NCBI GenBank assembly: GCA_900618425.1
Contig: UZAN01040240.1
Coordinates: forward strand, 21,535 to 85,534
From: Echinostoma caproni
Lineage: Eukaryota; Platyhelminthes; Trematoda; Plagiorchiida; Echinostomatidae
DNA length: 64,000 nt
Reading direction: 5' to 3'
Shown here: positions 1 to 64,000 of the stretch, in pieces
How positions within the stretch are numbered: the first letter of the stretch is position 1
How the letters are laid out: the number at the start of each line of letters is the position of its first letter
Notes under the pieces: model-generated
Told to the model about the DNA's origin: nothing
Database searches by the model: none
Seen by the model: only the letters and a program-made list of their open reading frames with translations
Position numbers and translations under genes: made by a program

Positions 1-839
1 TTGTGGTTACTTGAGGTGTACATTGATATTTCTCCATCAAGTTGGTTTCAACTACTCCGAAGGGATATTTGTATTGTCATTTTTGATCCGATTTCCCTCT
101 TGAACTGAAGTCACAATTCCCGATTGGATTTAGAGCAGATGATTGAGTTGACCACGGAGGTGTCCACTGGCATGCGTAAAACTTGCACACTACAATGACA
201 CAAATCGCAGGCATGTCATCCGGAGGAGAATCATGTAGTTATTATCATATATTATAAAATATTAATACCACTCTTTGTATATGGGTCAAAAAACCTCAGG
301 CGATAATGAGGAGGAGTGGGGAGGTAAATGTGACTCCATTCGGAGGTTTTTCTTTTCCAGTTCGAGATTGCAAACGTGTACGAATGCATCATGCCACTGG
401 TTTTCGTGCAGTGTCATATGCCGTCAACGGTGGATTTTAGGGGGCTCCAGTTTGGAAGACGGAGTTACCTAATTGATTTCCTATCCGGAAACCGTTTCTT
501 TAGGCATTTACGCCATATCACAGTTGAACCGACTCGTTGTTTGTGTCAGTTTGATGCAGTGTATGCAAGGTCATACCAGTGTGTCTTCGAGGGTTGTACA
601 AGAAACCACTTAGCATAATGCAGTCGAATATTCTCGTTTAATAGAACATTATTTACCGCCCTCTGAATTCATCGTGACATGTTACGACGTACCAACCATA
701 CGCCGCGAGTGAGATGATGCAGACAGACAATGGTTATCAATATTCCGAAGATTTTTATTCATGACGTGCTCGGTAGGTCAATATCGCACGTACCGTTGGG
801 CTATACACACGATATACGGTTGACTTATATACATCTCAC
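1..839. other. no supported feature
   Basis: Only short chance reading frames occur here on both strands. I see no splice-bounded exon, repeat or RNA gene. Confidence 0.5.
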
Positions 840-1926
840 CGGCACCAGATATGTGTAATGTTTGACAAACGATAATCTTCCTTGAGAAATACAATCGAAG
901 ATCATTTTATTCACACTGCGACCAGGCTTTATGCAACGCCAGATATGGACAGAGCTTTCGATTTTTTCCAGGGTGGCATTGCTTAACAAACCTGCAGGCA
1001 TAAGCAGCTGACAAACTTTAGGCAGCAATTGGAATTTTGAAGATGCAAAGTACACACCATACCGAGCAAAAGCATTTGCCAGGTGCATGCAGTCCACCAG
1101 AGTTTGTTGCGTTAAGTAGCATTAGGCTGTCAAACATCAGTTTTGTCGAATTTAAGGGGAAACGGTCACATAGAGCAACCATGTCGTATCTCAACCGTGA
1201 CGAAATTTGAGAAAGAAAGCTCATCATTGTCCCGCATCTTTCCCGATATCTGACCCGACGGGAAAATACTTCTTAGCTCTTCCATATGTCAGCATACAGT
1301 TCCAAAGAGCTGGCGATAGCTGGAGTCATTTGCCAATCTAATATACAAAAACACGACAATGTTGTATCGTTCATGCGGTCCTGCACCAGTTGACAGAAGG
1401 TCAAGGTTTGCTCTACGCACTTATGCGTTCCGAGAGATTCAGCCTTCTCTGGAAGAAAAATCTTACGACAAATGAAAGTTACTCAAATTATTAAAGCGGA
1501 CACTTACGATTTAGTAGCTGCTTCCGTGAGTGAAACAAACATGTCGACAGACTTTGTTAAAAATCAGAATCAATTGTAACTATGCAGGAAGTACGGTTCC
1601 TCGTTTTCAGTTCTTTCAGAAATAGTCCAGCAAGCTCCCTTATTCGAATGATATCCACCATTTTCAGAGGGGGCCGTTGCTAATCTGCATGACGAGGACG
1701 AATATTCGTGTTTTGTTTCTTGGAGTATCTTTGGGATCTTGGGTTCTTTGGGCTGTTCCGTGAATGGTGACCAGGGGTCATTTTCAGGAGGATTCCTTTG
1801 GGTAAATACGGTGAGAGACTGACTGAACTGCTTCAGTGAAGACCGTACATTAGCGCACCATCTAGTTGAACTCTTTGTGAGCTCTCGCTTCATAGGAAGA
1901 TGCTGACTCCGGTACTCGTTTTCCAC
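840..1926 (-). pseudogene. disrupted coding region of unrecognised protein
   Basis: On the minus strand several coding-like segments follow one another. An N-terminal piece starts with Met at 1926 (MENEYRSQHL, then a Ser/Arg-rich stretch and NPPENDPWSPF). A second piece in another frame reads LKMVDIIRIRELAGLFLKEL. A short piece KSVDMFVSLTEAATKS ends at a GTAAGT donor near 1506. A block after a TTTTCTTCCAG acceptor near 1453 reads KAESLGTHKCVEQTLTFC..., stops (TAA near 1289), continues in the same frame (MMSFLSQISSRLRYDMV), then shifts frame near 1100 to LANAFARYGVYFASSKFQLL and ends before a GTGAGA donor near 838. The leucine-rich helical-repeat texture faintly recalls FAST-kinase-domain mitochondrial proteins, but I do not recognise the family. 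It may be a decayed copy or a real gene with sequence errors or missed introns. Minus-strand antisense readings are less convincing. Confidence 0.35.
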
Positions 1927-4900
1927 GGGGTCAGAAAAAATTTCAGTTGTATGCAGCTTAGTAATTTAGGCCACAATTGTGTGTGATGTATCTTCAGCCA
2001 ATCATTTGGGATTGAAACTACACAACAAGGGCTGTTCTAAAAATGATAAAGTTTATAATAACCATGAACTATTTACGAGATCCTGGGTTAGAAAATTGTA
2101 TTGTATTTTATGGGTAGAAATTCACAACTGGATCATCTACGTTAGTGAAATCATCTGGTCCTGTTGAGCTACTTATACACTGCATGCTTTCATTATAAGA
2201 CAAGCTAGGTTGATCTGGACCACATTTCGATATTCACATTTAACAGATTCAAAGCCGGTAAAATATCGGCATGCTTTCGATTNGGGGGGGGGGGGGGCAC
2301 GCTTCACAAAAGTGGTATCGTTACAAGTTTGAGATGGTATTGCAGTTTTCAGTGGCACCCGTTTTATCCTTTGCGTCCGATTATTAACCAGTTGTATCCA
2401 GACTACTAGATGGAAACGTAAAGATAGTGGATTGTTTTTGGTCGGATGCATAAACCACCTTTGCTTTATGCTCGCCCTCGGGAACATTGTTTTTAACTAA
2501 TTGGTATTTAAAGTTAGATATCAAACTGGTTTGCCTAAGGCTCTACGGACCATCATGGAGAGCTGAATTCATTTCAAAACAGAATCCTCTATGTTACCGT
2601 CAAGCTTGACAGAGGAAGAAATGAAAGTGGTTTGTTCTTGATTAACTTACCCTACATTCCACATGAAAAACAGTGTTTCGTGTGATAATGTTGTGATCAG
2701 TAACAAAAACAACTTGACTGGTGGTTTCTCCTAACGATCAAAAATGAGCAATACCCTTCGAAGCAAATTGCTGTGTTCAAAATGCTGACAACGGCAAATA
2801 TGAATCTACCATAGGGTCGTTTCAATACCTATCCTGTGTGCTTGTAATAATTCTGAGACTTGTTCCTATTGAGACATTTTGTTGTATGTATGCCAATTTA
2901 CTAATACCCTCACAGCTATTCGTAATCTAAAAGACTTTACTCGAAAGCAGAGGATCATAGAATTTTCATCTTGAGTATGGCGACATCAGAATTATTATAA
3001 TTCCACAAGGCGGTTACGGATGACGACACTACTCATAATTCAAGCAGTTGCCTCCTGTTTGCTATGGAAGCTTCGTAAACGTAATTCACTTTATTTTATG
3101 AATCCGAGTTTCGATTGAAGTAATAGGACTTTAGTTGCTTCCAGATATGGCCAACTAATTTAAATTGGTGAATCTGATATCAGTGGATCATCATCGCCCT
3201 TTTCAGTGGAATCCAGTTTAAACTTTCCGGTTCACATTAAAGGACCCGGCTGTTAGTATTGTCAGGCATTCGGACTTCCTTTTATTTTGTCTGTTCAATA
3301 GAAACGTGACTATTTGTAGCATTGCCTGTGAGATCCAGAGTTAAACTGTTGGTAAAATCTATCCTTAAATGCTCAAAAAGTAACAATAAAAAAACGGGTT
3401 CAGTTCGAGACACGCATGACTTCAGTCTAATTTTGCACACCGGGTTTATCAGGGCCCAGGCCGAAACAGCCTATCTAACGATTCGTGTCTATAAGCACAC
3501 ATGATCATCGTAGCCGAATCATGAATTCATCTATTCGTGACAGTCCAAGGTAATTTCGTTTCGCTCAAAGTGAAGTCGATCAACCGTGGAGTACAAAAAG
3601 GTCTTGTCAAAAAATTCTCGAACCTCACTAAAATCAACTGGTTGCGACGATGTTTGTCTAAATAAGGCTTGTCCACCGGACTCGGCAACCCGAGCTTATT
3701 CGCTTTGCTAAGAAGGCCTATAACGTTTGGGTCTTAGTCATTCAATCCATCCGACTTTAGTTACACGATCATTCGAGTAACCTGTCTTAGGAGCTGTACT
3801 CGCCATGGGCTACTGCAGTGGATCACATGATGTTAAAGATAATCTCCTTAGCCAGTTATTAGGTGCGTTATGTGCATGTACAATACCTGTAAAACACGAT
3901 TATAAGATGGAGCACTGGTGATTTCCACCCGACTCTGCATGCGTTTTGCATTGCTTCCATGAGAAGAAAGTAAATGCGAGAGAATTTGTTACTCCCTTAG
4001 TATGTTGAATCTTGGACCCCTTGGTCATAGTGGACCGAACGCGGGCAGCTCGCGGTGCTCACTCATAACTTAGGCCAAAACAAGGGGCTGATGGACCAGG
4101 TGATTCAGCAGATCAGCTCTGGATAATTTGCAGTTATACCCTTCTGAAACTGTATAAACTGTCAAAGCACGGTTACAACTGGCAAACCCATTCAGCCTGA
4201 ACCCAATCTTAATCTGTCGTGATTGTGTCGAAGTGCGTGCTTGGTTTGAACCTTCTACCGGTAATACAAAGCAAACTACAGCTTTAATTGTTTCAGGATT
4301 TACTTAACGGACAATAGAAAAGTGTATCTGGACTGGACAAACCCATCAGGCTAGGTCTCTTTGGAACTGACGAATTCTAATCCAAGCGTTTTAACTCGTT
4401 TTGAGCCAGACAGCGGAATTTTCCGGTTAGAGACACAAACGACACAAGAATTAAATGGGCGTGGGTTGTACTCATGTTTTGCCATCCGGGACAATCCGGG
4501 TTAATCACTGGTGAAAATTCAACTCCGCAGTGCTTTCTGTTTGGTGGGTCACCTGGTCTATGGAGAGAATCATACCAAGGCGGAGCGGCTGGACCAGGAA
4601 AAACTCTATTCACTCGAAAACTTAAGTAGACGAACAGGAGCACGCCACTTTGAAGTACCTCAGGGCATTCTTTCTGCGAATTATAGGACTTTTGAAGCCT
4701 TTGTAGTTAATGGTAACTTGATAACTCATCAGAAACGACCTTCACAAGTTTAAGCAAATGGGATGACCAAAACATCTGTATTCCCGTCTTATTGGTCTTG
4801 GAGGCTCACGTGTAGAATGTCAGGTATTGCGGTGTCCATTAGATCAACTGGTTAGGACTGAGCAAATATGGCGTTTCACCAAATTGCGGTATTGTTTTAT

Positions 4901-6610
4901 TCTGTTAGCAGCGTGATATCTTCCTTTTTGTTTATTTTGCTTCCTTTTTGTTGAATATGCAATGATACAATTTTTACGAAATGGCCAGTCCAAGGCCTGT
5001 CATACAGTGAACGAAAAAGGTCAAACCACGGTGGTGGGGTTCGAATTTCGTCACGTTGGTCGCAAGACCACTAGCATTACATGGACTAATAGTTTGCTGT
5101 CTATTCAACTGAATTTTCCATATAAGTTTCATTTTCTGAGCTGGAATTCTACCTTCACCCGAAATCGATTGATTAGTGTTATTTTGTGATTTCGCCTATA
5201 ATTGCTAAATTGTCAGTCCAGAATAGACGGAGATTTTTGTTCAACTTGTCTCTTTCTTGGTTCTTAAGAAAACATTATTTTGAACATCCCATTCCTTCGT
5301 CTGTTGGAGAGTCTTGAAGCCCTACCCTGTGACCAAGATGAGAGCATTCTTATACGGAGTTTTCCGCATAGTATACGCGAACATACGAATGATTATTTAT
5401 GGTCAATGAGGATTTTTTTGGTCGAAAGATGCAACGGATTGCTCTTCTGCACGCTTGCTATCAACAAAATAGATTTCGTCTGTTGTCAATCAGTTAATTT
5501 GGACCCCATCCTTAGTCCAATAGAATTGACAGGTACGTGGTAATTAAGGTATTTATTTGTCTGTATTCCGTCGCCGGTGAAGCAGATCTCGTGATGACCA
5601 ACGTTGGCTGTATAAAGAGATTCGTAATTCTGTATCAATTCTCAAGGAAACTTTTGTAGTTCACTGCCTTCTACGAAACACATCGAATGATGTCATTCTG
5701 ACCAGATCTCAGTCGGATACATACAGTACATACATACAGTACAGCTATTTGACAATCAGATAATCCGAATAACTTCACCTTGTGGAACTCTTTGTAAATT
5801 AGTTATTTTTCATGTCTACAGCGGAACCTATTTGTGCATTGTTAAGCCTCACCAAATGTTATGATTCCTTGTTCGATGATGGTTTATCGAGGAACAGAAA
5901 ACTTTGTGTTATGATTGAAGAAAACGTCGTAATTTTTGAATTTCGGTGGGTCATGAACATGATTGGTACATCGATAGTACAACCAATCTCCTACTGAGTC
6001 GCAGCCTTCGAGAACCTAAAACATTGGGTAACCTGTAGCAACGCAATAAAACCCGTTAATCCGCATTATTTGCTATTAAAATAGCATGACAAATCGATTT
6101 GGAGTTTTATGACAAAATAAACTGGAGCAGATGAAAAGTATGCTAATTCTGCTTTTTTCCCTACGATTTATGGTTTCTTCTGTTTGCTTCAAACGAAATT
6201 TAAATAAACTGTCGCAAGTGACACGTATGTATGGCAGAAATCGAAATTTTTTATGATGCCCTCTGCATAACATTAGTAGAACGTTTTCGGTATTCAGCCC
6301 TATTTTACCTCCAAGTGGCTAGTTATCCCCCCGGAGTATATACCTTTCCCCAAATATTCAAGGTGTTACTTCATTCAGTTGCAATACTAGGCTAACGATT
6401 TAAACTTTATCGTACATGCGTGATGTAAAATCAATTTCGTTCATGAAATCCCATTAGAGGGAAACCGTGCACTCTAAAACAATTGCAACATCTGTCACTG
6501 TATGCATATGAAGAACATTGCATTCCTTTACACATTCCAAACTCCTATTGTTCACTGTGAAATCTTTTCATAATTTTCTGGAGAAAATGTGTCTGATGAC
6601 ATCCATTCGT
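1927..6610. other. non-coding stretch, nothing recognised
   Basis: This AT-rich sequence holds a homopolymer run of G preceded by a single N at 2283-2297, a short direct repeat of ACATACAGT units near 5719-5745, and scattered short reading frames. A frame near 4377-4753 is open on both strands for 80-88 codons, but neither strand has convincing splice borders or recognisable motifs. I would not annotate a gene here. Confidence 0.4.
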
Positions 6611-6907
6611 TCATTCGTTTTTGTTGCTGAAACCCATAGACAGATTCGATATGTCTAGCGGTGGTAAACATTGATTATTACTCTTTCGGTCTATACTCTG
6701 CTCAGTATCGTCAGATTCGAGACTTGATTTTAGTATACCAAATATTACACAACCCAAAACACCTTTGTCGCCCACTTTTGACGTTGTCATCAAACGTTCA
6801 CTAACGGGGATTTCCATTCTCGACTGAACTGTCATCGTAATCCCTTCGAAGTCAGACTGTGCACCGATAGAATTCCTTATCATCTCGTGTCGTTTGTGCC
6901 GAGACGA
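6611..6907 (-). CDS. candidate terminal exon of unrecognised multi-exon gene
   Basis: The exon begins after a CTTGAAAGAATCAG acceptor with TCG TCT CGG (phase 0) and stays open for 98 codons to a TGA at 6611. It reads SSRHKRHEMIRNSIGAQSDF at the start and ends LDISNLSMGFSNKNE. The phase matches the phase-0 donor of the exon at 7815-8028, which is the main support for joining them. No domain is recognised; composition is hydrophilic with one hydrophobic patch (KGVLGCVIFGIL). A poly(A) signal close to the stop was not seen. The open frame alone could be chance. Confidence 0.35.
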   Translation of the reverse strand, partial: SSRHKRHEMIRNSIGAQSDFEGITMTVQSRMEIPVSERLMTTSKVGDKGVLGCVIFGILKSSLESDDTEQSIDRKSNNQCLPPLDISNLSMGFSNKNE

Positions 6908-7257
6908 CTGATTCTTTCAAGGTAAAAATTACCGAAGCACTAAAACACATTGCATTCCAACTTCCACGAGCACACAAAACAACCGAATTCAGCCAATGGA
7001 ATTTTGTTTATCAATGTTACAGTTCAATTAGTCTAAACACCGTATGAGACAAGAAAGGTGTGTTCTTTAAGTAATAATAAAACTTTCAATTTGACTGTCA
7101 CTTGTGACGGATTAATGCCAACATGTACCGCTTAACCTGCGTCGCGAAATATTTAAATGCATCGGTCAAACATAGCAAGTGTTCATTTGACCCGTACATC
7201 CTTGGTCATATTTGTTACGACGATTTTTGGCGAGTGACCGATTTCATATAAGTGTAA

Positions 7258-7415
7258 TTATCATTCACCCAGTCGCACAGGCGCGTCAATGCGATGGTGT
7301 TTATCACTCAGTCGGTGATCGAACATCTTACTCCACAGTCCCGCGTACCGGTTGAATGAATCGCGATGATCGTTCACTCATTCGCACAGCGACGTGACAG
7401 CAACGGAGCTCGTTG
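7258..7415. repeat. degenerate short tandem repeat
   Basis: Three related blocks built on CATTCACCCAGTCGCACAG, ATCACTCAGTCGG and GTTCACTCATTCGCACAGCG follow each other within ~150 bp, each followed by GCG/GTG-rich sequence. The region is more GC-rich than its surroundings. Function unknown. Confidence 0.35.
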
Positions 7416-7499
7416 ATCGATTGGATTTCTCTCCCATTAGAGACAACCTTGGATTTGGTTATCACTGTGACAAAAATGATCACGTCCCATAGTACCCCA

Positions 7500-7545
7500 C
7501 AGTATAGCTACTAATAATATAATAATAATAAATAATAATATATTT
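7500..7545. repeat. AAT-type microsatellite
   Basis: Runs of AATAATAATA and ATAATAATATATT make a low-complexity AT tract. Confidence 0.7.
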
Positions 7546-7814
7546 GTTTTTAACAAAATCGCAAACCGTAATTTGCTTCAACTTGACTCTCTACTGAAAA
7601 TCAGCAAACTTGCTGTTTCAATCAGTCTTTTACTTCTGTAATGGAACCAAATTTAAATAATAGCCCAGAAAAACAACCCTGATTGACCTAACAACATGTT
7701 AACTTCTCTAATTGAGGTAATTCCCGATACATTCACTGCTCCTTTTTTTTCTTCTAACGCTCAGCTTGATTCGAAACAGAAAATAGACTTAATACCACAA
7801 TATGAATAACTCAC

Positions 7815-8028
7815 GTTTTCATCAGCATGAAACTCTGAACGGGTGATGATTCTGCAAAAGCATTCAATGAGAGTTTGAACCCAGCTTTGATGAAAGCGTA
7901 GATCCGTTCCTGTGGATGCACAGATATTTTTGACCCATTTGATGATCATGACAATGCCTGTTTTTTCTGTATTTAGTTGCTCGACTGAGAACAAAACGCA
8001 CTCCGCTGAATCGTTTGTAGCCGAAGAT
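7815..8028 (-). CDS. candidate internal exon of unrecognised gene
   Basis: This 214-nt exon lies between a TTTAGTCTTCCAG acceptor and a GTGAGT donor. One base completes the preceding codon, then 71 open codons follow (start SSATNDSAECVLFSVEQLNT, middle KTGIVMIIKWVKNICAS, end EFHADEN), and it ends in phase 0. Its entry phase fits the AG-ending exon at 12775-12937 (AG+A = Arg). The peptide looks helical and soluble, Cys- and Trp-containing, but I do not recognise a family. The other two frames are interrupted or lack splice borders. Confidence 0.4.
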
Positions 8029-11000
8029 CTGGAAGACTAAACACATCCTGATTTTTGGGCTATCACTGAAGAAGGAAAAGTGCGTTATACCCAGATATTG
8101 AAGATAATGACGTTGGATTTGCACTTGATACATCCACACCTGAATGACGGATGATACTAAGTTGTTCGACTTAGATTGTGTTGTTTTGCAGATTCTTCTT
8201 CCTCTTGCTATTATTATTATTAATAATTGTTCATACAACCGACGCATCTTTTATTTGCCGAAATAATTATCCTACTCATTAAGAAGATTTTCAGCAGAGA
8301 AAAATAGCTCGTTTTATTGGGGGGGGGTCACATAGTAGTCCGTACTTATGACGGTGTGAATTTCACCTTGCTGATTATATGCGCATGTACATTTCGACGT
8401 CAACTGAGACTGTCTTTCCTTGCTGGCATCTGTTGTGCTATCAATGACAACGTTGATGAAATGCAAAGCAGAGGATACCATTACATGATAAGCGCCTTAC
8501 TAGGAGTATCAGGTGAACACGGATCAAAATGTACTTTTTTGTACTTGATCGATAACTGTTTGATTTTGGCTTGCCTTTATTGAATCGATTCATAAGGCTT
8601 ATAACTTGTGGTGACGTTACAAGGCTGTCAACCAAATCCACGAAAATGGCTTCAGTCCCCGTAAATCAATAAATAAATGATTGGTTCGATTCCAGTACCA
8701 TTCAAAATGGTCGACACAGGTTCCGTAAAACAATTGTCCACTGCGTGCTTTTTCACTTCTTCCCTCTTTCATTTACACAAGATTTTTTCCATATGGAAAC
8801 AAATGCTTTTAAGCTTCCAGTGGTGTGGTAGTACGTGCTGATCAAGTGAGGTTTCCAGGTGCAGGATTCTTGAGATCACAAATGTCACCGAAGCCCACCA
8901 TTAGGGTTGAACAAATTACCCACCCTCAGAAAAATGAATGCGAATTATTAGAAAAAAATCTAAAAAGGTGTATTTCCCAAAATCATGGGATAATTTATCA
9001 TGGAAGTTGCACAATAAGACCAATTGAAGTTGAACAAAATTTGATATGGTACGACGACGCATCACTGGTCTCTTATTCTTCTTATTGCATTCAAGAAGCG
9101 AAGTAGTTTAAAATTACATGTGCCTCAATTCGAATCAAACAAGATAACAATTCAGAAAACAGGAAACCAGCATCGCCGGAAGAAAGTAGATCAGAGAAAT
9201 TAGGGACAAGCAAATTAACCGGCGGACGTCGCTTTCGCAGCGGCATGTTCTGCAATGATCAAATTAATGTGAGGGGATGGAGAATATACAAATGCATACA
9301 TCCTTTATGTTCTACTTCGTTGTATAAACTGCTGAACGTCAATCGCAATATTTAAATGTGGTTTATGTGAAAATACAGTTACATGGTCAGGGTATATACT
9401 AAGTAGCTAGGTTTAGTGTGTCCCTAAGGTGTGCGCTACAGTTGAGCCCGCAATCCGTACGATTCCTGTCAATCAAATTTCACTCCATGCAGACGGGCCG
9501 TGGTCGTTTTCTTGATATTTTCCGTTCCATTTTTAGTGCTTCATTTCCATTATTGTTTAAACAATCACATGTTTACAAAAAGGACTGGACTAATGGAAAG
9601 ATTCCGTGGAATACAAATAAAACAGTGAATGTTAACTGTTCCGATTGTAGGGTTCGAACACAAGACACTCGTCATGGGATAAGATTGACCAATAATTCAA
9701 TACCACCGGTCTATCGCCTGATATAACACCTATTTTGTAGGACAAACATCATTCATCAATCTATCGACTAAGTGATGCGTGGCTGATATTACCTGTGGAG
9801 TTTATTCTGATTCTTGGATAAAATCCGGAGCTTCGACACACACACACATTCTTTCTAATTTACTAGCGGTCTGTGTCTGAGTACGCTAATGAACCTCCAG
9901 TCATCTAACAAGCACCCGTCCTAACCTGTTTGCGCCAGTCGTCCCAAAATACGCCACAGCTAAGTTCGATTGGATCAACGTGCTGGGTAAAATGTAGCAA
10001 AGTAATTGCGTTTTACCCGCTATTTGTTGTAACGAACAGAGTTATTGTAATATTAGTATCTCATCTGTGATAAGCAAAAAGTGATACTGAGCAATTTGTA
10101 CGCATTTCATTTCTATTTCCATAAAATTAACACCCATATATATATATATATATAATGAAATTGAAAAAAAACAATTTAAGCAATCTTCCAGCGAAGAGCT
10201 GGTGCAAGTTGTGATTAATGATCTTGTCTTCGTCTCGCAGTTATTATCTCACTGACTATAAACACATCACTTTGTTTGCGGTATGGGCACGTGTTTGTAC
10301 AGATGCAGCAAAATGACCATGGGGGGTGTATTGCGCAAACCCAGTTGTTTTTGACTTCTCTATTCAAATTTGTGACGGGAAAACATTGTTTATATAATAT
10401 AGTGATTCAAAGTGTATGGGTTAGTAAAGTACTGTTGTATTAGCGAGTGAACAATTTTGATATTCGTTAGAAAACTGTCTGTCAGTTCGGTTTGCAGTCC
10501 TTTCAAAATCAAACTCACTCCGAAAAAACTCCATCTCCCCGCCTGAATAAAGTTACAAAAGTGAAGAAATCTTATTTCACCGGGTTGTTATTGCAGTCGT
10601 AATTCCCCACTATGGATAGCAAGCACCAGTGTCCAGAAAATCTTCAAAAGCATGGATGTGAACAGTCAAATGCTACGCGATGAGACAGAGGTAGCAATAT
10701 CCTGACTCATCGATTATAGGCTGTTTATACGAAATAAACAGCTAAATTTGTCGAGGTATGCCGCAGACGCTTGATAAGTCCCCACATGGATGAGGAAATT
10801 GTCCGTGTGCCACAAAATGACTGTTACACATCGAAGTCCATCATGATAGCAATTGGTCGACAGTCTCGTTTAAGCACGTGTAAAATCATATAATTTATGA
10901 TTGTACTGGATGAGTATTTTGTTTTTATTATAACAAAATTTTTCATCAAGCTATGAATAATTGAGATCAATCAGACAATTAATTGTAGTGTGTGGAATCA

Positions 11001-11290
11001 ATCCGGACAGGATAAGGTATCAACTGAATCCGGGTAAAAGGACACTCGTCGATAGTCAGCAGTTTGTACAGTGTGAAAGAAACGAACTTTACATACAGAT
11101 TGACTGAAGTGTAATTTGGTGAGTGTTATTAGACAAGATTTTGGGCAATGTTAAGATAGCGTTGGCCATAAACCCATTGAAACTCTTGATATTTCCGCAT
11201 TTATTCGCATCTCCAGTTCAGTCATTTCTGCTGCCTGAACAACCAAGTTTGTGGTATAACATGATAAGTAATATTTGATTACGAAAATCG
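8029..11290. other. intronic/intergenic sequence
   Basis: If the exons at 7815-8028 and 12775-12937 belong together this is intron. It contains a poly-G run near 8319-8327, an ATATAT run at 10136-10155 and small chance frames on both strands (for example plus 8825-9106 and plus 9418-9726) without splice support. Confidence 0.4.
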
Positions 11291-11295
11291 ATCCT

Positions 11296-11470
11296 GGGCG
11301 GTGGTGGCCAAGTGGTTAGGTCACCAACTTGTGACCTGGGAGTCCCGGGTTCGAACCGCTCCCCCGCCGCACGTCTTCTCAGGCAGCCTTTGTATGGCTG
11401 CGGCCCCCCTTCCTGAATATTGACTGTACATTTACATATTTGACAAATAAAAAGGAAGTGAAAGTACATT
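11296..11470 (+). mobile_element. tRNA-derived SINE, family A
   Basis: The head looks like a tRNA gene: an A-box-like TGGCCAAGTGGTTAGG near 11305 and a perfect B-box GGTTCGAACC at 11348-11357, bounded by GGCGG...CCGCC. The body continues with GGCAGCCTTTGTATGGCTGCGG and CCCCTTCCTGA, and ends in an A-rich AATAAAAAGGAAG stretch. A second copy of the same body lies on the minus strand at 39936-40070, which identifies a dispersed family rather than a functional tRNA. It sits in the presumed intron between 7815-8028 and 12775-12937. Confidence 0.7.
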
Positions 11471-11794
11471 ATTATTATCATATCCTATATGTTACGTGGA
11501 GTGTACAATGATCAACATATGACATGTAAATGTAAGGTATCGATTATTCCGATGCATTTCAGGTGCGTCACGAATTTAGTGTGACCCACAGAGTGAATAA
11601 CTGTTACCGACCGCAAGGAACGCGATTTGCAAGAATTTGCCGTGCGTTGCAGGAGGTCTTGGTCGTTGGAGGGGTCTGGCAACCCTATATAAAATGCGTG
11701 TGCCTGAGAGTCAATGAAAACCGGAGAGACGCAACTTCGTTTCTTTGGCCTCTAGAACGCAAGGTACCCATCAAAGCTCCAATACGGTCGTGAT

Positions 11795-12215
11795 TGGGCA
11801 CCCTGGTTCGTGATTCCATCATCGTTCTCTTGCACCTCGTGAAATGCTCCCATACGACCAGGCATTTCAAACAGCGTCTGCTAGCAAAGCTCTATTCCCT
11901 GTCTTTTGGTGATAGTGGCGTTTTCCTACAAAAATGCGATGTCGAAAATCTGACATCACGGGGTCAATTTGGGTTCTAGAACCAGTGGCAGTTTGCATAA
12001 TGGTTTTGGATAAAAGCCATGATTCGAAACCAACCAGAAAGAGGAAAAGGAGCCACACACATGGACCTTCCTGGTTTTGACAATGGATTGCGGTATTCTC
12101 ACACCTCTACGCCTCATTGCGGATTAAATGCTCCGGTAGAGACTTCCTCAAGAAAATTCATCTGCTTTGGCTCGGACAACCCAGCAGAATAGCTCCCAAG
12201 CATAAACCATGGGCT
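11795..12215 (+). repeat. interspersed repeat family D, copy 1
   Basis: This shares ordered blocks with 44815-45270 (plus) and 59770-60375 (minus): CTTGCACCTCG/TGAAA..GCTCCCATACGACCA, a GGTG..GGCGTTTTCC block, AACCAGTGGCAGTTTGCAT, a GGATTGCGGTATTCTCACAC block and TCAGGAAAATTCATCTGCTTTGG with CCCAGCAG. Length and lack of open frames suggest an untranslated or decayed part of a retroelement; no reverse transcriptase is visible. Confidence 0.6.
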
Positions 12216-12774
12216 GGTTTTATTTGATGATAACCCATTTAAACAACAAATAACTGAATTTTCCTCTGTGACCTTCTTGTACCCTGTACCACTTGAGAAG
12301 AAGACTAGTAGCCATTTAGACTCAAAGTAAAATGAAGTGTTTTTTTCTTCAGAATTGCAAATTAGAAGGAACGAATAAACAGACAGGATATGGTAGTGTT
12401 ATATGTCTTCTACTCTAATTATTCATTGTAGGCAATATAGACGACATTATCCTCCAAAATAATAAGAGGTTACAGTTTGGGTCGCATACAACCATAGCTA
12501 TTCTTGCTTACGTTTTATTTCCATCTTATTCAGTTCAGTGCTTTTAAATAACTGGTGAAAAGAAGCCTTTTCCCGGTGAACGGCTGAATAATACATGTTT
12601 ATTCTCACTGAAAGTTTTCCCGCTCATTCTGAACCAGTCAAATAGTCGTGATGATCAATGATGAGATTTTGTTGCAGGATGTCCCAGTGTAGAACAATAA
12701 AACCCTGAAATATGTTTATTTTTGAGAAGAACTCAGCAGTGGAAATTGTATTAGGGGAATTAGAAAATACTTAC

Positions 12775-12937
12775 CTAATATGGGAAGCCTCCATAATAAC
12801 CTGTTGCGGAACGAACAAATGACACGTATGGTAAACAGTCAAACTCCATATGTTGGCACAATAGTGATTTGCGAGAGCAAATGGTAGAAACAAAACTCTT
12901 ACGACCGCTAACAAAATCTGAGTAACATTTCCCGTAG
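12775..12937 (-). CDS. candidate internal exon of unrecognised gene
   Basis: The 163-nt exon lies between a CGTTTGTCTAG acceptor and a perfect GTAAGT donor. Two bases (CT) complete an upstream codon, then 53 open codons follow (TGNVTQILLAVVRVLFLPF at the start, a hydrophobic stretch, end QQVIMEASHI), ending AG in phase 2. It therefore accepts a phase-1 upstream exon and donates correctly to 7815-8028. The hydrophobic run of about 20 residues could be a membrane segment or a buried helix. A phase-1 entry also leaves open a link to the micro-exon gene upstream, but nothing else supports that. Confidence 0.4.
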
Positions 12938-14473
12938 CTAGACAAACGTGCTTCACATTAAACCATATGCGGGCAAATGAGATAAAATTGGAGTCTCATT
13001 TTTCAATAGAAAGTGTTCGATTTTTCCACATTTGTTTATTAATTGATCCAGATTATGGTTCTATATAAATGAGGTAATCTGAAACCGAGGGAACTTTATT
13101 ACTCGCCATCATTTCCTGCCTCCAAATATCCTGCTTAGTAGACTAAAACGCCACCGATTTTAGTTTCCTGTTTCAAGCTATTTAAACCAAATCTGTGTCG
13201 ATGCGTAACAAGGTTTAAAAATGTCTGGCGTAATCAGTCTGAGGAGTATCATCTGTAACGAAATTAATGAAATTTCATTTAAAATGAAAACAGCAACAGA
13301 AAAACAAAACAGAATATTGTTTATCCTGATTGACGGCGCTAAGAAATGACCGTATCACTACACGAAACACTCGTAAAAACCAAAATGTAAAACTAAAGGT
13401 TTGGATGCGCTGTTTAGTTACGTATCTCTTTTTCAAAAATCCGCCTTATCTCAAACGTCTGTTCTGTTTCATATGAATACAACATATGGAGCATATTCTC
13501 TTATCCATGACGCCTTTAACACATATTTACGTGTCGATATCAACTGTGATGTTCATTGAAAGAAGTTTAGATTAGATTCAGATTGAAAACCCTAAGCGTT
13601 CACTTGGATTGCTGTCCACATCTGCAAATAAGCAGACTTCCTGACACAGGAGAGTAAAACTAATGTGAAAAACCACAAGGCAGAACACATTTGTGGCGTG
13701 TACATTAAAATTGCATTTATGTGCGATGATTTCATTGCATATTAACCAAAACTGATTAGAGAATAGTTGTATTATCTCTGTCTGACTTGACCATTTAGGT
13801 GTACCGCCCTACTGCAATCGGATTTCAACGATATATTTCAAAATTCCAAACCCGGTAGTGTACGGCCCTTTCGCATTGTTTGGAAAACATCCGATGAGTT
13901 ACCATACTGCAACATCCGTAAGAACTTTGTATCAACCGTGTTACATATGCTGCCAACCAGGACACACGGTTTTCACCATGTTCTTGACCCTCGGAACATA
14001 TCATTAGATTGACTGAAGGTCACAAGTTCAACGACAACGACTGAGTTGCCACAAATTAATCAGTGGTAGAAGGGTAATTGTGGCGCTAACTTCTATGAGA
14101 TGTGTAAAAGAATCAACTGTATTCAAAACGTTTATAATTTTTCCCTGCAGTCAGCGATATTCAGTGAGTTGTCAGTCCAAGCTCTTTAGGATTCGCTGAG
14201 TAAGAATCGTATTTTGACCACTTTAGGACCCCGAAAGGTTTAGGTCGTATGCAGTGTGTCATATTTGTACAACCGAATAAACTCATCGAAAAAACTTATA
14301 TCTGTTAATTTTATAAAAATCTTTTCTTCACGCAAAGGCAGCGGCGCCTGTGGCCATGAGGTATGAATTTCCTCTCTGCACCATACACTGCTATGCTCGA
14401 GTGCCGGAATGCGCAGAATTACAACAGAGTTGAAACCAGGACCAAGCAACTACTAACTGTCCTCATGATCAGT

Positions 14474-14543
14474 ATTGTCATCGTTATCATCATTATCATC
14501 ATCATCATCATCATCATTTCATTCATCATCATCATCATCATTG
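14474..14543. repeat. ATC/GAT microsatellite
   Basis: Imperfect TCATCA triplet repeats interrupted by a short TTTCAT segment. Confidence 0.85.
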
Positions 14544-15349
14544 AAATTACCGGAATTCGATACGCAATATTGCTCAGGTTTACAATGTTGTTGGAATTTT
14601 CTTCTCGGAGGATGAATCGAGATTTCGTCTAATGGGCAGTTAATTTAAAACAATGGTGTTTATTTTTCCAAGGCACATACCGTCGGGAAACACTAGTGCT
14701 GCAAATGAAGAAAAATGTTGAAAAATTAACCTTATGTTAGATGTGGAGATATGCACCGATGTAATTATTCCGCGTATGGGTAAACTCATGCATTCCCTTT
14801 TGATAAATGCACTCTCGTTTGAATACACTATCCCGTCATTGTGTGTGGACCTTAATCGTAAAAACAAGTAGCCACGTGGAATCGCTGGCTATTTTGGTAA
14901 AATCTAGTAAAAGTGTTGCATTCTGTTCGACTATTATTGTACAAATAATCCTGGAGCAGATGTGTGTAGAAAGGAGGCAGAAGGGTTCATATTGCGGCTA
15001 GGGTTGATAAACACGGTTGATACAGTCCTTCCGCCAATAAAATTGGTTAGTGCGTTCACTATGCATCTGATTCAGTAGTGGATTACGATAAATAAGGTGC
15101 CCATATTTAGGATTGAGGAATTATTTGCTCACGATTTTGATTTAACTCGGGATTCCTGGCTAAGATACTTTTATCATAGTACGTTATTTGTTCTACTGCT
15201 CGAGTTCTGTTTGTAAGAATAAAGCCAAAAAAGCGATTCATGAAATGTTCGTATATCATCTAGTGATATTTGATTTGAAGCGTTCAATACAAAGTTACAA
15301 TGTAATGCACAGTGTATTTTCCTTGGATGAATCTAGTTACCACGGAAAA

Positions 15350-15435
15350 TCCACGAAATCAAGTGATGATCGAACCCGGGGACTCACAGACTGAACACAA
15401 GCGCGCTACTCACTCGATTACCGGACAGTCGATCA
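15350..15435 (-). mobile_element. tRNA-like head of SINE family B, fragment
   Basis: Read on the minus strand it gives GTGAGTAGCGCGCTTGTG, then CTGTGAGTCCCCGGGTTCGATC, the same tRNA-like head as the fuller copy at 46068-46230. The family tail is absent or too diverged to see. Confidence 0.5.
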
Positions 15436-17355
15436 GACCCTTGGATTTTATCTGTTGTTTACACAATGATGCTTACGAAATAGTAAAACCCGATTTGCCC
15501 CGATAAATTTCTGTTCATATGTGAGTGCATATGTTCATTGTATATACAGTGCTGACCGACGTTCTTGAACAAAAAACTGAACATACTTGATGAAATATAC
15601 GAATCGGTTCCGCCTCCTATTAATTGGCACATGATATTCACAAACGTGCACTTGGTGGGCTTTAAATCCGTGATCTGGCTAGAATACGGTATTGTTTGTG
15701 TAATGTGATTATAGTTCAAGCGGTTGCACATGAAGAATACTTGCTTCTCATCAACTGAATGACTTTACAAGTGATAAATTTGTAGGTGCTTAAATTCGTT
15801 CTATAAGAGATTAGCGTAAATGTGCTTCTGTGTTCAGTGTTCCTTCTGACTGAAATCCAAGCGGGTGATTGGGATGCATAGCACAAATAGGCTCCGTTAT
15901 CCACAACTGTTTTCATCATGACATCATCATGAATGCATACAATTATTCGACTCTGTTGTGAATATTATGTTAGTGTTCCCTATTAACCCTTCGCTGAAAG
16001 ACAGATAATTTTCGATTTGATTCGCTTTTGAGCCCGATCATTCATTCACAAAGATTTTACCGTTTGTCACATAAAAACCCCAGTAACAAGTATTGATGAA
16101 CGGTAACAAGGAGGGGAAGAAAAACATCTTTGTTCGTGGATCATAGTGATTTACAAAGCGTCGATTGTGCGTTAATGTTACACCATGGGTGAATGTGGTA
16201 ATTCAGATTTTTTACCGAAACCAGGTCGTGACTTGTACTTGTTATTACTAAAGGAGTCCAAAGCAACTAGCTTCCTCTCCTACCTGAATTGGGATATGTG
16301 TTTTTGAAGTGCCAGAATGTGCTTTGCATGTACTGAGTTTCAGCAAACTAATTTGGTTTTCTATCAACTACGGAATGGCTTCACTCCGGGTTGCCTAATT
16401 CCTCATTCGTTTTGACCGCCCAGTGAAAATATTCCCAAATGATTTTTTCTGCACTTTCTCAATGAATAAACTTATTCATATGCTCTCGTGTTGTTTGTTT
16501 GTGGCAACCAATTTGTCACGTACTTCAATATTTATTTTTGACTGATGCATTACAGATCGCTGACTGTAAGTGAAGTTCGAACATTTGCTACCCAAACACA
16601 ACATACAACATATAGCATAATAAAAGCCACTGAAACCTGTAGCTATTCTATACCTGGCTAGATAGATCCGAAACGACTGCAGTCCATCCCAACATCAACT
16701 TGGTTTCACTCAATATTAAGGGAACTTAAGAAGACCACCAAGGTTCCGTGACCGGAGTCCACAAAGATGGATTTATAATAAAGCCTTTAGGGAGCAGTTG
16801 ACTCGAATGTTTCATTTGAAACAGTGACCGAAGCACGCGTGTAACGATCAATGGTTCTAGATGTTGCATAAGCGTAAAAATGTTGAGCATGTAGGAGAAA
16901 CTGTGCGAGTCTATGAAACGTTTGGGATGTTGTTGTTACCCTTAAATAGTCTTGGTAAACGCGGAATTAGATTATTTCCTGCACTCCCTCAAAGTCACTT
17001 TGGATAATTACGAGAAACTGTCCACGTGTTCCTAATGATAGTTTGCCAAAACATGCGCAATTGCGTTTGAGCATGAAATGGAACCGATTTATATTACCAA
17101 TAACACAATTGACTTTTGGCAGATCCAAGTTGTCGGACAGTGTTTATCCGTGTGAGCTTGACTGATAACTGAGTGGATGGTCACTTAAGTGGATAGCAGT
17201 TGTATCACAAGAAAGTGTTTTAAAGCGAATGAGAATAAAACTGGTGAACATAATAGAGGAACGGCGTCCGTTCAACGTCAGGATTGATCGTTCACATATA
17301 ACAAAAAGTAAACGGAATGTTGTTTTGTTCCAAATTCACTTCTCTTTTCTATTAT

Positions 17356-17365
17356 TTTATTTATT
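17356..17365 (-). terminator. poly(A) signal candidates
   Basis: Two overlapping AATAAA hexamers on the minus strand, about 340 nt beyond the stop of the candidate terminal micro-exon-gene exon at 17702-17796. Such hexamers are frequent in AT-rich DNA, so this is positional support only. Confidence 0.35.
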
Positions 17366-17701
17366 ATTGGACCTTCCTAGCCAGCCGGTTGGTGAACTGT
17401 AAGCATTGCAAGATCTGCGCTGTTTGGGAATGGAATCATTGTAACCGTTGGAAAACCCTAATATCATAATGAAAGCAAATTGTGGTTGACAAACCACTGA
17501 AACTTGAAGACATTGAACCAAATGCATAGCTCAGTTCAGAGGGCCTCTTTCCGGTGATTGATCTATGTCAGTTGTTGTCGAATTTCCTACAGTGGATTGT
17601 CCCCGCTGGTTGACCAATGCAGACTGTACCGTAAACTCGCCTCAACACTTGCCCTGATTAGGGGAAGAAAAACACAATACCACTCCTGCTCCCATAAAAG
17701 C

Positions 17702-17796
17702 TCAACAGAAGGTAAACGTAGGTTCAGTCCCGCCAATCCCCTCCTCTTTGTTTTGATGAACCCAAATGTCATATTCTTCGGTAAACACAGCAATAC
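17702..17796 (-). CDS. candidate terminal exon of micro-exon gene
   Basis: A pyrimidine-rich acceptor (TTCGATCTTCCATCCACAG) is followed by GT completing a phase-1 codon, then 30 codons (IAVFTEEYDIWVHQNKEEGI, then GGTEPTFTFC) and a TGA at 17702. The entry phase agrees with every micro-exon upstream and the peptide keeps the Tyr/Trp/Asn flavour of the 3' micro-exons. Two AATAAA signals follow. A second minus-strand frame and a plus-strand frame are also open across this spot, so assignment as the terminal exon is an inference from phase, acceptor quality and position. Confidence 0.4.
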
Positions 17797-18849
17797 CTGT
17801 GGATGGAAGATCGAAGCAAACATGCGGTGCAAATTCAATTCGGTCATAACGTGAGCTGATTGGCACGCTGGTCACACACACGTGCCCTCCACACAATGGT
17901 TGGATGGCTCAGGATTTGACAGCCTAAACGAGATAGGAAGATTGAACGAGATTCAGAGTGAATGTTTTCACATGTTTGGTGAACGGCACTACTCGGGGGC
18001 AGCGAGTGTGCAAAATTCAACCCGTGACAAAATAATGGATACTGCTACTTCTATCTGGGATTTGTTACATTTTGTAACCATCAGCGTTTTTGTTTTTCAA
18101 CACAAAATCCGTGCTGTGAAAATGAATGCAGAGAACAACAACGTCGGGCAGTTATGTATACCACCTAAGCTGCATTGGTATCACCGTCACACAGAAACAT
18201 AGGCTTATGTGCGTAGTCACTGAGGCACTCTATGTTCAAATTGTGGCCTCTGCTAAATCTGTCTTTTACGCCCTCTATGGCGGCTAACCTCAACTCACAC
18301 CTGGATTGCATCCAATACTGCGTGAATTACTCTCTTTCATCATCATGAACCATTACCAGACTTTCTGTAGATCTGTGCAGAATGCGTGCAAATTCTCATT
18401 GTTGATTGCGCATCAAATGCACCAGACACACAAAACCATGAGCAAGTTGGATTAGCTGCCTTGGATGAGACGAATAGAAAATACCGATCCGGAGTTCCCC
18501 GGTAAAATTAGTCATTTCGATTAAGTGACTGGCTAAACCCTCCGGGAACTCGTTGAACCAATCACATCATGCAAAAACACGCGCACGCGTGAGCGCAGTT
18601 CTGCACGCGAGAAAGTACCCGATACACACTGCACTCATTGGGGGCAGTACGCACTGAGTAACTATCAAAAGATGCTCCTCAAATGCGAAAATTCTTTACC
18701 ACTGAATTTGTGTTTCATAACACTGCACTGAGAACTATTTTCACTCACCCATAGACCAGTAAATGAAAACAGACTAGAGGAAGAACTTTGCTGCAGGAAT
18801 GAATGCTTTGTCCAAAGCGAGCAACCCTGACCAGTTTACACAGTCTTAC

Positions 18850-18870
18850 ACAAATTTATGTACCAGATGA
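18850..18870 (-). CDS. possible 21-nt micro-exon (IWYINL)
   Basis: GTAAGA donor and a TGCTACCTAG acceptor bound 21 nt that read TC|IWYINL|T in phase 1. Composition fits the aromatic 3' micro-exons, but the acceptor tract is mediocre. Confidence 0.3.
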
Positions 18871-19473
18871 CTAGGTAGCACGTCGGAAAACCCGGATCAG
18901 TTTGAATGAGATTGACGAGCCATTCGATCGTAGGAAACGTTCCTGGATCCAGCTATCTCGACATACCAGGTTTATAACCAACAGTCCAGAAATGAATGAA
19001 TCCATTTAGCGAACGGGAATCATGGATCGTCCGAGGTAATCTCATTCGGGAAGATGAAAATGTCAACAAAATGGTCGTGTGAAGCAGGGTCTTTCAAGAT
19101 TTAATTAAATATCATACTATCTGTCCTGTGCGAGTCACAACAGCACAGGAGAGAGTGTGATCAATATAATTTTGATAATACCAAAGATGGCAACGGTTGT
19201 CAGATTGTTGTGGTATGTGAACAGAAATTCCGATCTCTGAGAGTCAGTATAAGATCCATACAACGGAGAACGGATACTTTTCCCTCAAGGAAAATATTAG
19301 ATCCCAGATGCATCGCTTAAGTCAGGTTTCATGTTGCCCTCCACATCCTGTATGTCGATTGCAACAAATTCTTTCTCCAAAGTGGTTTTTCAGTTGACCA
19401 TGAAGCGTGGGTATCTCAAATGGTTTCCACTCCATCCAAGTCTGATTTGCAGTGTGTCATTATTTCTTTCCAG

Positions 19474-19507
19474 TGAAAAGAAAGATCAGAGCACCTCTGA
19501 AAGTCAG
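19474..19507 (+). other. plus-strand exon-like segment
   Basis: A strong acceptor (CATTATTTCTTTCCAG) and a perfect CAG|GTAAGT donor bound 34 nt on the plus strand. An upstream acceptor (GTGGTTTTTCAG at 19392) with the same donor would give a 115-nt exon open for 38 codons. No partner exons were found, so it is recorded only as a splice-bounded segment. Confidence 0.2.
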
Positions 19508-20018
19508 GTAAGTGCATGTTTGAATAAACAATGTGTAACAGAACAACAGCCGTTTGAATTGCCGGTAAAAAGCAGAGAATTTCGCCAAATTCAAATCGCA
19601 TGCGAAAGAACGGTGAAACCGCTTCCAAATGACCTGAGTTTCACTGGGTGTAAAGAGTATCACGTAAAAATCACCTTACTGTGTGGTGGGATTCAGTCAG
19701 AGATAAAATGTTACAAAACCTTAGTGTAATGTGTGTAAGTAGATTTGCGGTCGACAAATCACGACACTTTCGGCATGTATGTTACACGGGATTGGAGCTG
19801 AACTTGACCATATTACAGCTAACTAAAGCAAAGGATGATTGAATGAAGGGAGAGAGAAGGGGTATAACCTTACAAACGTTTAGTTTAAAAAATACGCTGA
19901 TTTTGAAAAAAACTAAAACATTCAGCATGATTATCCTGAAGCGAGTTTTAACGTAGCCGAGTTATAGACTGTCGTGTATATCTTTGTGAACAATGGTCAT
20001 GAAAATATGTTCACTTAC

Positions 20019-20036
20019 GTAGTTGCGGTATGTAGT
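20019..20036 (-). CDS. 18-nt micro-exon (YIPQL)
   Basis: Acceptor TACATTTTCCTCAG, donor GTAAGT. Reads AC|YIPQL|C in phase 1. It belongs to the series of 18-nt exons at 23757, 25000, 27185, 27657 and 29446 that share length, phase and a Tyr/Pro core; it is the most 3' strongly supported one. Confidence 0.6.
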
Positions 20037-23000
20037 CTGAGGAAAATGTATCCGGGGTAGAATTTGGCAAAAATAGAGTAAATTCAAATGGAACGATTTA
20101 GGTATATATTAGGGGTAATTAGTCACACATGCTGTTTAAATTCGTTGCACCTGTATTATGTGTTTGCTTGGATGCAGCCCAGCCAGTATCCCCGGGTCTA
20201 TTGAAGAACACTCAACAAGTGACGTGGTAAATTTCCCTAACAGTTTCACTTCTTCTGCTTACACGGGTGGTACTGAAGTATATCCGATTTCCTAGTGATA
20301 TCACAACCCCATAGGTAAAAGAGCTGTTCACTGTGATCAGCATTTCATGCGTCTGATCCCGATTGCGCCCACCTTTGTGCCGAGGGTGCCAAATTTTCGT
20401 CGGCAAATGTTGACTATGATGCCAAACGGATTCAAACATTACAAAGGCAAAGAAAAATAAATCAGTAGTGAATACTATCCATTTGGTGATAAGAACAAAG
20501 CAGAAAAATGTGATTACTTCAGAACTGGATACGGGTTGTGCTCTATGTAATAACCAAACATGAATAAATTACATATCATCAAGCGATTTTTCCGCATTTT
20601 CCGAAACATCCTGAAAACTATTTTTATTTTCCCGTATGTCAGTATGCAACTGAATGAACTAGTTGAACTCTTTCTAAGCCGCTGCAGATTGAGGATAAAT
20701 CAAGACTTCTGAATGAAGAAATCCAGAAAGATAATGGAAGTGGCAAGAAAGGCATGCAGTGCGATGCATGCTAGCAGATATTTGGAATAAGTGTAGTGAA
20801 CTGGAAATAGGGGTATTGTTCAGTGTACACAGTCCTACTGGTAATTGGTTTTCCGTTGACTGCAGACGAAATGGACGGAAATTTCTGCCATAGAGCTTTG
20901 CAATAGGTGGACTGGCAAAGACCATTTAGCTTACTCTGTCTAAATAAATTCCTTTGAACTAATCTCTCTGGCAGACTATAAGCAATCGGACCTAAATTAG
21001 CGGAATCCCTGTCGGGCGAATGGTGTGAGTCTGATTCGTTAGGCAAACATTGATCATTGAGAGCCGGTAGCACGGCACACTCGCTTTTCCCTTGCGGTCG
21101 GGATAGTGGCATTCTTCGTTGAAAAATGTAATTATTATTTCCATGGTGCTAGAACACAAATGGGGGATGTTTGTCTCCAAAAACGATTCCCCATAATCCT
21201 ATCTAAATGAAAGAACATGGATAAAAACGGCAGGTTTGTCTCTGCATTTACGGTAAAAGAACCTACTGAATCCTATTCGAATCGTGATCTAGTGCACACT
21301 ATGTGAGTCCGTCGGACGAAAGTAGCACCATCCACTTTCTTGGTGTCATACTTGGTCACATTTCATAAAACTGAGGTTTAGACTCAAAGTGTTGGTCTAT
21401 AAATTCTGAAAGCCAATTGATCAAATTTCTTAAATATCTGACAAATTCGAGGAACGGGGTTATCAACTTTCAAAATTATTCCATGTGCGTAATGGAGGAT
21501 TTGATTAAATTGCAAATGGGGATCTGTCGTGTGTATAGCAAATGAAGCGTGAACTGATCCCCAGTTGGGTCGATGGATTCGCACGGCTGATGAGACCCAA
21601 CCAGGCTAAAACAGCAGTGCTTCCTAACTTTTCAGTTCACGCATCATTTGCCATAGACACGACGAATTCCTAGTTGAAGTTTTTAAACTACCGAAGAAAG
21701 GTAACTAAAGATAGTCAAAATCTGACTTATATAAAAGCTGAATAACTTTCCTAAACTGATCAGAAATGAATTTATGACAAGCGACTTTTATAACGAATTT
21801 AACAGAATATGCTTTCTGTTCCCTGAACACAGAATGGGTTCCCGAGAATCGTTTGTCCGCTCTCCAAATAAAATGAATCTAGCGTGCTTCTTACGATTCC
21901 TGACGATTCATTGACCGCTTTATGGGGGAGGGTCTAATATCTAACTGATAAGTTGCTTACCATTAACTAACCGCAACACGTATGCTACCGTGTTCATTTG
22001 AAGGTAATTAAGTTGTGATAATATGACCAAACATTAAATCAATGGGAGAAACTTCTGTCAATACCAAGGGTAATCCGATTTTGTATCTGTTGTTACGGAA
22101 ACCTAACAGAACAATTTTTCGGGCCAGGTGCAAAATTTACGAAACCTTTCTACAGTTGCTTGTTTCATCTTGTGCTAAACCGTGGTATTCTATAAAAATG
22201 AAGCTTCGGAAATTCACACGTGATCAAGCACCCAATGTCTGACTTGTCACGTGGCAGAAATTGGCTGACAACAGAGGTTCCTTGGAATAAAGTTGCAAGT
22301 GCTGCATCACTGACGTTGGACCAATTAAAACGTCGGTTGTATACTGGTATCATCGTGGTTATGCATCGAAATATACTTCAGAGATTACTTGAGAGATCGT
22401 GTGGTGATGTACTGGTCATTCAGTGTTGCTGAAATTACTGAAGTAGTCGCATTGCAGATTTGGGATTAGACGATCGGATTTTGATCGGTTGTGTTTCATT
22501 TATTATGCAACGTAGTTGCACTAGGTAAATAAGGAAGTAAATTCAACATCCAGTCAGTTGATGTCTAGAATAATATTTAACTCTCACCCAATCATCTTGA
22601 ATTATTTGTAGACCAGTACTGGCTATACGGTACTAGTCATTTCAGTAAACCTGTTTTTTCATGGACTGCTTTATCATCTTGTTTTTTCGTTGAGCTTTAA
22701 AACGCTTGAAGGTTTTTCGTCAGCAGCCACTCTCTGTGATATAGGTTTTGCTAAGCTTTCGCTGCAGCAAACACGGTGAAAGTGATCCTGGTTGATCGAA
22801 ACTCGGTTTTTTCGATTTCCAACAGTCTATCGAAATATTGATAGTTTATTCTCCTAGCCAATGTTGCACACTTAATTTACAAATGTTCGTTTACGCGGAA
22901 TATGAACAAATAAAGTCAAAAGTCATCTATAACCATGCCGATGGCTGTAGAGAAGGGATGGTTGGTAAGACTATCAAGTTCAGTGGGTATACTTTATAGA

Positions 23001-23756
23001 AGATTGACGATTGGAGGAGGCAGGTGTGCCCTAATTGTTCAACCAGATACGTCAGCGGACGTGGTTATCCACTGCAGTGGGGAACCACTTCCGGCCCCAA
23101 TCATTGTTCACTTCTAAGCCGACGAAGTATATATACTGTCAACAGACAGAATATCTGATTCCGTTATCAAGACAGATGAGCTGTCGCCTACTTAACATCG
23201 CAGAGGCGTTCGAGATTTGTCTGGAGAACCCTTTTCTGTCAGAGACCCGGAAACAATGTGTGAAGACATTTATGCTACCCTTAAACAGATCCCTCAACCT
23301 GATAAATTTCAATGATTGGATGACCGAACAGAAACTAGTTTGTGATCCCTGTGAATCCCATATCCGGTCTCAAGTTAAATTTTGCCCCGACCAAGTTGTC
23401 ATACGAACTTGCCGTTCTCCAAAACTAATATATTTATGTTGCAATGTAGTAGCATCAATAAGAATTATCAAAAATTGTCTGTTTCACTCTAGTGGAATTC
23501 ATTTGCAACGTGCTAGATAAAAAGGAATTCCTTGACATTATATGAGTCGGTTTCAGAATAAATACCCGATTTAACGGATGTTCATCGACCGGCAGCAAAT
23601 GAAAAAATCATCAGCATTATATGTGCATGATGTATACCTGTAATTCACGGATACGTACAGTATCCAAACAGGGTTATTTTTCAAGAATCACATCTTATAG
23701 TCCAGGATCGCACCCAAATAATAATCTGATGCTGACTAACGATAGGGCTAACTTAC
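20037..23756 (-). other. intron of candidate micro-exon gene
   Basis: No further micro-exon was found between 20036 and 23757. It holds the SINE fragment at 21528-21661. A plus-strand frame at 23035-23520 is the longest N-free open frame in the window but has no recognisable domain. Confidence 0.4.
21528..21661 (+). mobile_element. SINE family B fragment inside 30-bp inverted repeats
   Basis: The core (CCCAGTTGGGTCGATGGATT, then GATGAGACCCAACCAGG and CAGTGCTTCC) matches the middle and tail of SINE family B. It is bounded by inverted arms 21528-21557 and 21632-21661, which pair over 30 bp with three mismatches; the right arm is the normal SINE tail and the left arm is an inverted copy of it. 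Confidence 0.6.
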
Positions 23757-23774
23757 GTGGAGTCGGGTGGTAAA
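23757..23774 (-). CDS. 18-nt micro-exon (YHPTP)
   Basis: Acceptor CATTGTTAACCCCATAG, donor GTAAGT. Reads TT|YHPTP|C in phase 1. With the preceding exon's last base (T) the junction codon is TTT (Phe) if 25000-25017 is the neighbour. Confidence 0.6.
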
Positions 23775-24999
23775 CTATGGGGTTAACAATGACAACAAAC
23801 AATCTTGATTTTGGTATAGTTAAGGCGAGCATAGGGTTTCTAGCATTGAAACATAGAATATCACCGTTGCGCATGCATATAATGACATTTTTCGCAGCAA
23901 CCAAAGTGCAGCATAGCACCAAAAAGTAGACGGAACAGTTAGACACAGTATCTGAGTAGAAATCTTTCGCTATGGATACATTTACAAATCCATTAAAAAG
24001 GCAGTTACTGAAGTACAACGCTATAAGTGGACAAATAAATAACCGAAAAAGACAATATTCGTGTCATGCAAGAAGACAAAATCGAAGATAACTAATTAAA
24101 GCCGTACAAGATTCAAGTGATCCATCAAGAAAGGATATGTATAGTTATAGAGAAAACCAGAAAATAACGAGAAGTTAGAAATCGAAGGGATATAATCTAC
24201 CAAATTAGTTTGCAGTTCTGCAACAAACAATTCATTGTTCAAAACAGGCCCACAAGAACACAATCGGTGCGGGTCTCAATTCAGAACTATCAATAAGGAC
24301 ATAATTTTGATTTTAGATCATCCAACTGGTTGATCAGACCTACCCTTAATCCTACACAAAACAATTTCTGGAAGATCAGAATTCGTCGAAGAACTCGATC
24401 AGTCAGCATATCCGCATCCATCAAATCTACCTCCTCAGGCAACCAATGTACTCGTCAACTCGATCCGTCACAAACGTCACAACAGAACAACAGCAGCCAC
24501 CGACTAATTGATAACCAACTAACAGATTAAATGTGTCTACATTGTCTTCTATCACCACCATAAAGATAAACAACTACCAAACAAGAAACTCTATGTCTTC
24601 CTACCACACTCACTGACCCATACAACGAAATAAAACTGCCTGGGTTCAAATACAGTTAATTCCGATATTGTGAATATCATGTCGATTGGTGATGAAATCT
24701 TGGCAATCTGAGAGGAAAACTTCGGGAACAAATGGGGACTTTTTTACGAGTTAGCAGGAAAAAGGTTCATCAGAGACGTTTTGTAACTGGCATGTTATTT
24801 CGCCGATTGACTTCCCGGATTAAATCTTACGTGCTGAAAAGATGTCACAACAACTTATACATTTTCCTTCATTGGAATGCGACACTACTGTTATCTGGTT
24901 TCTCTGATCAAGTTGTGTTCCACAATGGACCGGAACTATTGATAACAAATGATCAGGAGATAGGATTGCACAATTTACTGCAAATCTGTTAGGACTTAC

Positions 25000-25017
25000 A
25001 TGGATATGGGTAGGGTG
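25000..25017 (-). CDS. 18-nt micro-exon (PYPYP)
   Basis: Acceptor TTTATACTTCAACAG, donor GTAAGT. Reads CA|PYPYP|T in phase 1, a near-perfect Pro-Tyr repeat. Confidence 0.65.
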
Positions 25018-27184
25018 CTGTTGAAGTATAAACAAATAGCAGAGATAGTTGTGCATACGTGCATCACTTCCCCCATGATTATCGACCACTTATTTGAAGC
25101 GCACATGAACCATGATGTGTTTCAGCTTGCTTCTTCTTAGCTGGGCAAATTCTGACTGTTCTTCTATCAAAAGGAATTTACTGTTCGATAGATTTGCGCC
25201 GTGATGCCGCATTGTCTGACCAAATTATAACCTAACAAAAGCGAATAGGCTTGATAGATGCAGTTTCTCAAATCTTTTGTGTGGGGAATAAAGCGAAGCG
25301 GAACAGATTAGTCACACTAATCCAATGATCAATGCGATGCAGTTACCTATGCAAGTATGAGTAGTTTTCTGCGAAGCCAATGACATGATCAGCCGCGAAT
25401 TCAGTGACCTAGTAGACAGACCTCAATATACAACAGCTTCTTGAATAATCCGGTATGATCCTTAACACTTGAATGTGGGAAATGCATGCGTTTATTTCAT
25501 GGTCTCGCCGCTATGCAATCTGGCTGATAACCGGCAATTCACAAAAACGTACAAAACCGTAACGTGCTCTTTAACCTTCCGACCAAGTTAATTTCGCAAA
25601 CCCTCTGTATTGCTCAAAATATTCGTTCATCCACCTTCGTATGCGTTGTTGACAAATACCTAACTACATTGAACATTCAAGACCGGTATAATAAACATTA
25701 ATGAACTACCGGATTCCGTGTAAATGTAATTGTTCCATAGGTAGTTTAGAGATTTCCAAAGAAAATCCCTTGTCAATCGGCAGATTCGTACGGAATTTTC
25801 ATTACGGTGATTTTGGTTTATTTTATTTGTATTCACCTTTGTAAATAGGGTGCTGAATTTTGGGCGAATGCAAAATGTATTTCTACTTGAGCAACAAAGT
25901 TCTGACTGAGACATTGCACATCTTACCACTGAGGCGGAAACAGAAGAAGAGGATTTGCTGCTTCACTCTATGTTCGCATTCATACAGCTCTATGAATGAC
26001 GAACTATGGTTATTTGGAATGTGCGGTTATCCGATTGTTGTTTGGAGCTTTTGTGGATTCGAGCATGCAAGAAGATTCCCGTATCCAGTCCATAATGCGT
26101 GTGATTCATGTGTAAACACGTTGAATGACAATTGACATACACGTATCCGCATGGCCATGTCTGTTCTTCAATGAAGTCAAATGAGGTCAGAGGGTGAGGC
26201 AGTCAAATGTCTGTATTCCGCCTGTCAAGAAAATCTATAGATTGGCTTCTTACCGTTTTCTCAGATGTATTACTTGTCTGACTGCTGCATGGCGTGCAAG
26301 GCTTTTGCAAACATTCCTTTTATTTTACCACCCATCTTCTATTTATTTTCGATAACCCCCTGCATTGAATCAGACTTTCATACTTTTGGAAAGTTCTGAT
26401 AGCATTGGGTTGAAGTTTTGACCAGCGTCGTCAAACATAACTCTGATCATGTTGTTTTTCAATTCTCATCCCAAACAACAATTCCGATGAAGACCAGTGG
26501 ATGGATTGATAGTATCTCAACCAATTCCGTAGAGTTCGTTTGTCAGTTCTCTATGTTCTGAGCATTTTGTGCATTCCACTTGTTTTTATCAAGCGCCTAC
26601 TTCATACAAACGTAACTTTTCTTCGTTCTTGATCTCATAGTTCAACAATTACCGTACTGTTGTAACATAACGTATCAGGTTCAGTAATCATTTATTTTTC
26701 CAAATCGCCCAAAACCACATCCTTCTTGAGTGATTCTTCCTCCTCCTTCAGCTTCCCCAGTTCACTGAACTTTGCAAATGGTCATTAGATATCTTACAGG
26801 GTCATTATGATGGACTGAAGTAGGTATGAACATTGCCGGGTTCAGCTAAGAGCAGTTCAGTTGTGTACAGTGCCTGGTAAGTTTGAGGGAAACGAGGTAG
26901 GCATAAACTGCAATAATTCCCAAGCAGACCCAGCCAAAAGGGCTTTCAACATTATCCAAACAAATCCATTTCTACTGTGGTCTATTCCCTACAAGATTCA
27001 GCGAAATTTTATCATGAACCCTGGGGAACATGTGTGCACATCAGGATGCAAAGCATATAACTCTCTTTGCCTGTTGGCTATGTTGCTCGTTGGTATTCAG
27101 CGGATGTTGTGCACATGTGTGAAACTTAATGAAAAGATTTCGGTTCACCTCGGATTCACTCAATCTTTCACTGTGATCACTTAC

Positions 27185-27202
27185 GCAGATTCCAGTTGTA
27201 TT
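27185..27202 (-). CDS. 18-nt micro-exon (YNWNL)
   Basis: Strong acceptor (GCCTTTTTCTCCCTTTAG) and GTAAGT donor. Reads AA|YNWNL|C in phase 1. It lies 472 bp from the similar exon at 27657 and shares its pyrimidine-rich CTCCCT acceptor tract, suggesting local exon duplication. Confidence 0.65.
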
Positions 27203-27656
27203 CTAAAGGGAGAAAAAGGCTGTATTATTTCCTGGGGACAAATTTGACGAAAGTGGCATACGCGTTCAGTTTAATCTGTCAAATAATGAGTATAACACAC
27301 TAGTTGGTTAGCAAACTGTTTTGTTTGCCGGCAAGGGCTAATTTGTACATAGTAGTGGTTGAACACTGATGCCTGCATGTCCTCACTGAGGTCTATACGA
27401 TGTAGTTCAGCATGTTTCTTTTGGGGTTGTTTCTGGCCGTCGATCTAATTGTGTACATTTAAAAAGCGTTGTTGGAGAGCTACAAGTAGAGCAAATCGGG
27501 TTAATCAAATTAAATGTCATTCATGTACGGTCTTTGCTCGTAAATTGGGTTGTGCTTCAATTTCAAGATGTTAACAATGACATGTACATAGATTGATAAT
27601 GTGTAAGTGTTTGGAATCTTGACTGTTGTTTTGTCAGTCATTAGACGGTCACTTAC

Positions 27657-27674
27657 GTCGATACGGATAGTAAT
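27657..27674 (-). CDS. 18-nt micro-exon (YYPYR)
   Basis: Acceptor CCCTGTCTCTCCCTCTTAG, donor GTAAGT; reads AT|YYPYR|C in phase 1. If spliced directly to 29446-29469 the junction codon is TAT (Tyr). Confidence 0.65.
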
Positions 27675-28164
27675 CTAAGAGGGAGAGACAGGGAGCGTAA
27701 AAACCGTGGTAAGTGTGACCATTAACAATCAAATATTCAGATCAGTGCTGTAGACACTTTTACGAAAACTCAGGGATCTACAGATCCATTGGCTAATTGT
27801 CTTTGCATCACTACAAATCGGGTGACATCACTGAAGCGAAGTAAAACAAAACATTCAAAGGCACTGATTTGACCCAGTCAAAACCTTGGGATGGTAAATA
27901 ACATTACTACTTGAGGTTTGTTGTCTGTCTGGTCTCCAAAGAGAATATTACTCATTTCAAATATACCCAATTAAAATACGTGTAAACTATTTTACGCGGA
28001 TTGACCAGTTTCTCTCAATAAGATTATGTGATGTCATTTCGATTGCATTGAGCTTTGAACCGAGGATAAGCCACTGACTCTGAACTATATTGGCTCGGAT
28101 TTGAATTGGGTACTAGGATCGTCATACACACAGTGTAAACTCTCAATGTCTGAGTATTACGTAC

Positions 28165-28179
28165 GCATGGTATAACCAA
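28165..28179 (-). CDS. possible 15-nt micro-exon (GYTM)
   Basis: Acceptor CATTTTATCCAGCGCAG and donor GTACGT bound 15 nt that read TT|GYTM|C in phase 1. The donor is less standard than its neighbours. Confidence 0.3.
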
Positions 28180-28702
28180 CTGCGCTGGATAAAATGTTCC
28201 CCATGGGAATCCAAAAGGTATCTTTGGTTGTGCAGTGAAACTGATTTTACACCTGTGTTTTTGTTTCAAGTGTCCTGCTCGAGAATTGGTGTAGTATTTT
28301 ACAATCCGCACGACCTTGGAGCATTACACATCATGGGCGAGTCCAATGTTGTGCAATCCACACTTCAAGCTGATTATTGATTTTGCATTGACTGTCTAAT
28401 TTGCCTTTTGTCTTGCAAAATATTTCTTGATTTTCTGAGGTCTTTTTTATCAAACAGATGTAGAGTTATATTATTTATTGTGGCACTGAGCTAGGCCTAA
28501 AGAAACACGGATTATGAGCCTAGAATGATAACCAAAAATGGGCGCAGCCGACCAGCGCAGTCAACACTCCATGTGGGACAATATTGTCAAATCAAATAAA
28601 GGGAAAAATAAACTGTATCCATCAATTACAGATGATTATTATTAGCAACATACAGTAGAAAGCAAGCTCATTTGTGTCCATTAATATTCAGGCCAACTCA
28701 TC

Positions 28703-29081
28703 NNNNNNNNNNNNNNNNNNNNNNNNNNNNNNNNNNNNNNNNNNNNNNNNNNNNNNNNNNNNNNNNNNNNNNNNNNNNNNNNNNNNNNNNNNNNNNNNNN
28801 NNNNNNNNNNNNNNNNNNNNNNNNNNNNNNNNNNNNNNNNNNNNNNNNNNNNNNNNNNNNNNNNNNNNNNNNNNNNNNNNNNNNNNNNNNNNNNNNNNNN
28901 NNNNNNNNNNNNNNNNNNNNNNNNNNNNNNNNNNNNNNNNNNNNNNNNNNNNNNNNNNNNNNNNNNNNNNNNNNNNNNNNNNNNNNNNNNNNNNNNNNNN
29001 NNNNNNNNNNNNNNNNNNNNNNNNNNNNNNNNNNNNNNNNNNNNNNNNNNNNNNNNNNNNNNNNNNNNNNNNNNNNNNNNN
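28703..29081. other. assembly gap (N run)
   Basis: A run of 379 Ns. The 11 bases on its left (28692-28702, GCCAACTCATC) are repeated immediately to its right (29082-29092), so the true gap may be zero with overlapping contig ends. Confidence 0.9.
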
Positions 29082-29445
29082 GCCAACTCATCTCGTTTTT
29101 TGTCAAATGTTTAAAAGGGAGTGAGGTGGGTTGGAGAACACATGAAAGAACGGGAGGAGAAATAATGAACAATCTAGCTGCATGACCAGATGATTTCAAG
29201 AAAGTGGGACACGGACAAGCTGGGTCTACTTGTACACTGCACTTTCATCAAGTTTTTAGTCCTCTCGCTCTATTATTTTCTCCGTATAGATAATCGTAGG
29301 AAAACAAAAACAGAGGCACCCCGAGAAAGTGTGTGGTTACCGAGTGAATAGGTTGAGAAGGTAATGTTAACTTGTTTGTAAGTTTAAAATTGAAAAATGC
29401 ATATAAAAAAATTTGGGTAACAATGATGGCCAAGTCGGAACTTAC

Positions 29446-29469
29446 ATCCATNTCCATACGGGAAGTAAT
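29446..29469 (-). CDS. 18/24-nt micro-exon (YFPYG) containing an N
   Basis: Acceptor AATGTGTTCACAG, donor GTAAGT. As written it is 24 positions with an N at 29452 and reads AT|YFPYG-X-G|T in phase 1. The N is flanked by TCCAT on both sides; collapsing this apparent join leaves 18 nt reading AT|YFPYG|T, the family length. Flanks match the exon at 33429 (GTAAGTT donor side, CTGTGAA.. and AATCAGG blocks beyond the acceptor). Confidence 0.6.
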
Positions 29470-30109
29470 CTGTGAACACATTGAGATCAACAAAGACCAA
29501 TCAGGTGGAAGCAAATACGTTTCCCTGAGAAGATTATACATTATATTTTCCAACATGAATAGATCTGTGATGGGAATGTGCCCATCCGCGCAGCTTCAAA
29601 CTGAGTTCATCAAACTGATGAAAGATGGATTCAATAAGTTGAACAAACAATAAGGTCATCAAACAGGGATAAAGTATATGAACCTAAGGTGAGCGCCATA
29701 CCAAAATGGTTCACAAGTTAGGTTGAGGAGAGAAAAGCAGGTAACGCAGGTAAAAAAACGTGGATTGCCAAAACGGATCACGGTTTAGTGAAAATTGAGC
29801 GTCTTGTTTTCATCTATTCGTCATTCTTCTAATCTATTGACGATCAGTGAAGAAGCTCATAATTGTAGTTATCGGCTCAGGAAGGGAGAATAAGATCTTT
29901 ATCAATTTCGGTTGAAGAACAATTTAAGATCAGTAGAACCCGTAGGCCAATCGCAAACAACAACATGGAGCACATAACCATTGTTCGCCACAATTGTTTA
30001 TTAAAGACGGTATCGGAACCATCCGTCAATTAAGCACACAGTTGCTGAACGCAGATAGGATTGAGAACGGTCAGGACAAGTAACCAGAACGATGAAATTT
30101 TATACTCAC

Positions 30110-30139
30110 ATGGGTTGTACAGGTCCGGATATGGTTCAT
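30110..30139 (-). CDS. 30-nt micro-exon (EPYPDLYNP)
   Basis: Acceptor CGTTTTTGTTCACTAAAG, donor GTGAGT. Reads AT|EPYPDLYNP|T in phase 1. It stands in the same relation to 29446 as 34191 does to 33429, i.e. it is the duplicated partner of the other 30-nt exon. Confidence 0.65.
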
Positions 30140-30651
30140 CTTTAGTGAACAAAAACGAACGATTGTTGATAAACGTTTTGCTAACGAGAAGTTCGCCTAG
30201 GCGAATGGATGAACAAACGGAACTGGCAACAAAACCTTTGATTGTTTTCAGATATAACCATAACTTGATTGGAAACGGCCTGTAATGCTAAAACATATAT
30301 ATTGAAACCTGGTCAAGTCAAGTTGGAATAATGCCGTATGTGAATGTAGGTACATGTTTCAGGCAACAATTAACAAAAGAAAAACAAATTTTGGCTATTT
30401 CATTCTTATTGAACATCTATGCTATCTCGATGTTTCCGCATTTTTCTTTTAAGTTCAGCTTTCCAGCATTGAACCCAAACTAATTTGGCCCACGCGGCTC
30501 GCGACACCGATGGGAATGGAACTTTCCTGGTGCTAGGAATTATATTGCAGTGTTCTGCCAAGTGACCGCCAACCTTGTCACACGTTTTGTAACCTGGAGC
30601 GCGTCCCACCAGTATAGCTTGTTTTTCAGCTTGGTTCTAATAGCATCTCAC

Positions 30652-30666
30652 CAATGTATGATGCTT
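30652..30666 (-). CDS. possible 12/15-nt micro-exon (ASYI)
   Basis: A GTGAGA donor and two alternative acceptors three bases apart (TCAACTCAG or the next AAG) give 15 or 12 nt, both symmetric and open in phase 1 (ASYI or SYI). The acceptor tract is weak. Confidence 0.25.
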
Positions 30667-32543
30667 CTGAGTTGACCTGAATTGGTTCCACACCGATTAA
30701 GAAGGACAAGATACCAACAGATAAAGCTATTTCACTTCCTCTTGTAGTCCAGATGTATTACCATTTCAGTCATCTCTGACCACTACCTGATCAATACATT
30801 TGTCGGTGATCTTCCGGAACATCGTTAAATGTTTTGATTATATTCTTATTTTCTCCACTGTAGCAAGTGTGTCCTATTGCTGTCCGCAGATAGCCACATT
30901 CTACGCTATGAAGAGACACTTCTCGTCTGTAGCGCACAGAGCTAATAGCCGTTTTCCAGCACAAGCGGTGCTGTTGAAAACTCACTACACGCATGGTAAA
31001 CAGAAACAGTGAGTTCCACTTAATAGCACCCAGTTTACGGAGCTGGTTCACAAGAACGGCCCTCGGAAATCCCAGTATATCCGTTTTCACGATGATTAAG
31101 CCTCCAGAAATGGAGTACGCACTTTAATTTTCAATTGATATGAAAATGCTCCATAATTCTGTAGTGTTGGAATGTTTGCAAAAACGTCTGTCACCTTTTT
31201 TCTGTTACCAATCGCCCTTTTTGGAGACTTTGCAAAGCTGTTTTGCATACACGCATGAATCGGACCAGTTGTTCCTCACGATGAAAACCACCGCCGGATT
31301 GAACTATTAGCGCGCCGCCATAAACAACACAAACCAGTCCTTCCAAAACCTCTACTAGTAGCATTGATTCAAGTAACTCCTTCAACGGTGCTTTGGAGCG
31401 TATCGTATGATAGCGGAAAATTAATACTATGATCCTTAGAAGAAATCGGTATGACTCATTGCTTTCCTGCGTCAGAGAGTGATATTGTAATGGTTGATGG
31501 ACAGCGTTTCATCCCACCGCTGAATCATGAAAGTTGTTGCCTTGGGAACAAATCAATTGGAACTTATTGTACACTGAATTTATTGATGATACTTCACCAT
31601 CGTGAACTGCAGCCCAACCGTACTGTTTACGCAATCCTCAAATTGCTCAAAACACCATTGGGACTTCTTTCTGATTATGCTAATAAGGTTTTACTACACA
31701 GTTAGTCAATACGAACAAATGGGTCTTTGGAAGTCATTTTTGAGCTTTGCTTCCAATGTCGGACACTCGGGATATTACACTATGCTGATTCATGCACTCT
31801 GACACGTTCATCACTCCTTCACAGTGCACGTATGAAAAACCACACACCCATTCAGGAACACCGAATCCCCGTCGACGTTCGGATGTTTTTAGTACATTAT
31901 ATAACTTCCTTTCGAATTCGTTAGGTGGTATCAGACAAAGTGCTTATCCGCATCGTTTTGAGAACAGATGAACCAATAAGTAACACTGAATAGTCAAATG
32001 AAGTCACGAGAAAGATTTGGTACGTTTATTTTACGCAGGCGATGTATGTAGACACATCGGTCTGATGGTGCTACTCGAACTAACGAACTCGGCATAAAAG
32101 TGAAACTGTTCCAGCTTGAAAAATGTATGCTCCATTATGGCTGGTTTAAGTTCAATCACATTTCATCTACGTGTAAAATAGACTGGCTTCCGCTTGTTGA
32201 TCGGTGAATTCATCACCAGATGAAATTTCATTTGATGCCGCATCCCAATACCACTGATGGTCACTTCACTCCCATATGCCCTATTCTTTAACAATGTCAA
32301 CGATTCCGTAGTGTTTGCTGCAGTCAATCGGTTTGAGGAACACCATTTGAGTCTCAGATGCGATGGTAATGTTTCTTATAACCGACATAGAGCCTCGGGC
32401 AGTTGTTTAGTCTTGTTTGGGGCTCGTCAGCAGTGTGCACTTTCTGTGTGTCCCTGCCAGGATTCAAATCGCGAACCTTCGGGCTGGGACTTCAAACCCT
32501 CACCTTTGAGCTACACGGTCGACGGTTATCACCTTGTGCAAAT

Positions 32544-32770
32544 GGCTCAATCAGTTTACAGTATCAAGCTTGGATTAGCCCATTCGATTGTTCAGAGGTA
32601 CTAGGCACTTTTGATGGTCGGTTACAAAAACGTTTCCATTGTATTTGGATGCATTAACTCGTGGAGAATTACCGGTCTCTCAATGAGTGAAATCCACATC
32701 CAAGACCATAAACAGTGCCCAGTGCCTCTGAACAATCGATTGGGCTAATCAAAGCTAATCCATTTGAGCC
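32544..32770. repeat. imperfect inverted repeat
   Basis: Arms 32544-32618 and 32704-32770 are reverse complements over ~65-75 bp with a few mismatches and one small gap (shared block CTCTGAACAATCGA.TGGGCT). The loop is ~85 bp. The left arm is preceded by a degenerate tRNA-like B-box region (GGTTCGCGATTTGAATCC on the minus strand), so it may be two head-to-head SINE fragments. Confidence 0.7.
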
Positions 32771-33057
32771 TGTTCCACTGACTTTTGAGTTGTAAGATAC
32801 GACAATTGAACACATCATCCATTCACCCCAAACACGAAATTCAATTCATCCACTTAGATGCTTAAAATTCTTAGGAGAAGCACGTATTGAAAAGAAAAAC
32901 GTGTGTGTTCCAACATAAGTGAAGCTGCGTAAAGCAGTGGAAAACGCACGTATCACATGGCATATTACAAAGAGATTTCTATGTATCACTGTTTCCTAAT
33001 CCACCGCACGAACCTATGGGACCAGAAAAGCATGAGCTTGTAAGTTATTCCCATAAT

Positions 33058-33090
33058 AAATCTTTGAAATCTTTGAAATCTTTGAAAAGG
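33058..33090. repeat. 9-bp minisatellite
   Basis: Three near-perfect tandem copies of TCTTTGAAA. Confidence 0.8.
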
Positions 33091-33428
33091 GAAGAAAGGT
33101 CAGATGTTTAGAAAAGGTGGCATTCTTCAAACGTCAAAACAGGGTCCTTTCCGTTTTGCTTTGTTGTGCATCAAATTGTATGCATGCGTCGATCCTCGTC
33201 GGATATCATTCGAAACGTGGGGGGTTAATTTTGGGAATTCAGGCGTTGCAGTGTCATCCGAGGTCATTCAAATTACTTGAATCCCTAGGAAATCAGAGTT
33301 TGGATTCCCAGTGGACGACTACAGATAGAAACGCGTACTCAGATTCAATGCTGTTGGTTGGTTAGTTTCAATCAATGAAAGTAAACATGCGTGCACAGTG
33401 GCACAGTCGTGGCACAGTGGTAACTTAC

Positions 33429-33446
33429 ATCCATATTCGTTCATAT
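33429..33446 (-). CDS. 18-nt micro-exon (MNEYG)
   Basis: Acceptor CATTTTATGCATTCACAG, donor GTAAGT. Reads AT|MNEYG|T in phase 1. The splice junction from 34191-34220 would create TAT (Tyr). It is the duplicate of the exon at 29446. Confidence 0.65.
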
Positions 33447-34190
33447 CTGTGAATGCATAAAATGTGACAAGGACTAATCAGGCCAAATTGACAACGTTGG
33501 TCAAGGTGCAGTTTTGAATATATCAGTATAGATAGAATGATGAAGCACTGTGAGAAGTGAGCAGAAGTAGGAGACAATGATGATATGTGGATGTGGCAGA
33601 AGAAACCAGTTCAAATTGCAATCCGGTTCGGTGAATAGATGCGACTAGCGATATCTCTGCATTATATCAACATTTGATGGTAGATTGGAGTCTGTTGTGG
33701 AAAGAGATGTTTCGAAATAATTTTCGTTCATCATAATGCAAACGGAATCCACTCGCAGGACACCGCTATTTCCGCATGATCAATTAGGGAATCTAGAAAT
33801 CGGAATAAAAAGTTTCATCAGGGGAGAATGACTAAGAACCAACGAAATGAAGCCAAACAGATACAGCGGCAGTTTTCTGTACTACATATTGCTCTTGTTT
33901 TGCACCATGTCTGATGTTGAATGCGTTGCGTTAATTTGCAAAGCCTCTGAACTTTGAGAGGGTTTTTGACCTGGGCGTTTTTACAGCGTTGGATGTCGAG
34001 ATGTTAGACGGTTGAGGAATCTGTCAGATACTTCTATGGGTGCCACTCATAGAGTAAGACATTTGGAATCGTTAATTTCGGAGCGGCAGATTTTCATCAG
34101 CTGAAACCATCCGGCAGTTAAATAAAATTACACCAACAAAGGTAGGACTGAGATAAGAACAGCCAACCGTATCAATATCAGTATACTCAC

Positions 34191-34220
34191 ATTCGAAGGG
34201 CTCCTCCGGCAATGGTAGAT
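34191..34220 (-). CDS. 30-nt micro-exon (LPLPEEPFE)
   Basis: A long pyrimidine tract (CTTCCTCATCCCCTTTCTATT) precedes an AAG acceptor; the donor is GTGAGT. Reads AT|LPLPEEPFE|T in phase 1, Pro/Glu-rich. It has the same length and phase as the exon at 30110. Confidence 0.65.
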
Positions 34221-34996
34221 CTTCAGATTGTACAGAGATGAATAGAAAGGGGATGAGGAAGTAGAGTGAATAATGCCCGCGACAGCTGAAAGGGGCGGGC
34301 AATGCTAAATTCTTAAGGGGTATCTTTCCTCTGCCACGATAAGTATTTGTCTAAAATGAAGTGTATAACAGGGTCTAGATTCTTCATCCAGAATGTTCGT
34401 TTGATTGATAAGTGGAAAAGTGGAAAAGGTCGTATTCATACAAGGAAATCGATAAAGCGATATAAGTTTGCCAACTGTTGTCCTGCAGTTTAGTGAAGAA
34501 TGATTCCAATATTTCGAAAGCGAGTTTATTTTCTGTCACATTTCTATCAACTAAGAGTTTTCTAACCGGAAACCCGTTTGCTGCCCAAAAAAACGCATTT
34601 CAAACAGGCCGTTTAGCCCACTGTTTATAAATTTAGTGTAGTTATCTCGGTGGGATTCAAACGCACCGCACGCATGTCGTCCTCTCTTTTGTTTAACACA
34701 CTCTGCCAGCTTTGATATAACGCTAATCTAAGACCACTGATCTTTTCGATTTTTGTTTTACTTATTGGAGTGATCAACCGTGAAATGCGCAGGGTTATTA
34801 GTGTTTCCCGGCAAAACATAATAAATAATGTGCTAAGCAATAGGTACTGCTACTGGAAAACTGTAGATCGAAGAGTCTCCCTCAGCAAAACAGGCGTTTG
34901 AACGCACAAAATCTCAAACAAGTAATAATACACACATCAGGAGTGACTTTCTACACCTACTGCAAACAGATACAAATTACAGGATTGCAAACTTAC

Positions 34997-35005
34997 CATA
35001 AAAGT
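34997..35005 (-). CDS. possible 9-nt micro-exon (FY)
   Basis: Donor GTAAGT is perfect; acceptor CACAATGAAG is weak. Reads AC|FY|G in phase 1. Confidence 0.35.
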
Positions 35006-35423
35006 CTTCATTGTGATTTAGATTCGGAAAATGACAGGTAAGGGGGATACGGTATGAGCATCTTGTTCAACGCTCAACTCAAATTCACGTATCAATTTAC
35101 GAGGAGAACTTCAAGCTCGGCGAAAACATTTAATTTGGTCGAAAATTGCATTTTCAATCTGTTTCAATCACTTCAGCATGAAAACAAAATAGCGAAGAGT
35201 GCTGAAGAGGGAACTATTGTCTCGAAATAATCTATCGGAGAATAGGGATGGAATAAGTGGATGAAGCAGCAATATTGAAGTGTTTGTGTGAGTTGGAGAT
35301 TTGGCGGGAAAATGTATCGGAAGCCTCAAAACAGAGATGTGACCTCGAACCTCAACATATATCGAATCACTGTCATCGATAGTTGGACCTAGGTGTGCTC
35401 AGAGAAATAAATTTTAATCTCAC

Positions 35424-35444
35424 CAACTCGTCGGATCAAATGAT
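35424..35444 (-). CDS. possible 21-nt micro-exon (HLIRRV)
   Basis: A GTGAGA donor and a CAAAGCGAAG acceptor bound 21 symmetric nt, AT|HLIRRV|G in phase 1. The pyrimidine tract is poor and the peptide does not resemble other modules. Confidence 0.2.
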
Positions 35445-36636
35445 CTTCGCTTTGATGCGAGTTCACTCTAACGATTTCGTATCTCAGAGGAACACTCGAT
35501 TGTTCCCAGTGAAAGTTAATTCCTTCACCTACATCATTTATATCTCCCAACATTGACTGAATGCGATATTATCGTTCCAAATTGTCATACCTCTAACGTT
35601 TGGAGGATGAAAGTCATCAAAAAATCCTGTTCCCGTAGTAACTCGTGTTTTTCCTTTTTCCTACACACTCGTTTAATGAATAGCAGACGGCAAAAGCCCT
35701 TATAGTCACGAAGACCTGCTGTTCAGTGAAGAAAACCGGTAATCTAAAGCCCGAACTTGGAGTGATGAACCACTAAAGGCCTCGACAAGTTCGGTGTGGT
35801 ATTAGACCGGAGGACAGCAGAACTGCCTACCACCATATTTGGGCGGCGATGGCGGGGCTCGAACCTCAGTTCATAGGATTCAAAACACGCCAGTGACAGC
35901 AGGTATCGATCAGGGAATTGGACATGGGTGAGTCATTTACAAGGCACATGTTTAGGAGAAAAATGCTCAATTGTTCCCACGCACACAAACACACACCCAT
36001 GTTATTACCTGGTCAAGTAGTACCCTCAAACAAATGCCATGCATACCATAACAATGAATAGCTGAGACCAGTTGCTGGACCGGTTAATTATGCATGTTCT
36101 TTGCTGAAACTTCAGTCAGTAGGCCTACATTTTATTGAATAAAGCATTAAAATGACATTTTTAGGCAAAATGATAGTTTTTGCGGACAAAAAGATGTGAA
36201 ATGTCAAATAGGGAACAGGAATAAAAGGAAAATTGTAGCCCCTAAAATGCATCCCCTTATTGCTTAAAAACATTGCAAAAATAGCCTAGTAGTTAGATGG
36301 TTTGTGTAGACAAAACAGGGGCCACTAGTTTGGCGAAGCTCATACAGAGGTTAGGAGTGTGGGCTGATTTCAAAACGGTTAGGTGCCAACGAGAGTAATA
36401 CTGGAATCCGATTCCGGGGAGGTCTCTAATCCGAGATTGTGATTGATGAAACCCATATATTCCTGTGGTAGCACACAGTTGTGTGTGAGAAAAAACGGAA
36501 CGTTTGTGTGCATAAGGTCGGGTGATGTAATCGAATAGGCAGTGCTTTTACTCCAATTCTTCTTTCAAACCACCATTTCGTATTTGCAGTACTAAACTTT
36601 TGATCTAAATGTTTTTGATACAATCAATCCACTTAC

Positions 36637-36648
36637 CGTGGGTTTGAC
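36637..36648 (-). CDS. 12-nt micro-exon (QTH)
   Basis: Donor GTAAGT; acceptor TATATAATAAGAAG. Reads GT|QTH|G in phase 1. Accepted on donor strength, symmetric length and phase. Confidence 0.4.
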
Positions 36649-36872
36649 CTTCTTATTATATATTTAGTAATCTTTGTATGTTTGTACGCGCTCGGTCTCC
36701 AGAATTGATTAAAACCATGTGCTATTTATGTGTGCCTGTTTGCTTTTAGTCAGTAATTGAAAATATTAAACGAAATGTTCGCATCTCGGAACATTTATTC
36801 TCTTTCGATATGACTGAAATGAATAAAGGTTACTGATTGCTTCAAATCACAAAAATATTTTGAAAACTCAAA

Positions 36873-36985
36873 CATGAACGCCGCCTATGCTTTGTACGCG
36901 CACGCTCTACAGCTGCGCGTACAAAGCGTAGGCGGCGTCCATGAGTGGGTTCCAATCCCACCGAGGCCACTGAACTTTTCACAAT
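36873..36985. mobile_element. head-to-head tRNA-SINE family C fragments forming a hairpin
   Basis: Arms 36873-36902 and 36914-36943 are 30-bp reverse complements with two mismatches around an 11-nt loop. The right side continues as the 3' half of a tRNA-like unit (GGGTTCCAATCCCACC B-box, CGAGGCCA end, then CTGAACTTTTCAC), and the left side is the same tRNA body in inverted orientation (GCTGTAGAGCGTGCGC on the minus strand). Confidence 0.65.
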
Positions 36986-37181
36986 CGACATAGAAACTTC
37001 AAATCTGCCAAACAACAGTTTGAGCAATCATCCTTGTCTTAGAAGCTTATTCGGTGGATTCCGGTGATTTGTAAGGAAAACCTGTTGGGGCAGTCAGCTT
37101 ACATGTTAATTGGTGGATGCTACATGCCTCTATAAGTTGGATAGGTAAATCGGAATGTGAAACGATGAGTGCTATCGGTGT

Positions 37182-37215
37182 GGCCTCGTAGCTCAGCTGA
37201 TAGAGCGTGCGCGTT
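37182..37215 (+). mobile_element. tRNA 5'-half fragment, SINE family C
   Basis: GGCCTCGTAGCTCAGCTGAT followed by AGAGCGTGCGCGT is a tRNA 5' half with A-box. Its GGCCTCG end is exactly complementary to the CGAGGCC acceptor end at 36961-36968, so both halves come from the same tRNA-type source. The unit is broken off after the anticodon-stem region, so it is not an intact tRNA. Confidence 0.55.
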
Positions 37216-37956
37216 TATACCATGGTTTATGATAGTCTGATGACTGTTTACACTGCCCCTTTGACCTTTCATGGCCATGTATCAATCCCAACTGTGTCAG
37301 AATCATTAGACCAATGACTCCCCTCTGCACTTACTCAACGTTTTTGTGTTACTGCCCCAGCCCCTATTTGGTCACTTAATTGTGGGTCTCTTCGCTGTTT
37401 TACAATTTGTGGTTGGACAGCTGACTTCGAGCACTGGATATTCACGTTTGTTCAGCAGAATCCTTTATTGAGCCTAACAGGCATTTGTGTTCCAGCTTTG
37501 TAAATTTATTTCCTTGCTTTTTAAATCAGGTCACTATTCTTTTGTTTGAATCCCTGTTTGCTGTGCAGTGATTAAGTCGCGTTATTGCGCTACGTTGTTC
37601 TTTAGCTTGCTGGGTTAAAGTAGACAGTCCCGTAGACGTTGTGGATCAATAGCGTCATTTTTTACGGGGTTTGGATTTCACCACGCGTTGCTCAACGGTC
37701 TCATCTAACCATGCAGGAAGACCGTTGGAATGGTCGATTTTGATTGGGCTTCGGTCTGATCTGAACAATTGGTTTGGATCCTACAGGGCTAAACGACTAA
37801 TTGATCACAGGACAACAAAATGAGTGTGACAGTTGTGGTTGTATAAAGATGTTTCACCTAGCCCAAGTTTTACTCGCGTAAATGCGGAGCATTGTTTGGA
37901 TGCATTCAGAAAATCGAACCTGCATATCATCTGGGCGGTACACTTACCAGACACTG

Positions 37957-40900
37957 CTGTTGGTGGGTAAGTGTGTGGTTTATTGTTGAAAAATGTTGTC
38001 CAGCTATAGTCACCGTTTACGTGATGCAACATCGGAATAAATCACTGAATACTGAGTGCGTATTTATGAATGTATGTTTGAACGGGGGAGGGGAACATCA
38101 TGCCTGTAACAAGTATACATCCCAGTACCTCCACTGGGCATGGCACAGCGAGGATAATAGAGTTAGCTGCAGTTAGGATTACGACCATGTCTTTTCGTGT
38201 ATAAGATTCCGAAATGAGTGGTTCGCAAAGAGAGCGAACATATCGTTTATCTTATCAATGTTTTTTCTAATTTTTTTCAATATTTTGAAGGAAAATAGTG
38301 AAACCATTCTTGCATTTTCTGTTGGAACATTGTAACACTAGCCTCAATTTGGCTTTCCTCTTTCCGGTATATCTTCAGACAACCTTGGATTGATCACAGA
38401 TCACTTCGTACGAAATGTGATGTGCCATTATGAGTTTTGTGAGTAAAATTGAGGAAAATGAGCGGAATGAAGTGGACAGATATCAGAGAGTGACGTCCAA
38501 CTACCAATAGAGTTTGATGTATTTGAAGCGTAATACTATCTAAATGCTGTTTTCAGCGCAGAAATACGGGAAATCAGGGTCTCGATTGCATGTTTCCTCC
38601 GTCAAGGCGCCTGAATGAGTGAGTACGATTGCGATCGTGTACCTGGGATTAAATATATCATATTTCTCATCCAGATGTATCTCTTAACCCAAAGAAAACA
38701 AACAGCATGCGGATGGACACTCAAATAGTTAAATTGAAACATACTGATAGTCAACCGGTCAAAAGGTTGTTTCCAATTTACTTGGTTTATATGGCTGTAT
38801 TCTATTCCATGGAACGGTTGGTACTGGAGGTGGTGTAACAGCTGCAATTAAAGTAGTGAAAAAGTATCTTAAGTAAATTTCTTGTTTTCCATAAAGATAT
38901 CACAGCAAACGTTTTATAGATGTAGCGGATACAAATTGTTACAATCTCATTACAGAAAGATGTTTTGAGAACTGCAATTCGGACTTATTTCCCACCTAAT
39001 GTAAATAATAACAATGTGTATGTATACTCGAAAATGTGCAATACTCGAAATATGCCATACTCCTAATTTGGCCATTTGGCAACAGGATAGCCTACAAAGC
39101 AATCCCGGCCGGTAAGACAAAAAATCACTCGCAAAGAAACATGACATTGCCATAACTCTAATCGTGGATTGTGAAATCCGGGTATCTCTACTGGTTTCAA
39201 AGATCAAACATGGAACTTCCTATAATATATTCTACCACATTCAGGTTACCGATGAGAAAGAACTTGTTGTTAGTTAGACAAGTTATTTACAGCCATCAAA
39301 GATCCTACCTATGCTGAGCGGAAAACTTGGAACCAGAGTTGAGTTAACCGTCAGGATCAACTCTTCCCACTGCTATCCCTTTAAATGTCGTATGGTTTAT
39401 TTCCACAGATCAACACTCCGATGCATGTACGTTCAAGCCTCAGGGTGCTGTTATTCGTAAATCTCTCATGGTCTTCATCTAAGCTCCTTTGTAATCTGGA
39501 GAGGTGCAGCAATTTAGAAAAATACAAGGTCTACGCTTCAACGTATAGCTAATTGAACCACTGTCTCTCGTGTCGTTCATATATTTAACAAGAACCTTTG
39601 AAACGATTGGTTCAAGTATAGGAGCAAAAGCCTAATCAAGATAGCTGCAAAGCTCCTATCACATTTCACTTTTTACAATATGCGCAAACAGTAGACCCAC
39701 GAGGAGAGGCTGGTCGTGGATGTATCAATGATTTACCGAATGAGCATTGTTGCTGCCAAATCACTAACTGAAACGAAACATTGTGATGCTGTTCCAAATC
39801 CACATTTCATTGATAAAACTGCATTATGCTACGGTTTGTGTTCAAAATAAAGAGCATGGATAAATGTCGTTTTAATTCCTCTTTTATTTATTTATTACAC
39901 AATTATATAATCATTATATATATATCATAATATATAGTTAGGAAGGTGGGCCACGACCATACAAAGGCTGCCTGGAAGACGGGTGGCGGTGGAGCGGTTC
40001 GAACCCAGGACTCACAGGACGCACAGGTTGTTGAGAAACTGACCTTCGTGTAATGGTGGGCTAATTCTCTTAGAGTTATCGTCCTAATAACAGCTTTCAA
40101 TGCTCCTTAAGCGTTTTCTCTTGAGTTCTCCTTTATCCTGATTTCTTTCCAGCGTTGCTCAAAATGTCCCAAACGGTAAGCTTTGAAATACTTGATGATC
40201 GAGGTATCGAAATATGGTATGTGCTTTGCACAACCACCGAAATGTAAAGTGCTCGTACAAGACTGTGCTTAGACTTATCATATGTGGTAATGGACTTGAG
40301 AGGTTCTTAAGATTCAAGTTACCTGGATCTGTTTCGTAACTGGTGGTGGTGTTGTCTAAAAAGTTTAATAAAAGCACTTGTAGCACAACCAGTACTTCTG
40401 ATTTACCATTAGAAGAACGGTGGAAATCGCCGCGGTTCGTCTGTTTGCTTCCGCGAGACTCCGCTTCTTCTGCTTTCTGAGAACGTCAACGTACTTCACG
40501 TATTCCATCATCGATCTCATCAACAAGTATTTCTCTAATCTTGCGGTTGTATTGGATGAGCAATGAAGACAATATCTTCACTTTGCTTGCAAAAGGCTGA
40601 TCCTATTTCACGTATGATTTTCCATCATCTACCTGTTCGCGCAGAATGAGAGAAGTCGTGCGTTACAAAGATCATTCCTGAGGTTAGAGCAATAACGCAG
40701 TTAGCTCCGGTATCCGTTTTTATTGAAGCTTGCCATCACCGTAGTTGGGATAAAGTAATCATGTTAGTAACAGCGTAGCGAAGTTGAGGGATAGTGTCCA
40801 CAATAGAATTCAGTGACGCTATATGGTTTGCCCGCTGAATTCATTTAAACAATGAGTACTGAACATCCCACATGATACAAGAAGACACAAAGACGTGCAG

Positions 40901-40990
40901 CTGAAGTGAAGACTTGTCGAATTAAAATTAATGTGACTGCATGTAAAAACCCATGTGCGGTATGTAAATGGAGCAGGAAAGCGAACTTAC
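37957..40990 (-). other. intron of candidate micro-exon gene
   Basis: Apart from the family A SINE at 39936-40070 I see no exon or recognisable element here. Confidence 0.4.
39936..40070 (-). mobile_element. tRNA-derived SINE, family A
   Basis: On the minus strand: CTGTGAGTCCTGGGTTCGAACCGC with a perfect B-box at 39996-40005, then CCACCGCCACCCGTCTTCC, GGCAGCCTTTGTATGG and CCCACCTTCCTAAC, matching the plus-strand copy at 11296-11470. An AT-repeat tail follows at 39905-39935. Confidence 0.65.
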
Positions 40991-40999
40991 TGATATAGG
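40991..40999 (-). CDS. 9-nt micro-exon (YI)
   Basis: Donor GTAAGT; acceptor GAAACGCATTCAAG. Reads CC|YI|A in phase 1. The acceptor side is nearly the same as that of 43363 (GAAACACATTCAAG), indicating duplicated 9-nt exons. Confidence 0.5.
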
Positions 41000-41334
41000 C
41001 TTGAATGCGTTTCGATCGGAAATAGAAGCATCACATTATTATGACTGCATTATGTCACATTCATAAAAAAATAATGTAATTCATATTCTTTATGCGTAGG
41101 ACAGCAATGGTGAAATCAAATCGATCACAATCGGAACACCTAACAATTGTAATAATAACGCGAGGGTCATGGATTTGTCTGTCGCCATAAATCGTTTAGG
41201 TTCAACGGTTTATGTGTATACCGAATTTGTGGCCTCTTCTGGGTGGGACTCGAAACAACCAACGGAGTTAGTAATGAATAGATGTATAAGAGTAGCGGAG
41301 GATTTCGTTTAATTATTTTACAAGCTCGTAATGT

Positions 41335-41465
41335 AAATGAAGCTAAAGCTGAAAAGCCAGGAAGCAATGCATTGCTGTCTGGATCTGGTTGAGTCTGATC
41401 AGCAATGCAAACCCATCGACCAACGTGGGGATCGAACCCGAGATCCCACAGGTAGACTAATAACA
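41335..41465 (-). mobile_element. SINE family B copy
   Basis: On the minus strand: GGGTTCGATCCCCACGTTGG, TCGATGGGTTTGCATTGCTG, GACTCAACCAGATCC and GGCTTTTCAGCTTTAGC match the body and tail of the copy at 46068-46230. Confidence 0.6.
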
Positions 41466-43145
41466 GGAACGATTGAAAGAACAAAACGAAACGGCAATAT
41501 CTGAAAACTGTTAGTGAATGATTATGGCGATCTCCTGAGGTTCTGTGGTTTCTACATGCTTGTTTTGTGTATCCTTTGGAACTCTCTGGAACTTTCTTCC
41601 ACCTCAAGTTGTTTGCGCATCAACCATTAAAGTCACTTCTCGATGAAGCATTGAAACACCTAATTTTTCAGTAACAGTGATTGAACCTTGTCATTTGCTA
41701 TTTAATTGTACTACCAACCCAACTCAGTGTGCGCAGATCATGTGGGATACAATAAACATCAGCTTTGAAATTTACCCATAGTAAAAGTTGAATTTCAACT
41801 TGTCATTGATTCCGTACCGATCACCAGAAGGCACAAAATCAAATACCCAGGAGTCAATATAGAGAGCAGTCTACATTGGTCCTCTCATGGCGAAGTCTGT
41901 GTTGGTATATTGCGTCGCTTATCCAACCAAACACAAAGTAAGACATTTCCGATTGAAGCATGCAACTATTTGTCGTTTTGTTAACTGGGTCATTTTTCCT
42001 ATCACACTTGAGTGTTTGTCCGTTAATTCCCTCGAACTACTTAAAAAGGATTTTAGTTCCATTACGGCTTGTTAACTGTTCCTCGTGTTTTTCTTAGTTC
42101 CATAAACACTAACCAGAAAGAAGCGTGATTTTCTTAATATTTATGTGAGAATTTCGTCCATAAGAGGCTTAACGACCCCGTCATCCGTTCAATCACGACC
42201 TATGTGCTCGCCGTTCCCACGCTACAATCACATCCACAGTTATCGCTCCTTATCGTTTCGCAAAAACATTTAACGCGATTCAAAAGTACCTTATTTCTTT
42301 TGTGTTCTGAATGACGACGAGAATATCGGAAACGATCTAACTTTAAATCTACAAGGATGATTTTTTGTTTACCTATTATCATTGTTTCATATGGCTTTGT
42401 GCATTTCGTTATCCTTTTGTAACAGTTAACACATTTTTTGACTGAGACGCTCACATATGTCATTGCAATATGATAAATTACAAAACAAAGACGTGAGTAG
42501 ACTTCTCACTTCACCACGGGCCAGTTGGTCGGAGGGTTCGCTATCCATCGTATTTTGATGCGTAGATCATTACTCTCTTTTATATGCCTTTTCTACGCTA
42601 ATTTTGACCTCATGTACATTATTGTTCTTTCCTCGCTCACCAATGTTTCTTTGAAGACCAAATTATCCTACAAATCCGGTACTACTCAATGTTTGCGAAA
42701 AACACGGCAAAGATAAAGAACTCATCCAACCGTAACTAATCAACATGATGTTGACAAATTATTGAAAATCGGTTCTCGTAGCTCGGGTGGACTGAATTCC
42801 ATTTTGCCTGTTCGCCGAGCTTGGCAATTTGTTTGCAAATGTTTCATCACTAGCCTAGGTGACAACCTGAGCGCTCGTGTTTCGATTCTATTTCCGCGGG
42901 GAGCTGAATAAAAATGAACTCGCTGTTGCTGAGTCCCAAGGAAGAAGCAAAAGGTGCCCAGTTCTCCTTGTCAGTCACCACACACGATTGCTTGGCTGGT
43001 TCTTTCAAGGCAAGTGCAATCTCACTCTGGTAGCAATTACCGGAACCGTGTTTACCATTGTTATGGATTGACGGTGTGCGCACAATACAATTACAATAGA
43101 ATAAACAAAGACGGTTACGTTTGACGAAACAGTGCTTAAACTTAC

Positions 43146-43199
43146 TTGTGGGTTCCATCGGTTGTTTGGGTGACACTATCGAAGGATGAACGGGGCTCA
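43146..43199 (-). CDS. 54-nt exon (SPVHPSIVSPKQPMEPT)
   Basis: Acceptor TTTACCTTTGTGTTCAAATTCAG, donor GTAAGT. Reads TG|SPVHPSIVSPKQPMEPT|A in phase 1. The Ser/Pro/Thr-rich composition and CCACAA-type exon end match the 57- and 72-nt exons at 49175, 50307 and 59170. The upstream intron translates as a hydrophobic stretch in another frame, which is probably coincidence from its pyrimidine richness. Confidence 0.65.
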
Positions 43200-43362
43200 C
43201 TGAATTTGAACACAAAGGTAAACAGAAAATTAGTGCAGGCCATTGAGTGAAACTCAGCACGATAGTCATTCTGATTACTTGAAAAACCGCAAATTTTCAG
43301 AGACACTGCACTACACGGAATGTTGCCATCTACATATGTGACTAAAAAGACTTCACACTTAC

Positions 43363-43371
43363 CGTAAGGTT
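43363..43371 (-). CDS. 9-nt micro-exon (PY)
   Basis: Donor GTAAGT; acceptor TTTTTCACTTCGAAACACATTCAAG. Reads AA|PY|G in phase 1. Confidence 0.5.
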
Positions 43372-44814
43372 CTTGAATGTGTTTCGAAGTGAAAAATGGT
43401 ATGGACTGATTATAGATACTGAGTTCGTAGAATACTCAGCTTGAGAAAGTATACAAAAGTCATGTTCCCCAAATGAAACGATAACTGAAAACGTTCACCA
43501 CTCATGTCCTGTGTTAGTGGTCACATTATTCGGTTTGAGAAATACTACTAGCCAAGTAATTATACAGGATATACATATATATGTTTCATCTTTGCAGAAA
43601 GCAACGTTTGCCCATCCGTCATGCTCCATTCGAAAACATCTCGTTTACAGCTCTCTCGTCTGTAGAGACTCGGGATGCTGGGAGCTGTTTACGTTAGTAT
43701 GGTATGGACGTTTATCGTTCTGAAATGTAGAATCGATTGTAACTCTAAGTTAGGTTTCCAAATTCTACATTTTGCGAACCCCAATAAAATGGATCGGCAT
43801 CATTAATACCAGATAACTGATATCAGTACTTGAGTCATGATTTTCGACGAGCAAGTTCTATTCGGGATGAGGTCATAAAAGGTGGCAATAGGTTTTGCCC
43901 TTTCGTATCTGAAGTTGACCGATTATGGGTCATACACAATCTGACAACTCAAAAAACTGGAATTTATTTCTGTCCAGTCATTGGTGAAAATTCACCAAAT
44001 TCATTCTGAGCGAAATTGAACCCCACTACCGGCGACTAGTTCACAGGGGGAACAAGCGATCTATCCTCAACCCACAGTCCTGTGTTTGCACTGTGGTACT
44101 GTGGTGCACAACGAACTCTCCACAAATTCAGTGTTATTCGGTTCACGTTAATTCACTCAAGGACTGAAGTTACTGTTCCACATTTTACAATAATGATATT
44201 CAAGCATACCCGTCGGTGACTAACTCGGACGTGTCTACCTTTATTCATATCATGCTTTTAGATTTCCACTATTTGAAAAGTTAATGAGTGATAGCAGCGG
44301 TAATGCTCAGGATACGCGTCGTTACCTGACTAAAGTCTGCACAATTTACCGACATATCACCCGCTTAAACACCAGGAATTCCCAAATACGTAAGCGTTAC
44401 CTACCACGATTTGTCCGGTGTACTGAGATAAAAGAGATATCAGTATTCTGGGGACCAGTAACGTTTGGGTAAAAGTAATGCTAAATACCTGCAGATGTTG
44501 AGTGTCAATGAGAAAAACTGGGGTAAATGTGGAATCGCGAAACAGTCTGTAATGTGCAAAGTTGTGCTATGTATCTTTGTCATGAAGAAATGATATGTAT
44601 TACCTTTTCTGCCCTCATACCTCATTTTGCTTTACTCTACCGTCGAAAGGACACCGATGACATCAACCAGCCAACATGATTATGTAGGGATCAGCTGTGA
44701 TTCTCGATCTGGTTTCCGCCGTCTCACTATGCGTAAGTAAAGTGTGCGTCGTTATTACGGATAGCCGAAGGTAAAATGCCCAGCTGTTCATTGCCGTCTG
44801 AGTGTTGGGTTGTC

Positions 44815-45270
44815 TCCAAAAGCCTCGGCGGGATGTCTTGGGTTGAGGCTAGTCTCAATAAGCCTTTGTTCAGTAACCCCTACTCAATGCCGGAGGTGTT
44901 TTTCCACCAAAGTGAGAGAACGAAGAGGTAATATCCGAGGCTAAACCTGGTCAGTAAACCACTGGCAGTTCACTTAGTGGAGTTGGTTAAATCCCTGATT
45001 GTAAACTAATCAAGAAGCGGCATTAGAACGACACTCATTCACAACTTTCTGATCGTGATCACCGACTCGATAGGGTATCGAGGTGTATTGGGTACCGTAG
45101 ATGTTTGACCCCGTCAGAAGGGTGTATGAACCGATGAACTGGACATCGGCCCGCGACAGATAACGGTTTTCACATACTGCCTTGCGGGTTAGGATTTTGT
45201 TAGTAGAAAGTCCCGGTTGTCAACTCCCTAAGAAGGTTCATTTGCTTTGGCCTGGGCAACGTAGTATATA
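44815..45270 (+). repeat. interspersed repeat family D, copy 2
   Basis: Contains the family blocks GGAGGTGTTTTTCCACC, AAGTGAGAGAACGAAG, CCACTGGCAGTTCACTTAG, GATAACGGTTTTCACATACTG and TTCATTTGCTTTGGCCTGGG in the same order as 11795-12215 and the minus-strand copy at 59770-60375. No long open frame. Confidence 0.6.
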
Positions 45271-45286
45271 CAGATATATATATATG
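45269..45286. repeat. AT microsatellite
   Basis: Short TATATATATAT tract. Confidence 0.7.
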
Positions 45287-45342
45287 CTCCAAATATTAAT
45301 GATAAGTCACTTGTAAATGGTGGAATTTGAGGCATGACTTAC

Positions 45343-45354
45343 TGACTGTATTCC
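45343..45354 (-). CDS. 12-nt micro-exon (NTV)
   Basis: Acceptor CTTCGTGTTTATTACTAG, donor GTAAGT. Reads GG|NTV|A in phase 1. Confidence 0.5.
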
Positions 45355-45580
45355 CTAGTAATAAACACGAAGTATTTGGCATCATAAATAAAAATCCACA
45401 TGAGATTATTCATAAAACGTATGCAATCTCCTAACTGAACCGGAACAGGATTCAACGCGAGCACGACATTTGGGCACGATTATCTCAAATTTCCGGTCGT
45501 TATCAAATAACCAAAATTCATAACCGAATTTGGTGAGACACGNTGAGACACGTCCATTATTATTGTCGTTTGATACTCAC

Positions 45581-45598
45581 ATGCAGTTTTTGCAGCTT
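45581..45598 (-). CDS. 18-nt micro-exon (AAKTA)
   Basis: Acceptor CTAAAATAATTTTCAG, donor GTGAGT. Reads AA|AAKTA|T in phase 1. Same length, donor and Ala/Lys flavour as LANKA (55186) and LASNA (63885), suggesting a third relative of that exon. Confidence 0.6.
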
Positions 45599-46067
45599 CT
45601 GAAAATTATTTTAGTGAAAAGTGATACGGTTTAAAAATCATATGGTCATGCTGGTTACCTTTCGCTACACTGAATTTAAAACGGCGATCCACTTAACCCA
45701 ATCGTCGTGTACGGTATTAGAAAAAGCGACAGTCTACGTTTGGTTGACGAGTGATCAGTTTTCCTATGCTCGTGTAATCACAATCGAATTTCTATCTTTC
45801 GGTTGTTACGTGAATTTGGTCAGTTATCGCTTCGTACTGGTTGCCTTGCATCATGTATCGGAAACCAAATTATCGTCACGCATAACAGTGACACTAGTAA
45901 ACAAGAAATATGTAGAAGAATATAAATTGATTTTATGCCGGCCTGACTGGAATTTATTCTTCACCGTTGTTTGCAACTTCGTTTCTTTCGAATTTGGTAT
46001 TATATTAAAGAAATGCAGAAAATCATTTTATTTTTTTTCTCAGTGCAGTTATAAAATATTTCAAAGA

Positions 46068-46230
46068 TAAACTAAAGCGCGAGCTGAAAACCTGGGAAGC
46101 ACTGGATAGTTGATTCCAACTTGTTGAGTCTCATCCGTAGCAATGTGAATCCATCGACCCAACTGGGGATTGAACCAGGGATTTCACAGGGAGAACGCAA
46201 GCATGCTACCCACGCGGCCACCGAGTAGCT
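46068..46230 (-). mobile_element. SINE family B, near full copy
   Basis: On the minus strand it begins with a tRNA-like head (GTGGCCGCGTGGGTAGCATG, then CTGTGAAATCCCTGGTTCAA), continues GTTGGGTCGATGGATTCAC, GATGAGACTCAACAAG and ends TTTTCAGCTCGCGCTTTAG. This is the most complete copy in the window and the reference for the other family B fragments. Confidence 0.7.
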
Positions 46231-46359
46231 AATCACACCGTATTTTACTTTCCATTTACACGATATAGTACAATCTATGTTTGGTGAGAGCTTGTTGCGA
46301 GCATCATACCTCGCTCATCTCGACACTGGCCCACGGTTGAAACCTTTCACTGCCTGACT

Positions 46360-46470
46360 ACTGGAAACGCACGGGTGCTGATGAGACCCATTCAGGTTGA
46401 AACAGCTGTACAGTGCTTATTTGCTTTTCAGCTCACGCTTCATTTGCTTTCTGTACAAGAGGAATTCTCT
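46360..46470 (+). mobile_element. SINE family B tail, inverted relative to neighbour
   Basis: GCTGATGAGACCCATTCAGG, AACAGCTGTACAGTGCTTA and TTTTCAGCTCACGCTTCATT match the family B tail. It lies 130 bp from the opposite-strand copy at 46068-46230, forming an inverted pair. Confidence 0.6.
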
Positions 46471-48463
46471 CTTTGAAACCGAATCAAATACTTTGTTACT
46501 CTCACGTAATTGTGAAATGGGGAAGCATGAGCACACGTATTCCTCAATGTTGAAACCGCCTCTTTTTGCACTGATCTACCAAGACGACAGTTTGTGAGTT
46601 TTTCCCAAACACTAGGAATAAAGCGTTCAATGTAAGCAAAATCACGGCTGAACCGTCCGTCTATACATATCTGTGAGATTGAATGTGTCGATATGTTGTC
46701 TTTCATCCACCGTAAAGTCGGTCTGATGGTTGGATGAATTCGAGATTGACGGTTGTGCGTTGCCGCAGCTCCCAGTGTCACTGGGTGACAGAGCTATTGA
46801 GCCATAACGCAATTGCCTTTATTGCTCAGCGTCTTTCATCGCATGACCCATTTGCTTTCACAGTCATTCCTCAATGATAAGCATAAACTAACAAATTTCG
46901 ATTGATTTTCATAAATGATCACCAGTACGTTTAATCACCTCAAAATTAACCTGAATAGTGTAGCAACGAATGAGATAAAAGCGATCAAACTCGACAGTTA
47001 CGGAGAAAACGCTATCGACACAAGACAGTAGTTCCAGGACTTTTAAAATAGACCACTACTAACGTTCACAGCATAACTGTATGTGAGATATTCACAAATC
47101 GAGCACAGAGAATTTATTTTGATGCAAACACTTGGTTGCTCTAATATCAAGCACATATGTTAGTTATGAAATTTACGAAAGCGACAATAATCGATAGTCC
47201 GAAATTTCAATATTTTTTGGTGTTTTTCCACAAGATTGACCTTGTGGAATATGGTAACTGAAGGCATTACTCTTCCGGAATTTCATCATACGCATCCACA
47301 AAATCGAACCTGGGATTAGAGATTGCGTCATGCCGCAGCTTAACCTGATCTTACGGCGCGCGACTGGTGGGGTTTGCTATAAATTTTGCAGCATCTGTTG
47401 ACCCCGTAAATCATTTTGTTCTAAGAACAGCTAATACCCTTCATTTTAGGTATTTGTTTTCTTCCTATATCGGGAGCATATGCGCACAACACTATGAAAA
47501 CTTGAAAAGAGAAGCCCGTGCAGCAAAATTGCACGATTTGTGTCCTGGAAGATTTCGCTACATCTCAACTGGTGCCTACTGCAGACAAATACAATAGCTA
47601 TTTAAGTGTCCTCGAACCCACATTGGAATAGACAGATAACGTTTGAGTTGGCCTACAGATATGGGATGCTTTTAACCAGAGGGGGTGGATACACTCAGCC
47701 AAACGCAGTATTGTGCACACATAATACGTCGGCGGTATCTAGTGGACAAACANGAACAGCCAAACACAGGTTTCCGAATGACTTAACCAGCGGTACTCAA
47801 ATCGAACTTCACCTCCAATTTACCGACTGAATATCAGTTCCAAGAATCGAAATTATGGTTTATTAGTAATTCGTTCTTTGTAAACTTTTGAGAGGAAGGA
47901 GATGTAGTTAAGATTGCGCTTGTGGTAATCCTAGCTTACAAGATAGCATCGGTCATGTAGCGACACGTTGCAGTTTCTGGACAACGAACCACAAGCCAAT
48001 CGGGTCAAACAATCAGAAGACATTTGGCTCAGCCAGAAGCTGTATGCCGTCAAGAATACAAGCAGTCCAATGGTAGACACTTGTATAACCAATACAATTC
48101 CTCATTAAAGGAACCGCTGCTTCTGTGACCTTTTGCCTGTGTCTCGATGGATTGTTCCAGTTTATGAATATCAGTACCATTAGGGATCTGTAATCCCTAT
48201 CTTTTACGAATACTGCAAAAATCATGCCACAGCTTATGTCCATCTAATTGCACGTGACTGACTGGCCCTGCTACGGACTGCACCAGTACTGAAAAGCACA
48301 GCAGTTGATCAATCCGCATTTCATCGGTTGACCCTGTGTACTGTTTTGTTCTTATTGCAGTCTATTTGTCATAGTTCAGTGGTTTGTGTTTTTTTCAGAC
48401 CCGGGGCGTACAGATCAAAGAGGACAGTGTCATCAAAAAATCATTCAAAGGAAAGGTACTCAC

Positions 48464-48475
48464 TGAAAAAATCAG
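48464..48475 (-). CDS. 12-nt micro-exon (DFF)
   Basis: One of the best acceptors in the set (CCATTTCTCTTTTTCTATAG) with a GTGAGT donor. Reads CT|DFF|A in phase 1. Confidence 0.6.
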
Positions 48476-49174
48476 CTATAGAAAAAGAGAAATGGATGTG
48501 ATAGAACGAAAGTGATTACACGTGTATCGGGGAGAACAAAATCAAACCACGATCTCATTTACAAATCTCCGTCAATGGGGTTGAAGACGATAATGTGAAT
48601 AACGATTTTAAGTGAGGACCACTACATTACACCTTTAGATGAAATGCAGTCAAAAGACTTCCTTGATATGTACACGCTTCTTGTTCGGGACTGCTTTCGT
48701 TCAGGGAACAGATCACCGGTCTGCAGGTATTTTGACAGAAAATGACCGGGGAATGTCTGATACCACATAGTTATTTACATCGTTTCAAATTATTGGTCGT
48801 TCTACTGCAGGATTAATTCATCACGACCAAAGCAGATTTATCAAATTCCAAATTTAGCTCAAACTCGGTATGGTTGTCGATTTGAGTGTGAGTGCAAAGC
48901 TTTTGTTTCAATACACCAGGATCTAATCTATACACTGATAGCTCTGAACATGAAAGAAATATTCGGGGAATGTTGTAGCCCTGTTTGAAAAACTCCGACT
49001 GCTTCGCATTTGATGTTTTGATCCATGATGTATATGATAGTATATGGTTTACAATATGATCTTGCGTGTTATGGTCAGTAATTGTCCCAGTGTTGAGCGT
49101 TACGATCACTGGCCATGAAGAAAAATACTCAAAAAGTATATAGATTCATTTTTATGGGAGACAATGCCACTCAC

Positions 49175-49231
49175 GTAAATATTCAGGTGCTTTCGCCTCA
49201 ATTGGAACTTTGGTAATTTCGGTTTTCATGG
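49175..49231 (-). CDS. 57-nt exon (MKTEITKVPIEAKAPEYL)
   Basis: Acceptor TTCTTTTTTCTGTTAACTTCACACCTCCAACAG, donor GTGAGT. Two bases (CC) complete a codon, 18 codons follow and one C remains; the other two frames are closed. It follows the 21-nt exon at 49343 just as the 72-nt exons follow theirs at 50477 and 59340, so it is the third, diverged member of that exon pair. Confidence 0.65.
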
Positions 49232-49342
49232 CTGTTGGAGGTGTGAAGTTAACAGAAAAAAGAATATGTTGTTTGTTATCTTCTCGAATGTGTAATTACT
49301 TGCGACTTATGTAGTCTATTTTCTTGTGGAAAACATGCTCAC

Positions 49343-49363
49343 TTGGGGCAATGACAGGGATAT
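49343..49363 (-). CDS. 21-nt micro-exon (IPVIAP)
   Basis: Acceptor TATACTTATTTGAAG, donor GTGAGC. Reads AT|IPVIAP|A in phase 1. Homologous to FVGGAP at 59340 and IARGAP at 50477: same length, CCAA exon end and TTTGAAG acceptor. Confidence 0.6.
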
Positions 49364-50306
49364 CTTCAAATAAGTATACAAACACAGCGAGAGAACAGTT
49401 TAGAATGAGTTTGTATACATGGATTGAAATTAATAACTCTGCAAGTCATCAGTTAAGAGGAGTAAATTTGTGGTTGAATAATCTGCTGCCGAATTTGGAG
49501 GACAGTTCCATTGGCACTACTTGTAAACCTGTGTGCACTGGGCTATATAACTACGGATTGTTTGAAATGTGCCTTAAGTTTTCGGAAAAATAGCACAACT
49601 AGACAGATATGTGTACTAGTCTGTATTCATTTGTCATTCGATCCACCTAACCCCAAGTACTTTCGAAGCGTCTCTCATTCAGAATGAAACTGATACGTCC
49701 AATGCTATAGTGTCATTCCTCCATAAGATCGATGGGGATTACATTTGGCATTTGCTTTAAAACAAACGCGATTTTTTGACGGTTCTGCCGATTTCCGATT
49801 AGGTTCAAAGCAAATCATATTAATCGTCAATAACAAGACACGCCTTTAATTGATCATTTAGGAGCAATATCACATTGATGGCTTTATCGGTACAAATGTG
49901 ATGCGGTACCAATGCGGCCCGGAAAAGTTCACCTGGACGACGATTAATGCAAGATACACCTCGCTCTGGTATATGAGTTCCGCAATATTACGAACTAAAG
50001 GTTTTCCATTAGTGTAAGTGCACCACCGCTTGTATAGATTTCAGTGAATTTTCGGTCTATCTTTGTTTTTTTATTGCTTACTAATGAGTAGTGTGTCAAG
50101 CACGCGGAAACGATTTTCGGTTAACAGAAGTGTGTTGGAAATAAGATTTCGCTGTTGTTTTAAACATGATAAATTTGATGCATGCAATGCAAAATACAGT
50201 CATAGAGTTCCACTTTACTGGTGGACATCATGTAAATTTTTAGAAGGTTGAGGTAGTATTCAAATGTCACGAATAATCTGATCAGACAATGCACAATGAA
50301 ACGTAC

Positions 50307-50378
50307 TTGGAATTGTAGTTACTCTGGGATCAGGTTGAACTTGATTGATTTCACTTTGTGGTGTCGGTTGAGGTTGAC
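50307..50378 (-). CDS. 72-nt exon (QPQPTPQSEINQVQPDPRVT)
   Basis: Acceptor CTCTCTGTTTGATCGAG, donor GTACGT. It is exactly 72 nt, GT|23 codons|A, and aligns codon for codon with the exon at 59170: both start QPQPTP, contain VQPD and RVT, and end in CCAA or ACAA. Conservation of the frame while bases differ argues for coding constraint. Confidence 0.7.
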
Positions 50379-50476
50379 CTCGATCAAACAGAGAGTAAGT
50401 ATATACGGTTACTTATTGGAATTTTTAATTGAAAATGATTAAGTGCGTTGGTATATTTTGTGAAAAGCCTATTCAC

Positions 50477-50497
50477 TTGGTGCACCGCGGGCGATAT
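50477..50497 (-). pseudogene. decayed 21-nt micro-exon (IARGAP), acceptor lost
   Basis: Aligns with 59340-59360 and 49343-49363 through GGTGCACCAA and the flanking introns. The donor is GTGAAT, but the acceptor dinucleotide is AA instead of AG (TTTCAAA where the relatives have TTTGAAG), so this copy is probably skipped. Confidence 0.55.
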
Positions 50498-50835
50498 TTT
50501 GAAATAAAGCGCATTCATGTGAATGTGCACTACACAAACATGAATTAAACAATCATATTGCTGGCATCCAGCTCACATTACGTGTTGCCATAGCCAAAGT
50601 AGAAAAAGAAGACATTTTTTACCAGTGTAAATAAATGTGTTTTCCGACCTCGAACCCCATTTGTTCGAAGTGTTCTATCGGACGAAAGTGAGTTCGAGAA
50701 AGGGCTGAAGTTGAATTATGTTAATTTATGTTGCGACTGATCATCAGCGATTAGACTCAGTCAAACAAAAGTTCAATGTTGACAAACAGACAAACAGATC
50801 ACATCGAATCAATCCAAATGATAGAGCGAACTGAA

Positions 50836-50847
50836 GTTAAATGTCCG
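50836..50847 (-). pseudogene. decayed 12-nt micro-exon, donor lost
   Basis: CGGACATTTAAC on the minus strand aligns with the GIQ exons at 51520 and 59529, including the CATCAG acceptor side shared with 51520. The donor position reads TTCAGT where the intact copies have GTAAGT or GTGAGT. Confidence 0.45.
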
Positions 50848-51519
50848 CTGATGATGTGGCAGACAAACGTGCGTCAGTGCTTTGTTTGTATGCCAGCTAA
50901 TGAACTCATGTTACGTACAACAAATCACCCAGAGTGATTCGAATTTGATGGAATTAGAATGCAAGCAAATTGTAGATCCAGGTATCAAGATTATAGCCCG
51001 TGTTCTGGAGCATTCGTTCTAACGATCGTTTTTGTTAAGATCTAACTTTTGCAGTGATAAATCATTGAAAGGCGTTAGGGTCAACCCATTAATAAATCAA
51101 ATTAATTTCAACCTGAGTGCTCGAACGCTTGAGAAACTCAGCCTTCGGGATTGTTACCATATTCATTAGTATTATTATTTTATATTTAATTATTTTTCAC
51201 GCGTAGTTTACCTAGTGTGGCAGAAGAGCTCACTAATGTGCGTGAACATTATAGCCTTACGGATGTAGGAGGTCAAAAAATGGCTAAGCACAAACTAATG
51301 GGGTACAATATCTGCATAATATAGCATGTGCAGATTTGATGGGGTGTAGAAATCAAGTGGAATTGGAATGGATCCCTAGAGTGTGCGTGCGTGTCAAAAT
51401 CGAAGTCGATTCGTTTGTTTCAAAACAATGTCCGGAGTCAGTTGAGCGATTCACGCGGAGCACCTGCTGATGGACAAAAGCCAACACAATCTGCAATCTG
51501 CTCGCATAGCTGAACTTAC

Positions 51520-51531
51520 TTTGAATGCCCG
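51520..51531 (-). CDS. 12-nt micro-exon (GIQ)
   Basis: Acceptor GGTTTCCACGTCATCAG, donor GTAAGT. Reads CG|GIQ|A in phase 1. It encodes the same tripeptide as 59529 and is flanked by sequence also present around the decayed copy at 50836. Confidence 0.6.
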
Positions 51532-52581
51532 CTGATGACGTGGAAACCAGTAGTTTGACATTAAAATGAGTGAGTGCCAGTACATTGTATGTGTGTGCAT
51601 CAACAGGAGAACAGATCACTTTGAAAGAGTGCAACAAAGTTTAGGATGGGAGTGGGGCCGGAAATAAGCAACCTCCACCAAGATCTGGTTGTTTACTGAT
51701 TTCACATCCCCATCATCCTTGCAGAATAAGCTTTCAACAATGCTTATGCTGTACTTGTCCTTCTCCGAATTAGTGAAGGTACTGTTCCACGTTTGAACGT
51801 TTATATTGCTTAACATTCTGGTGACTGAATAACCATTTATCTGAGGAACTTATTCCAAACAGCTTCATTGAATGGGAGATGTCATCCCAGTGAATCTGGT
51901 GCAGTCATCTATTTGGTGAGCTATTTCTAAGGAGCCTCGCACAACTCTCTATATTTCATACCTTCCTGGATTAATCTCTTGTGGCTTTTGAGAGTGCATC
52001 CGAGTGATTCAGCCGATGAGGTCTAGAAACCCTTCGAAGTGAGACACAGGCAGTAGAATGAGAAGCGAGACGCAAGGATTAACCCACTACGTTCGACAAC
52101 ATTTCGTCATAACTCGTTCTTTATCACATTTCATGTGGCAGAACATGTTATATACTGTTTGGTCTCTTCATTCATCAAAAAGTGGGCCAACAACATACAA
52201 CATTGAACGATTCTCTCCCTAAACACAAAAACGTTCTATTACGTGTGACCTACAATGCACGTCTGATTGGAGGTTCCCTATAGTGAGAATTCTGGTACAA
52301 CCCATCGCATTACGGCAATCATTGATTTGATAATCGGCAGTTCATCAAAATGTCAGAGTGAGCAGTTCACGAGCACATTCATGGTGAATGATGGTAACTT
52401 TCCTGAGGCGGTAGATAACTTGCATCACAAACGCACGTGAGAAATCTGCATTTCATTTGTTTGTCGTCTTTGGCATAGACTATATGAGACCAAACTATTT
52501 TTAGTACATCACAAAGCGTCTCCACATGCAGAGGCACATAGATGAAATTTGCACATTTTTGAAAACACCGTGTACACTCAC

Positions 52582-52593
52582 TTGCGACCGCAG
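52582..52593 (-). CDS. 12-nt micro-exon (AVA)
   Basis: Acceptor GCCCGTTTACTGAATAG, donor GTGAGT. Reads CT|AVA|A in phase 1. Confidence 0.5.
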
Positions 52594-52904
52594 CTATTCA
52601 GTAAACGGGCATAGATCGTGAATTGGGATTACTTTCATATCTGAGGTATGAAAAGCATTTACTGCAAACCAGTCATGAGTGAATTCAATGCTTGTCCAAC
52701 GTTCGTGCTGTATTATTCATTCACCCTCAATCATTCCTCAAATGTTATGGTATTCCGCTTACTCATATACAGTCCCCAATGAATGACTATTGACTAACGC
52801 GCTATAACTGTGCTACTGATGTTTATCGGATGAACATGAATGCGAAATCGGTCGGTCTAGGACTAATCTACGAGTCTTATACCATATTGCACATTATTTG
52901 ATCA

Positions 52905-53413
52905 NNNNNNNNNNNNNNNNNNNNNNNNNNNNNNNNNNNNNNNNNNNNNNNNNNNNNNNNNNNNNNNNNNNNNNNNNNNNNNNNNNNNNNNNNNNNNNNN
53001 NNNNNNNNNNNNNNNNNNNNNNNNNNNNNNNNNNNNNNNNNNNNNNNNNNNNNNNNNNNNNNNNNNNNNNNNNNNNNNNNNNNNNNNNNNNNNNNNNNNN
53101 NNNNNNNNNNNNNNNNNNNNNNNNNNNNNNNNNNNNNNNNNNNNNNNNNNNNNNNNNNNNNNNNNNNNNNNNNNNNNNNNNNNNNNNNNNNNNNNNNNNN
53201 NNNNNNNNNNNNNNNNNNNNNNNNNNNNNNNNNNNNNNNNNNNNNNNNNNNNNNNNNNNNNNNNNNNNNNNNNNNNNNNNNNNNNNNNNNNNNNNNNNNN
53301 NNNNNNNNNNNNNNNNNNNNNNNNNNNNNNNNNNNNNNNNNNNNNNNNNNNNNNNNNNNNNNNNNNNNNNNNNNNNNNNNNNNNNNNNNNNNNNNNNNNN
53401 NNNNNNNNNNNNN
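52905..53413. other. assembly gap (N run)
   Basis: A run of 509 Ns. The 33 bases before it (52872-52904) are repeated exactly right after it (53414-53446), as expected if two overlapping contig ends were joined with a nominal gap. Confidence 0.9.
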
Positions 53414-54335
53414 GAGTCTTATACCATATTGCACATTATTTGATCATCATCATTGTACATTAGTTTTATTTGATGCCTGGTCTCATGTCCGAAAGTAAGG
53501 AAAACACTGCGATCATAAGCAGAAATGGGTACAGAGTATTATCACGTCATTGAATGGGTGATTATAGTTTCAGTGAGGTATATCGACTAACCTCTAATGA
53601 CTCGAATTGACCTTCTTTCACATTTCTAATTCTCAACACTAGGGACATGATCCGCTATATATTTGAAATTATTTGTATTATTAATACAGCTTTCGTTTTT
53701 CGTATCAAACGAAGCGCTCCATAATTCACAAAGAATTAAGGAGGCTTTTCTACCACATTTGTTCTTTATACATGTTCGCTAATACTTTCCTGCACACAGA
53801 AAACAGCNGTTACGTGATGACTGACTGCGTTCTTTACAAAGTAGATTCGCCTTGAATGCATGCCTCTGAATAAGGTAGAACTGAGAAACGATTTAACCTT
53901 GGTTTGAAAGGTAAACTTGTTGGTTAGCTGTTATGCGTAGATTTTCTAGTAAATTATTTCGGTACATGTGGATAAACTCGGATCTAGAGAGTTGCCTCCA
54001 TCTTTCACTCAAAAGATTAGTGCTTAATTGTCTGATAACTGGATCGTTCCAAAATCGAAATCGGTAGGCACGCGAGTTTCATGTGAATAAAAACCCTTTT
54101 TAGTTCAGGTTATCTGTAGTACAACTTACCGTTCTGGGATAAAAACAATGTGCTTTCGATATGAGCTACGTCACTGCAAAATATCCACAAACTTTGGTAA
54201 TAAATTAACGGAATTGCCCATGCTTTTTCCAATAAACAAATGAGACACAAACAGTTACAACCAATTTGATATGTTCAAGGAAACTTTAGATTCAAAAACG
54301 AGTAGAAAAATAGTCTATATCATTTTACAACTCAC

Positions 54336-54347
54336 CATCTCCGGATT
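54336..54347 (-). CDS. 12-nt micro-exon (SGD)
   Basis: Acceptor GGATATTTTCTCTTAG, donor GTGAGT. Reads AA|SGD|G in phase 1. Duplicate of 63101 (SGV). Confidence 0.6.
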
Positions 54348-54934
54348 CTAAGAGAAAATATCCGCAGATCAACGAAATGCAATGATACAATATGAAAGAG
54401 TTCGTTTCTAGTTTGTTTATCAATGCCTTGGAGCAGGTATGTTTTATTCCAAATTGACCCAATTAAATTCAAGGTGTATTGTGGTCTTCCAAGCAACATC
54501 ATTTAAATGACTGCGTCATTTTTGGACAGGTTATTCAAATGTAAACGGAATTCCAGTCGAAAACATATGGCAAGAGCTCTCGCCACTCCGATGTAATGGT
54601 ATTTTTGTTGACTCGCAGCTATAAGTGCCATCATGCGGGATATCTCCAAAACGTTTCCTTGTCAATTAGCCGTGATACATGTTCTAAATGATCAATCACC
54701 TCTTACATGCCCGTTAGTGATTAGGCGCTTGGTGTGATGAAAATACATGCTGTATAATTTAACTTGTGGTTGCGAACCTTGGAAATATCCCGTGTGGAAA
54801 ACATCGAAATCCATGGGTTTCTGTCAAGCTTACCAATTAATACATATCCAAGAATCATTTCTAGCTATGTACGCATGCTGGGCACACTTGTTCACCACAC
54901 AAAGTAGAGCGGTTAGAGATAATTAATGACTTAC

Positions 54935-54946
54935 TAGTTGCATCCA
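54935..54946 (-). CDS. 12-nt micro-exon (DAT)
   Basis: Acceptor ATACTTTCTATTGCTTACCAG, donor GTAAGT. Reads TG|DAT|A in phase 1. Differs by one base from the exon at 63646, and the homology continues into both introns. Confidence 0.65.
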
Positions 54947-55185
54947 CTGGTAAGCAATAGAAAGTATTTGGAAATTTCCTTCAATATTTTTTTACGATTA
55001 TTCACAACACGTAGCCACTGGAATATGGGATGGAACAGAATACAATATGGGCAATATATGGAATCAGGATTGCAAACGTAGCTACGGATTTGTAATAGTA
55101 AAAGTGCGAATGTTCTCGACTTCATAATTTTAATTAAACAAATTGTTCATTCATACTTTCCTGGAATTAATTGGTGAAGACTCAC

Positions 55186-55203
55186 ATGCTTTATTGGCTA
55201 GAC
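55186..55203 (-). CDS. 18-nt micro-exon (LANKA)
   Basis: Acceptor CCGCATTTATTCAATCTTCAG, donor GTGAGT. Reads GT|LANKA|T in phase 1. Duplicate of LASNA at 63885. Confidence 0.65.
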
Positions 55204-55699
55204 CTGAAGATTGAATAAATGCGGAAAATGTACTCGGCTTGAAACGCGTTGCATCATGCTTATCAGAACTACGGCGCAGACTTTAACAATATGATGAATC
55301 TCCAGAAAGACAGTGTTTTAAATTTTTTCCCGCTACTCATTCGGCACCCAAATGGTCAATGTCATCATTGTGGTGATTTAGATATCATAATATCAAATTC
55401 TTCTACCACCCTTCCTCTACTCAATTTCTCTTTATCTGTCGACTGCTTAAGTATGATTGCGCCCGTTCTCCTTGAAGTTGGCTAATGATTTGGTCGTTTT
55501 ACAAACAAACTTATTTATTATTCATAACTCCATTCGGTATCAGCTAAACCTGTAGCATTGAGTCCGTTCGAACCTCCGAGTGGTATGCATGTTTCCGGTT
55601 AATCGCATGACAGTCTTCACTATTGTGTTTTAAATAACACGTGTTTTTCATGTTGTTCTTTGGTCATTGGAATTCTTATGATGAAACTATGAAAATCTA

Positions 55700-55870
55700 A
55701 AAAAGACTCAGTAGGATTCGAACCCACACACGAACGCGAATGTGAGGAGAGATAATTTATTTTGGTTTATCCTAAAAACTCAGCGGGTACATCTGGTACG
55801 CTAATCCAGAGCGTGGGTTGCGTTGAGGTGTGGGTTCGAATCCCAACGGGGCTACTGAACGTTTCACACT
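55700..55870. mobile_element. tRNA-like SINE family C, inverted pair
   Basis: A minus-strand tRNA 3' half (GTGTGGGTTCGAATCCTACT, 55709-55730) faces a plus-strand unit ending GTGTGGGTTCGAATCCCAAC, GGGGCTACTGAACGTTTCAC (55828-55870). The CTGAAC.TTTCAC tail is the same as at 36968. Neither part folds as a complete tRNA. Confidence 0.55.
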
Positions 55871-56068
55871 TTTAAGGTTGCACTCATTGTCCTTGAGTTG
55901 AGATATGTGTGAACCACATGGAAATACCTCTCACCGGGCAGTGCACTCGAACTTTCGAAACGCTCACTATCAGGTGCAGCGTGCACAGAACACTATCAAA
56001 GTGATGAGCAAAAGTGCAGAAGCATTAAGTGACTTCCATTTGAAGGTTAATAAAACTGGATTACTCAC

Positions 56069-56080
56069 CCCATATTCCAT
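56069..56080 (-). CDS. 12-nt micro-exon (GIW)
   Basis: Acceptor TGATCGCTGTCCTATTCAG, donor GTGAGT. Reads AT|GIW|G in phase 1. Pairs with GFW at 56952, 883 bp away. Confidence 0.6.
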
Positions 56081-56679
56081 CTGAATAGGACAGCGATCAA
56101 TATAATACGATAACAGTGCGCAATCTCAATAACGACAGAAAAGCGCAATTGAATCGCTACCTGATTCCCCGAAATTTAACCGTGGCCCACCGAATGATAC
56201 CTGACGGGAACTGTATCCCTTGGGGGAACATTTTGCATACTAATTTTGCACCGCAGTCTAGTGATACACAGTCCCCTTCAGCAACAGCTAGTTTTGCTTC
56301 GCGCACTGACTTTGTTAAATCACATTCCCGCTGATAAACAGCTCGTTTGAGCACGCTAACTCATTAAATCTAACATTCACACACTAACGGTAAAAGGGAT
56401 TTGGGAAGCTAGCCACTTTTTCAGTAACTGCTTGCATGCCTGAAATGCTTGAGACTACACAGCGAAATAAATACGTTTTTTCTGTACTCATGTTCGATGT
56501 TTGTTTTGGATGATGACATGTTCAGTTTGTGCACGGTCGGGCGTTTGCAAAGCAGTTTGGGGCGGAGGAGTGAAATTCTGTGAAAAACTTCACAGCAGTA
56601 CAGTACGTGTGACTTAGACCAACATGAAATTGAGGCTAATAGAATAATTTCACAATACTGCCTCACCACAGTAACGTAC

Positions 56680-56688
56680 CTTGATGTA
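56680..56688 (-). CDS. possible 9-nt micro-exon (HQ)
   Basis: Acceptor CATGTCTATTATGAAG and donor GTACGT bound TA|HQ|G in phase 1. Weaker signals than neighbours. Confidence 0.3.
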
Positions 56689-56951
56689 CTTCATAATAGA
56701 CATGTATGCATGTGACACTTGATGGAAGCGAAACTGTTGTTTGCTATGGCGCGCACTACTGTCAGTCTCTAATAAAACTAATGTAACGTACAATAGCGAT
56801 CGGTTTCACTTGTCCCGAAAATTGACTTTTCTTGTCATTGTATTCCACGACCACGACCTACAGTCCTTCAAATAATTGTTACAGTGAGCTAAGCAATTTA
56901 ACACGTGTGCATGTATTGCGATTGCACCTTCACCCAATTCAGGATACTCAC

Positions 56952-56963
56952 CCCAAAATCCAC
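56952..56963 (-). CDS. 12-nt micro-exon (GFW)
   Basis: Acceptor GCATTGTTCTTTTCCACAG, donor GTGAGT. Reads GT|GFW|G in phase 1. Confidence 0.65.
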
Positions 56964-57394
56964 CTGTGGAAAAGAACAATGCATACCATGGAATGTAAAT
57001 GATCAAACCAAAGTCGATGTTTGCTACTGCAACAATCACTCGGTGTATTCGGTCAAAAATCTGTTCATTTTGTTAAAATACAATCAAACCACATTTTCCC
57101 AACTAGGAAACTGGGTTGGAGAATCAGTCGAATGTGATTGATGTAGCTAATAAAAAATAAACTGCGAACATTTGGTTATTATACACATGGTTCTGATTTG
57201 CATGGTATGTAACACTTCCGCGTATAGAAAAACAATATGACTGATTGATTAGAACTGCCCATCCTTCCCACTTCATCTTCACGCACATTTTTCAGCTCTT
57301 CCAGTCAACCGTACACTGCGTCGGGCCAATTTAAACTGTTTGACTACTTTTGAAGACGACACCTTAACGAACAGGAATTGACCATTCGGTTCAA

Positions 57395-57650
57395 CCCTAT
57401 CATGAGCGGGTTGGCACAGTGGAAACATAGACGCTTACCATGCAGTGGGTCCGGAGTCCATATCCCGGACGGGATGGTGGATGTACACTGCTGGTGAGCT
57501 CTAACAAGAGCAAAACTCGAGTCTAGGGTTTCCGAGTGTATGGTTGGCCGGAAGATTTGAGGAATGTGCGTGAGGTGAAGTCTGGAGGGTGGTCAGTTGT
57601 AATCCATCAGTCAAACTATCAAGAATTCCACAACACTGCTCACAAGTAAT
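57395..57650 (+). mobile_element. tRNA-like SINE, family E
   Basis: Starts GAGCGGGTTGGCACAGTGGA (A-box-like) with a B-box-like GGAGTCCATATCCCGGAC about 50 bp on, followed by a ~170-bp unrelated body (GGTGGTCAGTTGTAATCC and AATTGTGAGTTAAGTACT). A short GTGGCACAGTGG echo occurs near 33400-33420. The single copy makes the family call tentative. Confidence 0.4.
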
Positions 57651-57957
57651 TGTGAGTTAAGTACTATGGGGTTAACATTCTAACGGCATTGGATTGACGT
57701 CAAATTAGATGCGGGTCTAACATGAATGATCTCATAGACATGGATTAAATTCCGTTTATTGGCGGTCGGAGTGATTTTTCTGGCTGATTGAATGATTTGA
57801 GCAACCAGACAATCAAAACCGATCTCTCCTTATTTGATGGAATTTACACTGACATACTGAAATCTATGTATGGCTCATTTACATTCATCTACAGGAAAAA
57901 CGTCACTTGCAAGTAATTCAGTTTGGGATCGGAGGAACGCGTTACGCAGAAACTTAC

Positions 57958-57969
57958 TGGCTGGAGCCT
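57958..57969 (-). CDS. 12-nt micro-exon (APA)
   Basis: Acceptor TTGAATTGTAAATTCCAG, donor GTAAGT. Reads AG|APA|A in phase 1. An alternative acceptor nine bases downstream would leave only 3 nt. Confidence 0.5.
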
Positions 57970-59169
57970 CTGGAATTTACAATTCAATGACAAAGAAACA
58001 AAAGGGGAATGGTAGTTATACAAAACCCACACATATAACTTGGATAAGAATAACCGTCATGGCACAGAAGCAAACTGTTCCTGCAGTTCGTCGTCAATTT
58101 TCGCAACACGATGAATAAAATGCTTTCGCTGGTTGCAGATGTGATATATTTAAACATGATTTATTTTGGCGTACATGCAATAAGGGTAGAGACACTGTTC
58201 ATTCACCATAGTTGCGTAAGAGCGACGATCATGTCTGACGCATAACTCAATTCGAAGTTCTAGATTAACTTGTCAATTTCCGTGCTATCCTCTCAATCTG
58301 GATTTTGTTTATTTAGACACTGGCGTTGCTCTTTGAGGTTCAATACGAATACCAAATAGGCATAATTGAGGTTCACCAGTTTGATCATCCTATTGTTTCT
58401 AAAACGTTTGAATCATTTTTTGAAACCATGCTTATTTGGTGTGGTATCAGGAGTACCTGCATATAGAAAGCAGAACCGCATTGATAATTTAGACAAATGA
58501 ACCGAAGTTCGGAAATCAATATTTTTATTATCTATACGAACAATCAGGTACGATAAATAACTTGGTGATTAGAACCGCTCTGTCCTTATTTGATGAAAAT
58601 TTGGTTTTGCGGTAGCTTGAAGCGCGTATCCTGAGCGTTATATATATATATGATATACGATATAGTGATGACAATATAAACCGCCTTGATGACGGTCAAT
58701 GCAGAAAACCCATTCCCGAGTGTCAGATGATTGCAATCAGATGTGGATTCCTCTGATGGTCAGATGAAATCAAAGAAGAACTTAATTGCCAGCACAACGA
58801 AAATAGCCACCAGTGGAAATACACTGTTGACTCGTCAAGTCTGCCTGATAAATGAAAGTGGAGCGCAGTATTTTTTGGTGGATTGTTGGTCTGTCTACTT
58901 GCCGCGAAAATGTTGTCGTTTGCTGATTGCTTACTAATGAGCAGTGTAATGTGGTTACCAGAATTGTTGTACGAGAAGGATCTAGTGATTCTTACTACAA
59001 GATAAATCGGATGCATACAATGTTACTCGAGGTGCGGATTAGCGCCGTATGCCGGATACGCTTTATAGAGTCCCAGTTTACAGATGGGTGTCATGATTAT
59101 GTTAGTATTTAAGGAAAACATTTCTGAATGCACGGTCAAAATGCTGGGCAATGAACCAATGAGACTTAC

Positions 59170-59241
59170 TTGTATTTGGAGTTACCCTGGTATCGGGTTG
59201 CACGTTTTTCGTTTCAATTGTTGGCGTCGGTTGAGGTTGAC
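59170..59241 (-). CDS. 72-nt exon (QPQPTPTIETKNVQPDTRVT)
   Basis: Acceptor ACTTTCTGTTCAATCGAG, donor GTAAGT. GT|23 codons|A in phase 1, the only open frame. Aligned copy at 50307 has identical length. Pro/Thr-rich, compatible with a flexible, possibly O-glycosylated secreted segment (inference). Confidence 0.7.
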
Positions 59242-59339
59242 CTCGATTGAACAGAAAGTAGGCATTAACGATTATTTATTGAATTTTTCGGTTACTCAAG
59301 ACCATCAAGCATTGTTACTTTTGTGAAATTCATACTTAC

Positions 59340-59360
59340 TTGGTGCACCACCGACAAAAT
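59340..59360 (-). CDS. 21-nt micro-exon (FVGGAP)
   Basis: Acceptor TCCTTTTCATTTGAAG, donor GTAAGT. Reads AT|FVGGAP|A in phase 1. The intact reference for the damaged copy at 50477. Confidence 0.65.
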
Positions 59361-59528
59361 CTTCAAATGAAAAGGACAATAATGCTTGATTTACTTATGT
59401 AAATACGTGCATACAGCTGCATAAAAGATCCCAAGTTCGGTGGCCATAATCAATTTTGCCTACATACGGCTTAAACTCAAGATATATACAATACAATTTT
59501 GTTCAGGGTAAAACCGTTATGAACTCAC

Positions 59529-59540
59529 TTTGGATTCCCG
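59529..59540 (-). CDS. 12-nt micro-exon (GIQ)
   Basis: Acceptor GCATTCTTTACCTTCAG, donor GTGAGT. Reads CG|GIQ|A in phase 1. Confidence 0.65.
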
Positions 59541-59769
59541 CTGAAGGTAAAGAATGCAATGGTTCGTCAATGAGATGAATTAATACGGATGCGTTGTACT
59601 TTCGGTAAACGATCAACAGCTCATTGTGAGCCAGGAACATCAGGAAAATAAAACACACTTCCTGAATCGAAATTGCGGTGATATTTTTTACTTCAGACCA
59701 TCTCCGTTCATCAGAATAACCCTTATATACAATATATTTTCACACGCATCTGAATCCAGACTCTATGTC

Positions 59770-60375
59770 AAACAAACCATGGTACAATCATCTTTATAAC
59801 AAAGAAAAATGTTCTATGATTTGCATGTGGGCTGAATACTGCCAGGTTGTCCATGCCAAGGCAGTTGAATTTGCCTGAGGAATCCATAACCGGAGCCGTT
59901 GGCCCGCCAAAGCCTGACCCGGAAAGTAGGGGTGCGGTGTGTGAAAACCGCGATCCATAGGGGACCTGGGTCCAGTTGATCGGATAATATGCCCCTTGGA
60001 CCGAGTTCAACGCCCAAGGTGATTAATACAACTCAATACGAAATTCAATAGGTGAACACTGCCATAAACAGAATATTGTGAGTGTGGTTTATGCGCCTCC
60101 TTCTGATTGGTTGGAAATCCGTTTTTTGACCACATCCCCTAGGTGAACTACCAGTGGTCCACCAACCCGGTTATAGCCCCGGATGTTGGCTTTTCGTCTT
60201 CTCACTTTAGTGGGAAAAGGCCTCCACCAAGAGAAGGCAGTTAGTAGGACTTACCCAGCAGAGGCTGTTCAAGACGCTTGGTCGTATGGGAGCATTTTCC
60301 GAGGTGCAAGGGAAGGGTGACTAGCCGCAATCCTAGACACCCCCTCGGCTATACTGAGGCCTTACAACCAGTGAT
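59770..60375 (-). repeat. interspersed repeat family D, copy 3
   Basis: The minus strand carries, in order, CTTGCACCTCGGAAAATGCT, CATACGACCAAGCG, GGTGGAGGCCTTTTCCCAC, ACCACTGGTAGTTCACCTAG, GATCGCGGTTTTCACACAC and TCAGGCAAATTCAACTGCC, matching 11795-12215 and 44815-45270. It is the longest copy (~600 bp). Open frames within it do not resemble known proteins. Confidence 0.6.
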
Positions 60376-61152
60376 ATAGGCTATCTATATTTGCAGTTCT
60401 AAAATCTTAGAGGACTTTAGATTCATCAAGTTTCAAATGGAAGTTTATTCGATAAAACTGTTCATACCTTACGTTGTTCAACAATCTTTCTCCGTTTCGT
60501 ATCAACATTGAATTATTTCAAATGATCTCGATTGCATGAGAGTGTGCATCCTAGTGACTGCTGAATGCGTATTCTCAGGCATGGCATATTGTGAATTTTG
60601 TTCATTGTAGATCACATGAATCATAAAAATCTATGGCTGCAGTACCTAAAGACACTCAAATAGCAGTTTGAAGCGTGTATAGACACGAATACATTCAGTA
60701 CGGTATCACTAAAATGCATCTCCACAACAGGATTTAAGTAGAATGAAGGTGTAGGGAGAAGGAAAAATGAGATTCGAGCAGACCAGTGTGGAGGCAAACT
60801 TAAGTGTTTTTAGACTGTGTCTAACCGTTTGCAATTGCTAAGTAGCATTGCAACTGAGTAACTTAATCCTTTGGATTGAACTACTACTTGGGAGGAACCT
60901 TTTTTTCCTGTTTTAACATCCTTGGTGTCTCTGTCTATTCGGCTTTCGTTTAAGAAGACATAAGAAAGTTGCATGACATAAATATTTTCCGTTGAACAGC
61001 CTGATTCACCAGTGGACTGGCTACTTCTTGGTACATGTCTAAATATTCTGATAGAATGCAGCAATTTTGGATCACAAATGCAAATACTAGTACATACCAT
61101 GGACTACACACACAAGCGTTTCCAGGAATATAATAACAAAGCATACACTCAC

Positions 61153-61222
61153 ATGAGATTGTAGCTATCAGGCAAATGGAAAAAACACGAAAACGCTTTG
61201 CGTTACAATATTTTTCTTTCAT
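61153..61222 (-). CDS. signal-peptide exon of candidate micro-exon gene
   Basis: From ATG at 61222 it encodes 23 residues: a basic N-region (MKEKYCNAKRFR) and a hydrophobic core (VFSICLIATIS), then one base before a GTGAGT donor, i.e. phase 1, which is the entry phase of all downstream micro-exons. This is the expected layout of a MEG first coding exon. Caveat: a TTTTCTATAAAG acceptor at 61231 would also allow it to be an internal 78-nt symmetric phase-1 exon. Cleavage site would lie in the next exon. Confidence 0.55.
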
Positions 61223-61230
61223 TTTACCTC

Positions 61231-62186
61231 CTTTATAGAAAATATACACAAATAAAGGTATATAATAATCCATTTTTCACGGCGGAGAGAGAACACAATC
61301 AAACGACTGCCATACAACAGAATGTGGGAAGGTCAGACGGAATTGGCTGAGCTTGAGCACACGCGCTTTTGAGCGATAACCCGGTACCTTGTATCACTCC
61401 TTCACCACAACCCTATTTCAGTTTCATTTTAATGATCTTCATGATACACATACTGCATGTAGTCCGTCCGTGTGAGCAATGGTTTTTTATACTTCGATTT
61501 TGTAGTGTTGATGGAGTTTGGGTGGTAGTGATTAACACTAAGGGAACAACGCAGTGATTTTGATATAGTTGTCGTAATATTCACATTGTTGTGTACTACT
61601 CCACATTTCACAAGGAACGATTCGCAATGCCTGAATCCTTATCGTTGGCACTTGTCACCCATGACTGGTTCACAGATAGAGAGACTTGGATCAGCCCAAA
61701 TGGGTCAAATCACTACAATAATTCCAGGCGAATGCCCTTATCGTGAGCTGGATGAACTGATCTCCTATGTTGATAACAAATCAAATACAAAATTACAGTG
61801 ATATAAAGCAGGTTACCAAATGGGTGGCAAGTCGTTTATGTATTGATTCCTCCTACAGTACAAATGAAATTTGCAGAAGCATTTGAACACATACACTTCT
61901 TACTGCATTTTACATGGTATTCATACACAGGCACGCAAACGCAGACATTGTCTATGTTTTTTCTGTTTCCTTGAATTATGTGATTTTGTGATTTACCTAA
62001 GAGTGCTATATTTTGCTAGTAAATGATGCACCGAAAAAGAGCTCGTTTGCCAAATTAATTTCTCTATTCAGTCCACGGATATTTTCCTGTAAACACAATG
62101 CGATCATAGATGATAATAAGAGCATCCACCCACAACATCAACTTATATATCTTTAATTCATATTTACCACTTTTCATTTACTCTAG
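61231..62186. other. spacer upstream of signal-peptide exon
   Basis: This should contain the promoter/5' UTR of the minus-strand micro-exon gene and the 3' end of its upstream neighbour. I could not identify a TATA-like motif, terminal exon or poly(A) site with confidence. Confidence 0.35.
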
Positions 62187-62543
62187 ATAACCAGTCATTG
62201 TTGCTACGGAACGTCGACTATGAACCAATTCCAATGTGGGTGCGGAACGACCTACGTGGGCAGAACAGAGCGACAGTTATGCAACCGGGTGGTTGAACAT
62301 ATTCCAAATTGGGTTCAAATTCAGATGACGCAATCTGGGTCAAGTCCGCGGCATAGAAACAACGGTCGAAACTACAAGACTCCGTCATCAGCCATAGCCC
62401 GACATCTTCTGATGACGTAACACCAGATCGACCGAAGCATGGCGTTTCGGATTATCCACAAATCACAAATCGCAAGATTGCTACGGTTTGCAGAAGCGTT
62501 GGCTATCAGTCGATGGAAGCCCCCGTTGTGTCAACAAAAATAA
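62187..62543 (+). pseudogene. Penelope-like element GIY-YIG endonuclease remnant
   Basis: The frame reads MNQFQCGCGTTYVGRTERQL, then VVEHIPNWV, SSAIARHLLMT, a TAA stop at 62418, and continues in the same frame HQIDRSMAFRII, LLRFAEALAISRWKPPLCQQ before a final TAA at 62541. These are the hallmark segments of the C-terminal GIY-YIG domain of Penelope-like retroelements: a CxC metal-binding-like pair, TYVGRTxRxL (the Y-G core), EH, and the E-A-L-I and KPxLCxQK end. A single nonsense codon and absence of an upstream reverse transcriptase (TAG at 62184) mark it as a dead 5'-truncated copy. Tail sequence after 62543 shows no clear terminal repeat. Confidence 0.8.
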
Positions 62544-63100
62544 CTTTATGTTAGTTTATCCTTACCCTGATGACAGTCTTTTTAGCCCCTCCCATCTTTT
62601 ATGTTCGACTGTTTCATTGTCTTTTACTATTCTTTGTTGACATGCTAAACTCCTATATAACTGATGTTTTTTCTGCAATATGCACCATATTGAGATGCAG
62701 CGAAATCGTCTTGAACATAAATCGTGCAGCATTGCAATTTGGTCTTCTCTTTAGAACAACGTTTGTCAATCGAATTCGCTTCAAAGGTATTTCATATTTT
62801 TCAAGTGACAAAATACTACACATACTGCATAATCGCGCATGTAACTGCGATCCAAGTAAAATCCCCAGCGTTTATAGTGCAAAACTAGCTTAGTTATGAA
62901 GAAACAGATAGGTGCATATGCCACGGAACTGCGAGGGCGGTACTGTTGGCTCAACCAGAGCATTTCACTATCAAGTCAAAAGAAGTTCCTTCAAAAAATC
63001 CAGAAAGCACATGGCTTTGAAACAGAAACGGTAATTGAGAGAGTCTTTGATTAGCCCCTCAAGGACGGAACAAACGAAACTATGTAATGACAAAACTTAC

Positions 63101-63112
63101 AAACTCCAGATT
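63101..63112 (-). CDS. 12-nt micro-exon (SGV) of upstream paralogue
   Basis: Acceptor CGAAATTCGTTTATTAG, donor GTAAGT. Reads AA|SGV|T in phase 1; duplicate of 54336. It lies upstream of the signal-peptide exon at 61222, so it should belong to a neighbouring gene running in from beyond 64000, or to a longer transcript. Confidence 0.6.
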
Positions 63113-63645
63113 CTAATAAACGAATTTCGAAAAGTCAATTTAAGACAAGTAAGAAGTCACGTTTCACTTAAAATCAAAGAAAAAAACCTTACACTTACAG
63201 TTTTCTGAAACCTGTATAAAAATACATTCCCTCTAATTTGCTTTTATTTCGTAGTGGACGCGGCAACACCTCACCGACGGTATCATTTATGGGCCTTGTA
63301 TTCAAACAAATAAAAGCAATAACACGAGCACTGATTTTGCAACTGCTCTGTGATAGTCTTTCAGTTGATCCGCAACTGTTAGATGGTCTACCCGGCCCCT
63401 GTAGATCAGTCAGTTTCTAACAGTTCACCACTAGACCAAATTATGATTAGTGGCCTGATTGGACTCTTGGTAGCTGAAGGCGTCTGAATTATAGTTCAAC
63501 ACGTCGAAAGTTTGTGGTAGCCTGGTAAATCACTATTTATCTAAGAATAATTTTTGAATAATATCAGAGATATCTCGTGAGTAACTACCAATAAAATGAA
63601 CACGGTACTGGTGAACACTAATTGTTTTTACAAAACACGACTTAC

Positions 63646-63657
63646 TAGTTGCATCCC
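63646..63657 (-). CDS. 12-nt micro-exon (DAT) of upstream paralogue
   Basis: Acceptor CAATCATTGCTTTTATTCGCAAG, donor GTAAGT. Reads GG|DAT|A in phase 1; duplicate of 54935. Confidence 0.6.
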
Positions 63658-63884
63658 CTTGCGAATAAAAGCAATGATTGGGAAAAATCATTTACAATGA
63701 CGTAACATTAATTAGTAGAGAGTACCATCAGGGGTATAATATAGAACACCATTATACTTGGTACGAAATTCAAACACGTTTGCGCACGATTATGCTGTAT
63801 TTTATTTTTTAAATAAGTTTTTATCGCGAATCAACAAAACGGATGATCCATAGTTTCGGGGAATTTTTATCTTAAGGGACTCAC

Positions 63885-63902
63885 AGGCATTACTGGCTAG
63901 AT
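63885..63902 (-). CDS. 18-nt micro-exon (LASNA) of upstream paralogue
   Basis: Acceptor TCTCATTCCATCGAACTTCAG, donor GTGAGT. Reads AT|LASNA|T in phase 1; duplicate of 55186 with 5 of 18 bases changed but length and phase retained. Confidence 0.6.
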
Positions 63903-64000
63903 CTGAAGTTCGATGGAATGAGAAAAAAACAGTGCGGTTAGAAAAATGATTCATCATTCTGATCAACCCTCGTCCATCTGTCGTGATTAAAAACTGTAAC

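What the first reader, a model, noticed from the sequence alone, without database searches (positions are those of the whole stretch)
17702..61222. Giant minus-strand micro-exon gene with all-symmetric, phase-1 exons
About 25 well supported segments of 9-72 nt (12, 18, 21, 30, 54, 57, 72 nt recur) each sit between a GT donor (mostly GTAAGT/GTGAGT) and a YAG/AAG acceptor. Each has length divisible by 3 and is open in the one frame that splits codons 2+...+1. A signal-peptide-like exon at 61153-61222 ends in the same phase, and a stop-containing exon at 17702-17796 starts in it. Phase-1 symmetric micro-exons in flatworms are the signature of MEGs, whose products are secreted and diversified by exon skipping. 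Coding content would be roughly 2% of a ~43 kb locus. Single short exons could be chance; the shared phase, strand and lengths, and the pairs of homologous exons, are hard to explain otherwise.
Basis: partly seen in the sequence, partly recalled or inferred. Interest (0 to 1): 0.93.

Follow-up and report, generated by a model that had tools for sequence, protein, structure and literature searches.

The report
Giant micro-exon gene, 5' end missing
This stretch of an unidentified (perhaps flatworm) genome appears to hold most of one very long gene cut into about thirty tiny coding pieces that could each be skipped without breaking the protein, a design already known from schistosome micro-exon genes.

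Summary
The exon array is real and is not chance. On the minus strand, taking the best acceptor for each GTRAGT donor without looking at length, 23 of 29 segments are multiples of 3 and 17 of 29 are exactly 12 or 18 nt; 200 shuffles gave at most 2 of the latter, and the plus strand gave 3 of 14 and 1 of 14. I list 33 candidate exons, hand-picked; the 32 internal ones are symmetric and open in phase 1. Many are paralogues: two colinear cassettes 8.0-8.9 kb apart, part of a third, and a two-exon duplication 4 kb apart. The 'signal-peptide exon' 61153-61222 is better read as a 12-nt micro-exon (61153-61164): its paralogue at 52582-52593 aligns only over that exon and its splice sites, and cassette exons lie upstream of it, up to 63902. 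The stop exon 17702-17796 is one of 37 comparable candidates. So the 5' end is probably outside the window and secretion is not shown. The closest described architecture is SmVAL6 (64.7 kb, 38 exons, small same-phase exons, no signal peptide), then MEGs. Species not identified; no RNA evidence. Verdict: new member of a known kind.

The parts
63885..63902 (-). micro-exon A1, 18 nt
Evidence: CAG acceptor, GTGAGT donor; aligned with B1 and C1.
63646..63657 (-). micro-exon A2, 12 nt
   Evidence: AAG/GTAAGT; 11/12 identical to B2
63101..63112 (-). micro-exon A3, 12 nt
   Evidence: TAG/GTAAGT; aligned with B3, 9/12
   Evidence: TAG/GTGAGT; B4's best match, alignment spans 61135-61179 only, exon 7/12; A4's own best score is tied with another minus site and one plus site scores 1 higher; the same upstream extension is closed next to B4
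59529..59540 (-). micro-exon A5, 12 nt
   Evidence: CAG/GTGAGT; 10/12 identical to B5
59340..59360 (-). micro-exon A6, 21 nt
   Evidence: AAG/GTAAGT; aligned with B6, B6b
59170..59241 (-). exon A7, 72 nt, Q/P/T-rich
   Evidence: GAG acceptor (unusual), GTAAGT; 56/72 identical to B7
57958..57969 (-). micro-exon A8, 12 nt
   Evidence: CAG/GTAAGT; no counterpart found in cassette B
56952..56963 (-). micro-exon A9, 12 nt
   Evidence: CAG/GTGAGT; context aligned with B9, exon itself only 6/12 identical
56069..56080 (-). micro-exon A10, 12 nt
   Evidence: CAG/GTGAGT; resembles A9 (score 19); no counterpart found in cassette B
55186..55203 (-). micro-exon B1, 18 nt
   Evidence: CAG/GTGAGT; A1 paralogue, 14/18
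54935..54946 (-). micro-exon B2, 12 nt
   Evidence: CAG/GTAAGT
54336..54347 (-). micro-exon B3, 12 nt
   Evidence: TAG/GTGAGT
52582..52593 (-). micro-exon B4, 12 nt
   Evidence: TAG/GTGAGT
51520..51531 (-). micro-exon B5, 12 nt
   Evidence: CAG/GTAAGT
50477..50497 (-). exon copy B6, 21 nt, probably decayed
   Evidence: no AG at acceptor (AAA), donor GTGAAT; aligned with A6
50307..50378 (-). exon B7, 72 nt
   Evidence: GAG acceptor, GTACGT donor; A7 paralogue
49343..49363 (-). micro-exon B6b, 21 nt
   Evidence: AAG/GTGAGC; local second copy 1.13 kb from B6
49175..49231 (-). exon B7b, 57 nt
   Evidence: CAG/GTGAGT; aligned with B7
48464..48475 (-). micro-exon B9, 12 nt
   Evidence: TAG/GTGAGT, acceptor score 16
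45581..45598 (-). micro-exon C1, 18 nt
   Evidence: CAG/GTGAGT; aligned with A1, B1, 9/18 each
45343..45354 (-). micro-exon C2, 12 nt
   Evidence: TAG/GTAAGT; aligned with A2, B2
43146..43199 (-). exon C7, 54 nt (label by position only; homology to A7/B7 not shown)
   Evidence: CAG/GTAAGT; an in-frame upstream ATG with a hydrophobic run exists here too, so it could also be a first exon
34191..34220 (-). micro-exon D1, 30 nt
   Evidence: AAG/GTGAGT; aligned with E1
33429..33446 (-). micro-exon D2, 18 nt
   Evidence: CAG/GTAAGT; aligned with E2
30110..30139 (-). micro-exon E1, 30 nt
   Evidence: AAG/GTGAGT
29446..29469 (-). micro-exon E2, 24 nt (one ambiguous base N inside)
   Evidence: CAG/GTAAGT
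27657..27674 (-). micro-exon F1, 18 nt, Y/P-rich
   Evidence: TAG/GTAAGT; resembles F2
27185..27202 (-). micro-exon F2, 18 nt
   Evidence: TAG/GTAAGT, acceptor score 17
25000..25017 (-). micro-exon F3, 18 nt, Y/P-rich
   Evidence: CAG/GTAAGT
23757..23774 (-). micro-exon F4, 18 nt
   Evidence: TAG/GTAAGT
20019..20036 (-). micro-exon F5, 18 nt
   Evidence: CAG/GTAAGT
17702..17796 (-). candidate terminal exon with stop, weakly supported
   Evidence: CAG acceptor, 30 codons then TGA, AATAAA 431 nt from exon start; one of 37 candidates this good on the minus strand of 17-64 kb (17 of them with a poly(A) hexamer within 600 nt), against 25 (11) on the plus
37948..37956 (-). possible 9-nt micro-exon, weak
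   Evidence: CAG/GTAAGT, acceptor score 10; not counted among the 33

Best explanation
The minus strand carries the interior, and probably the 3' part, of one giant gene of symmetric class 1-1 micro-exons, of the kind known from schistosome MEGs and the SmVAL6 tail. About 30 exons, mostly 12 and 18 nt, sit between introns of about 1 kb (median). Because each is a multiple of 3 in the same phase, the spliceosome can skip or include any of them and change the protein by 4 to 24 residues without a frameshift, giving many isoforms of a chain rich in P, A and T and then in P and Y, probably unstructured. The same property lets exons be duplicated freely: a cassette of exons of about 8.7 kb was duplicated in tandem (A, B and a fragment C), with a separate pair duplication (D, E) and local exon gain and decay (B6b, B6). 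Shown: exon array, paralogy, one decayed copy. Inferred: transcription, splicing, skipping, disorder, single gene, order of events. My split for identity within this reading: VAL6-type tail about 0.4, free-standing MEG(s) about 0.4, something else about 0.2.
For: Length and phase statistics against plus strand and shuffles. Colinear A/B paralogy of 8 of 10 cassette-A exons, offsets 8.0-8.9 kb. Canonical order gives no stop at any of 32 phase-1 junctions and no internal stop in 208 codons, against 8 and 9 internal stops in phases 0 and 2 (the internal count is biased, since openness in phase 1 was a selection criterion for most of the list). A/B substitutions in 8 exon pairs (decayed B6 included) give dN/dS 0.61 in phase 1, 1.11 in phase 0, 2.53 in phase 2; few sites, significance not tested. 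SmVAL6 precedent: 35 isoforms in 67 cDNA clones by presence/absence of small same-phase exons or alternative 3' sites (PMC2270263, passages).
Against: No transcript data. Over 15 paralogous pairs the three codon positions differ almost equally (0.32/0.31/0.36), so protein-level constraint is weak. Zero junction stops also occur in 15% of permuted exon orders, and 21 of 528 forward exon pairs (adjacent ones included) would make a stop, about what random order gives, so nothing shows selection for free skipping. Six of the 29 length-blind segments are not symmetric and 2 of the 23 symmetric ones are closed in phase 1. No homologue for three window ORFs, though I do not know whether that database holds flatworm proteins. 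The 8.9-kb exon-free gap between 43146 and 34220 could be a gene boundary.
Confidence: 0.82

Rival explanations
1. VAL6-type composite gene (a sub-case of the best explanation): these exons are the long alternatively spliced C-terminal tail of a venom allergen-like (SCP/TAPS, CAP) protein whose CAP exons lie upstream, beyond base 64000.
For: SmVAL6: 64,721 bp gene, 434 aa, group-2 intron phase 1/1, no signal peptide, about 295-aa tail; [quoted passage not shown] Here: 33 listed exons, 815 nt (about 271 codons), 22 of 33 under 20 nt, phase 1, no credible signal peptide, array reaching the window's upstream edge.
Against: No positive evidence: no CAP domain among 30 window ORFs scanned with Pfam, which include only 10 of the 22 minus-strand ORFs of 60 aa or more above 53.5 kb. 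SmVAL6's reported pentapeptides (KDDQY, KDEQY) imply 15-nt exons, and no 15-nt exon is in my list. Tail sequences could not be compared.
Confidence: 0.4
2. Two or more tandem MEG genes rather than one: for example one ending after the A-C cassettes and a second with the Y/P exons (D-F), with a first exon near 43146-43270.
For: 8.9-kb exon-free gap between C7 and D1; C7 extends upstream in frame to an ATG with a hydrophobic stretch; S. mansoni MEGs cluster on some chromosomes (PMC10526429).
Against: 7 of 33 exons have such ATG extensions; terminal-exon candidates are not clearly above the plus strand (37 against 25); A, B and C share colinear internal exons with no start or stop between them that stands out.
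Confidence: 0.2
3. One reading: a single secreted MEG starting at 61222 and ending at 17702.
For: 61153-61222 does read as ATG plus hydrophobic stretch, ending at a GTGAGT in phase 1.
Against: Three cassette exons lie upstream of it; its paralogue B4 matches only the 12-nt exon and splice sites and its extension is closed.
Confidence: 0.07
4. A low-complexity structural or secreted protein of another animal (elastin-like design: symmetric class 1-1 exons, alternative splicing), unrelated to MEG/VAL6.
For: Species not identified; P/A/T- and P/Y-rich composition. The elastin comparison is recalled, not from a call.
Against: Elastin-type exons are longer (recalled); series of 12-18 nt exons resemble schistosome micro-exon genes.
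Confidence: 0.1
5. Chance GT-AG segments.
For: Single short exons are cheap, and some loose-scan candidates look like chance.
Against: 17 exact 12/18-nt segments against a shuffle maximum of 2; plus strand 1 of 14.
Confidence: 0.01

Closest known systems
SmVAL6 (Smp_124050), Schistosoma mansoni venom allergen-like 6, micro-exon tail
   Same: Gene of about 65 kb, 38 exons, 17 under 20 bp, small exons all in one phase, near-identical exon peptides, no signal peptide, about 295-aa tail
   Different: Its CAP domain exons were not found in this window; 12/18-nt exons dominate here, while its reported pentapeptides imply 15-nt exons; no sequence comparison was possible
Schistosome micro-exon genes (MEG families)
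   Same: Coding region mostly of short, largely symmetric exons, long introns, isoforms by skipping, fast evolution (passages)
   Different: Described as 10-20 short exons and 7-20 kDa with a signal peptide mostly in the long 5' exon; here 33 exons if one gene and no credible signal peptide; lengths 12 and 18 nt, where the review says mostly 15 bp
MEG-4 (10.3 antigen)
   Same: Tandemly repeated exons (a passage and the title of Davis 1988 in a reference list)
   Different: 81-base repeats by that title, not multi-exon cassettes of 12-72 nt exons
Tb-MEG1 of the myxozoan Tetracapsuloides bryosalmonae
   Same: Called a micro-exon gene outside flatworms (passages)
   Different: No sequence or structure seen here

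Membership tests
MEG | Coding region made mostly of micro-exons of about 3-36 (up to 81) bp | tested here: met
   28 of 33 listed exons are 12-30 nt, the rest 54, 57, 72, 72 and 95
MEG | Symmetric exons allowing skipping without frameshift | tested here: met
   Length-blind test 23 of 29; 32 of 32 internal exons in the picked list
MEG | Signal peptide, mostly or entirely in a long 5' exon | tested here: inconclusive
MEG | About 10-20 exons, 7-20 kDa product (usual size, not strictly defining) | tested here: inconclusive
   33 exons, 815 nt in the window if one gene: then not met; gene boundaries are unknown
MEG | Isoforms by exon skipping in transcripts | not testable with these tools
   No RNA data
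MEG | Sequence similarity to a named MEG family | not tested
   No MEG sequence was at hand; three searches with window ORFs found nothing
VAL6-type gene | CAP (SCP/TAPS) domain exons 5' of the micro-exon tail | tested here: inconclusive
   None in 30 ORFs scanned with Pfam; expected position is beyond base 64000
VAL6-type gene | Long 3' tail of dozens of small exons all in one phase, gene of tens of kb | tested here: met
   33 listed exons over 46 kb, the 32 internal ones open in phase 1
VAL6-type gene | No signal peptide | tested here: inconclusive
   None credible in the window, but the start is not in view
Schistosome (or flatworm) origin | Species identity | tested here: inconclusive
   No protein homologue; own-genome search did not complete

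The most novel reading that the evidence does not exclude
A VAL6/MEG-type gene in a lineage outside Schistosoma, possibly larger than SmVAL6 once the part beyond the window is counted, whose class 1-1 micro-exons multiply as whole multi-exon cassettes (A, B and a remnant C are visible) and decay singly, so that the locus records the birth and death of splice-in peptide modules and a combinatorial isoform repertoire grows by cassette duplication rather than by gene family expansion.
Probability: 0.25. Interest if true: 0.68.

Novelty: new member of a known kind. Interest (0 to 1): 0.47.

Why it matters
Micro-exon genes are hard for automatic annotation (PMC10526429). A length-blind test (best acceptor per strong donor, then lengths mod 3 and exact-length recurrence, against the other strand and shuffles) finds one from raw DNA, and the exon paralogy shows how such a gene can grow. 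If it is a VAL6 tail, it also shows that signal-peptide-like readings next to micro-exons can be artefacts of the acceptor tract, which matters when such products are called secreted.

Tried and rejected
Rejected: the signal-peptide first exon 61153-61222. Not accepted as evidence: the terminal exon 17702-17796. How the list was picked: one search printed 72 rows (phase-1-open, symmetric, 6-120 nt), often several acceptors for one donor; I kept one per donor, added B6 and B6b from the alignment and the last exon from the finding. Of the 34 strict-donor sites I kept 29 and dropped five: 63199-63204 (6 nt), 54130-54165 (36), 43363-43434 (72), 37948-37956 (9) and 30986-31018 (33), for weak acceptors or odd length; they may be real. 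Rows with weaker donors such as 61454-61537, 61904-61996, 58935-58994 and 24831-24935 were left out without a test for paralogues. A second copy of the B5 context at 50825-50896 lacks a donor and was not counted. No counterpart of A8 or A10 stood out in cassette B (searched 49300-50290 and 48480-49170, whole minus region). In one search, 21 of 465 pairs score 18 or more; of these 59340/59170 is an overlap artefact and 45581/30110 and 63885/57958 are not colinear; with a null 99th percentile of 16 about five of 465 would pass by chance, and flanking windows of long exons were longer than the null's. The ungapped intron-flank divergence (92 of 160) is inflated by indels and is not used. Pfam scans of 30 ORFs gave only sub-threshold hits (DUF3130, Colicin_im, preSET_CXC, zinc_ribbon_6); Rfam at gathering score and the tRNA scan gave none; protein searches with window ORFs 42850-43296, 41167-41619 and 32236-32604 gave none. 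Paper searches aimed at micro-exon genes outside schistosomes (top 5-25 rows seen each) led me only to schistosome papers, plant micro-exon papers and Tb-MEG1; the Opisthorchis felineus genome paper holds none of six terms tried. DeMarco 2010 and Berriman 2009 are not held, so their content is second-hand.


Full report
What was checked. The finding claims about 25 symmetric phase-1 micro-exons on the minus strand between 17702 and 61222. Scanning both strands for segments of 9-90 nt between a pyrimidine-rich YAG/AAG acceptor and a GTAAGT/GTGAGT donor gave lengths mod 3 of 44/9/15 (68 segments) on the minus strand of 17.7-64 kb, 11/16/10 (37) on the plus strand, and 3/4/4 and 1/3/6 in 1-17.7 kb; with any GTA/GTG donor the excess is nearly lost (696/639/635 of 1970). 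Overlapping candidates could bias this, so I repeated it taking, for each strict donor, only the best-scoring acceptor, without looking at length. Minus strand: 43 donors, 29 with an acceptor over threshold, lengths mod 3 23/3/3, nine of exactly 12 nt and eight of exactly 18 nt, 21 of the 23 symmetric ones open in phase 1. Plus strand: 26 donors, 14 segments, 3/5/6, one of 12 nt. Two hundred dinucleotide shuffles gave on average 0.2 segments of 12 or 18 nt (max 2) and 1.5 symmetric phase-1-open segments (max 5). The array is not chance.

Anatomy. The working list has 33 exons: 13 of 12 nt, nine of 18, three of 21, one of 24, two of 30, and 54, 57, 72, 72 and a last one of 95 nt; 815 nt in all, introns 98 to 8925 nt, median about 1 kb. 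Donors of the 32 internal exons are GTAAGT 16, GTGAGT 13, other 3; acceptors of all 33 are CAG 16, TAG 9, AAG 5, GAG 2, and AAA once. The list was picked by hand plus paralogues from alignments, so its openness in phase 1 is partly selected. Less selected signs that phase 1 is right: no stop at any of the 32 consecutive phase-1 junctions, against two in phase 2 (15% of permuted orders also have none); and dN/dS between cassettes A and B of 0.61 in phase 1, 1.11 in phase 0 and 2.53 in phase 2, from few sites and without a significance test. Against strong protein constraint, differences over 15 paralogous pairs are spread almost evenly over codon positions.

Paralogy. Self-comparison finds direct repeats: 59065-59384 with 50202-50519 (50293-50507 also with 49161-49373), 63639-63965 with 54928-55265 (54926-55045 also with 45334-45455), 34105-34242 with 30017-30159. 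Aligned on the minus strand, each contains listed exons with splice sites in register. Pairwise alignment of the contexts of 31 exons (465 pairs), against a null of 1408 random minus-strand pairs (99th percentile 16, maximum 24), contains a colinear series: A1/B1 47, A2/B2 27, A3/B3 20, A4/B4 18, A5/B5 25, A7/B7 81, A9/B9 23, with offsets of 8.0-8.8 kb (A7/B7 8.86), plus D1/E1 25 and D2/E2 28 with offsets of 4.0-4.1 kb. Several of these scores alone lie inside the null's range; the common order and offset carry the case. With A6/B6, 8 of 10 cassette-A exons have a counterpart in B; none stood out for A8 and A10. Cassette C keeps two recognisable exons. B6 has no AG at its acceptor and a poor donor, while a nearby second copy, B6b with B7b, has both sites: exon decay beside exon gain.

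The signal-peptide exon. The paralogue at 52582-52593 aligns with 61179-61135, that is polypyrimidine tract, TAG, 12-nt exon and donor, and nothing of the ATG part. For B4 this is the clear best match (18, next 14); for A4 it is tied with a site near 50500, and one plus-strand site scores 19, so the pair alone is moderate evidence and its place in the colinear series is what supports it. Next to B4 the same extension is closed after one codon. Seven of 33 exons have an in-frame upstream ATG; C7 at 43199 gives, by eye, a better-looking signal peptide (no predictor was run). Three cassette exons lie upstream of 61222. I conclude that 61153-61164 is a 12-nt micro-exon and that the true start is probably not in view.

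The 3' end. Terminal-exon candidates as good as 17702-17796 (acceptor score 12 or more, 30 or more codons) number 37 on the minus strand of 17-64 kb, this one included, and 25 on the plus; 17 and 11 have a poly(A) hexamer within 600 nt. The last well-supported micro-exon is 20019-20036.

Interpretation. Symmetric same-phase micro-exons are a known device: in SmVAL6, 67 cDNA clones gave 35 isoforms by presence or absence of exons or alternative 3' sites (PMC2270263, passages). SmVAL6 is 64,721 bp, 434 aa, with group-2 intron phase 1/1, no signal peptide and about 295 residues after the CAP domain (PMC2270263 section 5). The present locus fits that tail in exon number, size, phase and lack of a credible signal peptide. 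MEGs proper are described as 10-20 very short exons (PMC10526429, section 5 part 1 of 2), with the signal peptide mostly in the long 5' exon and 26 of 33 micro-exons symmetric in one set (PMC4671649, passages), and 7-20 kDa (PMC10399815, passages). [quoted passage not shown] Fast evolution of MEGs is documented (PMC4350168, passages). I cannot place the locus between MEG and VAL6-type because the 5' end is missing.

Limits. The source organism was not identified: three protein searches found nothing, and the own-genome search did not complete (nine tries). Sub-threshold hammerhead-like stretches (46373-46416, Rfam Hammerhead_1, 19.6 bits against a gathering score of 34; 57488-57526) would fit a flatworm genome but are weak, and a simple core pattern is no commoner than chance. 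There is no RNA evidence at all; transcription, splicing, skipping and the single-gene reading are inferences.

Noticed in passing
46373-46416 (+) and 57488-57526 (+): Weak, sub-threshold type I hammerhead-like stretches (Hammerhead_1 19.6 bits, cut-off 34; Hammerhead_HH9 22.1 bits, cut-off 52). The core pattern with one mismatch occurs 5 times in the window, no more than chance (6.1 expected), and the related repeat at 21.5 kb gives no Rfam hammerhead hit.
   Followed up: partly
41335-41456, 46070-46194, 21507-21682, 46362-46477: A family of short repeats that match each other, some palindromic; one holds the 46373 hammerhead-like stretch.
   Followed up: partly
11321-11438 and 39916-40034: Two copies (79% identical, opposite strands) of a short repeat with a GGTTCGAACC-like stretch, perhaps tRNA-derived (the tRNA likeness is my recognition, ARAGORN calls no tRNA).
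   Followed up: no
59832-60275, 44852-45273, 11819-12233: Copies of a diverged dispersed repeat; one sits in cassette C just downstream of exon C2, where no counterparts of A3-A6 stood out.
   Followed up: no
57238-57613, 36865-36951, 32567-32756: Palindromic elements with long inverted repeats.
   Followed up: no
28703-29081 and 52905-53413: Assembly gaps (N runs); the second is flanked by a 33-nt exact repeat (52872-52904 and 53414-53446), so it may be a mis-joined or collapsed repeat. Exons could be hidden in either gap.
   Followed up: no
   Followed up: partly
1-17700: No gene recognised: 5 of the 93 ORFs of 55 aa or more listed there were scanned with Pfam, with only sub-threshold hits; the micro-exon signal is absent here.
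   Followed up: partly
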